Shown here: piece after piece, positions 1 to 64,000 of the stretch | Numbering within the stretch: the stretch's first letter is position 1 | Layout of the letters: the number at the start of each line of letters is the position of its first letter | Assembly (NCBI RefSeq): GCF_014218805.1 | Contig: NZ_JACJUV010000001.1 | Span: 3,360,501 to 3,424,500 of the forward strand | From: Teredinibacter franksiae | GTDB taxonomy: Bacteria; Pseudomonadota; Gammaproteobacteria; Pseudomonadales; Cellvibrionaceae | DNA length: 64,000 bases | Reading direction: 5' to 3' | Notes under the pieces: model-generated | Told to the model about the DNA's origin: nothing | Seen by the model: only the letters and a program-made list of their open reading frames with translations | The model's database searches: none | Position numbers and translations under genes: made by a program

Positions 1-2200
1 ACTGCCAATCTAGAATAGACACCCAGTTCAGTTGGTTGGTGAGCGGCCGGTAGTAATCCAGTGACAGGTTGAGTGTGAGTTTCGGCGTATAAACACCGCG
101 CTTACCGGTGTAATCACAGGTATCAATAGTGCCATTGCCGTCTAGATCTACACCATCTTTCTCTTGGCCCGCATAACAGTTGCCGTTTTTGAAGTCTTTG
201 TATTCAAAATCGAGGTACGACATACCGTATTGAACTGTCAGTTCGTCTAGTAGCAGTATACGGCCATCGACTTCCAGCCCCTGCACAATAGTTTCTTTGG
301 CGTTACCCACATTAAACCCTACACCACCATCGAACTGACTTATTTGTAAGTCGTCATAGAGTGTGCGGTAAAGAGAGAAATTTAATTCTGCCCGGCCATC
401 CCATAGGGTGTTTTTCATGCCTATTTCCATGGCGGTGGCTGTTTCTTCTTCAAATTCATAATGTAGCAATGGGTTGCTTTCGGTCTCCGCAGGTGGCGGG
501 AAATCATCTGTTCCGCGGACATAATCTACCGCACGGTAATCAAACGAGCCGACATTATTTGAGCGCGGGTCGAAACCGCCCGCTTTGAATCCGGTGGTGA
601 AAGCCGCGTAGGCCATCATGTCGCCATTAATATCGAATTCTACGTTTAGCAATGGTGTAAAGGCGGATTCACTACGGCTGCCTTCCACGTTATAGCCGCT
701 GTGCAGTATGGGGTCGCCGCTGTCGGGGAAAATGGTCCCCTGCTGATTCTCTGCCAGGAAGGCGCCCATATAGGTAATACCCACCAGTGGGTCAACCAGC
801 GGCTGGCCGGTTTCGAGAGTGAGCAGGTCCAAAATCTTGCTGGCGTCTTTGGTTTCTTCGGTATAGCGCGCTCCCAGCGTTATGTGCCAAGCGTCGGAGG
901 CATTCCAAGTCACGCGGCCGAATGCAGCCCAGGAGCTGGATGTTTGGTCGAAGTCTCGGCGTAGGCCTGTACCGGCCATCACCGGGTAAAAGTTTGTCAG
1001 CAGGTTGGTTTCAGAAATATTAATTTGATCGCTGAAGGTCTGCTCGTAACTTTGATAAAAGGCGCCCGCCAGCCATTCGAAGGTCTCGCCCTGTGGTGAG
1101 GCGAGGCGAAATTCTTGGCTGAATTGTTGGTAATCTTCGGCTAAGTCGAGGTTAAGAATTTCAGCGGCGACAAAATCACAGTCACACAGCTCGTCATAAT
1201 TGAATTCAAGCCAGCCGGTAATGGCGGTGAGCGTGTTGTCCCCCAGTGCGTAATCGGCCTTAAAGGTTAAATTGTTGATTTCGTTTTGACTGAACTCTTC
1301 TTGGTCGGTTTGGCGCACATTGTTTAGCTCGGCTTCGAAGCCGGGTTGGTTGAGAATGTTCAAGAACTGGTTGTAGGTTGGGGCACCCTCGTTGAGCGCA
1401 ACATCGTGGGTGATTTCTATTGCGCGACCAATGGTATCGAATTTACTTTGCTCGGCTTTCAGGTATAAATCGAGGTTGTCGGTTGCCTGCCAGGTTAAGC
1501 TGAGGCGGGCGCCTGTTTCCTCGCGTTGAGGGTGATCAACGTTTAGATATGAGTTGTAGGAATAGCCGTCGTCGGTTAGCTGGCGCACGGCCAGCCGGGC
1601 TTGCAGGGTTTCTGTCAGCGGCCCAGAAATCACACCGTTAATTTCGGTGGTATTGAACTCGGTTTCCTGAGAAATGGACACTTTACCTTCCAGTTCGTCG
1701 GTAGGCGCTGCCGTAGTTAGGTTAAGCGCGCCGGCGATGCTGTTTTTTCCAAAGAGCGTACTTTGTGGGCCTCGAAGTAATTCGGCCCGCTGCATATCCA
1801 TAAGCGGAGCACGGAACAGCTGCGCGCGGCCGTAGTATATGCCGTCGATATACATGCCGACCGACTGCTCAAAGCCCTGGCTGTTATCGGAGCCGATACC
1901 GCGCACTCGCACCTGAGTACTGAAACCAGTTTCAGTAAAATGAAGGTTGGGCAGGTGCACCGTGAGATCGCCTAGGTTTTCAATGCCGGCAGACTCCAGT
2001 TTCTCGCCACTGATGGTGGCGACCGATAGGGGCACTTCTTGCAAGCTTTCAGTGCGTTTCTGCGAGGTTACGATCAGCTCCTCAAGGCGCGGTGAATCCT
2101 GCGCAGAAGTAGAGAAGGCGATGGACGTTGCAATGAGGCCGAGAGCAACGGCTAGTGGTTGACGAGTGAAACCTTTGTTTCGGCGAGGTGAGTGGCGCAT
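1..2200 (-). CDS. TonB-dependent outer-membrane receptor, 3' end outside window
   Basis: The minus strand is open from an ATG at 2200 to the left edge, so about 733 residues are visible and the C-terminal strands are missing. The start has a good ribosome site (GGAGGC) a few bases upstream. A basic N-terminus and hydrophobic stretch ending near STSAQD form a signal peptide. A plug domain follows, with EELIVTSQKR, VPLSVATISGEKL, VRVRGIGSDNSQG and RGPQSTLFGKNSIAGALN, then a beta-barrel region with GARYTEETKDAS and FTTGFKAGGFDPRSN. The family imports siderophores, vitamins or oligosaccharides using TonB energy. The substrate cannot be told from sequence; in a polysaccharide degrader a glycan is as plausible as iron. 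Confidence 0.93.
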   Translation of the reverse strand, partial: MRHSPRRNKGFTRQPLAVALGLIATSIAFSTSAQDSPRLEELIVTSQKRTESLQEVPLSVATISGEKLESAGIENLGDLTVHLPNLHFTETGFSTQVRVRGIGSDNSQGFEQSVGMYIDGIYYGRAQLFRAPLMDMQRAELLRGPQSTLFGKNSIAGALNLTTAAPTDELEGKVSISQETEFNTTEINGVISGPLTETLQARLAVRQLTDDGYSYNSYLNVDHPQREETGARLSLTWQATDNLDLYLKAEQSKFDTIGRAIEITHDVALNEGAPTYNQFLNILNQPGFEAELNNVRQTDQEEFSQNEINNLTFKADYALGDNTLTAITGWLEFNYDELCDCDFVAAEILNLDLAEDYQQFSQEFRLASPQGETFEWLAGAFYQSYEQTFSDQINISETNLLTNFYPVMAGTGLRRDFDQTSSSWAAFGRVTWNASDAWHITLGARYTEETKDASKILDLLTLETGQPLVDPLVGITYMGAFLAENQQGTIFPDSGDPILHSGYNVEGSRSESAFTPLLNVEFDINGDMMAYAAFTTGFKAGGFDPRSNNVGSFDYRAVDYVRGTDDFPPPAETESNPLLHYEFEEETATAMEIGMKNTLWDGRAELNFSLYRTLYDDLQISQFDGGVGFNVGNAKETIVQGLEVDGRILLLDELTVQYGMSYLDFEYKDFKNGNCYAGQEKDGVDLDGNGTIDTCDYTGKRGVYTPKLTLNLSLDYYRPLTNQLNWVSILDWQ

Positions 2201-2340
2201 GTTGCCTCCGAAATATTATTATCGTTTTGAGTAATCTTTGGAGTATAGGGTAAACCGATACCTAAAATGTACCCCATAAATGCACTTAATGTGCAATCCT
2301 GACAATTTGGCTCTGGTCGGTTGACAAAAGGGGGCAAAGT

Positions 2341-2360
2341 GCGGGGCGACATTGCCCCGC
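2341..2360 (-). terminator. Hairpin downstream of the epimerase gene
   Basis: A perfect 7-bp GC-only stem (GCGGGGC / GCCCCGC) with a 6-nt loop lies 8 bp beyond the stop codon of the epimerase gene. It is followed on the minus strand by ACTTTG rather than a clear T-run, so it is a likely but imperfect intrinsic terminator. Confidence 0.5.
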
Positions 2361-2367
2361 GGAAGGT

Positions 2368-3375
2368 TTATACCTTGTAGTAATCGCGATACCAAGCGAC
2401 AAATTTATTGATGCCGTCTTCAATGCTGGTAGCAGGTTTGAAGCCAACATCGCGCTCAAGTGAGCTGACATCAGCGCATGTCGAGGGTACATCGCCAGGC
2501 TGCATGGGCATCATGTTTTTCTCGGCCGTTTTGCCCAATGCGTTTTCGATGGCCTGTACAAAGTCCATTAACCGCACGGGTGTGTTGTTGCCAATGTTGT
2601 ATACCTTGTATGGGCAGTAGCTGGAGGATGGGTCTGGCTGGTGGCCATCCCATTGCTCACTGGCGGCTGGAATTTTATCGGTAACGCGTATTACACCCTC
2701 AACAATATCGTCGATATAAGTGAAGTCGCGCTCCATATCACCATTATTGAAGATGTTAATCGGTTGGCCTTCAACAATGCCCTTGGTAAACAGTATGGGC
2801 GCCATATCTGGGCGACCCCAGGGACCGTACACCGTAAAGAATCGCAGGCCTGTGGTGGGTAGCTTGTAGAGGCTGCTGTAGGCATGCGCCATTAATTCGT
2901 TAGATTTTTTACTGGCGGCATAAAGTGAAACGGGGTGGTCTACATTATGGGTTTCAGAAAAAGGTTGCTCTTTATTGGCACCGAATACAGAGCTCGACGA
3001 AGCGTACACTAAATGCGGTACTTTACTGTGGCGACAGCCTTCAAGAATATTCAGAAAGCCCACGATGTTAGAATCGATATAAGCGTGCGGATTTTCGATG
3101 GAATAGCGCACACCGGCTTGAGCGGCGAGGTTAACAACGCGATCGAACTGATTGTTTTGAAACAGCGCTTCCATGCCTGCGCGATCCGCTAGGTCCAGTT
3201 TGTGAAATTCAAATTGGTCGTACTTCTTTAGCCGTTCAAGGCGCGATTCTTTCAGTGTAACGGCGTAGTAGTCGTTCATGTTGTCTATACCAACAACATG
3301 ATCGCCGCGTTTTAAAAAGGCCTCGCTTAGTGCCTGACCAATAAAGCCGGCAGCACCGGTAACTAAAATTTTCAT
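2368..3375 (-). CDS. NAD-dependent epimerase, UDP-glucuronate 4-epimerase type
   Basis: A 335-residue short-chain dehydrogenase of the extended type. The N-terminus carries the NAD-binding glycine motif TGAAGFIG (residues 6-13). Further on are [16 protein letters not shown] and the catalytic region YASSSSVFG with YAASKKSNE, which supplies the Tyr-x-x-x-Lys pair. The [20 protein letters not shown] segment is typical of UDP-glucuronate 4-epimerases (CapI/LpsL group), which make UDP-galacturonate for surface polysaccharide. It lies 64 bp downstream of a nucleotide-sugar dehydrogenase on the same strand, which probably supplies its substrate. A UDP-GlcNAcA epimerase (TviC-like) role is an alternative. 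Confidence 0.85.
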
Positions 3376-3439
3376 AGGGTTTTTTCAGACGCTTGTTTGA
3401 GTGATGAGTTTTGTTTGTTGCCGTGTAAACGGGGCGCTA

Positions 3440-4723
3440 TTAAAGCCGCCACAAAGGAATACCCGCATCCGCGAATGCTTCTCGGTCCAGCATGCATTTC
3501 ACATCAAATACACCAGCATCCTCATTCAGGTAGGAGCGTATGGTGTCGAGTGAAAGGCTTTTATACTGGCTGTGGGCAACGGTAAACAGCAAAGCATCAA
3601 TATTAGTTATGGCGTCATCGTTTACCAGGGTTACACCGTATTCGTGATGCGCTTCTGTACCGTCGGCCATAGGGTCGTGTACTAGCAGCTCAACGCCGTA
3701 GTCCTGAAAGGCTTTAATCACATCAATAACTTTGGAGTTGCGCAGGTCGGGGCAATCTTCTTTGAATGTCAGCCCCATAATGGCAACGCGTGCGCCCTTG
3801 ACTACTTTACCGGCTTTAATTAGGTGCTTAATGGCCTGTGAGGCAATAAATTCGCCCATGCCATCGTTAATCATACGGCCGGCAAGTATCACATCGGGGT
3901 GGTAACCCATTTTTTCGGCTTTATGGGTGAGGTAGTAGGGGTCAACACCAATACAGTGGCCGCCGACGAGGCCGGGGCGAAAGGGGAGGAAATTCCACTT
4001 GGTACCGGCGGCTTCGAGTACGTCTAGAGTGTCGATATCTAGGCGGTTAAAAATCAGCGCCAATTCATTCATTAGTGCAATATTAAGGTCGCGCTGGGTG
4101 TTCTCTATCACCTTTGCGGCCTCGGCCACCTTAATGGACGACGCTTTGAATACACCGGCGGTGACGACACTGGAATAGACTGCCGCGACAATATCCAGAA
4201 CCTCAGGTGTCTGCCCAGACACGATTTTGGTGATATTGGTAAAGGTATGTTCTTTATCGCCGGGGTTAATGCGTTCGGGCGAGTAGCCAACAAAGAAGTC
4301 TTGGCCGCAGGTTAAGCCTGAGAGGCCTTCAAGAATGGGCACGCAATCTTCCTCGGTGGCACCGGGGTACACCGTGGACTCGTAGACGACGATGTCGCCT
4401 TTTTTCAGGTGTGGGCCAACGGTTTTGGAGGCGCCGATCAGTGGGCTCAGGTCGGGCTGGCGAGAGTCGTTAATGGGTGTGGGCACCGCAATGATATGAA
4501 AGTCGGCTTTGGCAAGGTCGCTGGGGGTGGCGGTAAAGTAAATATCGGCGTTGCCCAGATCTTCTGGCTCCACTTCCAGCGTACGGTCTTCGCCGTTTTT
4601 TAACTCCGCTATGCGCTCGACGTTAATATCAAAACCAATGGTTTGTTGTTGTTTGCCGAAAGCAACGGCAACGGGGAGGCCTACGTAGCCCAAGCCGATG
4701 ACAGAAATTTTACGATCATGCAT
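3440..4723 (-). CDS. tviB: Nucleotide-sugar 6-dehydrogenase (TviB/WbpA-like)
   Basis: A 427-residue UDP-sugar dehydrogenase that would oxidise the C6 alcohol of a UDP-hexose to a carboxylate in two NAD-dependent steps. It begins with the nucleotide-binding motif VIGLGYVGLP. The central domain contains VYESTVYPGATEEDC, and the catalytic cysteine lies in GLVGGHCIGVDPYYL. Length and motifs fit the Vi-antigen type (UDP-GlcNAc to UDP-GlcNAcA) better than the shorter Ugd form, but the exact sugar is not certain. It is upstream of the epimerase on the same strand, and together they form a small uronic-acid module for capsule or exopolysaccharide. Confidence 0.87.
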   Translation of the reverse strand: MHDRKISVIGLGYVGLPVAVAFGKQQQTIGFDINVERIAELKNGEDRTLEVEPEDLGNADIYFTATPSDLAKADFHIIAVPTPINDSRQPDLSPLIGASKTVGPHLKKGDIVVYESTVYPGATEEDCVPILEGLSGLTCGQDFFVGYSPERINPGDKEHTFTNITKIVSGQTPEVLDIVAAVYSSVVTAGVFKASSIKVAEAAKVIENTQRDLNIALMNELALIFNRLDIDTLDVLEAAGTKWNFLPFRPGLVGGHCIGVDPYYLTHKAEKMGYHPDVILAGRMINDGMGEFIASQAIKHLIKAGKVVKGARVAIMGLTFKEDCPDLRNSKVIDVIKAFQDYGVELLVHDPMADGTEAHHEYGVTLVNDDAITNIDALLFTVAHSQYKSLSLDTIRSYLNEDAGVFDVKCMLDREAFADAGIPLWRL

Positions 4724-4911
4724 GGAGGGGTTCTCTTACCTGAGTTGTAATTATTTGACTGATAGGGGCCTTTTATCGGCACTTAAATCTGTGGCGCATA
4801 ATAACAGTCGCAAGTGGGCAGTCCAACGGCATAAACCAAATAACTTGCAGATGCTGGCTCGACTGTGTACAAAGCCTACCTCCCTTCGAAAAACTGGATA
4901 ATTCCTGCCCA

Positions 4912-6174
4912 ATGACAGACGCACCGAATAGCAACCCTCAAACCCTTGACCCAAAGTCTTCTGCTATACAGGAAGAGCGCGACATCACCGGGAGTAAACC
5001 CATAGATAATACCGAAGAAAAACTACCTTTCGAAGCGCTGGAACTCACCGAGCCGGTGGCCAAAGCGCTGAAAGACATGGGCTTTAGTTACTGCTCGCCG
5101 ATTCAGGCAAAATCTTTACCTTATAGTTTGAGCGGGCACGATGTGCTGGGTAAAGCGCAAACCGGAACCGGCAAAACCGCAGCCTTTCTTGTTGCTGCAT
5201 TCGAAGACCTGTTGCGTCAGCCACCACCAGAGGAGCGTTTCGCTGGGGAGGCGCGGGCACTGATAATCGCGCCCACTCGTGAACTCGTCATGCAAATTGC
5301 CAAAGACGCCAAAGCCATTGGTAAATATACCGATCTTAAAGTCCATACCTTGGTGGGCGGCATGGACTTTAATAAACAGCTCAATGCCTTGCATTCTCAG
5401 CATGTCGACATTCTCGTGGCGACACCGGGGCGCTTGTTGGACATGTGTGAACGGCGGGAGGTATATCTTGATCAAGCCGAAGTGTTGGTTATTGACGAGG
5501 CCGATCGCATGCTGGATATGGGCTTCATTCCTCAGGTTAAACGCATTGTGCGTATGACGCCGCAAAAGACGCATCGGCAAACGATGCTGTTTTCGGCCAC
5601 CTTCTCGAACGATGTTTTACGCTTGTCTGAGCAGTGGATGCACGAGCCGGTAACCGTAGAAATCGAGCCAGAATCAGTAGCAACCGACACCGTGGAGCAG
5701 CTTGTCTATCTTGTCTCCAGTGACGAAAAGCTGCCGTTGTTAGTTAACCTCATCCATCAGCCGGATGTAAAAAACCTTATGGTATTTGCTAACCGTCGCG
5801 ATGAGTGTCGCCGGTTACACGAAAAACTGCGCAACAAGGGGTTTAGGGTTGGCTTGTTATCGGGTGAGATACCCCAGGGGAAACGCTTGAAAACCCTAGA
5901 AGATTTCAAAGCCGGTAGGCTGCAAGCGCTAATCGCAACCGACGTGGCCGGCCGAGGTATTCATATCGACGGTGTTAGCCACGTGGTGAATTACATGCTA
6001 CCGGAAGAGCCTGAAGATTATGTTCACCGCATTGGGCGCACCGGGCGTGCAGGTAATAGCGGCAAGTCCATCAGCTTTGCCTGTGAAAACGATGCCTTTC
6101 GCTTGCCCGCTATTGAAGAGTTACTGGGGCGTAAGCTTGTCTGTGAGCAACCCCCGGAGCACCTGCTTGGCTAG
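4912..6174 (+). CDS. rhlB: ATP-dependent RNA helicase RhlB
   Basis: A 420-residue DEAD-box helicase, the usual size of RhlB. A polar, probably disordered tail of about 35 residues precedes the Q-motif region (FSYCSPIQ). Motif I AQTGTGKT is at about 82-89, PTRELV near 121, TPGRL near 171, DEAD at 195-198 and SAT at 228-230, with [10 protein letters not shown] in the second RecA domain. The sequence closely follows pseudomonad RhlB ([21 protein letters not shown]). RhlB unwinds structured RNA and in many gammaproteobacteria works with the RNase E degradosome. It is transcribed divergently from the dehydrogenase and appears monocistronic. Confidence 0.93.
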
Positions 6175-6256
6175 GGCCTGACAATTCTGTTCAATTATGG
6201 CGCGCTGATCTGTTTACCGCTATGCTCTTCATGGAAACACTGCGAAAAGAGCTTCT

Positions 6257-7516
6257 ATGAAAAGCATTCTTGTAGTTGAAGACAGTGCAATTGTGATGAA
6301 GGTGTTGCGCCACGTTTTGGCGCGTAGCAGCCTTATACACCCTGTTTATGCCAGTAGCCTGCATGAGGCAAAAGCCTTGGTGGAAAGCGGTGACTACGCT
6401 TTCTTTGCTGCGCTGGTCGATCTTACCCTTCCCGATGCCCCCAACGGTGAAGTTGTTGATTACACTTTGGCGTTAAAACTGCCTACCGTGGTACTTACCG
6501 GTAGTTTCGATGCGGAGCGTCGCGAAGTGCTACTTGCCAAGGGCATAGTCGATTATGTGACCAAAGAGGGCCGGTTTTCTTACCAGTATGCTTTGGGTGT
6601 ACTCCACCGGCTCATTAAAAATCAGACGATTAAGGTTTTAATCGTTGATGACTCCAGTACGCAGCGAAATTTTATTGTCAATTTACTGCGCCTTCATCTC
6701 TATCAGGTTGTTGAGGCCTCTGATGGCGTAGACGCCATTAAAGCACTACTTGCCCACCCCGATATCAAAGTATTGATTACCGATTACAACATGCCGCGCA
6801 TGGACGGTTGTGAACTGGTAAAAACAATACGTGCAAAATATGAAAAAACCGACCTAATTATTATTGGTTTGTCTTCGGATAGCGAAAGTGCGCTCTCTGC
6901 ACGCTTCATTAAAAACGGCGCTAATGATTTTTTACGTAAACCCTTTAACCACGAGGAGTTTTTCTGCCGTATTTCCCACAACGTAGAGTTTGTGGAGTTA
7001 ATCGAGCAGGTGCGGGATACTGCGAATCGCGACGAACTTACGGGGTGTTATAACCGAAAATACTTCTTCGAACAGGGCGCTAATTTTCGTGATAGGGCAG
7101 TACAAAAGGGTGGCCCTTTATCGGTGGTGGTTATTGACCTTGATCGCTTTAAGCAGATTAATGACAAATATGGCCATGAAATTGGTAATTTTGTTATGCA
7201 ACGGGTGGCTGAGGGCTTAAGAAAAACGTTTGATCGCTTCCTACTGGCTCGGGCGGGCGGCGCCGAATTTTTTGCGTTGCTGCCGGGTTTACCCAATGAA
7301 AAGGCGGTGGAGTTTGTTGATCGAGTACGTGAGCTTATAGCCGCCGATAGACAGATTGTGGGTCAAGATGAAACCAGCATCAGTTTTAGTGCCGGCGTTA
7401 CCAGCTTGTTGGGTGAAAGCATCGACGATATGCTGTATTCGGCGGGATTGTGCTTACATAGGGCCAAGGACGCGGGCGGTGACCTGGTATTTGGCGATGA
7501 TGACTCTGACCTTTAA
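6257..7516 (+). CDS. Response regulator with two REC domains and a degenerate GGDEF domain
   Basis: A 419-residue protein with two phospho-receiver domains, then a diguanylate-cyclase fold. REC1 (about 1-118) has the acidic pair near VVEDS and a candidate acceptor Asp55 in ALVDLTLPD. REC2 (about 125-245) has IVDDS and Asp176 in LITDYNMPRMDG. The GGDEF domain (about 255-415) has DELTGCYNRK and IDLDRFKQINDKYGHEIG. The signature loop reads GGAEF at 334-338, so the metal-binding acidic residue is an alanine. No RxxD inhibitory site is visible just upstream. It may therefore be an inactive cyclase acting as a c-di-GMP or GTP sensor, or by protein contact. Confidence 0.9.
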   Translation: MKSILVVEDSAIVMKVLRHVLARSSLIHPVYASSLHEAKALVESGDYAFFAALVDLTLPDAPNGEVVDYTLALKLPTVVLTGSFDAERREVLLAKGIVDYVTKEGRFSYQYALGVLHRLIKNQTIKVLIVDDSSTQRNFIVNLLRLHLYQVVEASDGVDAIKALLAHPDIKVLITDYNMPRMDGCELVKTIRAKYEKTDLIIIGLSSDSESALSARFIKNGANDFLRKPFNHEEFFCRISHNVEFVELIEQVRDTANRDELTGCYNRKYFFEQGANFRDRAVQKGGPLSVVVIDLDRFKQINDKYGHEIGNFVMQRVAEGLRKTFDRFLLARAGGAEFFALLPGLPNEKAVEFVDRVRELIAADRQIVGQDETSISFSAGVTSLLGESIDDMLYSAGLCLHRAKDAGGDLVFGDDDSDL

Positions 7517-7647
7517 GGGAGCTCTTTAGTTGACCCTGCCACCCCCCTTTTCCCAGTAGAATTATACAATAAATGTGTGGATGCCAAGCTGTTGTGCTCT
7601 CGGGCCAATCTACGACCTCTAAATTGTTAAATCTTCCTGTTTAAATA

Positions 7648-8937
7648 ATGATCACTATGCGCTTACTTTTACTTCTTCCTTTGTTCTTTGTTCTTTTTTC
7701 TTGCAGTACTGACCATTCATCGCCGAAAGCGAGCTCTGCCAGCAGCAATAGCGTGGATACCGGCGCTTACCAAAATTTGTTTGTGGAGGCGGGTTATTCG
7801 GCTGATCAGGTAGCCAAACGCTTAGAGCAGAACTTTCAGCAATTATTTTATGGCGAGCCAGAAAATCAGGCAGTTTACTTTCCGGCGGGCCACAATAGCA
7901 GCGGCCCATTGGCTTACATTTTCGATATAAACAGTAATGATGTGCGTTCGGAGGGTATGTCCTACGGCATGATGATTGCGGTGCAGATGGATAAAAAGGC
8001 GGAGTTCGACGCAATATGGAATTGGTCGCTCACGCATATGTATCATCACAATACCGCCCATCCGGCCAACGGGTATTTTGCTTGGTCGGTAAAAAGTACC
8101 GGTGAAAATATTGACGATATGCCGGCGCCAGATGGAGAGGAATATTTTATAACGGCACTGTACTTTGCCGCCGAGCGCTGGGGTAATGGTGAGGGAATAT
8201 ATCAATATTCCCGTTGGGCTGATCGCATACTAAGTGATGCCTTACACCGGGAAATAGTAACAGGCACCACTAACCGGGGTGAGATGACCGCGGGTAATCT
8301 TTTCGATAAAAGCCATAAAATGGTGCGTTTTACTCCAGACGCCGTAAACGCTAGCTACACTGACGCCTCCTACCATTTGCCCGCTTTCTATGACGTTTGG
8401 GCGAGGGTGGGGCCAGAGCAAGATCGTGACTTTTGGCGCAAAGCGGCGCAGGTCAGTCGCGATTATTTTGTTCAAACTGCCCACCCGAAAACATCATTAA
8501 CGCCCGACTATGGGAATTTCGATGGCTCACCTTGGGCGGCACCCTGGCGTAAAGACTCTGTAGATTTTCGCTACGATGCTTGGCGGACGGCGATGAACTG
8601 GTCGATGGACTGGGCGTGGTGGGGGAAGGATACACGGCAGGTTGGGCTTAGTAATCGCCTGCAGGCATTTTTTGCGGCTGAAGGCATGACAACCTATGAA
8701 AGCCTATACACGCTGGAGGGAGAAAAACTGGGAGGCGGTCAAACAGCGGCCCTTGTTGCAATGAATGCCACCGCAGGCCTTGCCGCCGACCATCCGCGCA
8801 AACACGATTTTACCCGCGCGCTTTGGGCGCGTCAGCCGCCAACCGGCCATTACCGCTACTACGATGGTATGTTGTATTTAATGGCCTTTTTACATTGTAG
8901 CGGTGAGTTTAAAGCTTGGTTGCCGGGCTCAAAGTAA
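7648..8937 (+). CDS. GH8 xylan-active lipoprotein (Rex-like)
   Basis: A 429-residue glycoside hydrolase family 8 enzyme. The N-terminus is a lipoprotein signal with Cys19 in VLFSCS, followed by a Ser/Ala-rich spacer, so it is probably anchored to a membrane. The catalytic acid is likely Glu102 in DVRSEGMSYGMMI, and the expected base region is FRYDAWRTAMN (Asp310). PAPDGEEYF and TDASYHLPAFYDV match reducing-end xylose-releasing exo-oligoxylanase (Rex). The Leu-His-Pro kink reported to give Rex its exo mode aligns here with Gly-Gln-Thr, so an endo-xylanase mode is possible. Start may also be the ATG at 7657; neither has a strong ribosome site. Confidence 0.88.
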   Translation: MITMRLLLLLPLFFVLFSCSTDHSSPKASSASSNSVDTGAYQNLFVEAGYSADQVAKRLEQNFQQLFYGEPENQAVYFPAGHNSSGPLAYIFDINSNDVRSEGMSYGMMIAVQMDKKAEFDAIWNWSLTHMYHHNTAHPANGYFAWSVKSTGENIDDMPAPDGEEYFITALYFAAERWGNGEGIYQYSRWADRILSDALHREIVTGTTNRGEMTAGNLFDKSHKMVRFTPDAVNASYTDASYHLPAFYDVWARVGPEQDRDFWRKAAQVSRDYFVQTAHPKTSLTPDYGNFDGSPWAAPWRKDSVDFRYDAWRTAMNWSMDWAWWGKDTRQVGLSNRLQAFFAAEGMTTYESLYTLEGEKLGGGQTAALVAMNATAGLAADHPRKHDFTRALWARQPPTGHYRYYDGMLYLMAFLHCSGEFKAWLPGSK

Positions 8938-9031
8938 TACGGCCGGTGCGGTTTTATTCCTGCCTTGTGGGTAACAGAGAGTGCTCTAAGAAAGATGCAC
9001 CCGCTGTTTACAAAAACCATTTTCTGGCCGC

Positions 9032-12300
<3,269 letters not shown>

Positions 12301-12337
12301 TGCCTACACGGGTGGAGTTGTGTAAAACGCCGTTTTT

Positions 12338-13114
12338 CTATTCGCAAGGCTCTTGGCAAAGTTCGTTGAGCCAGAATAACGTGCCGCCTGTTACGGCTGC
12401 AGGCATTGCAACAATGTTGACGATAGGTATTACACTGCAAGCGGTAATCATGCCGCCAAACCCAAAGCTACTGTACAGAGAATTCCAGAGCTTGTTCCGT
12501 ACGCGGGTGAACGAGCAGCGATGATTGTCGGCGGGGTAGTCGGCATACTGAATAGTCATACACCAAGCGCTCCAAGCAAGCCCGATTAAGGGGGCCAAAA
12601 GGCCTCCAACGCCAGGAATAGCAAAGCCTACCAGCAACATAATCAATATCACCAGCATCCCGCGAAAAATAAAGTACAGTAGTTTTTTGATTTCGCGTTT
12701 GAACACCCTTGGAATCATGCTAGATAACGACTCGGGCGCGGGGCGTTTGCCACTCAGCAGGTGTTCGGCCTTTTCGGCTAGTAGCCCGTAAAAGGGGGCG
12801 GCGATAATATTGGTAATAATGTTAAAGCTGTAGCCGTAAATTATGAGGACGAGCACTATCAGAACAAACCCCAATAGCGCTAGAAAAAAATCGACAACGG
12901 GTTTTAGCCAGTCGGCGACATCAAACGAAATACCGCCAGTAAACATGCCTAGGTAGGAGATAAGAATACTGGTGAGGGCAACAAATAAGAAGATGTTAAC
13001 CACCAGCGGCACCAGAATGTAGGGCCGCAACTGGGGGTGCCACAATAGTTTAACGCCCTGAATGAAGTATTGGGCCCCGGAGAAAAAGCTGTTTTTAGGC
13101 AGAGCATCCAACAT
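12338..13114 (-). CDS. cysZ: CysZ-family sulfate permease
   Basis: A 258-residue inner-membrane protein with four or more hydrophobic segments and the CysZ/EI24 signature QYADYPADNH near residue 190. The start region FFSGAQYFIQGVKLLWHPQLRPYILVP is split here as FFSGAQYFIQG and LLWHPQLRPYILVP; both are typical of CysZ. The family brings sulfate into the cytoplasm for cysteine synthesis. Its start codon touches the stop of the PA4642-like gene, so the two are probably cotranscribed. Confidence 0.88.
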   Translation of the reverse strand: MLDALPKNSFFSGAQYFIQGVKLLWHPQLRPYILVPLVVNIFLFVALTSILISYLGMFTGGISFDVADWLKPVVDFFLALLGFVLIVLVLIIYGYSFNIITNIIAAPFYGLLAEKAEHLLSGKRPAPESLSSMIPRVFKREIKKLLYFIFRGMLVILIMLLVGFAIPGVGGLLAPLIGLAWSAWCMTIQYADYPADNHRCSFTRVRNKLWNSLYSSFGFGGMITACSVIPIVNIVAMPAAVTGGTLFWLNELCQEPCE

Positions 13115-13413
13115 TAAAATTTGGCTCCCGCCGCCTCCAGCGCTTTGATGTAGTCGTTGCTCAAGCGGTGATCACTAGCCACTTGAAGTAATGTTTTACC
13201 CTGTGGGTTTTTGGCGTTAATGTCTCGCCCCTCCGCCACAAAGAACGTCAAAAACGTTTTGAAGTTTATGGCTTTCATGCCGCGATAAGCGCGTTCCAAC
13301 GCAATGTAGTTGGTGTCCGCTTCGCCATTGTCTTCTACATCCAGAAAACTGCGTACGCGGTCGTCATCAAATACTTCGCCCAGTACTTTTTGTTTGTCTT
13401 TTTTTAGTGACAT
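13114..13413 (-). CDS. PA4642-family small protein
   Basis: The reading frame is open further upstream, but the conserved start is the ATG at 13413 (MSLKKDKQKVLGEVFDDDR), giving 99 residues. The protein resembles PA4642-type proteins of pseudomonads, with a central region ending in FLTFFVAEGRDINAKNP and an ankyrin-like NPQGKTLLQVASDH near the C-terminus. Function is unknown. It overlaps the cysZ start by one base. Confidence 0.75.
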   Translation of the reverse strand: MSLKKDKQKVLGEVFDDDRVRSFLDVEDNGEADTNYIALERAYRGMKAINFKTFLTFFVAEGRDINAKNPQGKTLLQVASDHRLSNDYIKALEAAGAKF

Positions 13414-13599
13414 GCTTTTACCTGTATATATTTTCGGCGTGCTGTTCAAACCGGTCAGCACTTTAGTGTTTGGTGTAAAGGGTAAGCTTTTGAATGCCTC
13501 GCGCCCAGAAGATGCGAGGCAGCCCTCAAGGGAGGGTGTTATGCGCGTGTTCAAAAGCCCACCTTGTTGGGTAAACAGTCTGCTCAATTTGGCGAGCCG

Positions 13600-15045
13600 T
13601 TAGCCTTCCAGTTTTTGTTTTAAGATGGCGTTTAATTGCTGAGGGTTGGCTTGGCCTTTAGATGCCTTCATTACCTGCCCAACAAAAAAGCCCATCATCT
13701 TCGGTCGTTTGCTGTCATCCGCTTTGCGGTAGTTTTCTACCTGTTGTGGACTATTGTCCATAACCTCGTCCACCATTTTTTCCAGCGCGCCGGAATCTGA
13801 AACCTGTTTCAGTCCCTTGCTTTCAATAATCGTGTCGGCATCACCCTCGCCTTTCCACATGGCTTCAAAAACCTGCTTGGCGATTTTGTTGGAAATAGTC
13901 TGGTCTTTAATGCGCACTATCAGGCCGCCCAGTTGTTCACCGGTAACGGTGCAGTCTTTGATGCTGGTTTCATCGGCATTCAGGCGCGCTGAAACTTCGC
14001 CCATCACCCAGTTGGCCGCCAGTTTGGCATCGTCACATTTGGCCGCCGCCTGCTCAAAAAAGGCGGCCGTATCGGCGTTGGCACTTAGTGTGCCTGCGTC
14101 GTAATGAGACAGGCTGTAGCTGTCCTCAAAACGCTTCTGGCGAGTGTCGGGCAGTTCGGGTAACTGCAGGCGAATAGCTTCAATGTAGTCGTCATCGATA
14201 ATAACGGGCAGAAGGTCAGGGCAGGGGAAGTAGCGGTAGTCGTTAGCTTCTTCCTTGGAGCGCATAGCCCGAGCGGTATGGGTATCGCCATCGTAGAGGC
14301 GGGTTTCCTGGGTAATGCTGCCACCGTCTTCCAATACCTCGATTTGCCGCTCCACTTCCTGATGAATACAGCGTTCCATAAAGCGGAAGGAGTTGAGGTT
14401 TTTGGTTTCGGTGCGCGTGCCCAGCTCTTTTTGGCCCTTGGGGCGAACAGAAATGTTTACGTCGAAACGCATGGAGCCTTGGCTCATTTCGCCGTCACAT
14501 ATGCCCAGTGAAATTACCAGCGAGTGTAGCTTGCGGGCTAAGGCTACAGCCTCCTCGGAGGTGCGCATATCGGGTTCGGTAACCACTTCAATCAGCGGTG
14601 TGCCTGCGCGGTTCAGGTCGATGCCGCTCATGCCGTGGTAGTCTTCGTGTAGAGATTTGCCTGCGTCTTCTTCCAGATGGGCGTGATGAATACGCACCCG
14701 CTTTTCACTGCCGTCGGCAAGCTGAATGTCCATGTGGCCGGGGCCAACAATGGGTTCTTCCAGCTGGGTCGTTTGGTAGCCCTTGGGTAGATCCGGGTAA
14801 AAGTAATTTTTACGCTCAAAAACTGAGCGCTTGCCTATTTCAGCATTCACCGCCAAGCCAAACATGGTGGCAAAGCGGAAGGCTTGCTCATTGGCGACCG
14901 GCAGTGTGCCGGGCATAGCCAAGTCGATAGCGCAGGCTTGGGTGTTAGGTTCGGCACCAAAAGCGATGCTGGAACCCGAGAAAATCTTGGTGTTGGTGGC
15001 CAGTTGTACATGAACTTCCAGCCCGATAACTGTTTCCCATTCCAT
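13600..15045 (-). CDS. gatB: Asp/Glu-tRNA amidotransferase subunit B
   Basis: A 481-residue GatB starting [15 protein letters not shown]. Conserved segments include [22 protein letters not shown] and [18 protein letters not shown], with the C-terminal YqeY-like helical tail ([14 protein letters not shown]). GatB binds mischarged Glu-tRNA(Gln) or Asp-tRNA(Asn) and activates it for amidation using ammonia from GatA. It is the last gene of the gatC-gatA-gatB operon, 12 bp after gatA. Confidence 0.97.
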
Positions 15046-15057
15046 AATCTTTACTCC

Positions 15058-16512
15058 TTACGCAATGGAAGCCGGAGCAGCGGTGTGGAAATCCGTTGCT
15101 TGCTGGAATTGATGGGCGAGATTGAGCAGCTTGCCTTCGGCAAAATAGTTGCCAATTAGCTGTAAACCAATGGGCTTGCCATTAACCAGGCCACAGGGGA
15201 TAGACATACCGGGCAAACCGGCGAGGTTGGTGGCGATGGTGTAGATGTCTTCTAGGTACATGGCTACCGGGTCATCACCTTTGGAGCCGAATTCAAACGC
15301 GGGTGAGGGCGAGGTCGGCCCAATAATGACATCCACGTCTTTAAAGGCATCAACAAAGTCTTGTTTGATCAACCGGCGTACTTGCTGTGCTTTGCCGTAG
15401 TAAGCGTCGTAGTATCCGGCCGACAGGCAGTAGGTGCCTACGAGGATACGACGCTTCACTTCATCGCCAAAGGCTTCGCCGCGGGAGCGCTTGTAAAGAT
15501 CTTCTAGGTCTTTCGGGTTTTCGCAGCGATAACCGTAGCGTACACCGTCAAAACGGGACAAATTGGCCGAACATTCAGCCGGGGCAATGACATAGTAAGC
15601 GGGAACCGCGAGGCTGGAGTGAGGCAGCGAGATGGATTTAATGGTCGCACCCGCCTTTTCATATTCTTTGATTGCGGCCTCTACCTGCGTTTGAGTATCC
15701 GGGTCGAGGCCCTCGCCAAAATATTCCTCGGGTACGCCAATGGTTATGCCGGCAATGGGGTCTGCCAGAGAGGCGGTGTAGTCGCTTAGGGGTTCATCGA
15801 CGCAGGTGGAATCTTTGCTGTCGAAGCTGGCCATAACATTCAGCATCATGGCGGCATCTTCAGCGCTGCGGGCCATTACGCCACCCTGATCGAGGCTGGA
15901 GGCGAAGGCAATCATGCCCCAGCGGGATACCCTTCCGTAGGTGGGCTTAATGCCGGTAATGCCACACAGTGCAGCGGGTTGGCGAATGGAGCCGCCGGTG
16001 TCTGTTGCGGTCGCGCCAGGCGCCATGCGGGCTGCAACAGCGGCTGCGGAGCCACCGGATGACCCACCGGGCACGCAATTGGTCGCCCAGGGGTTTTTTA
16101 CCGGCCCGTAGTAGCTGGTTTCGTTGGAGGAGCCCATGGCGAACTCATCCATATTGGTTTTGCCCAGCATTACCGCGCCAGCATCTAGGTAGTTTTGTAC
16201 TACGGTTGCATTATAGGGCGGCACAAAGTTGTCGAGCATTTTAGAGCCGCAGCTGGTTTTAACGTCGGCGGTACAAAAAATATCTTTATGGGCAAAGGGT
16301 ACGCCGCACATGGGTGCTGTGTCGCCACCGGCGATTCGGCTATCGGCGGCTTGCGCTTGTTTGATAGCTTGTTCTTCGGTAACGGTGATGAAACTGTTGT
16401 AGTCGCCGTCTAGGTCGCCTATGCGCTGGAGTAAGTAGCGAGTGATTTCTTCGCTGGAAAATTCCTTTGCCTGTAGTTTGCGACTAATCTCTGCAATAGT
16501 CAGGTTGTGCAT
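15058..16512 (-). CDS. gatA: Asp/Glu-tRNA amidotransferase subunit A
   Basis: A 484-residue amidase-signature protein. The open frame extends to 16635, but the conserved start is the ATG at 16512 ([14 protein letters not shown]), preceded by an AGGACC ribosome site. The catalytic Lys is in [11 protein letters not shown], and the Ser-cisSer pair lies in [15 protein letters not shown] and [16 protein letters not shown]. GatA releases ammonia from glutamine for tRNA-dependent amidation. Confidence 0.97.
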
Positions 16513-16582
16513 TGCGTGGTCCTGAAATATCTGAAATGGGCTGAAGAGTTTGTTCTTGTTATGGTCACGGGTTGCCTGAGTA

Positions 16583-16864
16583 TCACTCGATGACCTTAGG
16601 CACCAAGTACAAGCCATCTTCCGTTGCGGGTGCAATTTGTTGAAACTTTTCGCGCTGATTGGGTTCGGTTATATTATCGGCGCGCAAACGCTGAATGGCG
16701 TCGAGAGGGTGTGCCATAGGTGTTGCGCCTTGGGTATCCGCCGCTTGTAACTGGTCTACCAGAGCCAGTACTTCGGTAATACTTTTTGCGGTTTCTTCTA
16801 TGGTTTCGTCACTGATTTTTAGCCGAGCCAAATTGGCCAGCTTTTCGATTTCCGAGGGGTTCAC
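16583..16864 (-). CDS. gatC: Asp/Glu-tRNA amidotransferase subunit C
   Basis: A 93-residue GatC beginning [20 protein letters not shown] and containing the typical [16 protein letters not shown] segment. It clamps GatA and GatB together. It is the first gene of the operon, with 70 bp to gatA. The spacer upstream to mreB (16865-17104) must hold the divergent promoters, but I cannot place a convincing -35/-10 pair. Confidence 0.96.
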
Positions 16865-17098
16865 GCCGGGCTCCTAAAAGCATTGAGGGCATCTCTTTTG
16901 AGAGGATTACAATAAACGCGCTACGTTACCATATTTGCGCCTTGCCCAAAATCCCCGGCGTTGATAGAGTGCCTTCAAATATTGAGCTTGGGCGCGGTTC
17001 TGCAGTCTGAAGGCAGAGATGTGATTTGTTAACGGGCTCTTAGGAAAACAGAATTTACATTTTGAGTGAATTCGCTAGGTCGACAAGGTAAGGTTTAA

Positions 17099-18136
<1,038 letters not shown>

Positions 18137-18140
18137 TATG

Positions 18141-18202
18141 TCGGCTGTTGGGTTTTTTCGCTGCCGAACCCTGTGTTCCTCTCGAAAAAGCCCAGCAGTC
18201 GG
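18141..18202 (+). promoter_or_regulatory. 20-bp stem hairpin between mreB and mreC
   Basis: Positions 18141-18160 pair with 18183-18202 over 20 consecutive base pairs (four G.T wobbles), leaving a 22-nt loop. The hairpin begins 5 bp after the mreB stop codon and is not followed by a T-run. It could act as an RNA-processing or partial-termination point that lowers mreCD expression relative to mreB. Confidence 0.6.
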
Positions 18203-18270
18203 CTTGTAAGTTGGGCGCAGGGGCTTTGCCTTGCTGGTTTTTTCGTCACTAAAACAACCGGGAGTCGCTC

Positions 18271-19131
18271 ATTAAACCGCTGTTTCGACAAGGTCCTTCG
18301 CTGTCAGTACGGGTATTTGTACTGACACTGGCGTCCCTCGCCATCGCTACTACCTACCTTTATACCGACTGGTTCGATTCCCTCAAAAGCAAAGCGGCGG
18401 ACTTTTCTGCGCCGTTCTACTGGGTATCGGATATACCGGCCCGCGCCGGTGATTGGGCCGATAACGGAATGATGCCACGGGCTAAGTTGCTTCAGGAAAA
18501 TGAGGCGTTGCGTACCGAGCTGTTGGTGCACAAACGTAAGTTGCAGAAAATGGCATCGCTGGTGGCCGAAAATGTTCGTTTACGCCAATTACTGAATTCA
18601 GCGGAGCTGCTGGAAGATAGGGTGATTATTGCCGAGCTGATTGGTGTTGCGCCAGACCCGAGTATTCATAAAGTGATTCTAAACAAGGGCAGTGCCGACG
18701 GTGTTTACGTGGGGCAGGCCATGGTTGATGCCCATGGATTAATGGGGCAGGTGGTGCATGTCGGTAGCTACAGCAGCCAAGTGTTGTTAATAACCGATAC
18801 AACTCACGCCTTACCCGTGCAGATAAACCGCAATGGCGTGCGCCTTGTGGCCGAAGGCATAGGCAGCCTTTATCAGCTGGCGGTGCGCCATGTGGCAAGT
18901 ACAGTTGATGTTAAAGTTGGCGATATGCTCGTCAGTTCGGGCTTAGGTCAGCGTTTTCCTATTGGTTACCCTGTGGCTGAAGTAACGGAGGTACGGGTAA
19001 ACCCAGGGAAGCCCTTCGCCTACGTGGTTGCTCGACCGATGGCGGAAATGAATCGCAGTCGCCATGTTTTGCTGGTGTTCGACCAGCCTCCCGCCGAAGT
19101 GACGGCAGCGGAGCCTGAAAATGGTCAATGA
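18271..19131 (+). CDS. mreC: Rod-shape-determining protein MreC, apparent ATT start
   Basis: The MreC-like frame starts with IKPLFRQGPSLSVRVFV, matching the usual MreC N-terminus (KPLF..GPSL). In that frame a stop lies at 18250-18252, and between it and the homology there is no ATG, GTG or TTG. The only sensible initiator is ATT at 18271, placed 7 bases after a GGGAG ribosome site. The product would be 286 residues: a short cytoplasmic tail, one membrane segment, a coiled coil (LLQENEALRTELL) and the beta-rich MreC domain. The first internal ATG (18469) would lose the membrane anchor. MreC links MreB to periplasmic wall enzymes. Confidence 0.88.
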   Translation: MKPLFRQGPSLSVRVFVLTLASLAIATTYLYTDWFDSLKSKAADFSAPFYWVSDIPARAGDWADNGMMPRAKLLQENEALRTELLVHKRKLQKMASLVAENVRLRQLLNSAELLEDRVIIAELIGVAPDPSIHKVILNKGSADGVYVGQAMVDAHGLMGQVVHVGSYSSQVLLITDTTHALPVQINRNGVRLVAEGIGSLYQLAVRHVASTVDVKVGDMLVSSGLGQRFPIGYPVAEVTEVRVNPGKPFAYVVARPMAEMNRSRHVLLVFDQPPAEVTAAEPENGQ

Positions 19132-19609
19132 ACGGCAACGCCCGCTGGTGGTGTTGGTGGTTAGTATTCTGTTGGGGCTGATCATTGCCGTGTTTCCCGT
19201 GTCAGAGGAGGTAGCCTACCTGCGGCCAGAGCTGGTGTGTATGTTGGTGGCCTACTGGGTTATGCAGTCGCCTCAGCACCTTGGAATGCTGTTCGCATTT
19301 TTGGTTGGTCTAGCTCAAGACATTGTAGAAATGACGGTTTGGGGGGCTCACGCCATGGCCCTAACGTTGCTCGCCTATATTTGCTTGATGTCGTACCAAC
19401 GCATTCGTAATTATTCTGTATGGCATCAATCACTGTGGATATTTGTGCTGGTGGGTACTCATCAGGTGGTCGTTAACTGGATACAGGGCATGGCGGGTTA
19501 TCACGCACCCGCGAAGCTGTTGATATTACCTACGGTAATGAGCGCTTTGTGCTGGCCGCTGATGATCTTGCTGTTTCGCCGGGTTCGGCTGCGTTATCGC
19601 ATAAGCTGA
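19121..19609 (+). CDS. mreD: Rod-shape-determining protein MreD
   Basis: A 162-residue polytopic membrane protein with about five hydrophobic segments and the MreD-typical RPELVCMLVAYWVM and GLAQDIVEMTVWGAHA. It overlaps the end of mreC by 11 bp, indicating translational coupling. MreD is an integral partner of MreC in the elongasome. Confidence 0.93.
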   Translation: MVNERQRPLVVLVVSILLGLIIAVFPVSEEVAYLRPELVCMLVAYWVMQSPQHLGMLFAFLVGLAQDIVEMTVWGAHAMALTLLAYICLMSYQRIRNYSVWHQSLWIFVLVGTHQVVVNWIQGMAGYHAPAKLLILPTVMSALCWPLMILLFRRVRLRYRIS

Positions 19610-19720
19610 ACTGCCCCTGCTAAGGTAGAATGCCCCACTATCGCAACTGGCTGAGGTAACTTAAACTCTCGCCCCCGTGCTCATAGCACCTTAACGCTCT
19701 TATATAAGTCAGTATTCATC

Positions 19721-20353
19721 GTGGATCAGCAGCAAACTCCCAATTTATACCTTGCATCCCAGTCGCCTCGCCGGCGTGAACTGCTGGACCAGATTGGCGT
19801 TCGATACCGGTGTGTTAGCCTAGGCGTGCCCGAGCAACGCTTACCCGCAGAAGCCGCGCAGGATTATGTGGTGCGGCTAGCAAAAGCGAAGGCGGCGGCG
19901 GGCTGGCTACAGGTCAAGAATAAGTCTGTACCGGTGCTGGGTTCTGACACTATTGTGGTGTGTGCGGGCGAAGTACTGGAAAAACCGGGTGATGAGCAGC
20001 AAGCGGTTAATATGTTACTGAGGATGAGCGGCAGTGAACACCTAGTGTTAACGGCAGTAGCCCTGTGTATGGGCGACCGTTGCCAGACTAGACTTAGTAC
20101 TACTACGGTGAGGTTTCGCGCTATCTGTGAGGCCGAGGCACGCCGTTACTGGCACAGCGGAGAGCCTAGCGACAAGGCGGGAGGTTATGGTATTCAGGGC
20201 TTAGGTGCTATTTTCGTAGAATCTATTAAGGGAAGTTACAGCGGCGTTATGGGTTTGCCGCTATATGAGACTTCACAGTTATTGGGAGAGTTCGATGTGC
20301 CCGTGTGGCAGGTGTCGGCAATAAATCAGGAAGAGGAGAGCTCTCGTGAGTGA
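19721..20353 (+). CDS. maf: Maf-family nucleotide pyrophosphatase
   Basis: A 210-residue Maf protein starting at GTG (19721). LASQSPRRRELLDQIG, LGSDTIVV and KAGGYGIQGLGAIFVE are the family motifs, close to the YhdE subgroup that hydrolyses dTTP/UTP and modified forms. Its position between mreD and rng is the classical gammaproteobacterial order. Its stop overlaps the rng start. Confidence 0.92.
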   Translation: MDQQQTPNLYLASQSPRRRELLDQIGVRYRCVSLGVPEQRLPAEAAQDYVVRLAKAKAAAGWLQVKNKSVPVLGSDTIVVCAGEVLEKPGDEQQAVNMLLRMSGSEHLVLTAVALCMGDRCQTRLSTTTVRFRAICEAEARRYWHSGEPSDKAGGYGIQGLGAIFVESIKGSYSGVMGLPLYETSQLLGEFDVPVWQVSAINQEEESSRE

Positions 20354-21827
20354 GGAAATACTGGTTAATTTTGGTCCAACAGAAACCCGCGCCGCTCTGG
20401 TAGAAAACGGTGTGTTGCAGGAGGTTTTTGTAGAGCGTGCGCGAACCAAAGGCTTTGTGGGTAATATTTATCAGGGCAAGGTCGTGCGAGTGCTGCCGGG
20501 TATGCAGGCGGCGTTTATCGATATTGGTCAGGCTCGTGCCGGTTTTATCCATGTTTCGGATATTGCGCCACTGAACGAAGACGGGGTAGAAGAGCGCGGC
20601 AATGCTGAGGCCGATATTCGCGAGCACCTGCGCGATGGGCAGGACTTGCTCGTGCAAGTTATAAAAGACCCCATTAGCACCAAGGGGGCAAGGCTGGCAA
20701 CCCAACTGTCGGTTTCGGCGCGGTATTTGGTGTATATGCCCAATAGTAATCATATTGGTGTGTCCAACCGAATTGAGGATGCCGAAGAACGCGAGCGGCT
20801 AAAGGCTATCGTAGAAAAGCTGGCGGCCGAATATGCCGATACCTATAAAGGTGGTGGTTTTATTGTACGCACCGTGGCCGAAGGGGCAACGGAAGAGGAC
20901 TTGCGCGCCGACATCCCGTTTGTGTTTAAGCTATGGCACGACCTAGCGGACCGTATTAAGTCGGCCAAGGCCCCCTCTATTGTTTACGAAGACTTACCGC
21001 TTTACTTGCGTACCATTCGCGATTTAATGCGTTCCAATATTGAGCGTGTGCGTATCGACTCACGCGAAAGCTTTTCCAAAATGGAATCCTTTGCCAAACA
21101 CTATGCGCCGGAGATTGGCGGGCGTATTGAGCACTACCCCGGAGAACGCCCGCTATTCGACCTATACGGTGTAGAAGATGAATTACAGCGCGCGCTCGAT
21201 AATAAAGTGGTACTCAAATCGGGTGGATACTTGATCATCGAGCAAACCGAGGCCATGAGCACCGTCGACGTGAATACCGGTGCTTTTGTGGGCCACCGTA
21301 ATTTAGAAGAAACAATATTCAAAACCAATCTTGAAGCGGCGTCGTCGATTGCCCGTCAGCTGCGACTGCGCAATTTGGGCGGTATTATCATCATCGATTT
21401 TATCGACATGAAAGATGCCGAGCATCAGCGCCAGGTGTTGCGCACGCTGGAAAAGTACCTGGAAAAAGACCGCGCTAAAACCAGCATTACGGGTGTTTCC
21501 GAACTTGGATTGGTGGAAATGACGCGCAAACGAACGCGGGAATCTTTGGGGCGGGTATTGTGTGAGCCCTGTCCGGTTTGCAGCGGCCGAGGTTCACTAA
21601 AGTCGGCGGAAACCATTTGCTATGAAATATTCCGCGAAATTCTGCGTGAGTCCAGAACCTACGACAACGAACGTTTTTTAGTGTTGGTTTCCCAGGCGGT
21701 AATCGACCGATTATTGGATGAAGAGTCAGACAGCGTCGCAGATTTAGAAGCCTTCATTGGTAGGCCCATTAAGTTTCAGGTGGAATCGCTCTACAATCAG
21801 GAACAATACGATATCATTTTAGGATAG
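20346..21827 (+). CDS. rng: Ribonuclease G
   Basis: A 493-residue RNase E/G protein starting at GTG (20346), overlapping maf by 8 bp. The S1 domain is near the N-terminus (GNIYQGKVVRVLPGMQAAF). The DNase-I-like catalytic domain carries STVDVNTGAFVG and IIIDFIDM with the metal-binding aspartates, and CEPCPVC forms the zinc link. It lacks the long degradosome-scaffold tail of RNase E. It matures the 5' end of 16S rRNA and turns over mRNA. Confidence 0.96.
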   Translation: MSEEILVNFGPTETRAALVENGVLQEVFVERARTKGFVGNIYQGKVVRVLPGMQAAFIDIGQARAGFIHVSDIAPLNEDGVEERGNAEADIREHLRDGQDLLVQVIKDPISTKGARLATQLSVSARYLVYMPNSNHIGVSNRIEDAEERERLKAIVEKLAAEYADTYKGGGFIVRTVAEGATEEDLRADIPFVFKLWHDLADRIKSAKAPSIVYEDLPLYLRTIRDLMRSNIERVRIDSRESFSKMESFAKHYAPEIGGRIEHYPGERPLFDLYGVEDELQRALDNKVVLKSGGYLIIEQTEAMSTVDVNTGAFVGHRNLEETIFKTNLEAASSIARQLRLRNLGGIIIIDFIDMKDAEHQRQVLRTLEKYLEKDRAKTSITGVSELGLVEMTRKRTRESLGRVLCEPCPVCSGRGSLKSAETICYEIFREILRESRTYDNERFLVLVSQAVIDRLLDEESDSVADLEAFIGRPIKFQVESLYNQEQYDIILG

Positions 21828-21871
21828 GGGCGGAGCCACCCTATGCGTACTGACGGGCTCTGGTAGCGGCT

Positions 21872-24800
21872 ATGAGATTAATCAGCCAACGAACGATACG
21901 GCGACTCGCCCGACGGGTGTGGGGGACTTTGTTCACCCTAATTATCGCTATTGCTGTTCTGGTGCAGTTGGGGCGGGAGGCATTTCCGCTACTCGATGAT
22001 TATCGCAATGATATCAGCGAGATATTAGGTAAGCGCCTGGGTGTTGATATTCAAGTAGGTGGGCTGGTGGCAGACTGGTCTGGCCTTAAGCCAAAAATCA
22101 TCCTTACCGATGTTTACGTTGCCACCTTGCAGAAAGAACCCATCTTCAACATGGCGACGGTGACAGCGGAGCTGGGGCTTATCGATAGCCTACTGGATTT
22201 TGAATTACGCTGGCATCATTTGGCGTTTGAACGTTTCCAGACAACCTTCAAGCAAGCGGAAAGTGGCCAGTGGAAAATTAAAAACCTGGCCATGAAAAAA
22301 ACTGGTGAGTCCAAGTTCACTATTGATGACCCGCTCGACATCTTCCTTTTTGGCCGCCGTATTCAGCTCAACGATGTAACCTTCAATCTTGAGTACCGTA
22401 CGGGGCATGCGTCTGTCGTAAACATCCCCAGTATTACCCTCGAAAACGACCGAGACTTCCACCGAGCTGTTGCGGCGGTGGGTGTTGTTAATGAAGCCGG
22501 TGAGCTAGATCGGCACTTCCAGATGGTAGTGGAAGCCACCGGCGACCCGCGAGACCCCGATAATTTTGATTCTGTTGGCTACCTAGCACTTAAGCAATTT
22601 CCCATGGAAACGGTGGTCGCGGCATTTGCCGGCAGCCACTGGGAAATGCAGGACGACCAGGTTTGGGGAGAGGGTCATCGGCTCGACCTAGAGCTTTGGT
22701 TTCGTGGCACCACCTACAGCGGAATGACCCTGCGTGGCCAGCTGCGTTCCGATGGCTTGCCACTGGATGTACCAGAAAATGTGATTTTGCCTGAAGGCAT
22801 GGCCGCCGATATCTCCGGGCGTTGGCACCCAAACCATGGTTGGAATTTTGTATTACAGCAAATGGTGGTTAATTGGCCCGAGTTTCAATCACCGCCGCTC
22901 GATGTGGAATTGCGTGGTGGGCTTAAGCGACCGCTGGCCATAGCCGTAGAGGAGCTAGACCTAAAACCCTGGCATGACCTCACAAAAAAAATAGGCATTA
23001 TGGGTGAAAAGCCTGCAGGTATTATAAACGCCCTAGCGCCAGAGGGGCGGTTACATAATATTGATATTCGCCTAACGGGAAAAGACGCCGGATACTTTGA
23101 CCTAAAGGCGCAGTTAGACCGCGTGAACGTGCACAGTTTTCGTGGTTCCCCGGTTGTAAAAAAGCTGAATGGATTTGTTTCAGCCAACGCATTAGGTGGT
23201 TTCGTTGATATTCACAATCATGAGGGTTTCAGTATTGCTTTCCCGAAGGTGTATGCACAGCCACTTGAATTTGAAACCGCTAGCGGCCGCGTTGGCTGGC
23301 AAATCGATACTAAAACTAAAACCGCCTATGTGAACTCTAATCGATTACAGTTTGCAAACGGTGACGAAGTGGCGAATGGTTATATGCACCTTCGCTTACC
23401 CACTGTGCGCGATGGCCGTGAGCCACACATGACTTTAGCCATTGGCGTTGAAAAAGCGCCTTTAAGTGTGCACCGAAAATTTGTGCCTCAGACTATTCCT
23501 AAAAATCTTCACAAGTGGTTGGGGGAAAGTATTGGCGAAGGCACGGCAACAAACATGGCCTTTACATTTCACGGGTCGATCAAAAAAAACCCTAAAATCA
23601 AACCCTCCATTCAATTTTCGGCGGATATTCACGACGCCAACTTGGCCTTTGACAAAAACTGGCCCGAGCTAAAACATGTAAATGGACGCCTAGAGCTCGC
23701 TAACAATCGCTTAGATGCACAAGTGAAACAGGCCACTTTATTGGGCAACCAGGTATCCGATGCCCAGGTGCGCCTAATAGAAAACCCCAATGACGATGGC
23801 ATGGCGCTGTCGATTCGTGGCGATTTAAAAAGTAACGCCGCCGTTGCAATGGAGCTATTGCAAAACAGCCCGGTACGCAGTGTGTTCGGTTCAACATTCG
23901 ATTCGTGGAGTTTTGGCGGTAATGTGTCTGCGGCCATCGCGTTGCAAATTCCATTAAAACCCGGCGCCGAAGGTACCCGTCAGAGTGTGCAGGTCGACTT
24001 CAATCAGGCGCGAGTAAATATGGCCGATATCAACTTGGCCATAGATAAAGTGTCGGGTCGCCTGCAGTTCGATTCAGACAAGGGGCTAAGTGCGCCTAAA
24101 CTGAAAGGTTCTGTTTGGGGTAAAGCCTTGTCGGCCCGCATCGAAAGCCCATTAGTACAGAATATAGAAGGCACTAAAAGCGAAGGCAAGCGCAACACCG
24201 TTATCCATTTTACAGGCCCGGTGAACGTCGCGGATGTACGCAAATGGACGCATCGCCCAGAGTTGGGCTTTGTTGAGGGTGTTACCGCTGTGCAGGGCAG
24301 TATCACCATACCCGCGCGCAATACCGTCGACCACTTCCTAGAGGTAGACCTTTCCTCCCAGTTAAAGGGCGTTAGCTTTCAAATGCCAGAACCCATGGTA
24401 AAAACGACCGCAGAGGAAAAGCCCTTTAACGTAAATTTACGCCTGCACGAAGGTTTTCAGCACTACCGATTTTCCTACGACGAATCGGTGGTATTGCGTC
24501 TACAAACTGGGGACGCCATTGAAAGTGCCGCCCAGTTGAATATTGATGCGGAGCCATTGCCCTTGCAGCACGGTTTTTTCGATGTTATAGGCCAAGTAGA
24601 GACGTTTGATATCGAAGAGTGGGACGGCGTGCGTGAGCAATATTTTAAATATTTACGTGCGGGCCAAACCGAAGAGCAGATTGGGCAAGAGGAAACAGAC
24701 CTGCCCATACGCCTAAATTTGGATATAGGGCAAACCAACTTTGGTGATGTGGTAGTGGACGATGTGCGAGTGTCTGGTATTGGCACTGAAAACGAGTGGG

Positions 24801-26059
24801 CGCTGTATATCGACAGTGAGATCGCTGCGGGCAACCTATTAGTGACCGGTGAAGAAAACAAAATAGAATTGGCCGTAGAGCTGGATTACTTTCGTATTGG
24901 CGAGGAAGCGTCTGGCGAAGGCGAAGGCGAAGGCGAAGAGCAGGAAGCGTGGGCGTTAAAAGAAATGGATTTAAGTCGCTTTACTTTCCCCATACAGTTT
25001 TCAGTAAAAGAACTGACGCTTGCAGGCAAACCCTATGGGCGTTGGGCGTTCGACCTAAAACCGCTTGAAGATGGTATTGCACTAACAAACTTAAAAGCTA
25101 ACGTGCGCGGTATGGGCATAGGTGAAGCGGTGCAGCCGCCTGCACCTAAGGAGGTCACGGCGAGTAAGACAAGAACAAATACAAAGAAAACGTCGACAGC
25201 CGGGCGGAATAGAAAAATAGATAAACGCTTGGCGTTTACAAAAAGCGTGGTAGAGCAACCCCACGCCGAGTTTATATGGCGACAAACAGAACGAGGAAAT
25301 TTTAGTTCGTTTAACGGCACGCTAATGGCTGTGGGAACAGGGAGCCTGCTCGAAGCCTGGGGCTTTGAGAAAATTCTAGACAGTGAACAGACAGCGGTAT
25401 CCGCACGGATGAGCTGGCCTGGTGCGCCAGATGAAATAAACATGCAAGCCGTTAGCGGTAAAGTGGTGTTCGACATTGAAGACGGCAGTTTTATTCGCGG
25501 CGCAAAAGAGGCCGACAACGGCCTGCTGCGTTTAATTGCCTTATTTAATTTCGATACCATTGCTAGGCGGCTGCAGTTGGATTTTAGTGACATGGCAAAA
25601 TCCGGTTTTGGCTTTGAATCGGTTCACGGTGAATTTCTATTTGAGAATGGTTGGGTTTATATTCATGAGCCCCTCGTGGTGGATTCCACCTCATCAAAAT
25701 TACAGATGGCAGGCACGCTGGATTTGGTCGAAGAAAAAGTGGATGCAGAGCTAGTGGCTACCCTGCCGGTTGCCGGTGATATTACCGTGGCCGCTGCGTT
25801 GATTGCCGGGTTGCCTGCAGCCATTGGGGTTTTTATGATTAGCCACATGTTTGAAGAGCAATTAGATAGAGCTTCCAGCATTAACTACCGTGTTACTGGA
25901 AACTGGGACGACCCAAAAATAAAATTTCGCAAAATATTTGACGATAGCGCGGCAAAATCCAAAGCCAAAGAAGTTGAGTCTTTACGTAAAGAATCAGCCA
26001 AAACAGAAACCGTAGACCCCTACCATGAGCCACCAGAACCCACCCCCATTCCCGACTAG
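21872..26059 (+). CDS. yhdP: YhdP/AsmA-like envelope protein (TIGR02099 type)
   Basis: A 1395-residue protein with one N-terminal membrane segment (LFTLIIAIAVLVQLG) and a very long periplasmic beta-rich body, the size and context of YhdP. The C-terminus has a short hydrophobic stretch (AAALIAGLPAAIGVFMIS) and a Pro-rich tail. A low-complexity GEGEGEGE run around residue 1017 comes from a four-fold GGCGAA repeat. YhdP-type bridge proteins are implicated in phospholipid transport between the two membranes. The gene lies between rng and the nitrilase, as usual. Confidence 0.9.
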   Translation: MRLISQRTIRRLARRVWGTLFTLIIAIAVLVQLGREAFPLLDDYRNDISEILGKRLGVDIQVGGLVADWSGLKPKIILTDVYVATLQKEPIFNMATVTAELGLIDSLLDFELRWHHLAFERFQTTFKQAESGQWKIKNLAMKKTGESKFTIDDPLDIFLFGRRIQLNDVTFNLEYRTGHASVVNIPSITLENDRDFHRAVAAVGVVNEAGELDRHFQMVVEATGDPRDPDNFDSVGYLALKQFPMETVVAAFAGSHWEMQDDQVWGEGHRLDLELWFRGTTYSGMTLRGQLRSDGLPLDVPENVILPEGMAADISGRWHPNHGWNFVLQQMVVNWPEFQSPPLDVELRGGLKRPLAIAVEELDLKPWHDLTKKIGIMGEKPAGIINALAPEGRLHNIDIRLTGKDAGYFDLKAQLDRVNVHSFRGSPVVKKLNGFVSANALGGFVDIHNHEGFSIAFPKVYAQPLEFETASGRVGWQIDTKTKTAYVNSNRLQFANGDEVANGYMHLRLPTVRDGREPHMTLAIGVEKAPLSVHRKFVPQTIPKNLHKWLGESIGEGTATNMAFTFHGSIKKNPKIKPSIQFSADIHDANLAFDKNWPELKHVNGRLELANNRLDAQVKQATLLGNQVSDAQVRLIENPNDDGMALSIRGDLKSNAAVAMELLQNSPVRSVFGSTFDSWSFGGNVSAAIALQIPLKPGAEGTRQSVQVDFNQARVNMADINLAIDKVSGRLQFDSDKGLSAPKLKGSVWGKALSARIESPLVQNIEGTKSEGKRNTVIHFTGPVNVADVRKWTHRPELGFVEGVTAVQGSITIPARNTVDHFLEVDLSSQLKGVSFQMPEPMVKTTAEEKPFNVNLRLHEGFQHYRFSYDESVVLRLQTGDAIESAAQLNIDAEPLPLQHGFFDVIGQVETFDIEEWDGVREQYFKYLRAGQTEEQIGQEETDLPIRLNLDIGQTNFGDVVVDDVRVSGIGTENEWALYIDSEIAAGNLLVTGEENKIELAVELDYFRIGEEASGEGEGEGEEQEAWALKEMDLSRFTFPIQFSVKELTLAGKPYGRWAFDLKPLEDGIALTNLKANVRGMGIGEAVQPPAPKEVTASKTRTNTKKTSTAGRNRKIDKRLAFTKSVVEQPHAEFIWRQTERGNFSSFNGTLMAVGTGSLLEAWGFEKILDSEQTAVSARMSWPGAPDEINMQAVSGKVVFDIEDGSFIRGAKEADNGLLRLIALFNFDTIARRLQLDFSDMAKSGFGFESVHGEFLFENGWVYIHEPLVVDSTSSKLQMAGTLDLVEEKVDAELVATLPVAGDITVAAALIAGLPAAIGVFMISHMFEEQLDRASSINYRVTGNWDDPKIKFRKIFDDSAAKSKAKEVESLRKESAKTETVDPYHEPPEPTPIPD

Positions 26060-26071
26060 AAGGTGGCCCCC

Positions 26072-26977
26072 GTGTTAAATGCTGAGTCCTTCATCGTTGC
26101 CGCTATTCAAATAGTGAGTAATGTTCCCTCGTGTATAGAGGAAACCGAATCAGCCATTATAGACAATATGCAAACCGTAGAGCGCCTGGTTGCCGAGGCT
26201 GCAAAAAGCGGTGCCGAGCTGGTGGTGCTGCCAGAAAATGTACTCACTTTTGGTAGCCGTAAGCCCTTCACCCTAGAAGCCCAACAACAGTGGTTGGCCG
26301 CGTTTAGCGTATTGGCGCAACATAAAGGAATTTGGCTAGTAGCCGGTAGCCTGCCGCTTTCCAATTTTCAGTGGCAGATTGGAGATAACTGTAAAGACCT
26401 GGAATGGTCTCAAGCCGCAGGTCTTCCATACGCTACAACCGTAGTATTCGACAAAAAAGGTAAGCTACGTGGTGTGTACCAAAAAAATAATTTGTTTGAT
26501 GCCAATATTGCCGACGCAACGGGGCAGTATCGAGAATCAGATATTTTTCAAAGGGGCAGGCACCCGGCCGTTGTAGAAACTCCCTGGGGAAAAATGGGCA
26601 TCGCCATCTGTTTCGACCTGCGCTTCCCTCAGTATTTTCAGCAATTACGTGCGCTAGGCACGGATTTTATAGTACTGCCTTCGGCGTTTACCTACACAAC
26701 CGGCAAGGCACACTGGGAGATTTTACTACGCGCACGAGCGATAGAGAATCAAACGGCGATGGTGGGCGTAAACCAGGGGGGTGACCACGATAGCAAACGT
26801 AAAACCTGGGGTGACTCCATGATTGTGGATGCCTGGGGCAGTGTGTTGGCGCGTGTAGGTAACGCACTCACCGCCGACGATTCGCAATTGGGAGAGAGTA
26901 TAGTACTGGCAGAGTTGAAGTTGGCTGGGCAGCGCGCGATTCGGGAGAGTATGCCGTTGGTGGCACCTCTGCCGTAA
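26072..26977 (+). CDS. Carbon-nitrogen hydrolase (nitrilase/omega-amidase family)
   Basis: About 301 residues with the catalytic Glu in VVLPENVL, Lys in GVYQKNNLFD and Cys in GIAICFDLRFP, all in proper order. The frame can start at GTG 26063, but the AAGGTGG ribosome-like sequence fits better with GTG 26072. It is 12 bp after yhdP and probably cotranscribed. In many gammaproteobacteria tldD comes next; here the gene is followed by 650 bp without a gene and then the cassette array. Confidence 0.88.
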   Translation: MLNAESFIVAAIQIVSNVPSCIEETESAIIDNMQTVERLVAEAAKSGAELVVLPENVLTFGSRKPFTLEAQQQWLAAFSVLAQHKGIWLVAGSLPLSNFQWQIGDNCKDLEWSQAAGLPYATTVVFDKKGKLRGVYQKNNLFDANIADATGQYRESDIFQRGRHPAVVETPWGKMGIAICFDLRFPQYFQQLRALGTDFIVLPSAFTYTTGKAHWEILLRARAIENQTAMVGVNQGGDHDSKRKTWGDSMIVDAWGSVLARVGNALTADDSQLGESIVLAELKLAGQRAIRESMPLVAPLP

Positions 26978-27599
26978 AAGGTTTCTGTTTGGAGGTGGTA
27001 GTGGTGTTCGTCTGAATTTTTAGCGGGTGTGGGTATCTATTTGGCCGGTATCCGTTTTTATCAACCCACTCCTATTGTTTTAAAACCCCTTTTTACTTCG
27101 AGTTTAAATACCAATGAAATTGTTCTGAGGTCGAACTTGGTATAAGCATAAAACTCCCAGCTGAACATTCAAACGCTTTTCAAAATAAAGGCAAGAGCCT
27201 TCAATACTGTTTTCTGGCTGTTGGCGAAATGGCGTCGTTTTACGGTTAAGTGTTTTTGATGAATAGCGTACGGGTGTACTTCCTAGATGAATTGAGTGCT
27301 TTGTCGTTCAAAAGTGTTGAAAATACAGGATAAATCGCGGCGGGCAAAAAAATAGTCGATTTTTTCCTCATATATCTGACGCTGTTGTAAAAATGGCCTG
27401 TTTTTATAATGAATTCAAAGGGTTACACGGGTTGATGGAATTCGGTGATATGAGGCCATTGGGACCATTTGCCCTTTTGGGATTTAGGCGCCACTTGGCG
27501 GAAAGCTTGACGTGGCGGGGGTTTCAGCGTAGTTTCCGGGTTTCCAAATAAAAAATATGCGCGCCCCGAAATATGACGCCTGGGGCGCGATATACAAAT
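26978..27599. other. Gene-free spacer between the yhdP operon and the cassette array
   Basis: No convincing gene in 622 bp. A short hairpin AAGGC-aaga-GCCTT is at 27188-27201, and a stronger one is annotated at 27560-27589. A 73-codon minus-strand frame at 27423-27644 overlaps the first cassette and looks fortuitous. No remnant of an integron integrase or tldD was recognised, although a decayed attI could be hidden here. Confidence 0.6.
27560..27589. terminator. 8-bp GC-rich hairpin at the left edge of the cassette array
   Basis: CGCGCCCC and GGGGCGCG are perfect complements with a 14-nt loop. The hairpin ends 10 bp before the first R' box (GTTAGGG at 27600). It may be a terminator isolating the array, or the inner stem of a degenerate attC/attI-like site; its nearness to the R' box leaves both open. 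Confidence 0.4.
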
Positions 27600-27626
27600 G
27601 TTAGGGTACTCTCGGGTTAGGTAGTC

Positions 27627-28289
27627 ATGGATAATATTGAGCAATATAGAAAGTTAATGTTCGATTGGTGTAGCGAAATATTGATACCGCACATGGACGA
27701 AATAACTAACGGTAAAGAAGTAGACCTACCGGAAAGAGAATTTATCGATATCCTCCACCATAATTTCTACGACATCATGGAAACTTATGAAGCACTCGAA
27801 CTCTCTGGAGTGTTGCTTTCAGTAAAGGGGCCTAGAAGTAATAAAGTTTCTGAAGATAAATATTGTAGATATGTGATCAATACATACCTTCAGGACATGT
27901 ACATATTAAAAGAAAGGTTAAACTCTTACGCTACAAAAATTAAGCGCATACATAATAATTTAGGTCGCAATCAAATTGTGGATTTACTTGTTGAACCAGT
28001 TTTTGATGTCATTAAATCAAGCTTTCAAGGTATTGTAGATACTCGAGGCGGTCATGTGCATCAACGAAGGTATACAGACGATATTCTAGATGACGCAAGC
28101 TTATTCTCTTCAACTGCTAAGTCAGATCCCAAATTTTCACCTGTATCAAAAGTAAGCCTTGAGTTACTCAAAGAAGAATGGGGCGAAAGGATTAATAAAA
28201 ATAATGCAAAAGTTAAAGAGTTACTAAATTACTATTTTGCATGTTTATATGGTGTAATCCAAGAAAATCAAAAGGTTATTGTGCCATAG
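27627..28289 (+). CDS. Cassette 1: hypothetical protein
   Basis: A 220-residue soluble, charged, helix-rich protein. I do not recognise the family. A segment DTRGGHVHQRRYT near residue 140 has an R-G-x-H-V-H pattern seen in some HEPN-like proteins, but this is only a resemblance. The gene starts 27 bp after the first R' box and ends 3 bp before attC1. It is the first gene of the array. Confidence 0.75.
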   Translation: MDNIEQYRKLMFDWCSEILIPHMDEITNGKEVDLPEREFIDILHHNFYDIMETYEALELSGVLLSVKGPRSNKVSEDKYCRYVINTYLQDMYILKERLNSYATKIKRIHNNLGRNQIVDLLVEPVFDVIKSSFQGIVDTRGGHVHQRRYTDDILDDASLFSSTAKSDPKFSPVSKVSLELLKEEWGERINKNNAKVKELLNYYFACLYGVIQENQKVIVP

Positions 28290-28291
28290 TA

Positions 28292-28420
28292 CCCTAACAA
28301 GGTTATTAACCATCGCCAGCAAGCTGGCTGGACCTCCGCTGCGTTGCTCGTTTTGCGGTTTCACGCTACGCTACCGCAAAACAATCAACCCAGCTCCGGC
28401 CGGTTATAACGGCGTTATAT
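28292..28420 (+). repeat. attC 1
   Basis: R'' CCCTAAC and R' GTTATAT, 129 bp. The bases around R'' (ACCCTAAC) are the exact complement of the first bases of cassette 1 (GTTAGGGT at 27600), showing where the cassette begins. Confidence 0.9.
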
Positions 28421-28926
28421 GGCTCTGCCTTTAATTTTGTAATTAATTTTAGTTTTTTTACTTCGTAGGTAAGTTTATTTGGTTTGTGGCGGAATTTTAG
28501 TTTGTAGGTTTAGGTGGTTCGATAATCTAAATTGGCTATCTAGCATTGAGCACCGCTGAGTATTCTGCAAGTCTGAATGTGATCAAATAGCGAGTGGTTT
28601 GTTTTGGCATCTTGTTCGTTTTAGAATGTCGTGGTAGGTTTAACCATCGCAATTAAGGAGTCCGTAGCAGGGAGTCGCTATCAAGTTTTCCCCGTTCGTT
28701 CTTCATGTTTTAAACTAAAATGGTAGTGAGTGTGTAGGGCAGTTTTCTATCGCCAGTCGTCGGCAAAAGCTTCACTCGCGTTTCGCAACGTAGTGTTTTT
28801 CCGTGAAGTAGATCGCCCACATAACAAGAAGCTGCACCTGACATTTTTTGCTACGCTCAATTGTGTATGTCGCGTAGCTCCATTTTACACAATTGCTCTC
28901 CGCAAAAACTGCAGGTGAGCTTGGCG
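28415..28926 (+). repeat. Cassette 2: ORF-less cassette, copy 1 of 2
   Basis: About 510 bp with no convincing gene on either strand. It is almost the same sequence as cassette 38 (48289-48800), differing by scattered substitutions and a few short indels. Frames seen in it run through the attC and lack a ribosome site. It may encode an RNA or carry a promoter. Confidence 0.85.
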
Positions 28927-28932
28927 TTAAGT
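28819..28932 (+). repeat. attC 2
   Basis: R'' ACATAAC, R' GTTAAGT, 114 bp. The inner arms contain GCTGCACCTGACA and TGCAGGTGAGC, shared with attC 18, 29 and 38. Confidence 0.9.
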
Positions 28933-28946
28933 GTAAGAAAGCAGGT

Positions 28947-29258
28947 ATGAACATAATCCAATGGATAGTATTTGTTTTTTGCTGCGCCGTATCTTTGTAT
29001 ACGTTGGTGCTCAATTATTTCTGCATCTTTGAAAATTACAGAAATAAGAAGGCAGGTATTGATAGGCACGTTTCATATATTCCGTTTGTTGCGGCCGTGT
29101 TCGCGCTAATAGCAACGGCTACCAGCCCAATAGAAGTTATAAAATCTGGCATAGGCTTTTTTGGCGTTGTTTTTATCATCGATGTGGGTACAAGTGGAAT
29201 GTTGGTCTTACTAATTATAAGTGGAGTTAAGTATTTGTATGGGCGTGTCAACACTTAA
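28947..29258 (+). CDS. Cassette 3: small membrane protein
   Basis: A 103-residue protein starting at ATG 28947 with three hydrophobic segments (near residues 4-26, 42-60 and 68-92). The frame is open further upstream only because it runs back through attC2. Family not recognised. The stop codon TAA is part of the attC3 R'' box. Confidence 0.72.
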   Translation: MNIIQWIVFVFCCAVSLYTLVLNYFCIFENYRNKKAGIDRHVSYIPFVAAVFALIATATSPIEVIKSGIGFFGVVFIIDVGTSGMLVLLIISGVKYLYGRVNT

Positions 29259-29369
29259 CAAGTTGCACCACTCGACGCCGTGGTATCCGCAGCTTGCCGT
29301 GCATTCGCTACGCTCATTATTGCACGGCAAGCGGCTCCAACCACAGCGCAAGTGTGCAAGGCGTTATGA
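29253..29369 (+). repeat. attC 3
   Basis: R'' ACTTAAC, R' GTTATGA, 117 bp. ACACTTAAC is the exact complement of the start of its own cassette (GTTAAGTGT at 28926). Confidence 0.9.
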
Positions 29370-29378
29370 GTTACGCGT

Positions 29379-29795
29379 ATGAGAGAGAACGTTGACATAC
29401 TTGGAGTATTTCACGACGGAAGCATCGTTGAGATTCTTGGCGCGCTTCCGAAAATATCTTTTCGCATTGAAATAGAGTATCTCCGAAATATGTTCCCATC
29501 AAAAGGTGATTCATTTCTTGCTCACGTATCAGAATGTGAGTCTATTGTATTCTACAATTGGGAAAATGAAACTCGCACAAATGAACTGGCAGAAATTCAG
29601 AAAGAAGAACCAGAAATACTTAGCATTGAGCAGCAAGATGATACTGCCCATATTATATGCTCAACGGGTGAACTTGACGTTCTTTACAAAAAAATAGAGT
29701 TTCAACTAGATTCTGGCGCACCAGTGACATTTCAGGAACTAACAGAGGCATGTAATAATTACTGGGATGATTGGGAAAGTAGAAAAATATCATAA
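29379..29795 (+). CDS. Cassette 4: hypothetical acidic protein
   Basis: A 138-residue soluble, acidic protein beginning MRENVDILGVFHDGSIVEI. The mixed alpha/beta pattern and small size recall the many single-domain immunity-like proteins in such arrays, but no family is recognised. It starts 9 bp after attC3 and ends in attC4. Confidence 0.75.
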   Translation: MRENVDILGVFHDGSIVEILGALPKISFRIEIEYLRNMFPSKGDSFLAHVSECESIVFYNWENETRTNELAEIQKEEPEILSIEQQDDTAHIICSTGELDVLYKKIEFQLDSGAPVTFQELTEACNNYWDDWESRKIS

Positions 29796-29878
29796 CAAAA
29801 ACATCTTGAGCGACCTATTTTGCGTCGCTTGAAAAAGACCAAGCAACACAAAATAGGCGCCAAATGTTGGCGTTATAA
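29790..29878 (+). repeat. attC 4
   Basis: R'' TCATAAC, R' GTTATAA, 89 bp, one of the shorter sites. R'' complements its cassette start (GTTATGA). Confidence 0.85.
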
Positions 29879-30301
29879 GTGCTCTGCATTTTTCGTCTTG
29901 GCATCAAGTCAGTGCTAAAAATTTGCATTGGAGTGAGTTCATTTAATCCGTTCTGCGAGTTGGTTGTTTTAAACGTATAGCGCTGTGAATTTGTCGTTTA
30001 TATGTTTTGGTGGGGTGTTCTTTTTTTTCTCCATTGTGGTAGGTTTGTTCTTTGAGATTTTGGTGGTTTTGCCCGAGCATCTTGGTGCCACTAAGAGAAA
30101 ATAATAGTTTTTGGAAGGTTGTACTTCTAAGTGGTAGCTTCGCTTTGGTTTAAGCTCCACTTGCGTTACGCAACGAAGCAGTGTTTGGTTCGGTGGTTCG
30201 CTCTTATAACAAAGCGGTCAAGTTGACCTCCACTGCGTTGCTTATTTTTGTGCTTAAATAGCACAAAAAAACCAACTTCGTTCCGGCAACTTACCTTATA
30301 G
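29873..30301 (+). repeat. Cassette 5: ORF-less cassette
   Basis: About 430 bp. The only long frame is a 63-codon minus-strand one (29969-30160) without a ribosome site, and I do not call it. It shares the motif CGCAACGAAGCAGTG (30169-30183) with CGCAACGTAGTGT in cassettes 2 and 38. Confidence 0.7.
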
Positions 30302-30307
30302 TTATGT
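30204..30307 (+). repeat. attC 5
   Basis: R'' TTATAAC, R' GTTATGT, 104 bp. R'' complements its cassette start (GTTATAAG). The base before R' is A rather than the usual C. Confidence 0.75.
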
Positions 30308-30313
30308 TTAATT

Positions 30314-30619
30314 ATGGTTATAGTTTTGCTGGTCATAATAGTGCTGCAGGAGGGATACGCTTTCGTCGTAAGTAGAGACTTGGCTAGAGAGCTACGATCG
30401 CATTTTCCCGAAATATATAGCGATCTGGGAAATCCTGATGTTTCATACTTTTCGAGAAGGGTTTCTTTTAGGCTTTTTGTGTATGTGTTTGGTGAGGCAA
30501 AAGAAAATAGCAATACCCGTATTCGGGGCCATAGCACATATTTGCGTTGGGTTTGGTTATTTAGGGCTATTGAAATTATGGCTATCGTTGGGTATTTGAG
30601 CTATGGCATCAAAACATAA
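30314..30619 (+). CDS. Cassette 6: small membrane protein
   Basis: A 101-residue protein with a hydrophobic N-terminus (MVIVLLVIIVLQEGYAFVV) and a second membrane segment near the C-terminus, with a basic middle. Family not recognised. It starts 7 bp after attC5 and ends inside the attC6 R'' box. Confidence 0.7.
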   Translation: MVIVLLVIIVLQEGYAFVVSRDLARELRSHFPEIYSDLGNPDVSYFSRRVSFRLFVYVFGEAKENSNTRIRGHSTYLRWVWLFRAIEIMAIVGYLSYGIKT

Positions 30620-30727
30620 CCATCTCAGCCAGCGGACTTACGTTCCGGATTTTATTTTTACGGTAAAACGCTACGCTACCGCAAAAATAAAATCCTACAC
30701 TCCAGCCGCTGCTGCAGGGCGTTATGA
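30614..30727 (+). repeat. attC 6
   Basis: R'' ACATAAC, R' GTTATGA, 114 bp. AAACATAAC exactly complements its cassette start. The distal arm GCCGCTGCTGCAGGGC is shared with attC 20, 37 and 39. Confidence 0.9.
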
Positions 30728-31108
30728 GCGCGGTTCGAAAATAAATAAAACGAGTCATGTGCTTGATTTACGGCACGTTGTAGCGGGTCTCTCGGCGTTA
30801 ACGTACGTAGGTTCTTTGTGTCTCGCTAGCTTTGTTCCTGGTGCCAAATAGTCGTTTTATAGGTGGTGGCAAATAGCACTTCGCATTTGGCCACCGCTTT
30901 TATAGTATGGGGTTTGTTGGTGGGGCGGTTTGTTCTTTCCTGCTGCCATTGGCAAGCTAAAATAAAACGTGGTTTTGTTGTGGTACTTACTGCCGCCGCA
31001 TAACCAGTCGCTCCATAAGACGCCAACTGCGCAGTTTGTTTTACGCATTCCGCTTCGCTACATTTTAGCGTAAAACAAACTACACAGTAGGCGCTTATGA
31101 GCTTAGCG
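30722..31108 (+). repeat. R-cassette copy 1 (cassette 7)
   Basis: First of ten copies of an ORF-less cassette. Two hairpins stand out: H1 at 30824-30843 (CGCTAG / CTGGTG) and H2 at 30865-30895 (GGTGG-CAAAT / ATTTG-CCACC with one bulged G). In this copy H2 has a C-G pair where most copies have T-A, a compensatory double change. It ends in a type-A attC. Confidence 0.95.
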
Positions 31109-31114
31109 TTAGGG
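31008..31114 (+). repeat. attC 7 (type A)
   Basis: R'' GCATAAC, R' GTTAGGG, 107 bp. Type-A inner stem with GACGCC, GTTTTACGC and GCGTAAAAC. The outer arms GCATAACCAGTCG and CTTAGCGTTA are common to all R-cassettes. Confidence 0.92.
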
Positions 31115-31147
31115 CTCATTAAAGAATGCGCTGAAATTGGAGTAAAA

Positions 31148-31867
31148 GTGTTTAGAAAAATATTATTTGTTGTTTGCTTATCGGTCTCGGCCTTTTTTGC
31201 AGATGCCTCAGAGCTTAAAGAAGAAGCTCTAAAGTCTGTGTTCAAACCATCTTTTGCATCAACTGAAGGTGAGCAAAAAGCCGGTACTGCATTTGTTGTC
31301 AAATATAAGGAACACTTTTATGCGGTAACAGCGCATCACCTATTTAGTGAAGCTGGAGGGTTTAGTCGAGAATATAATTGGAAAGAATTGCAGAGTTTAG
31401 TTAGCGAGGTTTCACTTCAAAGCTTAAGTGATGAGGAAACCAAGTATTCAACTGATAAGGCTATTAAGATCAAGGGAGCTAAGTCTGTATCAAATTGGAC
31501 GGGCAAAAATGACATAGCTATTTTTATGCTTAATCAGAAGCCTGCTAACTATCTGGCACTGGCCGAATCACCTCCAAAAGTCGGAGAAACTGTCTGGCTG
31601 TATGGATTAGTTTATAATCGATCACCTGAATTACTTCTACATAAAGCGGTAGTTGTAGAATACGACAAAAATTGGATCTCGTATCAGTTTGCGGATTCCG
31701 GGTTAACTTTGAACGGTACTAGCGGTGCGGCTATTTTGAATTCTCGCGGCCAAGTAGTAGGTATAAATTTAAGTGGTGGAAAGCAAGAGGGTAAACTATA
31801 CGGGTACGGTAACCCTCTAGTTTCAATACAAAGCATATTTAAAAAGTATGTTCAGTTGAAGCCCTAA
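31148..31867 (+). CDS. Cassette 8: secreted trypsin-like serine protease
   Basis: A 239-residue protein from GTG 31148, which has a GGAG ribosome site 6 bp upstream and opens directly into a signal peptide (FRKILFVVCLSVSAFF). The frame is also open back to an ATG inside attC7. The chymotrypsin-fold triad is visible in order: His in AVTAHHLF, Asp in NDIAIFML, Ser in LNGTSGAAILN. GTAFVV before the His and GQVVGI after the Ser also fit. It would act in the periplasm or outside the cell. Substrate unknown. Degradative proteases are uncommon cassette cargo. Confidence 0.78.
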   Translation: MFRKILFVVCLSVSAFFADASELKEEALKSVFKPSFASTEGEQKAGTAFVVKYKEHFYAVTAHHLFSEAGGFSREYNWKELQSLVSEVSLQSLSDEETKYSTDKAIKIKGAKSVSNWTGKNDIAIFMLNQKPANYLALAESPPKVGETVWLYGLVYNRSPELLLHKAVVVEYDKNWISYQFADSGLTLNGTSGAAILNSRGQVVGINLSGGKQEGKLYGYGNPLVSIQSIFKKYVQLKP

Positions 31868-31948
31868 CAAAGCTATGCAATTGACGTCAAAAAGCTTCGT
31901 TCGTTTCACTCTCTACACTTTTAGCCGCAATTGATAGCGGCGTTATGA
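31862..31948 (+). repeat. attC 8
   Basis: R'' CCCTAAC, R' GTTATGA, 87 bp. AAGCCCTAAC nearly complements its cassette start (GTTAGGGCTC). Confidence 0.88.
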
Positions 31949-32332
31949 GCGCGGTTCGAAAATAAATAAAACGAGTCATGTGCTTGATTTACGGCACGTT
32001 GTAGCGGGTCTCGCGGCGTTTAAGTAAGTCGGTTCTTTGTATCTCACCAGCTTTGTTCCTGGTGCCAAATTGTAGTTTTATAGGTGGTGGTAAATAGCGC
32101 TTCGCATTTAGCCACCGCTTTTATAATATGGGGTTTGTTGGTGGGATGGTGTGTTCTTTCCTGCTGCCATTGACAAGCTAAAATAAAACGTGGTTTTGTT
32201 GTGGTACTTACTGCCGTCGCATAACCAGTCGGTCACCCTGACGCTGCATACTCCGCCGCTTTTTTGTGCATTCCGCTTCGCTTCATTCTTGCACAAAAAG
32301 CAGCTCCATATGCAACGCAGGCTACCTTAGCG
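31943..32332 (+). repeat. R-cassette copy 2 (cassette 9)
   Basis: 390 bp, in tandem with copy 3. Hairpins H1 (CACCAG / CTGGTG) and H2 (TAAAT / ATTTA) are intact. It ends in a type-B attC, although the body is the same as in type-A copies. Confidence 0.95.
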
Positions 32333-32338
32333 TTATGA
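32219..32338 (+). repeat. attC 9 (type B)
   Basis: R'' GCATAAC, R' GTTATGA, 120 bp. Type-B inner stem with CTGACGCTGCATACTCC, TTTTTGTGCATTC and GCAACGCAGGCTACC. Confidence 0.92.
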
Positions 32339-32722
32339 GCGCGGTTCGAAAATAAATAAAATGAGTCATGTGCTTGATTTACGGCACGTTGTAGAGAGTC
32401 TCTCGGCGTTAAAGTACGTAGGTTCTTTGTGTCTCACCAGCTTTGTTCCTGGTGCCAAATAGTAGTTTAATAGGTGGTGGTAAATAGCACTTCGCATTTA
32501 GCCACCACTTTCGTAATATGGAGTTTGTTGGTGGGGTTGTGTGTTCTTTCCTGCTGCCATTGGCAAGCTAAAATAAAACGTGGTTTTGTTGTGGTACTTA
32601 CTGCCGTCGCATAACCAGTCGGTCACCCTGACGCTGCATACTCCGCCGCTTTTTTGTGCATTCCGCTTCGCTTCATTCTTGCACAAAAAGCAGCTCCATA
32701 TGCAACGCAGGCTACCTTAGCG
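32333..32722 (+). repeat. R-cassette copy 3 (cassette 10)
   Basis: 390 bp, immediately following copy 2 and close to it in sequence. H1 and H2 are intact and the attC is type B. Confidence 0.95.
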
Positions 32723-32728
32723 TTAGGG
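32609..32728 (+). repeat. attC 10 (type B)
   Basis: R'' GCATAAC, R' GTTAGGG, 120 bp, nearly identical to attC 9. Confidence 0.92.
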
Positions 32729-32735
32729 CCTTCGG

Positions 32736-33029
32736 ATGAGTAGAGAATTTTGGAATCAAGCCAGAAAAAGAAGAAACTTATTCTTCATTTGGTGGTTATG
32801 CTGGATTCCGTTTGGAGTGATGTATACAGCTTTTGATAGCTATTTATTTAGTGAAGAATCACCATTACCATTTTTTACCCCCTTAATACTCTGGGGTGTG
32901 CTTTGGTTCTATATTTCACTAAGAATTCGAAAATTGAAATGTCCCAAGTGTAACGAGAGAGCATTTGAGCACTGTATGTTTTTCATGAAACATGCTAAAT
33001 GTAAATGTTGTGGTTATTCATATAAATAA
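32736..33029 (+). CDS. Cassette 11: membrane protein with a zinc-ribbon tail
   Basis: A 97-residue protein with two hydrophobic segments (near 14-33 and 44-61) followed by a four-cysteine cluster CPKC and CKCCG in the cytosolic-looking C-terminus, suggesting a small metal-binding ribbon. Family not recognised. It starts 7 bp after attC10. Confidence 0.72.
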   Translation: MSREFWNQARKRRNLFFIWWLCWIPFGVMYTAFDSYLFSEESPLPFFTPLILWGVLWFYISLRIRKLKCPKCNERAFEHCMFFMKHAKCKCCGYSYK

Positions 33030-33042
33030 TGAGAATTGACAT

Positions 33043-33144
33043 CCCTAACAAATTACTCCTGCTGACATTTTTTCCGTTGCTTCTTTTGTGCTTAATAGCA
33101 CAAAAGAAGCAACGGAAAAAATGCAGCAGAGTAAGGCGTTAAGC
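33043..33144 (+). repeat. attC 11
   Basis: R'' CCCTAAC, R' GTTAAGC, 102 bp. A long near-perfect inner stem (CCGTTGCTTCTTTTGTGC with its complement). Closely related to attC 28. Confidence 0.9.
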
Positions 33145-33154
33145 AGTAATTGAT

Positions 33155-33466
33155 ATGCAACGAATCGGGCAAGAAATATTAGAAACCTGGAAGGACAAAC
33201 TTTCGGAGAAGTTAGGTAAGTCAGTAGAGGAGCTTTCAGAAAGAGGCTTATCTGCATCTGATTTTAATAGCTCGTCAAAGGTGGTTCTAAGCAATCCAGG
33301 TGAGCTGGAATGTACTTTTAGTCATGCATTTTCAGTCGTTAATGCAGAGGCTGGTAAAGTGGCAGTTTTTACCGAGCACTGTGGATACCATGAGTTTTAC
33401 CTAAATGGTATGAAAGTATCAGATGTGCTTACAGAAGAATATTGGGATGAAGATTACCGCGCTTAA
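33155..33466 (+). CDS. Cassette 12: hypothetical protein
   Basis: A 103-residue soluble acidic protein (MQRIGQEILETWKDKLSEKL...). Family not recognised. It starts 10 bp after attC11, and its TAA stop lies in the attC12 R'' box. Confidence 0.72.
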   Translation: MQRIGQEILETWKDKLSEKLGKSVEELSERGLSASDFNSSSKVVLSNPGELECTFSHAFSVVNAEAGKVAVFTEHCGYHEFYLNGMKVSDVLTEEYWDEDYRA

Positions 33467-33565
33467 CAAAGCCAGCAAATCTGACCTCCGTAAACTGTCT
33501 TCTTTTTTGCAAAAACACGCAAAAAAGCAGCCAATTCACTCCGGCAGTTTCTGGCGGCGTTAAGC
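33461..33565 (+). repeat. attC 12
   Basis: R'' GCTTAAC, R' GTTAAGC, 105 bp. R'' and R' are perfect complements. The same family as attC 15, and related to attC 13. Confidence 0.92.
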
Positions 33566-33571
33566 ACTATT

Positions 33572-33913
33572 ATGGATAAAGTAGAAATTGTAAATTGCGT
33601 AAAGATTCTCTGGGAAAATGTGAAAAAAGACTGCGAATTCTCCTATGAAATTATTCATGAGGTGGATCGTTTTTTAAATGGAGAGCTAAAGGGGTTGGAA
33701 GGACTAAAAGAGCTGGGTACAGGACTATACAAGGAGGTAGGTCGAAGCAACTATCCTGATGGGGATATTAGAAGGGACGGTATTCGATCTATGTCACACT
33801 TTGTTATGGGGTATTGGGACATTGCTTCAGACCGAGAGAATGAAAGCAAAAGACGTTTACAAATCGCAACCTCAGGTATGAATAACTATTTAAGTAATCA
33901 CGCAAATGCTTAA
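33572..33913 (+). CDS. Cassette 13: hypothetical protein
   Basis: A 113-residue soluble, helix-rich protein with GDIRRDGIRSMSHFVMGYWD in its C-terminal half. Family not recognised. It starts 6 bp after attC12. Confidence 0.72.
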   Translation: MDKVEIVNCVKILWENVKKDCEFSYEIIHEVDRFLNGELKGLEGLKELGTGLYKEVGRSNYPDGDIRRDGIRSMSHFVMGYWDIASDRENESKRRLQIATSGMNNYLSNHANA

Positions 33914-34006
33914 CAAAAGTAGCCAATTGACCTCCGCAAACTGTCTTCTTTTTTGCGGAGCAAAAAAACAGCCAGCCTGCTCCGGCAATTGCTACTGGCG
34001 TTATGC
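33908..34006 (+). repeat. attC 13
   Basis: R'' GCTTAAC, R' GTTATGC, 99 bp. R'' complements its own cassette start (GTTAAGC at 33559). Confidence 0.9.
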
Positions 34007-34026
34007 TCTCAAGGAATTTCTAATTC

Positions 34027-34533
34027 ATGGCAATGATTTTAACGGGTAAAATATCCGAACAAGGCTTTGAGCAGGACTACGTACCGAATACAGAGTATTT
34101 CTACTCCGTTAGCGGGAAAGAGATAAAAGCTCCTTCAACTATAGTTTGGTGCAACGACTGTCAAAAACTATGTGATGGCGAGTTATTACCTAGCCTTGCT
34201 GCCATTAATGACAGAATGGAAAGGTTTCGCTCCGGCGCTTTGGATGAGGTTCTTGGGCTAGACGGCGTAAAGCGAAATTCGGAAATTTCTGAAATGGAGT
34301 TGCTCCGAAATCTCAGAAAAGCTAGGAAGTCAGAAGCAAAGTGTCTGGTTTGCGGGGGCTCTAGCATAACCGAAGTAGATGAGCCTGAAGGCTATTCTCC
34401 AGAGTACCCACCAATAAAATTGACAGTAAAGTACATGAACGGAGAGCATCAACTTTTGATTTATATTTCCGGTCATGCAAATCTAAAGTCAATGGGCAAG
34501 GTGGTGCTAAATGAAGAAGGGCAAATAGCATAA
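34027..34533 (+). CDS. Cassette 14: hypothetical protein with paired CxxC motifs
   Basis: A 168-residue protein with two cysteine pairs, CNDCQKLC near residue 42 and CLVCGG near residue 107, which could form one zinc site around a basic helical region (ELLRNLRKARKSEAK). The C-terminus is beta-rich. No family recognised. Confidence 0.74.
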   Translation: MAMILTGKISEQGFEQDYVPNTEYFYSVSGKEIKAPSTIVWCNDCQKLCDGELLPSLAAINDRMERFRSGALDEVLGLDGVKRNSEISEMELLRNLRKARKSEAKCLVCGGSSITEVDEPEGYSPEYPPIKLTVKYMNGEHQLLIYISGHANLKSMGKVVLNEEGQIA

Positions 34534-34636
34534 CAAGCGTAATCAGTGCGAAATTTATTCCGGCGCTTGTTTTGTGGCGGAAAAGACTGCCACAAAAAAA
34601 TCACCTCCATAAATTCGCCTGTTACGGGCGTTAGGC
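34528..34636 (+). repeat. attC 14
   Basis: R'' GCATAAC, R' GTTAGGC, 109 bp. R'' complements its cassette start (GTTATGC). Confidence 0.9.
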
Positions 34637-34641
34637 ATTAA

Positions 34642-35058
34642 ATGAGCATCATGAAATTTAGCTGGGCTGAGCTTATAAATGAAATAGCTAGGATGCATAT
34701 TTCAGGCCTAGGCGAGTCTGAAATTTCATCTAAGCTTGCCGAAGCTTCTCTGAGTGGGTGCGGGGAAATTGAGCGTGTAGAAATTGACTCCACAATTGCA
34801 TCACCATTTATTCAGCTGAATATGCCGCGGATTGAAGTGTCACATCATGACAAAGTCATAACTGCGAATTTTCTAGCATTGAATTTTTCTGCAGTAAACG
34901 TCGACGATCTGGATGGTTTAGAAAAAGGTACTTCTATCAGCTTTAGTACACGTATAATTAAATCAAATGGTCCGTTTCCCGGTGTCGGTATTTCGGAGTT
35001 TGATGATGAAAGGGAAATATTAATAATGTTGGGCACTAAGGAATCCGAACTTGCCTAA
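34642..35058 (+). CDS. Cassette 15: hypothetical protein
   Basis: A 138-residue soluble protein: a short helical start, then beta-rich sequence. ATG 34642 or ATG 34651 could be used; neither has a strong ribosome site. Family not recognised. Confidence 0.72.
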   Translation: MSIMKFSWAELINEIARMHISGLGESEISSKLAEASLSGCGEIERVEIDSTIASPFIQLNMPRIEVSHHDKVITANFLALNFSAVNVDDLDGLEKGTSISFSTRIIKSNGPFPGVGISEFDDEREILIMLGTKESELA

Positions 35059-35157
35059 CAAAGCCAGCAAATCTGACTTCCGTGAGCTGTCTTCTTTTTT
35101 GCAAAAACACGCAAAAAAGCAGCCATCTCACTCCAGCAGTTTCTGGCGACGTTAGGA
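35053..35157 (+). repeat. attC 15
   Basis: R'' GCCTAAC, R' GTTAGGA, 105 bp. R'' complements its cassette start (GTTAGGC). Near-identical inner stem to attC 12. Confidence 0.92.
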
Positions 35158-35181
35158 GTCCATGTTCACGCGAGAAAAATC

Positions 35182-35736
35182 ATGAAAGAAATTCAAGAAA
35201 GGTTAAAAATATTAATTCAGTCAGCGATCATTGAGATTATCGATAATAATTCCGAAAAAATTGTTTCGTATAAGAAAAAATCACCTACCGAAGTATTTAT
35301 AAGCGTCTCCGGGCTGGCGGTAGATGTTTTTCCTGGCCAGCATGGCGGTATTAGTATTTCACTTATCCCAGCAGGTGTAAGCGAAACTGAAGTAGCTGAA
35401 TGCGCTGATTTAGATTTATATTTTGATGGTAGTAAAAGTCTACCGGCATGTAAATCGCTCTCAACCTACGTAAGTAGCCTAGTTGAAGGTGATTTGTCTT
35501 GTGATGAGGAGTCATGGTATAAAGAAATATCTAATATTATCTTTATAGCAACGGCGATGGCTGCCATGTCTAGTAAGGTTGTTGAATCACTTTGTAGTGT
35601 AAATATTCAAGCATATACGCCATCTGGTTCAGAATATACAAGGTTTTTTAAGTTCTATGTATTCGACAGAGAATCGAATTCCAAATTAAGAAATTATTGC
35701 GAAGCTGTTTTACTTAATAGATATGTACTCTCCTAA
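35182..35736 (+). CDS. Cassette 16: hypothetical protein
   Basis: A 184-residue protein with a helical N-terminus, a beta-rich middle, and a hydrophobic stretch (IIFIATAMAAMSS) near residue 117 that could be a buried helix rather than a membrane span. Family not recognised. Confidence 0.74.
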   Translation: MKEIQERLKILIQSAIIEIIDNNSEKIVSYKKKSPTEVFISVSGLAVDVFPGQHGGISISLIPAGVSETEVAECADLDLYFDGSKSLPACKSLSTYVSSLVEGDLSCDEESWYKEISNIIFIATAMAAMSSKVVESLCSVNIQAYTPSGSEYTRFFKFYVFDRESNSKLRNYCEAVLLNRYVLS

Positions 35737-35841
35737 CAAAGCTATCAAATTGACGGCTTTTCCGTCGCTTGTTTTGTGGCTTAACGCTACGCTACCACAA
35801 AACAATCAACTCCAAAGCCGCAATTTATAGCGGCGTTATGA
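35731..35841 (+). repeat. attC 16
   Basis: R'' TCCTAAC, R' GTTATGA, 111 bp. R'' complements its cassette start (GTTAGGA). Inner stem with GACGGCTTTTCCGT, shared with attC 24. Confidence 0.92.
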
Positions 35842-36241
35842 GGCTAGGGCGAATTAAAGTATTTTAACTTCCACTTTTGTAGTGGGGTGCTAAATCGGTA
35901 GGAGCTTTATCGTAGTGTGGCAGTTGCAGCCGTAGGCCACAACTAAGCACTTCGTAGAAAACGGGTGCTAGTTAGTCGCTCAATTAAATTACAAAAAGCG
36001 CAAATTAATTGAGCTTTTTACAGTAGTAGAATTGACGGTAGGAGTTGTTCGTTCCTTTTAAGTGGTAGTCGGACAGTGTGTTGCCACAGGAAGTCCAGGT
36101 TAGTTAAAAAGGTTGGTTTATGCGTTCTAAGAGGTTAACGAGTGTGGCTCATAACAAGGCGCTCAAACATCAGCCCAGCGAGCTGGGCTTGGACCTCCGT
36201 TACGGCGCTTCGCGCCTTCACTGCGGCCGTTTAGCGCGGCG
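35836..36241 (+). repeat. Cassette 17: ORF-less cassette
   Basis: About 405 bp without a usable gene on either strand. It contains CACTTCGTAG and GTTCGTTCCTT, short motifs that recur in the other ORF-less cassettes, and a near-palindrome CAATTAAATT / AATTAATTG around 35980-36010. Confidence 0.7.
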
Positions 36242-36247
36242 TTAAGT
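36149..36247 (+). repeat. attC 17
   Basis: R'' TCATAAC, R' GTTAAGT, 99 bp. GCTCATAAC complements its cassette start (GTTATGAGG). Confidence 0.9.
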
Positions 36248-36269
36248 GCCCCCGTGAATAGAGAAATGT

Positions 36270-36731
36270 ATGTATAAATTAGTATCCCTAATAGGTCTGA
36301 TATTGTTTCCATTTCAAGCTATCGCTGGCGCATGGGGAGTCGGTGCATTTGATAACGATACTGCTCTAGATTGGGTGAGTGAATTATCCGACTCAGATAA
36401 TCCGTTAGTGCTTTTTAAAAGTGCAATCGATGCCCCATCTATAGGTGGTTATATTGATGCTGACATTTGTTCCAATGCCATTGCTGCATCAGAAATTGTA
36501 GCAATTGTGTTCAATGCATCGAGTGGGGAATATAGCAAAGTAATATTGAAGCTTGCAAAATCGCTAAAACCGCAGTTGAGTAAAGAAGCAGTCCCGAGAG
36601 CAGAAAAAGCTGTGGCAATATGTAGTGGTGAGTCGGGATCAGAATTAAAACAATTGTGGAATGAGTCGAAGGAATGGAGTGCCTATGTTGGTGGGTTACA
36701 GCATCGCCTGAAATCCGCACTTAACAAGTAG
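36270..36731 (+). CDS. Cassette 18: exported DUF4259-like protein
   Basis: A 153-residue protein with a signal peptide (LVSLIGLILFPFQAIA) directly followed by GAWGVGAFDNDTALDW, the N-terminal signature of DUF4259 proteins. Most members of that family lack a signal peptide, so this may be a periplasmic version. Function of the family is unknown; members often sit in immunity-type gene neighbourhoods. Its two cysteines (ICS and ICS) may form a disulfide. Confidence 0.8.
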   Translation: MYKLVSLIGLILFPFQAIAGAWGVGAFDNDTALDWVSELSDSDNPLVLFKSAIDAPSIGGYIDADICSNAIAASEIVAIVFNASSGEYSKVILKLAKSLKPQLSKEAVPRAEKAVAICSGESGSELKQLWNESKEWSAYVGGLQHRLKSALNK

Positions 36732-36834
36732 CTGCACCTGACAAATATTGCTGCGCTCGTTTTGTGTATGTCGCGCAGCTCCATTCTACACAAAACGCTC
36801 TCCACAATATTTTCAGGTGAGCAAGGCGTTAGAA
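36719..36834 (+). repeat. attC 18
   Basis: R'' ACTTAAC, R' GTTAGAA, 116 bp. GCACTTAAC exactly complements its cassette start (GTTAAGTGC). Same family as attC 2, 29 and 38. Confidence 0.92.
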
Positions 36835-36850
36835 CTCACAAGGAGTATCA

Positions 36851-37273
36851 GTGCCACCAACATTTCTAGTATTTTTAGCATTTGTAATGTATGCGCCTCT
36901 CTTTTTTCTGGTTTTACTTGTTTGCGTCTGTATGCATTTTACTGGCAAGTACAGTAAGTACTCAATGCCCGTATTGGCTGTGTATTTTGCATTCCCAATA
37001 TCAATCGCTATTGCATGCTTAGTGGCATTGCCTGCCTTCCTCCTGTCTATAGCTGGCGTATATCTATCAGAGCAGTATCTTGTAGAGGCAGCATATCCTG
37101 TTAATGTCATTCTGGTGTCTTTAGCCGCAATTTTTTTCTTTGTAGTGTGCTATAAGTTGGTTAAAAAACTGTGCCTGTTGGCTTGGGCATGGGCATTAAA
37201 CAGGTGGCCTTTTGGCTTGTTTTATCAAGGCTCTAACAAGCATAGCCAGGCCGACATTAATTCCGGCGTTTGA
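36851..37273 (+). CDS. Cassette 19: polytopic membrane protein
   Basis: A 140-residue protein starting at GTG 36851 with a good ribosome site (AAGGAG). Four hydrophobic segments are visible. The coding frame continues about 40 bp into attC19 and stops at TGA 37271-37273, so its last 14 residues are encoded by recombination-site sequence. Family not recognised. Confidence 0.72.
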   Translation: MPPTFLVFLAFVMYAPLFFLVLLVCVCMHFTGKYSKYSMPVLAVYFAFPISIAIACLVALPAFLLSIAGVYLSEQYLVEAAYPVNVILVSLAAIFFFVVCYKLVKKLCLLAWAWALNRWPFGLFYQGSNKHSQADINSGV

Positions 37274-37343
37274 TTTTATGCTGGCCGCTACGCTAGCACA
37301 AAATTAAACGTCTCCATCAATGCGCCTGCTATGGGCGTTATGC
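37231..37343 (+). repeat. attC 19
   Basis: R'' CTCTAAC, R' GTTATGC, 113 bp. Overlaps the 3' end of the cassette 19 gene. Confidence 0.9.
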
Positions 37344-37370
37344 ACAGAGTATTGCGAATAAAATATCTAT

Positions 37371-37718
37371 ATGAATGGAAGGTTGTTTCTCAATAAATAT
37401 GACAGGGCCAAATATATTAGCGGGTGGATTACTGTTCTATTGGCGAGTCTAGGATTATGCTCAGCGGTGATTTACGGAGAGCGTATAGCCGTGCCTATAG
37501 GGCGATTATGTTTTGCTATGCTCATAACGTATATTAATCTCGAAAGTCTTGTTGGTGGAATTATGCCGGGTAAAGCTACCGGCGTACGAACATCTGCAAT
37601 AGCGCGAGAAAGTATGCCAATTCGGTTTTGGTCTTCCATTATTTTTATGGAGCTAATAGCAATAGCATTTTTTATAGCTGGAACGTACCAATTATGTGTT
37701 CAAGTGGCTTATGCATAA
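37371..37718 (+). CDS. Cassette 20: small membrane protein
   Basis: A 115-residue protein with three hydrophobic segments (near 16-35, 44-62 and 87-110) separated by basic loops. Family not recognised. Its stop codon lies in attC20. Confidence 0.7.
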   Translation: MNGRLFLNKYDRAKYISGWITVLLASLGLCSAVIYGERIAVPIGRLCFAMLITYINLESLVGGIMPGKATGVRTSAIARESMPIRFWSSIIFMELIAIAFFIAGTYQLCVQVAYA

Positions 37719-37825
37719 CAAACTCAGCCAGCAGGACCTCCGTTCCGGCGCTTGTTTTTGTGCTGGTCGCTACGCTTGCACAAAAAAATCACCTCCACTA
37801 CGGCCGCTGCTGCAGGGCGTTAGAA
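37713..37825 (+). repeat. attC 20
   Basis: R'' GCATAAC, R' GTTAGAA, 113 bp. TGCATAAC complements its cassette start (GTTATGCA). Same family as attC 6, 37 and 39. Confidence 0.92.
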
Positions 37826-38222
37826 AGCTCTGCTAAAAATATGGTCTGCTTTTAGTTTGGAGTAAGGCGCTTCGTAGGAAGTGAGTGGTGCTGGGTAGCT
37901 TTAAAGTAATACGTGGTAGCTCAAAGTGATTTCCGTTTTTGAGCTATCTCGGTATTAAGCCTTTGTGTGTTGTTCGGTAAATTACCGTTCGTTCTTCACG
38001 GGGTAGCAGGGTGTTGTGGTTTCGGCTGGTTTGGTATTCTTGCGGTCACAATTTTCGGGTGTGGTTCCGCTAGCGCTCCACAACGTAGTATAAATTAGGG
38101 TGTAATTGTCGCCGGTCTAACCAAGCTAGCAACCTGACACTGCATGCTACGCTTCTTTTTGGTGTGGCTGCGCCACAATACACCAAAAAGCTGCTACGCA
38201 CACAGTGCAGGTTCTAGCAGCG
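37820..38222 (+). repeat. Cassette 21: ORF-less cassette
   Basis: About 400 bp with no gene I can support. It carries CTTCGTAGG, GTTCGTTCTTCACGGGG and ACAACGTAGTATAA, close to motifs in cassettes 2 and 38. Confidence 0.7.
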
Positions 38223-38228
38223 TTAGGC
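38115..38228 (+). repeat. attC 21
   Basis: R'' GTCTAAC, R' GTTAGGC, 114 bp. Nearly identical to attC 22. Confidence 0.9.
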
Positions 38229-38245
38229 GCGGGCAAGATTTAGAT

Positions 38246-38596
38246 ATGAAATATGCATTTGTGATTACTGTTTTGTTTTTATGTTCTTGTTCTGAAAGGA
38301 TGAGCGAGAGCGATATCGATGTAGTGGTGGCAACGAAGTCTCTGCAATATCTACTGTCAAAATGTGTCGCGGATGGTGGTATTTTTTTTGGCGAGATGAG
38401 TTATGAACAGCCAATTGGCAAAAGGTTGTCTTATTGTAACCAATCCGGCGCTTACATTAAGTATGGTGGTGTTTTTGTAGAAGAATATGGTTTGTATATG
38501 CCGGGAAAAGGGATTTCAGTTGTGGAATCAAGCAGTACAGATCCTAGTTACAAGAATATTTCAGGGTTGGTATATAGCTATCGAATACGGGGGTAA
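38246..38596 (+). CDS. Cassette 22: small lipoprotein
   Basis: A 116-residue protein from ATG 38246 (the frame is open upstream only through attC21). The N-terminus MKYAFVITVLFLCSCSE is a lipoprotein signal with a candidate lipid-bearing Cys15. The mature part is small and soluble. Family not recognised. Confidence 0.74.
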   Translation: MKYAFVITVLFLCSCSERMSESDIDVVVATKSLQYLLSKCVADGGIFFGEMSYEQPIGKRLSYCNQSGAYIKYGGVFVEEYGLYMPGKGISVVESSSTDPSYKNISGLVYSYRIRG

Positions 38597-38599
38597 AAT

Positions 38600-38713
38600 G
38601 CCTAACCAAGCTAGCAACCTGACACTGCATGCTACGCTTCTTTTCGGTGTGGCTGCGCCACAATACACCAAAAAGCTGCTCCGCACGCAGTGCAGGTTCT
38701 AGCGACGTTATGA
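38600..38713 (+). repeat. attC 22
   Basis: R'' GCCTAAC, R' GTTATGA, 114 bp. R'' complements its cassette start (GTTAGGC at 38222). Confidence 0.92.
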
Positions 38714-39097
38714 GCGCGGTTCGAAAATAAATAAAACGAGTCATGTGCTTGATTTACGGCACGTTGTAGAGCGTCTCTCGGCGTTAAAGTAAGTCGGCTC
38801 TTTGTATCTCACCAGCTTTGTTCCTGGTGCCAAATAGTAGTTTTACAGGTGGTGGTAAATAGCACTTCGCATTTAGCCACCGCTTTTTTAATATGGGGCT
38901 TGTTGGTGGGGTGGTGTGTTCGTTCCTGCTGCCATTGGCAAACTAAATTAAAAACGTGGTTTTGTTGTGGCGCCAACCGCCGCCGCATAACCAGTCGGTC
39001 AACCTGACGCTGCATACTCCGCCGTTTTTTGTGCATTACGCTTCGCTTCATTCTTGCACAAAAAGCAGCTCCATATGCATCGCAGGCTACCTTAGCG
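38708..39097 (+). repeat. R-cassette copy 4 (cassette 23)
   Basis: 390 bp. H1 and H2 are intact. This copy has the AACTAAATTAAAAACG variant, one base longer than in copies 1-3, which shifts any minus-strand frame. Type-B attC. Confidence 0.95.
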
Positions 39098-39103
39098 TTA
39101 GCT
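38985..39103 (+). repeat. attC 23 (type B)
   Basis: R'' GCATAAC, R' GTTAGCT, 119 bp, R-cassette type B. Confidence 0.92.
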
Positions 39104-39122
39104 CGCAAAATAAGCAATCGAT

Positions 39123-39581
39123 ATGATCAAGCTAAAAAATGTAGAAGGCAATATTGATTTTTCTTTGGAGGTAATTGGATACCAATTCCCAGATAGCAAG
39201 AAAGATGACTGGTGCTTACTAAAGGTAAAAATTGCTCAGGGTGACGATAGATGCGAGCTTGTCGATCCGGCTGTGGAAACTACAGAATTGGTGCAACTAT
39301 TACGCTGGTTTTCGAGTCTGGCAGATGGGCGGTTGCCGCGCTACTCTTGCCTAACATTTACTGAGCCATGTCTTAGTTTCGATTTTTTGGCGTTTAATGA
39401 TGGTGTAGTAAGAATAGCCATTAATCTAAGTCACGAGCTTAAGCCTCCATTTAAAATTGAGCAGTTTAGGGCTAAAAGTGAAGATTGGAATGTGGTGGTC
39501 GAACTACGCGCTAATGACTTTGCCAATATACGTGGAGGCATAAAATTGGCCCTAGAAAATTATCCGGTGCGTGGGAGCTAA
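39123..39581 (+). CDS. Cassette 24: WapI-like immunity protein candidate
   Basis: A 152-residue soluble protein. EVIGYQFPDSKKDDWCLLKVKI, split here as EVIGYQFPDSKKDDW and CLLKVKI, then ETTELVQLLRWFSSLADG and LTFTEPCLSFDF, follow the order seen in WapI-type immunity proteins (protective partners of contact-dependent WapA toxins). The match is from memory of the family, not a search. No toxin gene is nearby, so it would be an orphan immunity gene. Confidence 0.65.
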   Translation: MIKLKNVEGNIDFSLEVIGYQFPDSKKDDWCLLKVKIAQGDDRCELVDPAVETTELVQLLRWFSSLADGRLPRYSCLTFTEPCLSFDFLAFNDGVVRIAINLSHELKPPFKIEQFRAKSEDWNVVVELRANDFANIRGGIKLALENYPVRGS

Positions 39582-39687
39582 CAAGGAAAATCAGTCTGAC
39601 GGCTTTTCCGTTACTTGTTTTGTGGCTTTACGCTACGCTGCCACAAAACAATCCACTACAAAGCCGCAGCTGTTTGCGGCGTTAGAT
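39576..39687 (+). repeat. attC 24
   Basis: R'' AGCTAAC, R' GTTAGAT, 112 bp. GAGCTAAC complements its cassette start (GTTAGCTC). Confidence 0.92.
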
Positions 39688-39718
39688 TTCATTTAGGCCC
39701 ATTCCAAGATTATAAGTT

Positions 39719-40504
39719 ATGAATTCTATAAGAATCACTAAATACAACCCTGAAAACCGAAATTCCGAAGGGCATTACTTGCTGGACGAATGGACTTGCC
39801 CATCTGAAGTTGGAAAAACATTTAATGGGGTGAAGTTTAAAGAATCTGAATACTTTGAAATCGAATCAAAATATGTAGATGCAGCTATAAAGCTGATTGA
39901 ATCGACGGGTTTGAATTATCTAAGAATTGTAGGCTTAAACACGAACTTTATTAGTGAGTATCTATCTGACCAAAATGACCAGTGGCTCTTTGAAAGTCAG
40001 TTTTCAGAAATTGAATTATTCGAAGACAAATCAGTTGATATATCAGATATTAAAACAATAATAAAAATGATACTTCGAAATTATATAGGCTGTAGATTAG
40101 AGGTGGATGGTAAGTTTAGCTTACACTTCGGTTATGACTTTTATATGTACGCCAGTATTCCAGGTTTTGACAAAGATACAATTGAATACATAGAAGGGCT
40201 GGGGCTGTATTTTGAAAATATTGATCAAGATGTGTCAGGGTATAGTTATGAATTTTCTGTAGATGTCGCAGGTAAAGGCGAGGAGTGTGTAGATAATACA
40301 GTTTATCTTGTTAATATTACACGAGATAATATTAGAATAGCATTGGACTTCTCTAATGAGCATCCATGCAATCATCACTTTCAAATAACTGAAGATAATT
40401 ACGCCATGTTTGTCGATCAAGTTGATTTTGACTTCAATGTGAATGAGTATTTTTTAAACTGTGAAAAAATTACACTTAAGCCTAGCTATCAAAGAAAAAT
40501 CTAA
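39719..40504 (+). CDS. Cassette 25: hypothetical protein, immunity-like N-terminus
   Basis: A 261-residue acidic soluble protein. Its start (SIRITKYNPENRNSEGHYLL, then DEWTCPSEVGKTFNG) resembles a widespread family of uncharacterised proteins often found near polymorphic toxins; this is a resemblance only. The second half is Asp/Glu-rich. It is the largest soluble cassette protein here. Confidence 0.75.
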   Translation: MNSIRITKYNPENRNSEGHYLLDEWTCPSEVGKTFNGVKFKESEYFEIESKYVDAAIKLIESTGLNYLRIVGLNTNFISEYLSDQNDQWLFESQFSEIELFEDKSVDISDIKTIIKMILRNYIGCRLEVDGKFSLHFGYDFYMYASIPGFDKDTIEYIEGLGLYFENIDQDVSGYSYEFSVDVAGKGEECVDNTVYLVNITRDNIRIALDFSNEHPCNHHFQITEDNYAMFVDQVDFDFNVNEYFLNCEKITLKPSYQRKI

Positions 40505-40611
40505 CAAATGTATCAAATTGACGCCATTTACTTCGTTTCGTTTTGCGGTGGCTTCGCCACTTTACCGCAAACTACACTACATAAATAGCGCAATTTATAC
40601 AGGCGTTAGGT
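40499..40611 (+). repeat. attC 25
   Basis: R'' ATCTAAC, R' GTTAGGT, 113 bp. ATCTAAC complements its cassette start (GTTAGAT). Confidence 0.92.
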
Positions 40612-40616
40612 TTTCT

Positions 40617-40907
40617 ATGAATTCAGACAATAAGCATTTATATCATGGAAGTGACTGGGCGGAGCACGAAGATGTTCTCATTGGAAATAAAGAGGGACTA
40701 GAAGCTCTACGCTTTGCAATTGATGAGGCTATAGAAAAAGGTGAGTCAAAAACGGAAATCGGAGAATTTCTAGCCATACGGTGCCTAGATTCTAAGTATT
40801 TCGAAAAACAAGGAAACGTAAATACTTTCGGATCAAAGATCGCTTTCGTCTTAATAGGCGTTGCATTTATTTTAACTGCTTTTTTGGTTTGGTTAGCAGT
40901 TTCATAA
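40617..40907 (+). CDS. Cassette 26: small protein with C-terminal membrane anchor
   Basis: A 96-residue protein from ATG 40617, 6 bp after attC25. An acidic soluble part (residues 1-70) is followed by one hydrophobic segment (IAFVLIGVAFILTAFLVWLAV) at the extreme C-terminus, a tail-anchored layout. The upstream-extended frame runs through attC25 and is not used. Family not recognised. Confidence 0.7.
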   Translation: MNSDNKHLYHGSDWAEHEDVLIGNKEGLEALRFAIDEAIEKGESKTEIGEFLAIRCLDSKYFEKQGNVNTFGSKIAFVLIGVAFILTAFLVWLAVS

Positions 40908-40923
40908 TGTATCAAGTATCCAA

Positions 40924-40930
40924 ACCTAAC
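40924..40930 (+). repeat. attC 26, left remnant (R'' box)
   Basis: ACCTAAC; with the bases before it (CAAACCTAAC) it exactly complements the start of cassette 26 (GTTAGGTTT). The rest of this attC is at 43285-43374, beyond the IS91-like insertion. Confidence 0.85.
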
Positions 40931-41178
40931 AAATAAGGATATGTCGCGCGAAGCCGCGACCTATCCTATTGTTGAACGAGCCCGTGCTGCAGGCTCTCTC
41001 TATAGTAAATAAGTAAAATGGGTTTTGTTAACCGGAAGGGTGTGTCGACGTTATGTCTTTATGGAAGGCGAGTGCAAGCCTCGCCTGTTAGACGATAAAA
41101 AAATACTGATTTTATTTCATGGATGCTTCTCCAGTTTGAATGAATTGATTCCCTTTGGTGTCTTCCCTTTTAATCTTT

Positions 41179-42273
41179 TTAGTCTGGAAACAAACTAAAA
41201 TTCGGGTCAATTTCTGCTTTTATTGATTTCCTTGGCGTGATTACCGCAATCACTCGCATGGTGCCTTTGCACTTTTTACACTTGAAGACTGGTTTTTTTC
41301 GGGTGTTCGGTATGGGTGTTTCAACGCATAAAATGTACTGTATCGTCTTCAGTAGGCGTTTGGCATTGCCGTGTAAAAAACCGTAATCGCGTGCGCGCCT
41401 AAAGCCTTTGGGTAACGTATGTTGTAGCACCAGCGCCACAAATTCCTCACCCTGCAATGTGCGCGTTTTGACATCCCCTGTGTTGCTTTCGGTATAGCGG
41501 AGTGTCACTTCATTCCCATCATTCTTAATAATGTTTTTATTGCTGATTACTCCACGATACAAATATCGTGAAAGATATTGAAGTGCAGGTAAACCACGGC
41601 CAACACGCTGGCATTGCGTCACCCATTTTTTCGGTGTTATCGGTACGGTAAATCCTGCTTCCGATAGGGCGCGTAATAATGCGCCTCGAAATTTGGCGGC
41701 AAGGGCGCGTCCATTAAACAGGTATTTCCCCTTCAGCGTACGCCATTCACGACGAGCACGGTGCACACCACCTGCAGGCACTACAATATGCACGTGAGGG
41801 TGGTAGTCGAGCCGACGGGTATGCGTGTGCAATACAGCTGTCATCGCCAACTCAGCGTGAAAGCCTTTTTTATTGCGCGCGAACGTCTTGAGTGTTTCGA
41901 CGGCGCATTTGAATAGCAAGCTGTAAACGACTTTGGGGTTTGCTTTGGCCAGCGCTCTTAATTGCTCGGGTAAGGTAAACGTGGCCATAAAATAATTCAC
42001 CGGTAACAGCTTCTGTTCTTGACGCTCAAGCCAGTCAGATGTGGCGCTGTGTTGGCACTGATTACACGCGCGGTGACCGCAGGAGCGGTGTTTTTGGGTG
42101 GTATAGGGGCATGCATCACAGGCAAACGTCATTTGCGCATATTGTTGCGTACGGCAACCGGTGATGGCATTAATGGCAGACCACTGATCGTCACGGGTTT
42201 GCGCCCCGTATTGGTGTTTGAAACGATCGAGGTATTGGGTGATGATGGAAGACAGTTCGATTGAGGCAAGCAT
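41179..42273 (-). CDS. tnpA: IS91-family HUH transposase
   Basis: A 364-residue rolling-circle transposase. The N-terminal zinc-binding region has CDACPYTTQKHRSCGHRACN and CQ. The metal-binding HUH motif is HPHVHIVVPAG near residue 155, and the catalytic tyrosine region is YLSRYLYRG near 233. A C-terminal CKKCKG adds a second cysteine pair. It nicks and transfers single-stranded DNA at the element ends. Its start follows the recombinase stop by 1 bp. Confidence 0.92.
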   Translation of the reverse strand: MLASIELSSIITQYLDRFKHQYGAQTRDDQWSAINAITGCRTQQYAQMTFACDACPYTTQKHRSCGHRACNQCQHSATSDWLERQEQKLLPVNYFMATFTLPEQLRALAKANPKVVYSLLFKCAVETLKTFARNKKGFHAELAMTAVLHTHTRRLDYHPHVHIVVPAGGVHRARREWRTLKGKYLFNGRALAAKFRGALLRALSEAGFTVPITPKKWVTQCQRVGRGLPALQYLSRYLYRGVISNKNIIKNDGNEVTLRYTESNTGDVKTRTLQGEEFVALVLQHTLPKGFRRARDYGFLHGNAKRLLKTIQYILCVETPIPNTRKKPVFKCKKCKGTMRVIAVITPRKSIKAEIDPNFSLFPD

Positions 42274-42274
42274 A

Positions 42275-43183
42275 CTATTCAGCCTCCGTCGTAGGGACGA
42301 TATTGAGCCGATTTACCATGCGGTTAATAATCTTGTCAGTATCTTTTTGCGTTACGTCGGTTAGCTGGGTATAGAGGGCCGTTGTTTTTGGACAATCGTG
42401 TCCCATCTCCGTTTGAATGGCGCGCTGGGTTACGCCATTTTCCACCAATAAAGCGCCGTAGCAATGGCGCAGTGTGTGTGGTGTTGCGTGTTTGTGTATA
42501 CCAACAGAAGCTAGGATGGCTTTAAATGATTTTTGTAGCCCCCCGCGGTCCATGATTTTGGTAGCGCTTTGGCGTTCTTGGTGATTGCGCCCGGCGGGGA
42601 AAATCATATCAGGGTGTCGATGTGTGGCCCAATATTGCCTGAGGTGAATCAGTGTTGCTTGCGGTAAGGTGACGAACCGGTCTTTTTTACCCTTTCCTAG
42701 GCGGATATGGACCTTCATGCGCTGCGCATCAATATCACCAATGCGTAGGTTTAGTGTTTCGTGAATACGGAGTCCCATGCTGAATGCCGTTAGTATAAAT
42801 GCCTGATAGCGGCGTTCATGCGTGCCATTGATCATCCGCTCAATTTCTTTGAGGGTTAATATATCCGGCAGAACTTTCTTCTGAGGGGGTTTAACAATGT
42901 CGACCCATTGCCAGTGCTTGTTGAGTACGTGTTTATAGAAAAACTGCAGGCCATTACGGTCCACCTTGACCGTGCTCCAGGAGTGGGTTTTTGTGAGCGA
43001 AGAGAAGTAGTCTTTGAGGTCATCTTGTGTCAATCGGTCGGGAACGCGATCAAAGAATTCGGTGATGCGCCGCAGTGCTCGACTGTATCCGTCAATGGTA
43101 TTGTCAGCCTTGCCTTGACGGCGCAATGCGTTAATATGACGTTGGTACAGCGAACCAAATCGTGCTTGTTGTGCCTTTCTCAT
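42275..43183 (-). CDS. Tyrosine recombinase accompanying the IS91-like element
   Basis: A 302-residue phage-integrase-type recombinase with an N-terminal SAM-like domain and the catalytic residues in order: Arg in GLRIHETLNL, Lys in GKGKKDRFV, His-x-x-Arg in HTLRHCYG, His in EMGHDC, Tyr in TTALYTQLT. It lacks the extra helix region that marks integron integrases, so it is not the missing IntI. The pairing of such a recombinase with an IS91-type transposase is known in that family; its job in transposition is unclear. Confidence 0.88.
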   Translation of the reverse strand: MRKAQQARFGSLYQRHINALRRQGKADNTIDGYSRALRRITEFFDRVPDRLTQDDLKDYFSSLTKTHSWSTVKVDRNGLQFFYKHVLNKHWQWVDIVKPPQKKVLPDILTLKEIERMINGTHERRYQAFILTAFSMGLRIHETLNLRIGDIDAQRMKVHIRLGKGKKDRFVTLPQATLIHLRQYWATHRHPDMIFPAGRNHQERQSATKIMDRGGLQKSFKAILASVGIHKHATPHTLRHCYGALLVENGVTQRAIQTEMGHDCPKTTALYTQLTDVTQKDTDKIINRMVNRLNIVPTTEAE

Positions 43184-43284
43184 AAATAATGCCTCAAGTT
43201 GTCGTACTCGGATGTGAGTACGTAGGGGGATTGTTTATGAGAAATCAGAATTTTGATACTTGCCGCAAAGCGGCTTCGTTCAAC

Positions 43285-43374
43285 AAAACAATCAACGACC
43301 GCCAGCAAGCTGGCTCGGACCTTCGTTTCGGCGCTTCGCGCCTACACTGCGGCCCGTTATTGTAGGCGTTATGA
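43285..43374 (+). repeat. attC 26, right part
   Basis: Continues the attC interrupted at 40930; R' GTTATGA at 43368-43374. The inner stem has GCCAGCAAGCTGGC. ACAATCAA near the junction pairs with TTATTGT before R', so the site folds if the insertion is removed. Confidence 0.82.
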
Positions 43375-43673
43375 GCGCGGTTCGAAAATAAATAAAACGA
43401 GTCATGTGTTTGATTTATGGCGCGTTGTAGCAGGTCTCTCGGCGTTAAAGTAAGTCGGTTATTTGTATCTCACCAGTTTCTTTCCTGGTGCCAAATAGTC
43501 GTTTTATAGGTGGTGGTAAATAGTACTTCGCATTTAGCCACCACTTTCATAATATGGGGTTTGTTGGTGGGGTGGTGTGTTCTTTCCTGCTGCTATCGGC
43601 AAACTAAATTAAAAACGTGGTTTTGTTGTAGCGCCAACCGCCGCCGCATAACCAGTCGCTTATGAGCTTAGCG
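43369..43673 (+). repeat. R-cassette copy 5 (cassette 27), collapsed attC
   Basis: 305 bp: a normal R-cassette body with intact H1 (CACCAG / CTGGTG) and H2, but its type-A attC has lost its inner stem. The body carries its own private substitutions (for example GTGTTTGATTTATGGCGCG). Confidence 0.95.
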
Positions 43674-43679
43674 TTAAGT
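43646..43679 (+). repeat. attC 27, collapsed to 34 bp
   Basis: R'' GCATAAC and R' GTTAAGT are present with only CAGTCGCTTATGAGCTTAGC-like sequence between them. The missing part lies between two CGCT repeats of type A, as expected from slippage across a folded hairpin. Confidence 0.8.
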
Positions 43680-43688
43680 GTACGAAGT

Positions 43689-44003
43689 ATGATTGAGAGT
43701 TTTTCGAAGTTAAAAGATAAGCCTCTACTGCTTAGTGGCCTTGGTTGGCTGCTATTTCCGGGTATGTATCTTTTGGTCGGTGTTTTCACTGCTCTTGGCG
43801 CTTCTGTAGAAACATCCTTTTTGATTGCAGCTCCAGCTGGAGTACTAGGATTTGTATTTTGGGTTGCTGCCCTTACTTTTGGAGCCAGTGGATTACTTAA
43901 ATCCAACAATATAGCAGCATCACTTGGTGGTCTAGTTGCAAGTATTGTTCCTTTGGCGTTCTTAGGGTTTGCTTTTTGGGTGGCACTAAATGGCGGTGTA
44001 TAA
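43689..44003 (+). CDS. Cassette 28: small membrane protein
   Basis: A 104-residue protein from ATG 43689 with three hydrophobic, Gly/Ala-rich segments and no charged residue in its C-terminal two-thirds apart from one Glu and one Lys. The frame is also open back to an ATG in the collapsed attC27. Family not recognised. Confidence 0.72.
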   Translation: MIESFSKLKDKPLLLSGLGWLLFPGMYLLVGVFTALGASVETSFLIAAPAGVLGFVFWVAALTFGASGLLKSNNIAASLGGLVASIVPLAFLGFAFWVALNGGV

Positions 44004-44006
44004 AAC

Positions 44007-44108
44007 ACTTAACAAATTGCTCCTGCTGACATTTTTTCCGTTGCTTCTTTTGTGCTTAATAGCACAAAAGCATCCACTCCACAAATTCAGCAGAGCAAGG
44101 CGTTATGC
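44007..44108 (+). repeat. attC 28
   Basis: R'' ACTTAAC, R' GTTATGC, 102 bp. AACACTTAAC complements its cassette start (GTTAAGTGT). Sister of attC 11. Confidence 0.92.
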
Positions 44109-44121
44109 ATTTAGAGTCGCT

Positions 44122-44487
44122 ATGAAGGAAAAAGAACTTAAGTCTGCTGCTAAATCATTAGCAGATATGGCTGCTTCATCATCAATCGAGTTGAATCAAT
44201 TGCTCGAAGATGAAAAGGGTACAATTACATTTAGCCTATTAAATGTTAAAGGTGATGAAGTAGTGGGTGCAAAGCTAAGATCTTGGTGGTCCACATCTAT
44301 GTCTAAGTATAGAGGTTCCGATATCAAGGAAATAGATGTAGAGCTAAAATATGATTCATCTAGTGTAAAAACAAATAGAGATAAAACAGCTCTATTCAAG
44401 CTAAACACAAAATGTATAATTACTACGGTAAAAAATACATTTATCGCAGAATCAGAAAATTCCGTATGGTGGCAGAAAAATGCATAA
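44122..44487 (+). CDS. Cassette 29: hypothetical protein
   Basis: A 121-residue soluble protein from ATG 44122, followed by AAGGAAAAAG coding. A helical N-terminus is followed by a beta-rich body. The upstream-open frame runs through attC28. Family not recognised. Confidence 0.72.
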   Translation: MKEKELKSAAKSLADMAASSSIELNQLLEDEKGTITFSLLNVKGDEVVGAKLRSWWSTSMSKYRGSDIKEIDVELKYDSSSVKTNRDKTALFKLNTKCIITTVKNTFIAESENSVWWQKNA

Positions 44488-44595
44488 CAAAAAGCTGCAC
44501 CTGACATTTTTTGCTACGCTCAATTGTGTATGTCGCGGTGCTCCATTTTACACAATTGCTCTCCGCAAAAACTGCAGGTGAGCTTGGCGTTATAA
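44482..44595 (+). repeat. attC 29
   Basis: R'' GCATAAC, R' GTTATAA, 114 bp. AATGCATAAC exactly complements its cassette start (GTTATGCATT). Same family as attC 2, 18 and 38. Confidence 0.92.
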
Positions 44596-44607
44596 GCTTT
44601 CGAAACG

Positions 44608-45123
44608 ATGAAATATTTATTCTTAATTATTAGTTTGGTAACAGCAGAGTCTTGGGGCGATGAAGAACTTTCGTGTGATTATTCTCATGAAGGGTATGTT
44701 TCTATTTTCGGAGATGATGACGTAATCCTTCGCGCTTCTGTAAAAGGTCGTAAATGCTACGAAACGGCGCTGAACATCAAGCTCATGAGTAAAGAGCGCG
44801 TCTTATACAGTTATAGCGCTCCTTTTAAATCTCATGTTGCAACACACTGGGAAGATCTCGAGTTGCTAGATGTTAAGAAGTATGTAGATAGTTTATTTAA
44901 GGAGTATAGGTTTTCTTCGTGCGCGGAATTGTTGCCACAGAAATTGAGTCCATTAGACGGGTGGAATTACAATAGACTGCTTGTAGCTGAAATTGAATAT
45001 AGTAAGTTTAGAGCTATGCCTTGCAAATCATATACACATCAAACTCACTACGAGGTGCATCGTGTAATTGTATTCCCAATATCTAAAAGAGTAGGGGTTC
45101 CAGTTGCCGAGTATGGCTTATAA
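44608..45123 (+). CDS. Cassette 30: exported hypothetical protein
   Basis: A 171-residue protein with a short signal peptide (MKYLFLIISLVTAESWG) and four cysteines in the mature part, consistent with a periplasmic or secreted protein. Family not recognised. Its TAA stop is in the attC30 R'' box. Confidence 0.74.
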   Translation: MKYLFLIISLVTAESWGDEELSCDYSHEGYVSIFGDDDVILRASVKGRKCYETALNIKLMSKERVLYSYSAPFKSHVATHWEDLELLDVKKYVDSLFKEYRFSSCAELLPQKLSPLDGWNYNRLLVAEIEYSKFRAMPCKSYTHQTHYEVHRVIVFPISKRVGVPVAEYGL

Positions 45124-45228
45124 CAAACAGCTCAAACCGACCTCCACTGCGTTGCTCATTTTGTGCTTTTCAGCTACGCTGGCACAAAATAATCAACTCC
45201 GTTCCGGCGGCTTAGCTGGGCGTTATGA
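45118..45228 (+). repeat. attC 30
   Basis: R'' TTATAAC, R' GTTATGA, 111 bp. GCTTATAAC complements its cassette start (GTTATAAGC). Confidence 0.92.
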
Positions 45229-45610
45229 GCGCGGTTCGAAAATAAATAAAACGAGTCATGTGCTTGATTTACGGCACGTTGTAGCGGGCCTCTCGGCGTT
45301 AAAGTAAGTCGGTTATTTGTATCTCGCCAGTTTCATTCCTGGTGCCAAATAGTAGTTTTATAGGTGGTGGTAAATAGCGCTTCGCATTTAGCCACCACTT
45401 TCATAATATGGGGTTTGTTGGTGGGGTGTTGTGTTCTTTCCTGCTGCCATCGGCAAACTAAATTAAAAACGTGGTTTTGTTGTAGCGCCAACCGCCGCCG
45501 CATAACCAGTCGCTCCATAAGACGCCTACTGTGTAGTTTGTTTTACGCATTCCGCTTCGCTACATTTTAGCGTAAAACAAACTACACAGTAGGCGCTTAT
45601 GAGCTTAGCG
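45223..45610 (+). repeat. R-cassette copy 6 (cassette 31)
   Basis: 388 bp, first of three in tandem. H1 reads CGCCAG / CTGGTG: the A-T pair became G.T, so pairing is kept. H2 is intact. Type-A attC. Confidence 0.95.
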
Positions 45611-45616
45611 TTATGA
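45500..45616 (+). repeat. attC 31 (type A)
   Basis: R'' GCATAAC, R' GTTATGA, 117 bp, R-cassette type A. Confidence 0.92.
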
Positions 45617-45998
45617 GCGCGGTTCGAAAATAAATAAAATGAGTCATGTGCTTGATTTACGGCGCGTTGTAGAGCGTCTCTCGGCGTTAAAGTAAGTCGG
45701 TTCTTTGTATCTCACCAGCTTTGTTCCTGGTGCCAAATAGTAGTTTTATAGGTGGTGGTAAATAGCGCTTCGCATTTGGCCATCGGTTTTTGTAATATGG
45801 GGTTTGTTGGTGGGGCGGTGTGTTCCTTCCTGCTGCCATTGGCAAGCTAAAATAAAACGTGGTTTTGTTGTGGCGCTTACTGCCGCCGCATAACCAGTTG
45901 CTCCATAAGACGCCAACTGCGCAGTTCGTTTTACGCATTCCGCTTCGCTACATTTTAGCGTAAAACAAACTGCACAGTAGGCGCTTATGAGCTTAGCG
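45611..45998 (+). repeat. R-cassette copy 7 (cassette 32)
   Basis: 388 bp. H2 shows two wobble-preserving changes (T.G in the inner arm; CCATC against GGTGG). Type-A attC. Confidence 0.95.
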
Positions 45999-46004
45999 TT
46001 ATGA
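45888..46004 (+). repeat. attC 32 (type A)
   Basis: R'' GCATAAC, R' GTTATGA, 117 bp. Confidence 0.92.
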
Positions 46005-46386
46005 GCGCGGTTCGAAAATAAATAAAACGAGTCATGTGCTTGATTTACGGCACGTTGTAGTGGGTCTCGCGGCGTTTAAGTAAGTCGGTTCTTTGTATCT
46101 CACCAGTTTCTTTTCTGGTGCCAAATGTAAGTTTTATGGGTGGTGGTAAATAGCACTTCGCATTTAGCCACCACTTTTATAGTATGGGGTTTGTTGGTGG
46201 GGTGGTGTGTTCGTTCCTGCTGCCATCGGCAAACTAAATTAAAAACGTGGTTTTGTTGTAGCGCCAACCGCCGCCGCATAACCAGTCGCTCCATAAGACG
46301 CCTACTGCGCAGTTCGTTTTACGCATTCCGCTTCGCTACATTTTAGCGTAAAACAAACTACACAGTAGGCGCTTATGAGCTTAGCG
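45999..46386 (+). repeat. R-cassette copy 8 (cassette 33)
   Basis: 388 bp, third of the tandem. The H1 loop differs (TTTCTTTT) but the stem CACCAG / CTGGTG is kept. Type-A attC. Confidence 0.95.
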
Positions 46387-46392
46387 TTAGGG
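46276..46392 (+). repeat. attC 33 (type A)
   Basis: R'' GCATAAC, R' GTTAGGG, 117 bp. Confidence 0.92.
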
Positions 46393-46814
46393 CGGTTTAA
46401 ATATTTTTGGTATTTACGTAATTTTATTTTCAAGTATTCTAAAAGTTGGCGTCAGTGTGTTGCAGAAAATAGTCGTAGTATTATCGGTATAAGTTACACC
46501 AGTAAGCTTCACAATGTACAAAGAGTAATGTGTTCGTGTAGGGCATATTGGCAGCACGTAAATATTTCGAATTAAACAACGTCAACCCATTGCGGTTGTT
46601 CAAGCTAAGGTAGTCACTAGCAAGTTAAAGCATGTCGTTCTATCCATCATTTAGGTGGTATTTATGGGCAGCATTGCTAAACTCGTGGTCTACATTAAAG
46701 TACAGTGGGGCGTAGCCCTAACAAGGTTGTCATGCGGGACTTCCGTTTCGTTGCCGCTTTTTGTGGTGGATACCACAAAAATCAACAACTGCACTCCAGC
46801 CCCATACAACGGCG
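46387..46814 (+). repeat. Cassette 34: cassette without a clear gene
   Basis: About 430 bp. The only plus frame (46375-46575, 66 codons) would start at an ATG inside attC33 and has no ribosome site or recognisable product, so I do not call it. Unrelated to the R-cassettes on both sides. Confidence 0.65.
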
Positions 46815-46820
46815 TTATGA
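46716..46820 (+). repeat. attC 34
   Basis: R'' CCCTAAC, R' GTTATGA, 105 bp. GCCCTAAC complements its cassette start (GTTAGGGC). Confidence 0.9.
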
Positions 46821-47203
46821 GCGCGGTTCGAAAATAAATAGAACGAGTCATGTGCTCGATTTACGGCACGTTGTAGAACGTCTCTCGGCGTTAAAGTAAG
46901 TAGTTTATTTGTATCTCACCAGCTTTGTTCCTGGTGCCAAATAGTAGTTTTATGGGTGGTGGAAAATAGTACTTCGCATTTAGCCACCGCTTTTACAATA
47001 TGGGGTTTGTTGGTGGGGTGGTGTGTTCGTTCCTGCAGCCATTGGCAAGCCAAAATAAAACGTGGTTTGGTTGTGGTGCTTACCGCCGTCGCATAACCAG
47101 TCGGTCAACCTGACGCTGCATACTCCGCCGCTTTTTGTGCATTCCGCTTCGCTTCATTCTTGCACAAAAAGCAGCTCCATATGCAACGCAGGCTACCTTA
47201 GCG
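46815..47203 (+). repeat. R-cassette copy 9 (cassette 35)
   Basis: 389 bp. H1 is intact. H2 has the one mismatch seen in the family (GGTGG-AAAAT against ATTTA). Type-B attC. Confidence 0.95.
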
Positions 47204-47209
47204 TTATGA
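47091..47209 (+). repeat. attC 35 (type B)
   Basis: R'' GCATAAC, R' GTTATGA, 119 bp. Confidence 0.92.
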
Positions 47210-47592
47210 GCGCGGTTCAAAAATAAATGAAACGAGTCATGTGCTTAATTTACGGCACGTTGTAGCGGGTCTCTCTGCGTTAAAGTAAGTAGGCTCTTTG
47301 TATCTCACCAGTTTCTTTCTTGGTGCCAAATAGTAGTTTGATAGGTGGTGGTAAATAGCACTTCGCATTTGGTCACCGCTTTTATAGTATGGGGTTTGTT
47401 GGTGGGGTGGTGTGTTCGTTCCTGCTGCCATTGGCAAGCTAAAATAAAACGTGGTTTTGTTGTGGTGCTTACCGCCGCCGCATAACCAGTCGGTCAACCT
47501 GACGCTGCATACTCCGCCGTTTTTTGTGCATTACGCTTCGCTTCATTCTTGCACAAAAAACAGCTCCATATGCAACGCAGGCTACCTTAGCG
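47204..47592 (+). repeat. R-cassette copy 10 (cassette 36)
   Basis: 389 bp, in tandem with copy 9. H1 reads CACCAG / TTGGTG (a G.T wobble replaces G-C) and H2 has two wobbles, so both stems remain paired. Type-B attC. Confidence 0.95.
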
Positions 47593-47598
47593 TTATAC
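47480..47598 (+). repeat. attC 36 (type B)
   Basis: R'' GCATAAC, R' GTTATAC, 119 bp. Confidence 0.92.
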
Positions 47599-47613
47599 AC
47601 AACAGAGAAAGTC

Positions 47614-48186
47614 ATGAGCGTTCAAAAATTCGCTTCACAACTAAAAGAGACTATTCAAGGTATAAAAGAGAGCGGTACAGAAGCTATTTTATGTGAAAAT
47701 TTGATTGCATATTTAGAGGACGTGGAAGGAGATTCTTCTCACGCACCAACAGAAGTTGAGCTTGAAAAATACAAAGCTGAGTTACAGTTGCAGATTGAGC
47801 AAAATAAAAACATACACAATTCTAAGATTGAGATGTTTAGGTCAGTAATATCTGCCGGTCAAAATGCTATCCGTACATCTTTTCTAATGAATGGAGGGGC
47901 GTCTGTAGCTTTACTCGCGTTTATAGGGCATCTTGCAGAAATAAAGCCCAGCAGTGTCGTCGCTTTTGCAAATGTTTTGCTTCCATTTGTTTTGGGTGTG
48001 CTAGCTATGACCTTGACGTCCGGTTGCACATACATAAGTCAATGGCTATATGACAGTGCTAAGCCAAAAGCACAATCCTGGGGTTTTGGCCTTAATATAC
48101 TATGCATAATTTTGGGGCTTTTGTCGTACGTTTTCTTTGTATGGGGTATGTATTGTGCGTATTCAGCTTTCACAACATTTGTATAA
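47614..48186 (+). CDS. Cassette 37: membrane protein with coiled-coil N-terminus
   Basis: A 190-residue protein from ATG 47614. Residues 1-80 are acidic and helical (ELEKYKAELQLQIEQNKNIH). Three hydrophobic segments follow (near 90-108, 115-135 and 155-185), with the conserved-looking RTSFLMNGGASVALLAFIG at the first. This layout resembles small membrane proteins common in Vibrio-type cassette arrays. Function unknown. Extension upstream of 47614 is attC36 sequence. Confidence 0.75.
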   Translation: MSVQKFASQLKETIQGIKESGTEAILCENLIAYLEDVEGDSSHAPTEVELEKYKAELQLQIEQNKNIHNSKIEMFRSVISAGQNAIRTSFLMNGGASVALLAFIGHLAEIKPSSVVAFANVLLPFVLGVLAMTLTSGCTYISQWLYDSAKPKAQSWGFGLNILCIILGLLSYVFFVWGMYCAYSAFTTFV

Positions 48187-48294
48187 CAAACTCAGCCAGT
48201 CGGACCTACGTTCCGGTGTTTGTTTTTGTGCTGGTCGCTACGCTTGCACAAAATCAATCACCTCCACTTCGGCCGCTGCTGCAGGGCGTTATAT
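48181..48294 (+). repeat. attC 37
   Basis: R'' GTATAAC, R' GTTATAT, 114 bp. TGTATAAC complements its cassette start (GTTATACA). Confidence 0.92.
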
Positions 48295-48800
48295 GGCTCT
48301 GCCATTAATTTTGTGATTATTTTTAGTTTTTTTACTTCGTAGGTAAGTTTATTTGGTTTGTGGAGTAATTTTAGTTTGTAGGTTTAGGTGGTTCGGTAAT
48401 CTAAATTGGCTATCTAGCATTGAGCACCGCTGAGTATTCTGCAAGTCTGAATGTAATAAAATAGCGAGTGGTTTGTCTTGGCATCTTGTTCGTTTGAGAG
48501 TGTCGTGGTAGTTTTAGCTATCGCAAATATGGAGTCCGTAGCAGGGAGTCGCTATCAAGTTTTCCCCGTTCGTTCTTCATGTTTTAAACTAAAATGGAAG
48601 TGAGTGTGTAGGGTGGTTTTCTATCGCCAGTCGTCGGCAAAGGCTTCACTCGCGTTTCGCAACGTAGTGTTGTTCCGTGAAGTAGATCGCCCACATAACA
48701 AGAAGCTGCACCTGACATTTTTTGCTGCGCTCAATTGTGTATGTCGCGTAGCTCCATTTTACACAATTGCTCTCCGCAAAAACTGCAGGTGAGCTTGGCG
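48289..48800 (+). repeat. Cassette 38: ORF-less cassette, copy 2 of 2
   Basis: Second copy of cassette 2, about 20 kb away. Both begin GTTATATGGCTCTGCC and share nearly the whole length, including the attC family. No gene supported on either strand. Confidence 0.88.
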
Positions 48801-48806
48801 TTATAC
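48693..48806 (+). repeat. attC 38
   Basis: R'' ACATAAC, R' GTTATAC, 114 bp, almost identical to attC 2. Confidence 0.92.
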
Positions 48807-48816
48807 GGAAACAAGT

Positions 48817-49299
48817 ATGAAGCACATTATTTTTTCAATTTTTATGTTGTCGGGCATGGTCGTTGGTGCCGAGATAGAATCCCCTCCACCAGTGAATCTT
48901 TTACTTTTGCCAGAATCGAAGGTTTATGAAGGGCAGCCGACTACTGGGCATCATAGAAGCAAGAAATATTGTTACAACGTAGGTGGCGTTTTTGTGGTTT
49001 TTTCTGAAAATGTTGTGGGAGAAGGGTATTCTTTCCATTCTATATCGCCGGAGTTAAATTGTAGGACCGCATCGAGTAAAGTAAGTACAAGTAACTCCAT
49101 GGGGTTGCGTATAGGGCTAAATGTAGCTAAAGCATCTTCCTTGCTGGGAGTAGAGCTGAATGAGGGGAAAAATGAGATCGTTTGGCTCTATCAGAGGCCA
49201 ATAAACAATCAGGCTTTCTATGATCAAACTATATTGGAAGTATCGGTTGAGAAAGGCGCAATTATTGATCTCTCAGTTTTTAATACAATAACGAATTAA
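48817..49299 (+). CDS. Cassette 39: exported hypothetical protein
   Basis: A 160-residue protein with a signal peptide (MKHIIFSIFMLSGMVVGA) and a beta-rich mature part with two cysteines. It starts 10 bp after attC38. Family not recognised. Confidence 0.74.
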   Translation: MKHIIFSIFMLSGMVVGAEIESPPPVNLLLLPESKVYEGQPTTGHHRSKKYCYNVGGVFVVFSENVVGEGYSFHSISPELNCRTASSKVSTSNSMGLRIGLNVAKASSLLGVELNEGKNEIVWLYQRPINNQAFYDQTILEVSVEKGAIIDLSVFNTITN

Positions 49300-49301
49300 G
49301 C

Positions 49302-49415
49302 GTATAACAAACTCAGCCAGCGGGACCTACGTTCCGGTGTTTGTTTTTGTGCTGGTCGCTACGCTTGCACAAACCCAATCACCTCCACTACGGCCGCTGC
49401 TGCAGGGCGTTATAT
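49302..49415 (+). repeat. attC 39
   Basis: R'' GTATAAC, R' GTTATAT, 114 bp. CGTATAAC complements its cassette start (GTTATACG). Confidence 0.92.
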
Positions 49416-49432
49416 TTGTTCAGGTATTAAAG

Positions 49433-49888
49433 GTGAAAAAAATAATATTATGTGTTCTGCTTTTCAGTCCACTCGCTTTTAGTGACTGGAAAGAAGGCTT
49501 TAATAAGAAAGTATTTATTACCGGTGAAAATGGTTGTTTTGTTTCGATACAAGGAGAGGTGGGTCCCTTAATTCCGTTCTATGCCGCCGCATACAACCAG
49601 AAAGGTTTCAATACCGAGAAAATAGAGAAAGGTATTCGTTCAGCCGTATCGCGAAGTTGTGATATTAACGCTGTCGATAAGGCTGGGATATCTGCATTAA
49701 TCGCCGGAGTGCTATTTAATCAGCCGGACTTGGTGAGACTTGTTATTGGCTTAGGAGCAAATCCTAGAACTGCGGTGGAGAGACCTTCCAAGTTTGCAGG
49801 TTTAGATTCACTAGGAGTAATAGGCCAGTTAAAACGAAAGAATATTGACCGCCGAGATGTGGAAAGTATTATTCGGGGGAAAATATAA
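49433..49888 (+). CDS. Cassette 40: exported protein with an ankyrin-like repeat
   Basis: A 151-residue protein if started at GTG 49433, which opens a signal peptide (KKIILCVLLFSPLAFS). The second half contains one ankyrin-like unit (DINAVDKAGISALIAGVLF followed by QPDLVRLVIGLGANP). The upstream-open frame comes from attC39. The GTG has only a weak ribosome site. Confidence 0.68.
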   Translation: MKKIILCVLLFSPLAFSDWKEGFNKKVFITGENGCFVSIQGEVGPLIPFYAAAYNQKGFNTEKIEKGIRSAVSRSCDINAVDKAGISALIAGVLFNQPDLVRLVIGLGANPRTAVERPSKFAGLDSLGVIGQLKRKNIDRRDVESIIRGKI

Positions 49889-49938
49889 CCAGGCTATCAA
49901 GCAGACCTCCATTACGGCTGCTTATAGCAGCGTTAGCT
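49883..49938 (+). repeat. attC 40, short
   Basis: R'' ATATAAC, R' GTTAGCT, only 56 bp. R'' complements its cassette start (GTTATAT), so it is a true but minimal site. Confidence 0.85.
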
Positions 49939-49942
49939 ATCC

Positions 49943-50632
49943 ATGGACGAAATTATGAAGTCAATTGAAGAAACATATATAGAGTTAGAGAAACATTTAA
50001 GAGAAGCTTCCGTTGCAGAAATAGGCGGTTTTCGTCCGCCAGAAGACAAATTGACTTCCTGGTTCGGAGGCCCTGGTTTTGGGTTGGATGGTGAAACACT
50101 ACCTACTTACAATGGTGGGGATATGTTTTGCTTGCTCCAGGTTAAGGTATCAGAATTGCCTGTTATTCCTCCAGAATTAGAAGGAACAGAATTTCTTATC
50201 GTATTTACAAATCGTGAAGAATTCCCTTTTGACAAAAAACATGGTGATGGCTGGGAAATCAGAGAATACTCTTCTTTAGAGGAGCTAAAAATGTTTCCCA
50301 AATCAAGCGAGAAGGAGGTCGTCAAGGCCTTTCCCATAAGATGGAAGAAAGTTATGGATGACTCACCTGATTGGGAAAATTCATGGGACCTAGTTGATAT
50401 GACTCCTATCAATGAAGCCGATGATGAAAGATTTTTCTATGAATATAATCGTTATTCAGGTACAAAATTTGGAGGGTTTCCAAATTGCATTCAGCATGGT
50501 CATGATTTAGAAGGTTTTGTGTTTCAAATAGGTAGTGAAGAAAAACCCAACTGGATGTGGGCTGATAATGGAATTGCATATTTTAATAAAACTGATGCGG
50601 GTGAATGGGCGTTTAATTGTCAGTTCTATTAA
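49943..50632 (+). CDS. Cassette 41: YwqG-like (DUF1963) protein
   Basis: A 229-residue soluble acidic protein. GDMFCLLQVKVSEL, FLIVFTN and TKFGGFPNCIQ with a closing WMWADNGIAYFN fit the YwqG/DUF1963 fold pattern (the K-x-G-G-x-P motif is the best marker). The family is uncharacterised and often linked to toxin-immunity neighbourhoods. It starts 5 bp after attC40. Confidence 0.75.
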   Translation: MDEIMKSIEETYIELEKHLREASVAEIGGFRPPEDKLTSWFGGPGFGLDGETLPTYNGGDMFCLLQVKVSELPVIPPELEGTEFLIVFTNREEFPFDKKHGDGWEIREYSSLEELKMFPKSSEKEVVKAFPIRWKKVMDDSPDWENSWDLVDMTPINEADDERFFYEYNRYSGTKFGGFPNCIQHGHDLEGFVFQIGSEEKPNWMWADNGIAYFNKTDAGEWAFNCQFY

Positions 50633-50636
50633 TATT

Positions 50637-50761
50637 AGCTAACAAGCGCATCAAGGCTCGCCACTTCGTGGCTGGACCTCCACTGCGTTGATTGTTTTGT
50701 GGTTTAACGCTTACGCTACCACAAAACAATCAACTACGTTACGGCCCCTTATGCGGGCGTT
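50637..50761 (+). repeat. attC 41, interrupted in R' by an IS
   Basis: R'' AGCTAAC; R' is cut after GTT by the IS1182-like element and resumes at 52557 as CGTTAGAA. TTAGCTAAC complements its cassette start (GTTAGCTA). Confidence 0.9.
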
Positions 50762-52556
50762 CAGGCTGTAGAAAAATAGATCTCTTTCGGGATCTAGGCC
50801 GATTTTCATAGTAAAATGTCACTTCAGCAGTTTACTGAGGCGGATATGGCCAACTTCATCGATACAAATATAAATCAAACCGTTTTTCTGGATATCAATT
50901 TCCTTGACCAGCTCGGTACAGATAATTTTGATTTCTATATGTATACTCTTCTGAATACAGACAAAATTATTGATGGTTTCCTCAGTCGATATAAAAATAG
51001 TAATGTTGGCCGCAAGGCCTACCCTCCTGAGCTTCTCCTTCGCGTTATCTTTAGTGCCTATTATCGAGGAATCACCTCCAGTCGAGTGATTGCTAAGCTA
51101 TGCACAACTGATTTGACCTTCATGGCCCTGGCTGTTGGTACCACGCCACACTTTACAACTATTGCAAATTTCGTCTCAGGTAACTGTGAGGCAATTAAGG
51201 AGTTGTTTCACAAGATTCTACTCATTTGCGATGAGAGTGGTTTAATTGGTAAGGAGCATTTTGCTATTGACGGATGTAAGCTTCCTACCGATGCTTCCAA
51301 GCAATGGAGTGGAACCCATCCTGAGCTGGAAAAGAAGTCCACCAAGATGCGTGCTAGAGCCGAAAGAATCGTGGATAAGCACCTGGAATCGGACTCTACA
51401 AAGAGTGATCAAAGCGGCCATTATAAAAAGGATATGCAAACTGTAGAAACCTTGCTAAAGGCAGCCGATAAAATTGATGGTTTTCTGGCTGAGAATGAAC
51501 CTCGTATAGGGCATTCAAAAAGTAAGAAAGAGGTACAGAGTAACATCACGGATAATGAGTCGTGTATAATGACCACTAGTAAAGGCACAATTCAAGGAAT
51601 GGCTTGTGTGACTGCTGCGGACGAGAAGCATCAGATTATTATTGAAGCAAGAGCCTTTGGTGTCGGTCAAGAACAGATTACGTTGAAACCGATGGTCGAG
51701 AGTATTAAAGACAAATTTGAAGAAGATGTATTTTCCGCTGGATGTGTATTAACAGCTGATACAGGATATTGTAGTGAAGGTAACCTACAGTTTTTACACG
51801 ATGAGAATATTAAATCTGTCATACCAGACAATCAATTTAGAATGAGAGACCCGGTTTATTCCGACTCAGAAACGTTTAAAGCGCACAAGAAAAAACGGCA
51901 GGAAACCAGAACAGATAACAAAAAAACAAGAGACGTCTTTCCGGGTAGCGAGTTTGTAATTGATTTTGTTAAGAAGGAAGCTGTGTGTCCTAATGGTAAA
52001 GAGATGATCTATTTGGGTGATGATTTCGAAACTAAAAGTGGACCCCACATTCGATTCCGAGGTTATTTGAAAGACTGCCGAGAATGCCCATTGCAAGAGC
52101 AATGTATGCAGAAAGAAGTCAAAAGTTAGGGGCGACAAATATCAGTTTTAATCGAATCGAAAAGAAGAGTGACACAGTTAGATAAAATGAAAAAGATCAT
52201 CGATAGTGATGATGGTAAAAAAATGTATAGCAAGCGAATGTATACAATCGAACCGGTATTTGGAAATATTTGTAGCAACAAAGGTTTAGACAAATTGAGC
52301 TTGCGAGGGGAAAGCAAGGTGACGGCGCAATGGCAGTTGTATTGTATGGTACATAATGCCGAGAAGTTATGGAGGTATGCCTCATAGAGGGGTAGAAAGG
52401 GCCAAATGGCGCCCTATATGGCAATGTTCGATCATTTGTCGATCAGGCAATGTAAAGATTAGCTAGATTCATAATTGTGGTCATATAATGAACGCCTCAG
52501 AAAACAATTCAGAGGCGCAAAAAAGTGACGGTCAAACCCGAAATTTTCTACAGCCT
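50762..52556 (+). mobile_element. IS1182-like element, copy 1, inserted in an attC R' box
   Basis: About 1.8 kb with terminal inverted repeats AGGCTGTAGAAAA (50763-50775) and its complement (52544-52556). CGTT is repeated on both flanks (50758-50761 and 52557-52560). Removing the element restores GGGCGTTAGAAAA, a normal R' box followed by the next cassette. Confidence 0.88.
50816..52387 (+). pseudogene. IS1182-family transposase with an in-frame amber stop
   Basis: The first 437 codons (to TAG at 52127-52129) carry the N-terminal region (QTVFLDINFLDQ, AYPPELLLRVIFSAYYRG) and the DDE core (FAIDGCKLP, LTADTGYCSE). The same frame continues after the TAG through GRQISVL to TIEPVFGNICSNKGLDKLSLRG and AQWQLYCMVHN, the conserved C-terminus of this family. 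A single base change therefore splits the gene; no frameshift is needed. It is inactive unless the stop is read through. Confidence 0.88.
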
Positions 52557-52590
52557 CGTTAGAAAATAATTACCTGGAGATATTAAACGT

Positions 52591-53040
52591 ATGTATAAAA
52601 TTGTTGGAATTGTAGTCTTGTTGGTTGTTGGCTATCTTTTGTTTTTTCGGGAGTCATTACCAGAAGTAATATACTTTAACGGAAATGAATACGGTTCAAG
52701 ACAGCTTGACCGCTCAAATGATAGCAATAGCAAGATATATAAATACTTCAGCCGCAGTGTTTCAAATAATGACTATATATCCGTTTTATATCCTGATTCA
52801 GGTACTGGCAGTCCGAGTGAGTGGTCAAACATGTTTGCTAAGCATTTTGAAAGGCAGGGGTTCATATTTTCTGATAATGGTGTAAATAAGATTGGAGTTA
52901 ATAAAACTGTAAAGATATACATGCTGCCGTCCTCCGAGAAGAATGTCGTATTTATGTATGTGTTGGAGAATATTGAAAATTCAAAACACTTAGATGAATC
53001 GAAAGTTTTCGATCATTTAGAGGCTGTCCTCTTAGACTAA
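52591..53040 (+). CDS. Cassette 42: protein with N-terminal membrane anchor
   Basis: A 149-residue protein with one N-terminal hydrophobic segment (MYKIVGIVVLLVVGYLLFF) and a soluble, probably periplasmic remainder. GGAGA lies upstream. Its cassette start (GTTAGAAA at 52558) is the perfect complement of the attC42 R''. Family not recognised. Confidence 0.74.
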   Translation: MYKIVGIVVLLVVGYLLFFRESLPEVIYFNGNEYGSRQLDRSNDSNSKIYKYFSRSVSNNDYISVLYPDSGTGSPSEWSNMFAKHFERQGFIFSDNGVNKIGVNKTVKIYMLPSSEKNVVFMYVLENIENSKHLDESKVFDHLEAVLLD

Positions 53041-53071
53041 CGCATTTTTTTGTTCGGGTGAGTAGGGCGCT

Positions 53072-53199
53072 TTCTAACAAGGCCATGCAGCATCAGCCAC
53101 TGCGTGGCTTGGACAGCCTAGCCGTCGCTCGCTTTGTGCATGGCTACGCCATCTTTACACAAAACAATCAACAACTAGTCTGCCGCTGATGGCGGCGTT
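53072..53199 (+). repeat. attC 42, last site of the array
   Basis: R'' TTCTAAC; R' is cut after GTT at 53199 by the second IS1182-like copy, at exactly the same position as in attC 41. About 128 bp. Confidence 0.9.
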
Positions 53200-53484
53200 C
53201 AGGCTGTAGAAAAATAGATCTCCTTCGGGATTTAGGCCGACTTTCATAGTAAAATGTCACTTCAGCAGTTTACTGAGGCGGATATGGCCAACTTCATCGA
53301 TACAAATATAAATCAAACCGTTTTTCTGGATATCAATTTCCTTGACCAGCACGGTACAGATAATTTTGATTTCTATATGTATACTCTTCTGAATACAGAC
53401 AAAATTATTGATGATTTCCTCAGTCGATATAAAAATAGTAATGTTGGCCGCAAGGCCTACCCTCCTGAGCTTCTCCTTCGCGTT
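53200..53484 (+). mobile_element. IS1182-like element, copy 2, left fragment
   Basis: The first 285 bp of the same element as 50762-52556, with a few substitutions, including the terminal repeat AGGCTGTAGAAAA. It stops abruptly after GCGTT at 53480-53484; the rest and the right end are gone. Confidence 0.9.
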
Positions 53485-53532
53485 GATGACGGAGCAATGC
53501 GAGACTGCGCCGTGCCTTTTACGCCTAAATAA
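53254..53532 (+). pseudogene. Truncated IS1182-family transposase
   Basis: The first 77 codons match the transposase at 50816, apart from two substitutions (QLGTD to QHGTD, DGFLS to DDFLS). Then the frame continues into unrelated sequence (DDGAMRDCAVPFTPK) and stops. It is not functional. Confidence 0.88.
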
Positions 53533-53663
53533 CATTCGGTAGAGATTGAACTCGTGTAATGAAAAATCAGGAATGAATTTTCTTGAGGCGAGTGAGAAGC
53601 TCTGGGTTACAAAAAAAGGTACCACGGCTTAATCGTGGTGCACTCAATTCTGGAACCCGGGTA
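53485..53663. other. Unassigned spacer between array and IS nest
   Basis: No gene. A small hairpin CCACG-gcttaat-CGTGG lies near 53622-53641. The sequence up to 53671 continues directly into 62570 when the IS66 nest is removed, so it is the original downstream flank of the pectate lyase gene. Confidence 0.6.
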
Positions 53664-53671
53664 TGTAAATA

Positions 53672-53764
53672 GTAAGCGCCCGTTAACCCGGGTAATACCC
53701 AGCCAACAATCATCAGCTCATAATGGCCCCCCCTAACCAAGGAGTCCATTATGGAAAAACAAAC
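53672..53764 (+). repeat. Duplicated 93-bp left end of IS66-A
   Basis: Repeats the first 93 bp of the element starting at 53765, with one difference near position 11 (CCCG versus CCCA). The 8-bp target duplicate TGTAAATA at 53664-53671 abuts this copy, not the inner one. Confidence 0.85.
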
Positions 53765-53843
53765 GTAAGCGCCCATTAACCCGGGTAATACCCAGCCAAC
53801 AATCATCAGCTCATAATGGCCCCCCCTAACCAAGGAGTCCATT

Positions 53844-54164
53844 ATGGAAAAACAAACGCGTACCCCCCCAATTGACTGGCGGGTCGAACTCAAAGCATGG
53901 CGAGAATCTGGTTTACCACTTTCTCAATTTTGCCGAGAGCAAGGCTTGGTCGCTCACCAGCTGTCATACTACAAACGCAAGTATGAACCCCAAGCACTTA
54001 GCCCAGATGCGCAATCAACAGGCTTTAGCCAAGTTAGTGTTTTGAGCACCAATGCCATCGGCGCTGAATGTTTAAGTTTACGCCTGGCCAGCGGACATAC
54101 AATCGAAGGGATAAGCACACAAACCTTACCGCTAGTGAGCGCATTAATGTGCACGCTACAATGA
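53844..54164 (+). CDS. tnpA: IS66-A accessory protein TnpA
   Basis: A 106-residue IS66 orf1-type protein, probably DNA-binding through a helix-turn-helix (WRESGLPLSQFCREQGLVAHQ). Identical in sequence to the copy in IS66-B. Its stop overlaps the tnpB start (ATGA). Confidence 0.88.
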   Translation: MEKQTRTPPIDWRVELKAWRESGLPLSQFCREQGLVAHQLSYYKRKYEPQALSPDAQSTGFSQVSVLSTNAIGAECLSLRLASGHTIEGISTQTLPLVSALMCTLQ

Positions 54165-54316
54165 ACGAAGTAATGCGACCCTCGCGGTCGCTACCCGTTA
54201 TCTACCTTTATCGAAAGCCTGTAGACTTCAGGAAATCGTTTAATGGACTCAGTGCCATTGTTGAGCGGGAGCTGGGGCATAACGTATTTGAAGGGCGCCT
54301 TTATGGCTTTACCAAC
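54161..54316 (+). pseudogene. tnpB: IS66-A TnpB, 5' part
   Basis: Starts MNEVMRPSRSLPVIYLYRKP and contains the IS66 orf2 signature PVDFRKSFNGLSAIV. Cut after 52 codons by IS66-II; the rest is at 59066-59275. Confidence 0.9.
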
Positions 54317-54332
54317 GTAAGCGCCAATCCGA

Positions 54333-54550
54333 CTACAGGCTTGTATTCCAAGGCAGTAAGGCCTCAACCTGTTCGACACTTTGAGCGTTTGGAAGCTCTC
54401 TAAAAACCTGTACGAGGTAGTCATACACATTTAGCTCATTCGCCTTGGCGGTTTCGATCAAACTATAAAGGTTGGCGCTAGCTTTGGCGCCCGCTTGGCT
54501 TTTGCTGAACATCCAATTCTTTCGACCAATTGTAAACGGACGTATTGATC
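54333..54550 (-). pseudogene. tnpC: IS66-II transposase TnpC, C-terminal part
   Basis: Encodes RPFTIGRKNWMFSKSQAGA, then SLIETAKANELN and ALLPWNTSL before the stop: the conserved end of IS66 transposases. Joined to 57000-58319 after removing IS66-B and one copy of the duplication, it gives one 509-residue frame. Confidence 0.9.
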
Positions 54551-54565
54551 GTAAGCGCCCATTAA

Positions 54566-56203
54566 CTAGGGTGTCTTGACATCCTTACATTTAAAATTCC
54601 ACGGCAATAATTTTTCAAGATCCTCCATCGTCTCTGCGTAAGGCAATTTTTTCAACATATCCTTAAAATAACCATAAGGCTCAAGCCCATTCGCTTTTGC
54701 CGTTTCAATTAAACTGTAGTAAATCGCGCTGGCATTTGCCCCTTTCGGAGTATCACTAAAAAGCCAATTACGTCGACCAACACAAAAAGGTCGTATGGCG
54801 TTTTCCGCTAGAATATTGCTGATGGGGATTTCCCCCTGCTCGCAGTATAAGGTCAGCTTTTCCCACTGGTTTAAGGTGTAGCTAATAGCTTTCCACGTTA
54901 ATCCTTCTTTTGATACCCGACTTTCATTTTTTTCTAGCCAAGTTTTTAGTGTGTTGAGTAAAGGGACGCTTTCCTGCTGTCGGGTTTGGATTTTTTCTTC
55001 GGCTGTTTTGCCTTGTATCTGGCGCTCAACCAGATAAAGCTTGTTGATAAGCGATAATCCCATGCGGGCCTTGCTGGGAGCTCTCGATTTTGCGTTAGCT
55101 TTTAAATCTTTGCTTGCTGCTTTTTCGGCTTCGTCAAACTTGCGGCGTGCATGATCCCAGCACCCAGCATGTTGGAGTTTCTGCTTTTTCACCACAGCAT
55201 TGTAGCCAGCATAACCATCAGTTTGCAGAGCGCCATTAAACCCTTCTAACAGGCGCAACGGCACATCCTTACTTCGAGATGGATCATACTCAAACAAAAC
55301 ACTGGGATGATCTGGAGGCCCTCCACGGGTTAACCACATCCACTTGTCACTGGTTGCGCTCCGACCGGGTTCTTTGAGCACCTGAACGCGGGTCTCATCG
55401 GCTTGTATAAGATCACCATTCCATTGATGCTCTCGCATTAGCTTGATTAGCGGAGCAAGCTGTAACGATAAACGTATTAGCCAATTGGCCAGTGTAGTGC
55501 GTGTAACACTGCCACCATAGCGCCCCAAAATGCCTTCTAAACGATAGAGTGGCAACGCATCCATGTATTTAGCAGTAATGATGTAGGCCAATGTGTTGGT
55601 GCTGGCAACAGCTTTCGGTAGCGGGTGTTTAGGTAAGGGGGCAGAAACAATTCTACGCTTATTTTCTCCGCCAATATTTTTATCTTCGTCGTCGATAAAA
55701 ATCGCTTTTTCTTGCATCAGTTCAATCACTTGAACCTGTGCCGGGATAATATCCAGCTCTTCTTTAACTTTGACAAAGTAGGTGTCGATAGCGCCGTCTT
55801 TTGCCTCATCACTGAGTTCAATGCGGTGCTGAACACGCGGTATAGTGGGATTTAGCCCTTTGCGGCCCGAGGGCTTTTTCTTCTTGGGCTCATCATCGGC
55901 TTCCTGCTCAACCTCTATGGCTTCTGCTTCATCAAACATCCCCAGCTGATTAGGCTGTTGCTCGCTACTGCGGCCATACAGTTTTTGTTTTTGTTGCCGA
56001 AGCAGCTCTTCCAGTACGGCAATTCGAGCTTTTTGCGACTGTATGACTTGAGTTTTTTTGCCAATGACCTGATCTTTTTCGTCAAGTAGATTTTCTTTTT
56101 GTTCGAGCTGCGTATTTTTTTCCAGCAGCAGATCGCGCCACGAACCTTCATCAAAAGTGGAGTCGCTATCGCTTACATTCTGAGTATTTGGAGGTGAAGT
56201 CAT
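54566..56203 (-). CDS. tnpC: IS66-B transposase TnpC
   Basis: A 545-residue IS66 transposase. A coiled-coil N-terminus (EKNTQLEQKENLLDEKDQVI) and a basic GRKGLNPTIPR segment precede the DDE core: QADETRVQVLKEPG, GYAGYNAVV and NILAENAIRPFCVGRRNW. Intact; it differs from the IS66-A copy at only a few residues (EK versus EE, DHPSV versus DQPSV, SKD versus SKE). Confidence 0.95.
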   Translation of the reverse strand: MTSPPNTQNVSDSDSTFDEGSWRDLLLEKNTQLEQKENLLDEKDQVIGKKTQVIQSQKARIAVLEELLRQQKQKLYGRSSEQQPNQLGMFDEAEAIEVEQEADDEPKKKKPSGRKGLNPTIPRVQHRIELSDEAKDGAIDTYFVKVKEELDIIPAQVQVIELMQEKAIFIDDEDKNIGGENKRRIVSAPLPKHPLPKAVASTNTLAYIITAKYMDALPLYRLEGILGRYGGSVTRTTLANWLIRLSLQLAPLIKLMREHQWNGDLIQADETRVQVLKEPGRSATSDKWMWLTRGGPPDHPSVLFEYDPSRSKDVPLRLLEGFNGALQTDGYAGYNAVVKKQKLQHAGCWDHARRKFDEAEKAASKDLKANAKSRAPSKARMGLSLINKLYLVERQIQGKTAEEKIQTRQQESVPLLNTLKTWLEKNESRVSKEGLTWKAISYTLNQWEKLTLYCEQGEIPISNILAENAIRPFCVGRRNWLFSDTPKGANASAIYYSLIETAKANGLEPYGYFKDMLKKLPYAETMEDLEKLLPWNFKCKDVKTP

Positions 56204-56237
56204 GGCGTGGATTATACCAAATTATCCCCCGCTATTT

Positions 56238-56603
56238 TTAAAATACTGTTTCGTAATGCAGTTTTTTATGGGGTTTCATCGCGCTCAGATCATAGCCATC
56301 CAGCAGCCAATTTAATTGTTGTCCGCTGAGGGTGATAATGTCATCCCCCTGCCTAGGCCACTTGAATTTTTCTTCGGCTAAGCTCTTGTAATACAGGACA
56401 AAACCGTTTCTTTCCCAAAATAGGCATTTGATTTTGTTGCGGCGCTTGTTGGTAAAGCCATAAAGGCGCCCTTCAAATACGTTATGCCCCAGCTCCCGCT
56501 CAACAATGGCACTGAGTCCATTAAACGATTTCCTGAAGTCTACAGGCTTTCGATAAAGGTAGATAACGGGTAGCGACCGCGAGGGTCGCATTACTTCGTT
56601 CAT
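56238..56603 (-). CDS. tnpB: IS66-B accessory protein TnpB
   Basis: A 121-residue IS66 orf2 protein (PVDFRKSFNGLSAIVEREL, CLFWERNGFVLYYK, KFKWPRQGD). The start ATG at 56603 overlaps the tnpA stop; the frame open upstream to 56696 is not needed. Confidence 0.93.
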   Translation of the reverse strand: MNEVMRPSRSLPVIYLYRKPVDFRKSFNGLSAIVERELGHNVFEGRLYGFTNKRRNKIKCLFWERNGFVLYYKSLAEEKFKWPRQGDDIITLSGQQLNWLLDGYDLSAMKPHKKLHYETVF

Positions 56604-56920
56604 TGTAGCGTGCACATTAATGCGCTCACTAGCGGTAAGGTTTGTGTGCTTATCCCTTCGATTGTATGTCCGCTGGCCAGGCGTAAACTTAAACATTCAG
56701 CGCCGATGGCATTGGTGCTCAAAACACTAACTTGGCTAAAGCCTGTTGATTGCGCATCTGGGCTAAGTGCTTGGGGTTCATACTTGCGTTTGTAGTATGA
56801 CAGCTGGTGAGCGACCAAGCCTTGCTCTCGGCAAAATTGAGAAAGTGGTAAACCAGATTCTCGCCATGCTTTGAGTTCGACCCGCCAGTCAATTGGGGGG
56901 GTACGCGTTTGTTTTTCCAT
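56600..56920 (-). CDS. tnpA: IS66-B accessory protein TnpA
   Basis: A 106-residue IS66 orf1-type protein with the same sequence as at 53844. An AAGGAG ribosome site lies just upstream of the start. Confidence 0.9.
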   Translation of the reverse strand: MEKQTRTPPIDWRVELKAWRESGLPLSQFCREQGLVAHQLSYYKRKYEPQALSPDAQSTGFSQVSVLSTNAIGAECLSLRLASGHTIEGISTQTLPLVSALMCTLQ

Positions 56921-56999
56921 AATGGACTCCTTGGTTAGGGGGGGCCATTATGAGCTGATGATTGTTGGCTGGGTATTACCCGGGTTAATGGGCGCTTAC

Positions 57000-58319
57000 T
57001 ATTGATCTCTCCGCCGCGTTGTTATCAATTGGGTATCGACCATCGTCGACATAGCCAACCAAGCGACCCCATTGATTATTCAGGTACACCAAGGCTTTAC
57101 CGATTGCCGTTTGTGGTGGCACAGTAACAAGGCTTTTCTCCATCCATGTTTTTAGTTTTTCGAGGATCGGCAAGGCGTCGCTTTGACGAATTTGGTAGCG
57201 TTTATCCGGCGGTTCGCCTTTGATTTTCTTCTCAATGACGTAGAGCTTTTGGATATAGGCTAAAGCTTGATCGGCTTTGCCCGTTTTTCCTTTCTTTTGT
57301 AATGCTTGTGCATCTTTAAACTTTCTTCTGGCGTGCGCCCAACAACCTATACGAGTAATGCCGTACTCAGTGCACGCTCTTTGGTAACCCTCATAGCCAT
57401 CCACCATAATCGCAGCGTTATCTTGACTGAGCAGGTTTAGTGGTACTTGCTGGCTACGCGTATCAGCATAATGGAACACGCATGCGGGCTGGTGGCCGGT
57501 GTTGGTCATTACCCACATGTAGCTTTTACTTTGCGCTGCCTTTCCGGGCTCATCTAATACCTGCAGCGTGGTTTCATCTACATGCAAGCACGGTTGACTA
57601 TGGAGATGATCGATCAGTAAGTTAATAAGTGGTTGTACTCGCTCACCGCATTTGACCATCCAGTTGGCCATATTCGTTCTATCCAGCTTAATGCCTATGC
57701 GCTTGAACATCTCGCTTTGGCGGTACAGCGGTAAGGCGTCAGCATATTTTTGAGTGGCGATGTAGGAAAGTAAGCTAGGACTAGCAATGCTTTTTTCGAT
57801 GGGTTGTTTTGGCTTGCTCGCAGTAACAATATGATTGTCACAGCAGGGGCAAGCATATTTGAGCCGCTTATGCCGTATCACTTTGATCTTGGCTGGAATG
57901 ATCTCTAATTGCTCATGATCGTCACTGCCAATGTTTTTAAGCTCGGAGCCATCGTGCGGGCATACTTTCTCCTCTTCCGGCAGGTCGTGGATAATGTCTT
58001 CACGTGGGAGGTTGTCTGGAAGGGTGATCCGAGGTTTACTTTTACGTGTATGGCTTTTAACAACCGTAGTTTCAGATTCTGAGATTAAAGCTTCATCAAC
58101 CAGGCATTCTTCTACTTCATTAAATAAGCCCATCTGATCTGGCGATGATTTTTCACTAGAGGTGCCGAAGCGCTTACTGAGAAGATGTTTTATTTGTTCG
58201 TGAAGAGCCGATATTTGTGCATCACGCGCGGCTATTCTTTCTCCACTTTTTACTTTTTCAGCGGCGAGCTGCTCACGCAATAAATCATTTTCTTTTTGTA
58301 AGGCCGCTGCATCGTTCAT
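57000..58319 (-). pseudogene. tnpC: IS66-II transposase TnpC, N-terminal part
   Basis: Residues 1-440 of a different IS66 transposase: coiled-coil start, KRFGTSSEKSSPDQMGLFNE, a CPCCDN zinc motif, then HVDETTLQVLDEPG, DGYEGYQRAC, GCWAHARRKF and NNAAERSI, where IS66-B cuts it. The remainder is at 54333-54550. Confidence 0.92.
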
Positions 58320-58340
58320 AGCGGCTATTATACAAAATAT

Positions 58341-58697
58341 TTAAACGACTTCGGTATACTTTAATTGCTGATGGGGCATAAATTTGGCAAAGTCGAAGCC
58401 GCGTAACAACCAACACCATTGCTCGTAGGTTATTGAAACCGTCGCCAGCGGCGCTTTCCTAGGCCATTTGAATTTAGCTTTTTCTAAACGCTTCTGCCAG
58501 AGGGAAAAACCGGTGCTATCCCAGTACAGGACTTTAAGCTGGCTACGGTTCTTATTGCAGAAGACAAACAAGGCACTATCGTAAACATCCAGCGCCATCT
58601 CTTCGCTGACGATGACGGCCAATCCATTAATGGCTTTGCGGAAATCTACAGGGTCACGGTGTAAGTAGATTGGAATTGAATCTCGCCACTGGATCAT
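58341..58697 (-). CDS. tnpB: IS66-II accessory protein TnpB
   Basis: A 118-residue IS66 orf2 protein starting MIQWRDSIPIYLHRDP, with PVDFRKAINGLAVIV and KVLYWDSTGFSLWQKR. Intact. It overlaps the tnpA stop. Confidence 0.9.
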   Translation of the reverse strand: MIQWRDSIPIYLHRDPVDFRKAINGLAVIVSEEMALDVYDSALFVFCNKNRSQLKVLYWDSTGFSLWQKRLEKAKFKWPRKAPLATVSITYEQWCWLLRGFDFAKFMPHQQLKYTEVV

Positions 58698-58978
58698 GCC
58701 AGAGAGCGCACCAATGAGACGAAGGACGGTATGGACATGGTCGCAGGGCAATGGATTTTACAATGGCCCACCTCTACAGTCAGGCCTTCAGGTGAGGCTG
58801 GCTCCAACTGCACAATAGCTTTCGCAAAAGCACCACCGTCTTGAGCTTTGCGCTTGGAGAGCTTTAAGTTGAAATATTTGGTATTGAGATTGTGTTGTTT
58901 GCAGAACTCTGTCTGCGAGAGCCCTGACGAATCGAATTTTTCGAAAATCTCGGGCCAATTGTATTTTTGGTAAGCCAT
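58694..58978 (-). CDS. tnpA: IS66-II accessory protein TnpA
   Basis: A 94-residue orf1-type protein from ATG 58978 (MAYQKYNWPEIFEKFDSSGL), preceded by AAGGAGG. Contains the helix-turn-helix-like SGLSQTEFCKQHNLNTKYFN. Confidence 0.87.
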   Translation of the reverse strand: MAYQKYNWPEIFEKFDSSGLSQTEFCKQHNLNTKYFNLKLSKRKAQDGGAFAKAIVQLEPASPEGLTVEVGHCKIHCPATMSIPSFVSLVRSLA

Positions 58979-59065
58979 ACAGCCTCCTTGATAAGTGAGG
59001 CTGTAGAGTAGTGAGTGATTCAAGCTGACTGAAGGGTGTAGTTCGTTTGGCGCTTACTTACCAAC

Positions 59066-59275
59066 AAGCGCCGCAACAAAATCAAATGCCTATTTTGGGA
59101 AAGAAACGGTTTTGTCCTGTATTACAAGAGCTTAGCCGAAGAAAAATTCAAGTGGCCTAGGCAGGGGGATGACATTATCACCCTCAGCGGACAACAATTA
59201 AATTGGCTACTGGATGGCTATGATCTGAGCGCGATGAAACCCCATAAAAAACTGCATTACGAAACAGTATTTTAA
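59066..59275 (+). pseudogene. tnpB: IS66-A TnpB, 3' part
   Basis: Continues the frame broken at 54316 (KRRNKIKCLFWERNGFVLYY to KLHYETVF). Adding the two parts gives 366 bp, equal to the intact gene in IS66-B. Confidence 0.9.
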
Positions 59276-59309
59276 AAATAGCGGGGGATAATTTGGTATA
59301 ATCCACGCC

Positions 59310-60554
59310 ATGACTTCACCTCCAAATACTCAGAATGTAAGCGATAGCGACTCCACTTTTGATGAAGGTTCGTGGCGCGATCTGCTGCTGGAAGAAAATA
59401 CGCAGCTCGAACAAAAAGAAAATCTACTTGACGAAAAAGATCAGGTCATTGGCAAAAAAACTCAAGTCATACAGTCGCAAAAAGCTCGAATTGCCGTACT
59501 GGAAGAGCTGCTTCGGCAACAAAAACAAAAACTGTATGGCCGCAGTAGCGAGCAACAGCCTAATCAGCTGGGGATGTTTGATGAAGCAGAAGCCATAGAG
59601 GTTGAGCAGGAAGCCGATGATGAGCCCAAGAAGAAAAAGCCCTCGGGCCGCAAAGGGCTAAATCCCACTATACCGCGTGTTCAGCACCGCATTGAACTCA
59701 GTGATGAGGCAAAAGACGGCGCTATCGACACCTACTTTGTCAAAGTTAAAGAAGAGCTGGATATTATCCCGGCACAGGTTCAAGTGATTGAACTGATGCA
59801 AGAAAAAGCGATTTTTATCGACGACGAAGATAAAAATATTGGCGGAGAAAATAAGCGTAGAATTGTTTCTGCCCCCTTACCTAAACACCCGCTACCGAAA
59901 GCTGTTGCCAGCACCAACACATTGGCCTACATCATTACTGCTAAATACATGGATGCGTTGCCACTCTATCGTTTAGAAGGCATTTTGGGGCGCTATGGTG
60001 GCAGTGTTACACGCACTACACTGGCCAATTGGCTAATACGTTTATCGTTACAGCTTGCTCCGCTAATCAAGCTAATGCGAGAGCATCAATGGAATGGTGA
60101 TCTTATACAAGCCGATGAGACCCGCGTTCAGGTGCTCAAAGAACCCGGTCGGAGCGCAACCAGTGACAAGTGGATGTGGTTAACCCGTGGAGGGCCTCCA
60201 GATCAACCCAGTGTTTTGTTTGAGTATGATCCATCTCGAAGTAAGGAGGTGCCGTTGCGCCTGTTAGAAGGGTTTAATGGCGCTCTGCAAACTGATGGTT
60301 ATGCTGGCTACAATGCTGTGGTGAAAAAGCAGAAACTCCAACATGCTGGGTGCTGGGATCATGCACGCCGCAAGTTTGACGAAGCCGAAAAAGCAGCAAG
60401 CAAAGATTTAAAAGCTAACGCAAAATCGAGAGCTCCCAGCAAGGCCCGCATGGGATTATCGCTTATCAACAAGCTTTACCTGGTTGAGCGCCAGATACAA
60501 GGCAAAACAGCCGAAGAAAAAATCCAAACCCGACAGCAGGAAAGCGTCCCTTTA
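59310..60554 (+). pseudogene. tnpC: IS66-A transposase TnpC, 5' part
   Basis: The first 415 codons, same as IS66-B tnpC with a few changes. Interrupted after QESVPL by the IS1380-like element; the rest is at 62154-62546. The joined length is 1638 bp, equal to the intact gene. Confidence 0.93.
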
Positions 60555-62149
60555 CCCTAATTATGCATAAATCTGGCTAACTTAGGCACGCGAAATACTT
60601 ATCCATATCATTTTTTAGTGTGTCATTTGAGTTCATGCTCAGCACTAACTGGCCATTTGGGCGAATCAATCTTCCCGCGTGAATAAAAAGGGTATTTCTT
60701 ACTCGGCTCAAAGATTCGAATACCCAGAAAGCCGCGCGTTTTGCGTTCGCCTTACGCGATTTATCATGGGTTTTCATTTGCAGCTCACGATTCAGGTTAT
60801 GTGCCATGACGGCACAAAGCAAATACATATTATTTCCGAATTTTGTTTTAACGGGAATGTAGTCCATTTGAGCCTGCGACTTTAATTCCGCAAACAAACC
60901 TTCCTGAGAACCGCGCCCTTGATGACATTCCATCACCTTTTTAGCACTTCTCTTGGCGTTAGTGACAATGACGGTATAATCAACCCCAGTTTTATAGGGT
61001 ATAAATAGATCGAGCTGAACAACACCTTTGTGTTGAATAAAGACTTTTCTTTGAACGCCAATCATGCGAAATGACTTAGACCAGGATTTGGGTTTCCAGT
61101 CAATTTCCGTCGTGCTATACGTACTGTCTATTTTGGACCAACCCTCTTCTTTCTCTAAAATGTTTTTAAGCTTTAGGTGCCGCTCAAAGGGTACGCTGAT
61201 GGTAAATTCAACTTTCTGCTGACTCAGTAAGCTAATGATTTCATCGCTAAAGAAGGCGCTATCCATTCTCACTTCAATCGCAATTTTGGGCATAAAATGC
61301 CTTATTCTACGGATATTGGCAAGAATGAATTTATGGGCGCCATTTGAATCATGAACATTTTCAGAGCGGTGTAATACGTCAAAGACTTGTCCTGTTTGTG
61401 CGATTGTACAGAATAAAGGATAGTAGCTTCGCTCACCCCTGTGTTTTTTGTTGTACCCAACGGCGGTGCCTTCTGCGTAGCGTTTACTTGATATTACAGA
61501 TCCATCAAAGTCCAGGGTAATGCGAGATAATTTTTCTTCGACGCAGCGATCCACGACCAATTGCTGAGATAAAAGTGAGACTTTTTCAATATGCTGACCT
61601 GTAACGGCGTTCAGTCGACGGCTAAGCGTTGAGTCATTAGGCAGACTGTTGAGCCCATGCAGGTGTTTTACTATAGGATCATGCTGGTAGAACTTTATAT
61701 CACTTAACTTACGATAACCTAGGGTGATATGGACAATAAGGAGTATAACTAATGTCGCTTGCCCGTATGTCTGATTCGGTTGGCCGCGCTCTAAGCATTG
61801 CCTTAAGCGATGTTTTAAGTTAAGCGATTTTAGCATCAACTGAAATATGACCAAACCCCCAAACGACGTGAGTTTCTGGTCGTCAAAACGGACGTCAGGG
61901 ACGGCGTGGGTTTTACTGTTAATCTCGGTCTTGCTATACTTCATATCGAAACGGCTCTTGTTTTTATTCTTTTTTTTGTGGTGAAAAAATAGTAACAAAA
62001 ACTTGAGCCGTTTTTTTATTTATTTATGGATTTTATGTGCTCTGGAACTCACTCAGAGTGAAATCCAGAATACATCACGAAACCAGCCTTTCAAGCTCCA
62101 TTTATAGGTGTTGGGCGTGGGTTTTCTTACTGTTTATGCATTCACAGGG
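60555..62149 (-). mobile_element. IS1380-like element inserted in tnpC of IS66-A
   Basis: 1595 bp. Terminal repeats share CCCT and ATGCATAAA (left CCCTAATTATGCATAAATC; right, reversed, CCCTGTGAATGCATAAACA). The 4-bp duplication TTTA lies at 60551-60554 and 62150-62153. Confidence 0.9.
60577..61944 (-). CDS. IS1380-family transposase
   Basis: A 455-residue DDE transposase from ATG 61944 (MKYSKTEINSK). The first Asp lies in ITLDFDGSVISSKRYAEGTA, shown as LDFDGSVISS; the second in VRMDSAFFSDEI; the Glu region is GRGSQEGLFAELKSQAQMDY, with HNLNREL near the end. These are typical of IS1380. Intact, so possibly active. An 18-codon upstream extension to 61998 is unlikely to be used. Confidence 0.9.
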   Translation of the reverse strand: MKYSKTEINSKTHAVPDVRFDDQKLTSFGGLVIFQLMLKSLNLKHRLRQCLERGQPNQTYGQATLVILLIVHITLGYRKLSDIKFYQHDPIVKHLHGLNSLPNDSTLSRRLNAVTGQHIEKVSLLSQQLVVDRCVEEKLSRITLDFDGSVISSKRYAEGTAVGYNKKHRGERSYYPLFCTIAQTGQVFDVLHRSENVHDSNGAHKFILANIRRIRHFMPKIAIEVRMDSAFFSDEIISLLSQQKVEFTISVPFERHLKLKNILEKEEGWSKIDSTYSTTEIDWKPKSWSKSFRMIGVQRKVFIQHKGVVQLDLFIPYKTGVDYTVIVTNAKRSAKKVMECHQGRGSQEGLFAELKSQAQMDYIPVKTKFGNNMYLLCAVMAHNLNRELQMKTHDKSRKANAKRAAFWVFESLSRVRNTLFIHAGRLIRPNGQLVLSMNSNDTLKNDMDKYFACLS

Positions 62150-62153
62150 TTTA

Positions 62154-62546
62154 CTCAACACACTAAAAACTTGGCTAGAAAAAAATGAAAGCCGGGTATC
62201 AAAAGAAGGATTAACGTGGAAAGCTATTAGCTACACCTTAAACCAGTGGGAAAAGCTGACCTTATACTGCGAGCAGGGGGAAATCCCCATCAGCAATATT
62301 CTAGCGGAAAACGCCATACGACCTTTTTGTGTTGGTCGACGTAATTGGCTTTTTAGTGATACTCCGAAAGGGGCAAATGCCAGCGCGATTTACTACAGTT
62401 TAATTGAAACGGCAAAAGCGAATGGGCTTGAGCCTTATGGTTATTTTAAGGATATGTTGAAAAAATTGCCTTACGCAGAGACGATGGAGGATCTTGAAAA
62501 ATTATTGCCGTGGAATTTTAAATGTAAGGATGTCAAGACACCCTAG
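62154..62546 (+). pseudogene. tnpC: IS66-A transposase TnpC, 3' part
   Basis: Carries NILAENAIRPFCVGRRNW and LLPWNFKCKDVKTP, the C-terminus of the transposase begun at 59310. Confidence 0.92.
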
Positions 62547-62598
62547 TTAATGGGCGCTTACTGTAAATAAATACAAGATTTAGTGGAAGTACATCAAA

Positions 62599-62627
62599 CG
62601 CCAGGAGGTAGCTAACCCCCCCTGGCG
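62599..62627 (-). terminator. Terminator of the pectate lyase gene
   Basis: CGCCAGG and CCTGGCG pair perfectly around a 15-nt loop, 11 bp beyond the lyase stop codon. TTTGATGT follows on the minus strand. Confidence 0.65.
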
Positions 62628-62637
62628 CTGTTTACTA

Positions 62638-64000
62638 TTAAAGGCTATCGATTGTATTTAGATAGTTCTCTAACATAGTGTAGCCGATAGCATCCTTGTC
62701 GTTTCTGTCGCTGGCATCGTTTGGATTAAGGCCATTTGCCTGCTCCCAACTGTCTGCCATACCGTCACGGTCGCTGTCTGCTGGGGCGGGAGTACTGTTA
62801 AGTGTTGGTAGCTGAGCTTCCGCCGGGCATGAGATAAAACCATTTTGCCCTAGTGAGTAAGTACCATTTCTAACTTCGGAAATAATTCGTTCATCAACGG
62901 AGTCACGCTTAGGCATTGAGGCACCCACATCAGCTAGAACACTTTCATAGGCTTGCTCTGCTGTTTCCTGATTTATCGGCATGGCCTCCCATGGGGCCGA
63001 CATTTTGATATATTTACTACTTTTAACGCCCTTCCAGTTATCGCTTGTGACATCAGCACTACCTTCTACGTAGTTATCGGAAACATACCAATTTCCCTCA
63101 TCACCAGTTCCACGTGAAGACGGTGAAACAATGCGGTCGTCGGATTCTGAGCCTGGTCCAGGTTTGTAGTAGTTGGCAACCAAGTTAACCCAACTACCGA
63201 TATGGTCGGTGCCACTTTGTACACGCTCTCCGCCATAAGAACCGCCATAACCCCAGTTATAGGTAACGTTGTTGCGGTAGTCGTTGTGCCCCGCTCCTGA
63301 AGCCCAGCGCGGCGTTCGATTTTCATTGTGGGCAATCAAATTGTGATGGTACGTTGAGTAGTCATTCCCCCAGATTCCACCAAAGCGGTGGGAGTCTGTA
63401 CCTTCGTTCGGGCAAGCTTCAGATATCAATGACCACTGAATGGTGACGTTCTTACCGTGGTAGATGGACATAACTTCATCGCGACTCCAACTGGCTGTAA
63501 CGTGGTCTATCATTACATTTTCTTGGTATCGTGTACCAAATGCATCCCTGTCGCCGTTACCGTCGAAACGTACGCGAATATAACGCACGATGACATTGCT
63601 ACCGTGCTGCATCTCGCCATAAATGGTAATACCGTCTCCAGGCGCAGTTTGACCGGCAATAGTTGTATTGCTGGGTACTTTAAAGCGCCCTACGATGGTA
63701 CCAGATACTTCAAAAACCACTGTGCGGCCAGATTTAGAAAGCGCATCTTTTAAGCTGCCTTGCCCAGAAGAATTAAGGTTGGTAACAATATAAACCTCGC
63801 CACCGCGCCCACCCGTGGTGTACTTCCCGTAGCCTTCCGCACCAGGGAAAGACACTAGCTCATCTGAACCTCCAGATGAGGGCGAACTGCTGGATGATGA
63901 GCTACTGCTGGATGATGAGCTACTGCTGGATGATGAGCTACTGCTAGAAGATGAGCTACTGCTAGAAGATGAGCTACTACTCGTTGGTGAATCGCCGTCA
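62638..64000 (-). CDS. Secreted PL1-type pectate lyase with poly-Ser linker, 5' end outside window
   Basis: At least 454 residues; the frame is open through the right edge, so the true start and the N-terminal module are not seen (a GTG at 63855 lies inside the domain). From the edge inward: a Ser-rich linker, then a parallel beta-helix domain starting FPGAEGYGKYTTGGRGGEVY, with GTIVGRFKVPSNTTIAGQTA (shown as FKVPSNTTIAGQ), MIDHVTASWSRDE and ENRTPRWASGAGHNDYRNN. The C-terminus has a calcium-binding repeat DSDRDGMADSWEQANGLNP. It cleaves pectate by beta-elimination. The missing N-terminus probably holds a signal peptide and a binding module. Confidence 0.88.
   Translation of the reverse strand, partial: DGDSPTSSSSSSSSSSSSSSSSSSSSSSSSSSSSSSSSSPSSGGSDELVSFPGAEGYGKYTTGGRGGEVYIVTNLNSSGQGSLKDALSKSGRTVVFEVSGTIVGRFKVPSNTTIAGQTAPGDGITIYGEMQHGSNVIVRYIRVRFDGNGDRDAFGTRYQENVMIDHVTASWSRDEVMSIYHGKNVTIQWSLISEACPNEGTDSHRFGGIWGNDYSTYHHNLIAHNENRTPRWASGAGHNDYRNNVTYNWGYGGSYGGERVQSGTDHIGSWVNLVANYYKPGPGSESDDRIVSPSSRGTGDEGNWYVSDNYVEGSADVTSDNWKGVKSSKYIKMSAPWEAMPINQETAEQAYESVLADVGASMPKRDSVDERIISEVRNGTYSLGQNGFISCPAEAQLPTLNSTPAPADSDRDGMADSWEQANGLNPNDASDRNDKDAIGYTMLENYLNTIDSL
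63885..63980 (-). repeat. 18-bp tandem repeats coding the poly-Ser linker
   Basis: About five units of GATGAGCTACTGCTGGAT (later units have AGAAGATGAG), each encoding six serines on the minus strand. Flexible Ser linkers of this kind are typical of Cellvibrionaceae secreted enzymes. Confidence 0.9.

Follow-up and report, generated by a model that had tools for sequence, protein, structure and literature searches.

The window, a stretch of 64,000 nucleotides of Teredinibacter franksiae DNA, holds ten copies of an integron cassette without a conserved open reading frame (ORF), all of which were found at the starts given in an earlier note on this sequence, each with a GTTATG at its boundary (Table 1). 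The first G of this motif is located at 30721, 31942, 32332, 38707, 43368, 45222, 45610, 45998, 46814 and 47203, one base ahead of the starts used here, as the latter are set by the G|TT convention for cassettes. The cassette body is ~288 nt long and body and attC together ~388 nt, with the attC of copy 5 (43368) being shortened. The differences between copies that had been described were also present, namely the single-copy H1 variants CGCTAG, CGCCAG and TTGGTG, the double change T-A to C-G in H2 of copy 1, the H2 mismatch in copy 9 and the AAGCTAAAATAAAACG / AACTAAATTAAAAACG indel. Two further cassette types, starting at 28415 and 35836, may be relatives of the ten-copy family. The 35836 type also occurs elsewhere in the T. 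franksiae genome (L038/L039) and adjoins family members in the relative G007.

Table 1. Cassettes and helix elements of the window; coordinates of the core and helices are those of copy 2
Feature	Position	Strand	Basis or remark
Second cassette type, without + strand ORF of at least 80 aa	28415..28926	+	start GTTATATGGCTCTGCCTTT like family members in other genera
Copy 1, ORF-less cassette (body + attC)	30722..31108	+	BLASTN, boundary sites
Copy 2, reference for helix coordinates	31943..32332	+	BLASTN, boundary sites
P0 5' arm (possible)	32015..32021	+	RNAalifold, counts
Conserved core with H1	32045..32066	+	most conserved stretch across genera
H1 arms	CACCAG 32045-32050, loop, CTGGTG 32059-32064	+	
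P0 3' arm TGGTGCC	32060-32066	+	
H2	32086-32095 with 32106-32116 (span 32086..32116)	+	own-versus-swapped arms
H3	32133-32144 with 32167-32178 (span 32133..32178)	+	12 bp
Copy 3, tandem to copy 2	32333..32722	+	BLASTN, boundary sites
Third cassette type, without + strand ORF of at least 80 aa	35836..36241	+	GTTATGAGGCTAGGGCG...
Copy 4	38708..39097	+	boundary sites
Copy 5, attC shortened	43369..43673	+	boundary sites
Copy 6	45223..45610	+	boundary sites
Copy 7, tandem	45611..45998	+	boundary sites
Copy 8, tandem	45999..46386	+	boundary sites
Copy 9	46815..47203	+	boundary sites
Copy 10, tandem	47204..47592	+	boundary sites

Integron membership was examined using the complementary R boxes at the cassette ends (GTTRRRY at the start and RYYYAAC before attC). 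At least 6 of the 7 pairs were found in 78 of 81 full-length distinct members, compared with 116 of 400 random stretches. The attC sites of integrons recombine as folded single strands, and the attC windows of this family are able to fold (z -5.4 in the swap test described below). While no IntI above cut-off was found among the window proteins scanned (n=10), one above the curated cut-off is encoded in the T. franksiae genome (G000 C1:1048752-1049690), adjoining the array at 1.03-1.05 Mb.

The copy number of the cassette in the T. franksiae genome is far above chance, with 39 near-full copies (E-values of 1.1e-148 to 1.7e-100) and 2 fragments. Amplification within the array had been proposed from the window, and while the amplification stands, it had been missed that most copies sit elsewhere in the genome. 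The 39 bodies represent 31 distinct sequences, some of the copies are mosaic in appearance (by eye), and one body sequence type is joined to two attC types within one genome. Of the 144 genomes examined from T. franksiae's own family, 15 had diverged relatives in covariance-model searches, as had 7 of 46 genomes of a second family and single genomes of two further families, one of them doubtful. In a class sample of 369 genomes, the same type of search matched only T. franksiae. Multi-copy sets were identified in G164 (13 family cassettes from 15 match rows, two of them an internal duplication), G886 (6 matches) and G881 (4 matches). The covariance model, R2, finds members in genomes where a core pattern search gave none; two of its matches are doubtful members, G903/L127 having a degenerate core and G266/L174 one in which the core motif was not found. 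GTDB contigs scanned for the exact pattern yielded 6 stretches, one of which, L080 from a Bacteroidetes MAG, is without cassette features and was taken as a chance match. No relatives were found in the plasmids searched, nor in phages searched with one query from G886, and the exact core pattern was absent from viral contigs.

It had been claimed that variation among the copies preserves two RNA hairpins, H1 and H2. Among the 31 distinct bodies of the T. franksiae genome, 99.0% of H1 and H2 cells pair, with a double change at one pair only (3 rows, probably one event). Of 500 shuffles, 18 match this pairing and 11 the covariation score, and for this reason the covariation obtained from own-genome copies alone is marginal. 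In a swap test on the wider family, hairpin arms were scored with their own partner and with swapped partners, using 34 representatives from 20 genomes that were hand-picked for diversity from the 81 full-length distinct sequences. Alignment A5, built from 48 sources, covers 25 distinct bodies out of the 31 of the T. franksiae genome. The swap test gave z values of -5.8 for H2, -5.4 for H3 and about -4 for a 5' hairpin, with the attC control at -5.4. With one sequence per genome (19–20 sequences), the values were -4.6 for H2, -3.8 for H3, -3.5 and -3.4 for the 5' hairpin and -5.1 for attC, while a pre-core hairpin weakened to -1.8 in one of two windows. A separate run for H2, with distant relatives included, gave z -4.5, none of 20000 permutations being as low. 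From this pairing of own versus swapped arms, H2 is a real covarying hairpin and H3 is supported. Of the two hairpins first claimed, H2 thus shows strong covariation once distant relatives are used and H1 does not (see below), while H3, of 12 bp, and the 5' hairpin had been missed.

A map of 1518 window pairs over the 34 representatives yielded 14 pairs with z below -4 versus 1 above +4; the 14 were made up of three windows of H2, one of H3, one of the 5' hairpin, two of attC and seven in which the cassette 3' end takes part. The z values of the map spread more broadly than a standard normal distribution (sd 1.35; 43 pairs below -3 and 20 above +3), and with letters shuffled within windows the mean z of H2 was still -1.3. 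In the 31 own-genome copies, 98.4% of H3 cells are paired, several common pairs being G.U, and column-wise counts within this genome gave no covariation for H3. Over 28 sequences, whole-body folding is only moderately better than that of shuffled ones, z ranging from +1.4 to -4.8 for the + strand and from +1.4 to -4.2 for the minus strand.

The core, with a consensus of roughly UAUCUCnSCAGUUUCGUUCCUGRUGCC, is kept across genera while its flanks diverge. H1 was not borne out as a covarying hairpin: its third pair is non-standard in 53 of 83 sequences of the wider family, changes are mostly one-sided, column-wise counts showed little covariation, and the result was not clearly above the control. 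As its 3' strand, CTGGTG, hardly varies and has a second potential partner in a GGCATCA element upstream, it is the sequence of this region that is conserved more than the hairpin. The P0 5' arm (GGCGTTT in copy 2, GGCGTTA in most copies) is a possible alternative partner of TGGTGCC in the predicted fold. The P0 pairing is kept in ~90% of cells, and P0 was not borne out as a covarying helix, neither column-wise counts nor the swap test giving covariation clearly above control. When the core was matched for pairing against one integrase locus, without a control, the best sites lay away from the start codon, a result that is uninformative.

Assignment of strand, and of RNA rather than DNA, rests on an argument from G.T pairs, because the swap z values are similar on the reverse complement. 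Among mismatches, G.T made up 60 of 118 in own helices and 139 of 444 in swapped ones, while A.C showed no enrichment (8 of 118 versus 34 of 444), and since G.T but not A.C is enriched, an RNA of the + strand is favoured. The rows counted are related and not independent, and G.T is also somewhat in excess in attC, an element that acts as DNA (14 of 60 versus 34 of 266). H3 depends on its G.U pairs, as its own arms score lower than swapped arms when Watson-Crick pairs alone are counted (4.09 versus 4.54). With these caveats, the G.U pairs favour a sense-strand RNA. A consensus scan of 30700–32740 (copies 1–3) found no sigma-70-like promoter or terminator.

The family combines cassette structure, a conserved core and covarying helices with no clear coding signal, and its cargo is probably a structured non-coding RNA of roughly 200–280 nt, sense to the array. 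Part of the original proposal of a mobile structured RNA gene is retained, the element being cassette-borne, apparently non-coding, structured and amplified, but not H1 as a covarying hairpin. In the RNA, the strongly conserved core would be surrounded by several hairpins, namely the one at the 5' end, H2, H3 and, probably, another just ahead of the core that depends on the lineage. Transcription would come from array read-through or from a promoter invisible to the consensus scan. The core may be the functional part, its most likely role being to pair with a target RNA or to bind a protein, and cassette duplication would set the copy number and with it the dosage. The element would most likely be a cassette-borne regulatory RNA.

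A small protein encoded on either strand is very unlikely, in agreement with the earlier description of the cassette as ORF-less. Many members do have ORFs of 40–110 codons, and several second-family genomes have one frame that stays open across the core, but in G000 and G007 this frame ends 8–16 codons beyond it in 24 of 25 and 4 of 4 members (28 of 29 together). Six frames of four paralogue sets, together 49 of the 81 full-length distinct sequences, gave no clear coding signal. Variable sites showed no clear dependence on codon phase, the synonymous ratio was 0.70–1.29 over 24 frame tests (given without significance values), and gaps of 1 or 2 bases were common in three of the four sets. Six-frame matches between genomes are scattered over numerous frames, the pattern expected of conservation at the DNA level, and a conserved ORF was rejected on these grounds. 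No Pfam family was above cut-off for 10 translations, one match having an E-value of 0.034.

It is also unlikely that the cassette is promoter or regulatory DNA that initiates or modifies transcription of the cassettes following it, any RNA being incidental. Others measured promoter activity in most of the 29 gene-less Vibrio cassettes that they examined, and in silico promoter calls fail there, according to the passages available of that study (PMC11014356). The lack of a consensus promoter in copies 1–3 is weak evidence against this role; a promoter role alone would not need covarying H2 and H3. Structure belonging to the single-stranded cassette DNA, for example an internal element competing with attC folding, is improbable as well. 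The lowest value of the map (z -6.3) pairs an internal segment with the cassette 3' end, the cassette start and 3' end give -6.1, and both the folding of attC as a single strand during recombination and its G.T excess fit such an element, but the enrichment of G.T and not A.C in the body helices and the G.U-rich H3 fit a + strand RNA better. That the cassette is selfish or neutral, multiplied by an efficient attC and conserved through recent spread and gene conversion, seems rather improbable. The high copy number, identical bodies among the 39 and mosaic-looking copies would agree with this, and selfishness is one of two options offered for non-coding Vibrio cassettes in the text available of Boucher et al. 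(2006; PMC1382264). Neutral spread leaves unexplained why the core is so strongly conserved and why the hairpin arms compensate in two bacterial families, and the joining of the same body to two attC types also speaks against it.

Extending the structured RNA reading, we tentatively propose, as a possibility short of an even chance, a class of RNA cassettes in which integrons from a number of gammaproteobacterial families bear and repeatedly amplify (up to ~forty copies) a fixed-core, multi-hairpin RNA with dosage set by cassette recombination, several distant ORF-less relatives in these arrays, including those at 28415 and 35836 in the window, being part of one superfamily serving integron or host in trans. 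The role of gene-less cassettes, as promoters, RNAs or parasites, has been a question since the Vibrio arrays, and the present family adds an apparently non-coding example with helices covarying across two bacterial families, probably more. Its multi-copy and few-copy genomes allow tests of expression and function, and one cultured member, Alteromonadaceae bacterium Bs31, has four known copies.

The family is apparently undescribed, none of the papers searched describing it, as the earlier note had supposed, and its product appears to be a folded non-coding RNA, not a protein. Rfam 15 gave no match in the window at gathering score. Among 20 loci of relatives the sole Rfam match was a group II intron, which lies outside the family member there. 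Of the known systems, sRNA-Xcc1 (Rfam RF02221) of Xanthomonas integrons is likewise a cassette-borne, horizontally spread non-coding RNA (PMC12444791, PMC8876359); its covariance model had no match in the whole T. franksiae genome at E up to 10. As described in the passages available, sRNA-Xcc1 is 88 nt long in the first report (PMC2996969), in contrast to the ~280 nt body with several hairpins found here, and it accompanies symE and runs against the direction of most cassettes (PMC12444791), whereas the new cassette stands alone. Promoter-bearing gene-less cassettes of Vibrio (PMC11014356) and Treponema (PMC6557892) are likewise ORF-less and in arrays, but are defined, in the portions available, by promoter activity, while copies 1–3 here have no consensus promoter. 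The paralogous non-coding cassettes of Vibrio share the absence of ORFs and the many paralogues per array (Boucher et al., 2006; PMC1382264). The accessible part of that report gives copy numbers of 45 and 34 for two strains of V. vulnificus, considers that conservation suggests purifying selection, and describes these families as lacking homologues beyond the vibrios, whereas the new family, compared by description, occurs in other gammaproteobacterial families. RNA structure does not feature in the available passages of Boucher et al. (2006; PMC1382264), while the new family has helices that covary.

A BLASTN search of the window with copy 2 (start at 31943), used as the reference, recovered all ten copies of the ORF-less family at the positions reported in the earlier note, and the details it gave for the hairpins H1 and H2 and for the minus-strand indel were correct. 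Every window copy is an integron cassette, with a GTTATG cut site at its start and an attC at its end. The genome of Teredinibacter franksiae holds 41 family matches in total, 39 nearly full and two partial, and among the 39 nearly full bodies there are 31 distinct sequences with a mean column identity of 93%. Two attC types occur on one cassette body within this genome (copies 1 and 6–8 versus copies 2–4 and 9–10). An integron integrase above cut-off adjoins one array at 1.0488 Mb; the recombinase of the window scored under the integron-integrase cut-off. A recombinase similar to the latter is found at C1:2802333–2803115.

Locations of family copies, further cassette types and recombination genes in T. 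franksiae
Feature	Location	Strand	Remark
Family copies	genome, ~64–80 kb and 1.03–1.05 Mb	minus	
Family fragment	genome, 2.42 Mb		
Family copies	genome, 2.77–2.79 Mb		
Single family copies	genome, 3.077 and 3.186 Mb		
Family copies of the window	genome, 3.39–3.41 Mb		
Second cassette type without a long plus-strand ORF	window, 28415–28926		begins GTTATATGGCTCTGCCTTT
Third cassette type without a long plus-strand ORF	window, 35836–36241		GTTATGAGGCTAGGGCG...
IS91-family transposase and adjoining tyrosine recombinase (42275–43183)	window, 41179–43183	minus	within array

Two further cassette types lacking a long plus-strand ORF were identified. The second type is repeated in stretch L038 of the same genome, and a variant of it is present at L041; in its opening bases it matches family members from other genera at their 5′ end, and it contains the motif CCCCGTTCGTTCTTC. 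The third type recurs at L038/L039, adjoins family members in the related genome G007 and carries the motifs TTCGTTCCTTTT and GTTGCCAC, as in the main family.

No clear coding signal was found in the family. The longest reading frames are not the same from member to member, gaps of one or two bases are common in three of four paralogue sets, and none of ten representative translations reached the curated cut-off of any Pfam family. Across the four sets (49 sequences, compared without a significance test) variable sites showed no clear dependence on codon phase, and the synonymous share relative to expectation was 0.70–1.29 over all six frames. The cargo of the cassette is most likely a structured RNA gene.

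As the stems of distant members shift register, structure was assessed by a swap test independent of column alignment, in which duplex energies were calculated for 5′ arms paired with their own 3′ arms and compared with those for arms permuted among 34 representatives. For H2 with an 18-base 3′ arm the z-score was −4.5, none of 20,000 permutations being as low (0 and 18 of 20,000 with 16- and 20-base arms, respectively). In a map of 1518 window pairs (sd 1.35), z fell below −3 for 43 pairs and exceeded +3 for 20; 14 pairs lay below −4 and one above +4. The lowest value, −6.3, came from the pairing of the cassette 3′ end with an internal segment, followed by the cassette start with the 3′ end (−6.1), a signal expected because of the R boxes; complementary cassette ends were present in 78 of 81 full-length distinct members (22 genomes) versus 116 of 400 random stretches. 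H2 (−5.9), the further hairpin H3 (−5.4) and the attC, a positive control (−5.3), came next; after these, a 5′ hairpin scored −4.2 and one immediately preceding the conserved core −3.9. When letters were shuffled within windows, mean z for these helices ranged from −1.3 (H2) to +0.2 (H3). With one sequence per genome (19–20), z was −4.6 for H2, −3.8 for H3, −3.5 for the 5′ hairpin and −5.1 for attC; for the pre-core hairpin it was −1.8 in one window and −3.7 in another. Family-wide, the bases before attC covary both with the cassette start and with the internal segment, and these two partners look like alternative pairings.

Within the T. franksiae copies, 100% of H1 and 98.4% of H2 cells are paired, with one double change and a covariation score reached by 11 of 500 shuffles. 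Minor alleles in H1/H2 columns comprise six wobble-keeping (A>G, C>T) and one other transition, against 33 and 43 elsewhere (Fisher p 0.048), and invariant columns number 24/32 in H1/H2 versus 144/256 (p 0.056). H3 (12 bp) is paired in 98.4% of cells with eight further pair types; it has no double change in these copies and was equalled by 461 of 500 shuffles. Across genera, the helix P0 (GGCATCA with TGGTGCC) is paired in 89.9% of cells, yet shows no covariation, and the third pair of H1 is lost in 53 of 83 sequences.

On the reverse complement H2 gave a nearly equal z of −4.3, so the swap test is blind to strand, and whole-body folding energy is only moderately under that of shuffled sequences on plus and minus strands alike. 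Among mismatches, G.T accounts for 60/118 in own helices versus 139/444 in swapped ones (Fisher p 1.4e-4), with A.C at 8/118 versus 34/444 (p 0.85). The enrichment of G.T without A.C favours RNA of the plus strand over structured DNA, with the caveats that the rows are related, that the attC has a smaller G.T excess (14/60 versus 34/266) and that, on Watson–Crick pairs only, own arms of H3 (4.09) did not beat swapped arms (4.54). In T. franksiae four of the 12 H3 pairs are mostly G.U. The cassette is presumably transcribed, probably as plus-strand RNA, and its core may serve as a pairing or binding site. A consensus promoter scan of copies 1–3 found none, and promoter prediction is reported to fail on gene-less cassettes (PMC11014356).

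A DNA search of 58 relatives, T. franksiae included, matched one other genome, G007, in and around the core, its copies being strongly diverged outside that region. The core pattern with up to three mismatches occurs in 3 of 144 genomes of the same family, again including T. franksiae. An exact core scan of GTDB contigs returned six stretches, two from the Alteromonadaceae bacterium Bs31, two from a Cellvibrionaceae MAG, one from an Alcanivoracaceae MAG and a sixth that is probably a chance match. The covariance model R1 matched 3/390 genomes of the order and 1/369 of the class (T. franksiae). Its refined version R2 matched 15/144 genomes of the same family, in 8 of 32 genera, 7/46 in the family of G414 and 6/390 of the order, including single genomes from two further families, with T. 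franksiae the only match in the class sample; searches over more than 40 genomes used stricter filters and can overlook weak members. The match in G466 has the core and cassette ends, and in that of G266 the core was sought and not found. Multiple copies also occur in G164 (13 cassettes), G886 (six matches) and G881 (four). In two G164 cassettes (L097 from 502, L112 from ~1465) an internal duplication of ~100 nt spans the core–H2 module, which is therefore repeatable inside one cassette. A group II intron (RF02005) lies at L164:1896–2137, close to a family member in G086.

No earlier description of this ORF-less family was found among the open-licence PMC papers that the searches listed. Integron arrays with a 140-bp repeat between genes are described for the Saccharophagus genome (PMC2386152), and the passages concerned mention no RNA family. 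The small RNA sRNA-Xcc1 is known to be cassette-borne (PMC8876359, PMC12444791); its Rfam model matched nothing in T. franksiae. Vibrio has highly paralogous non-coding cassettes, for which the options put forward in 2006 were selfishness or a benefit to the integron, RNA included (PMC1382264).
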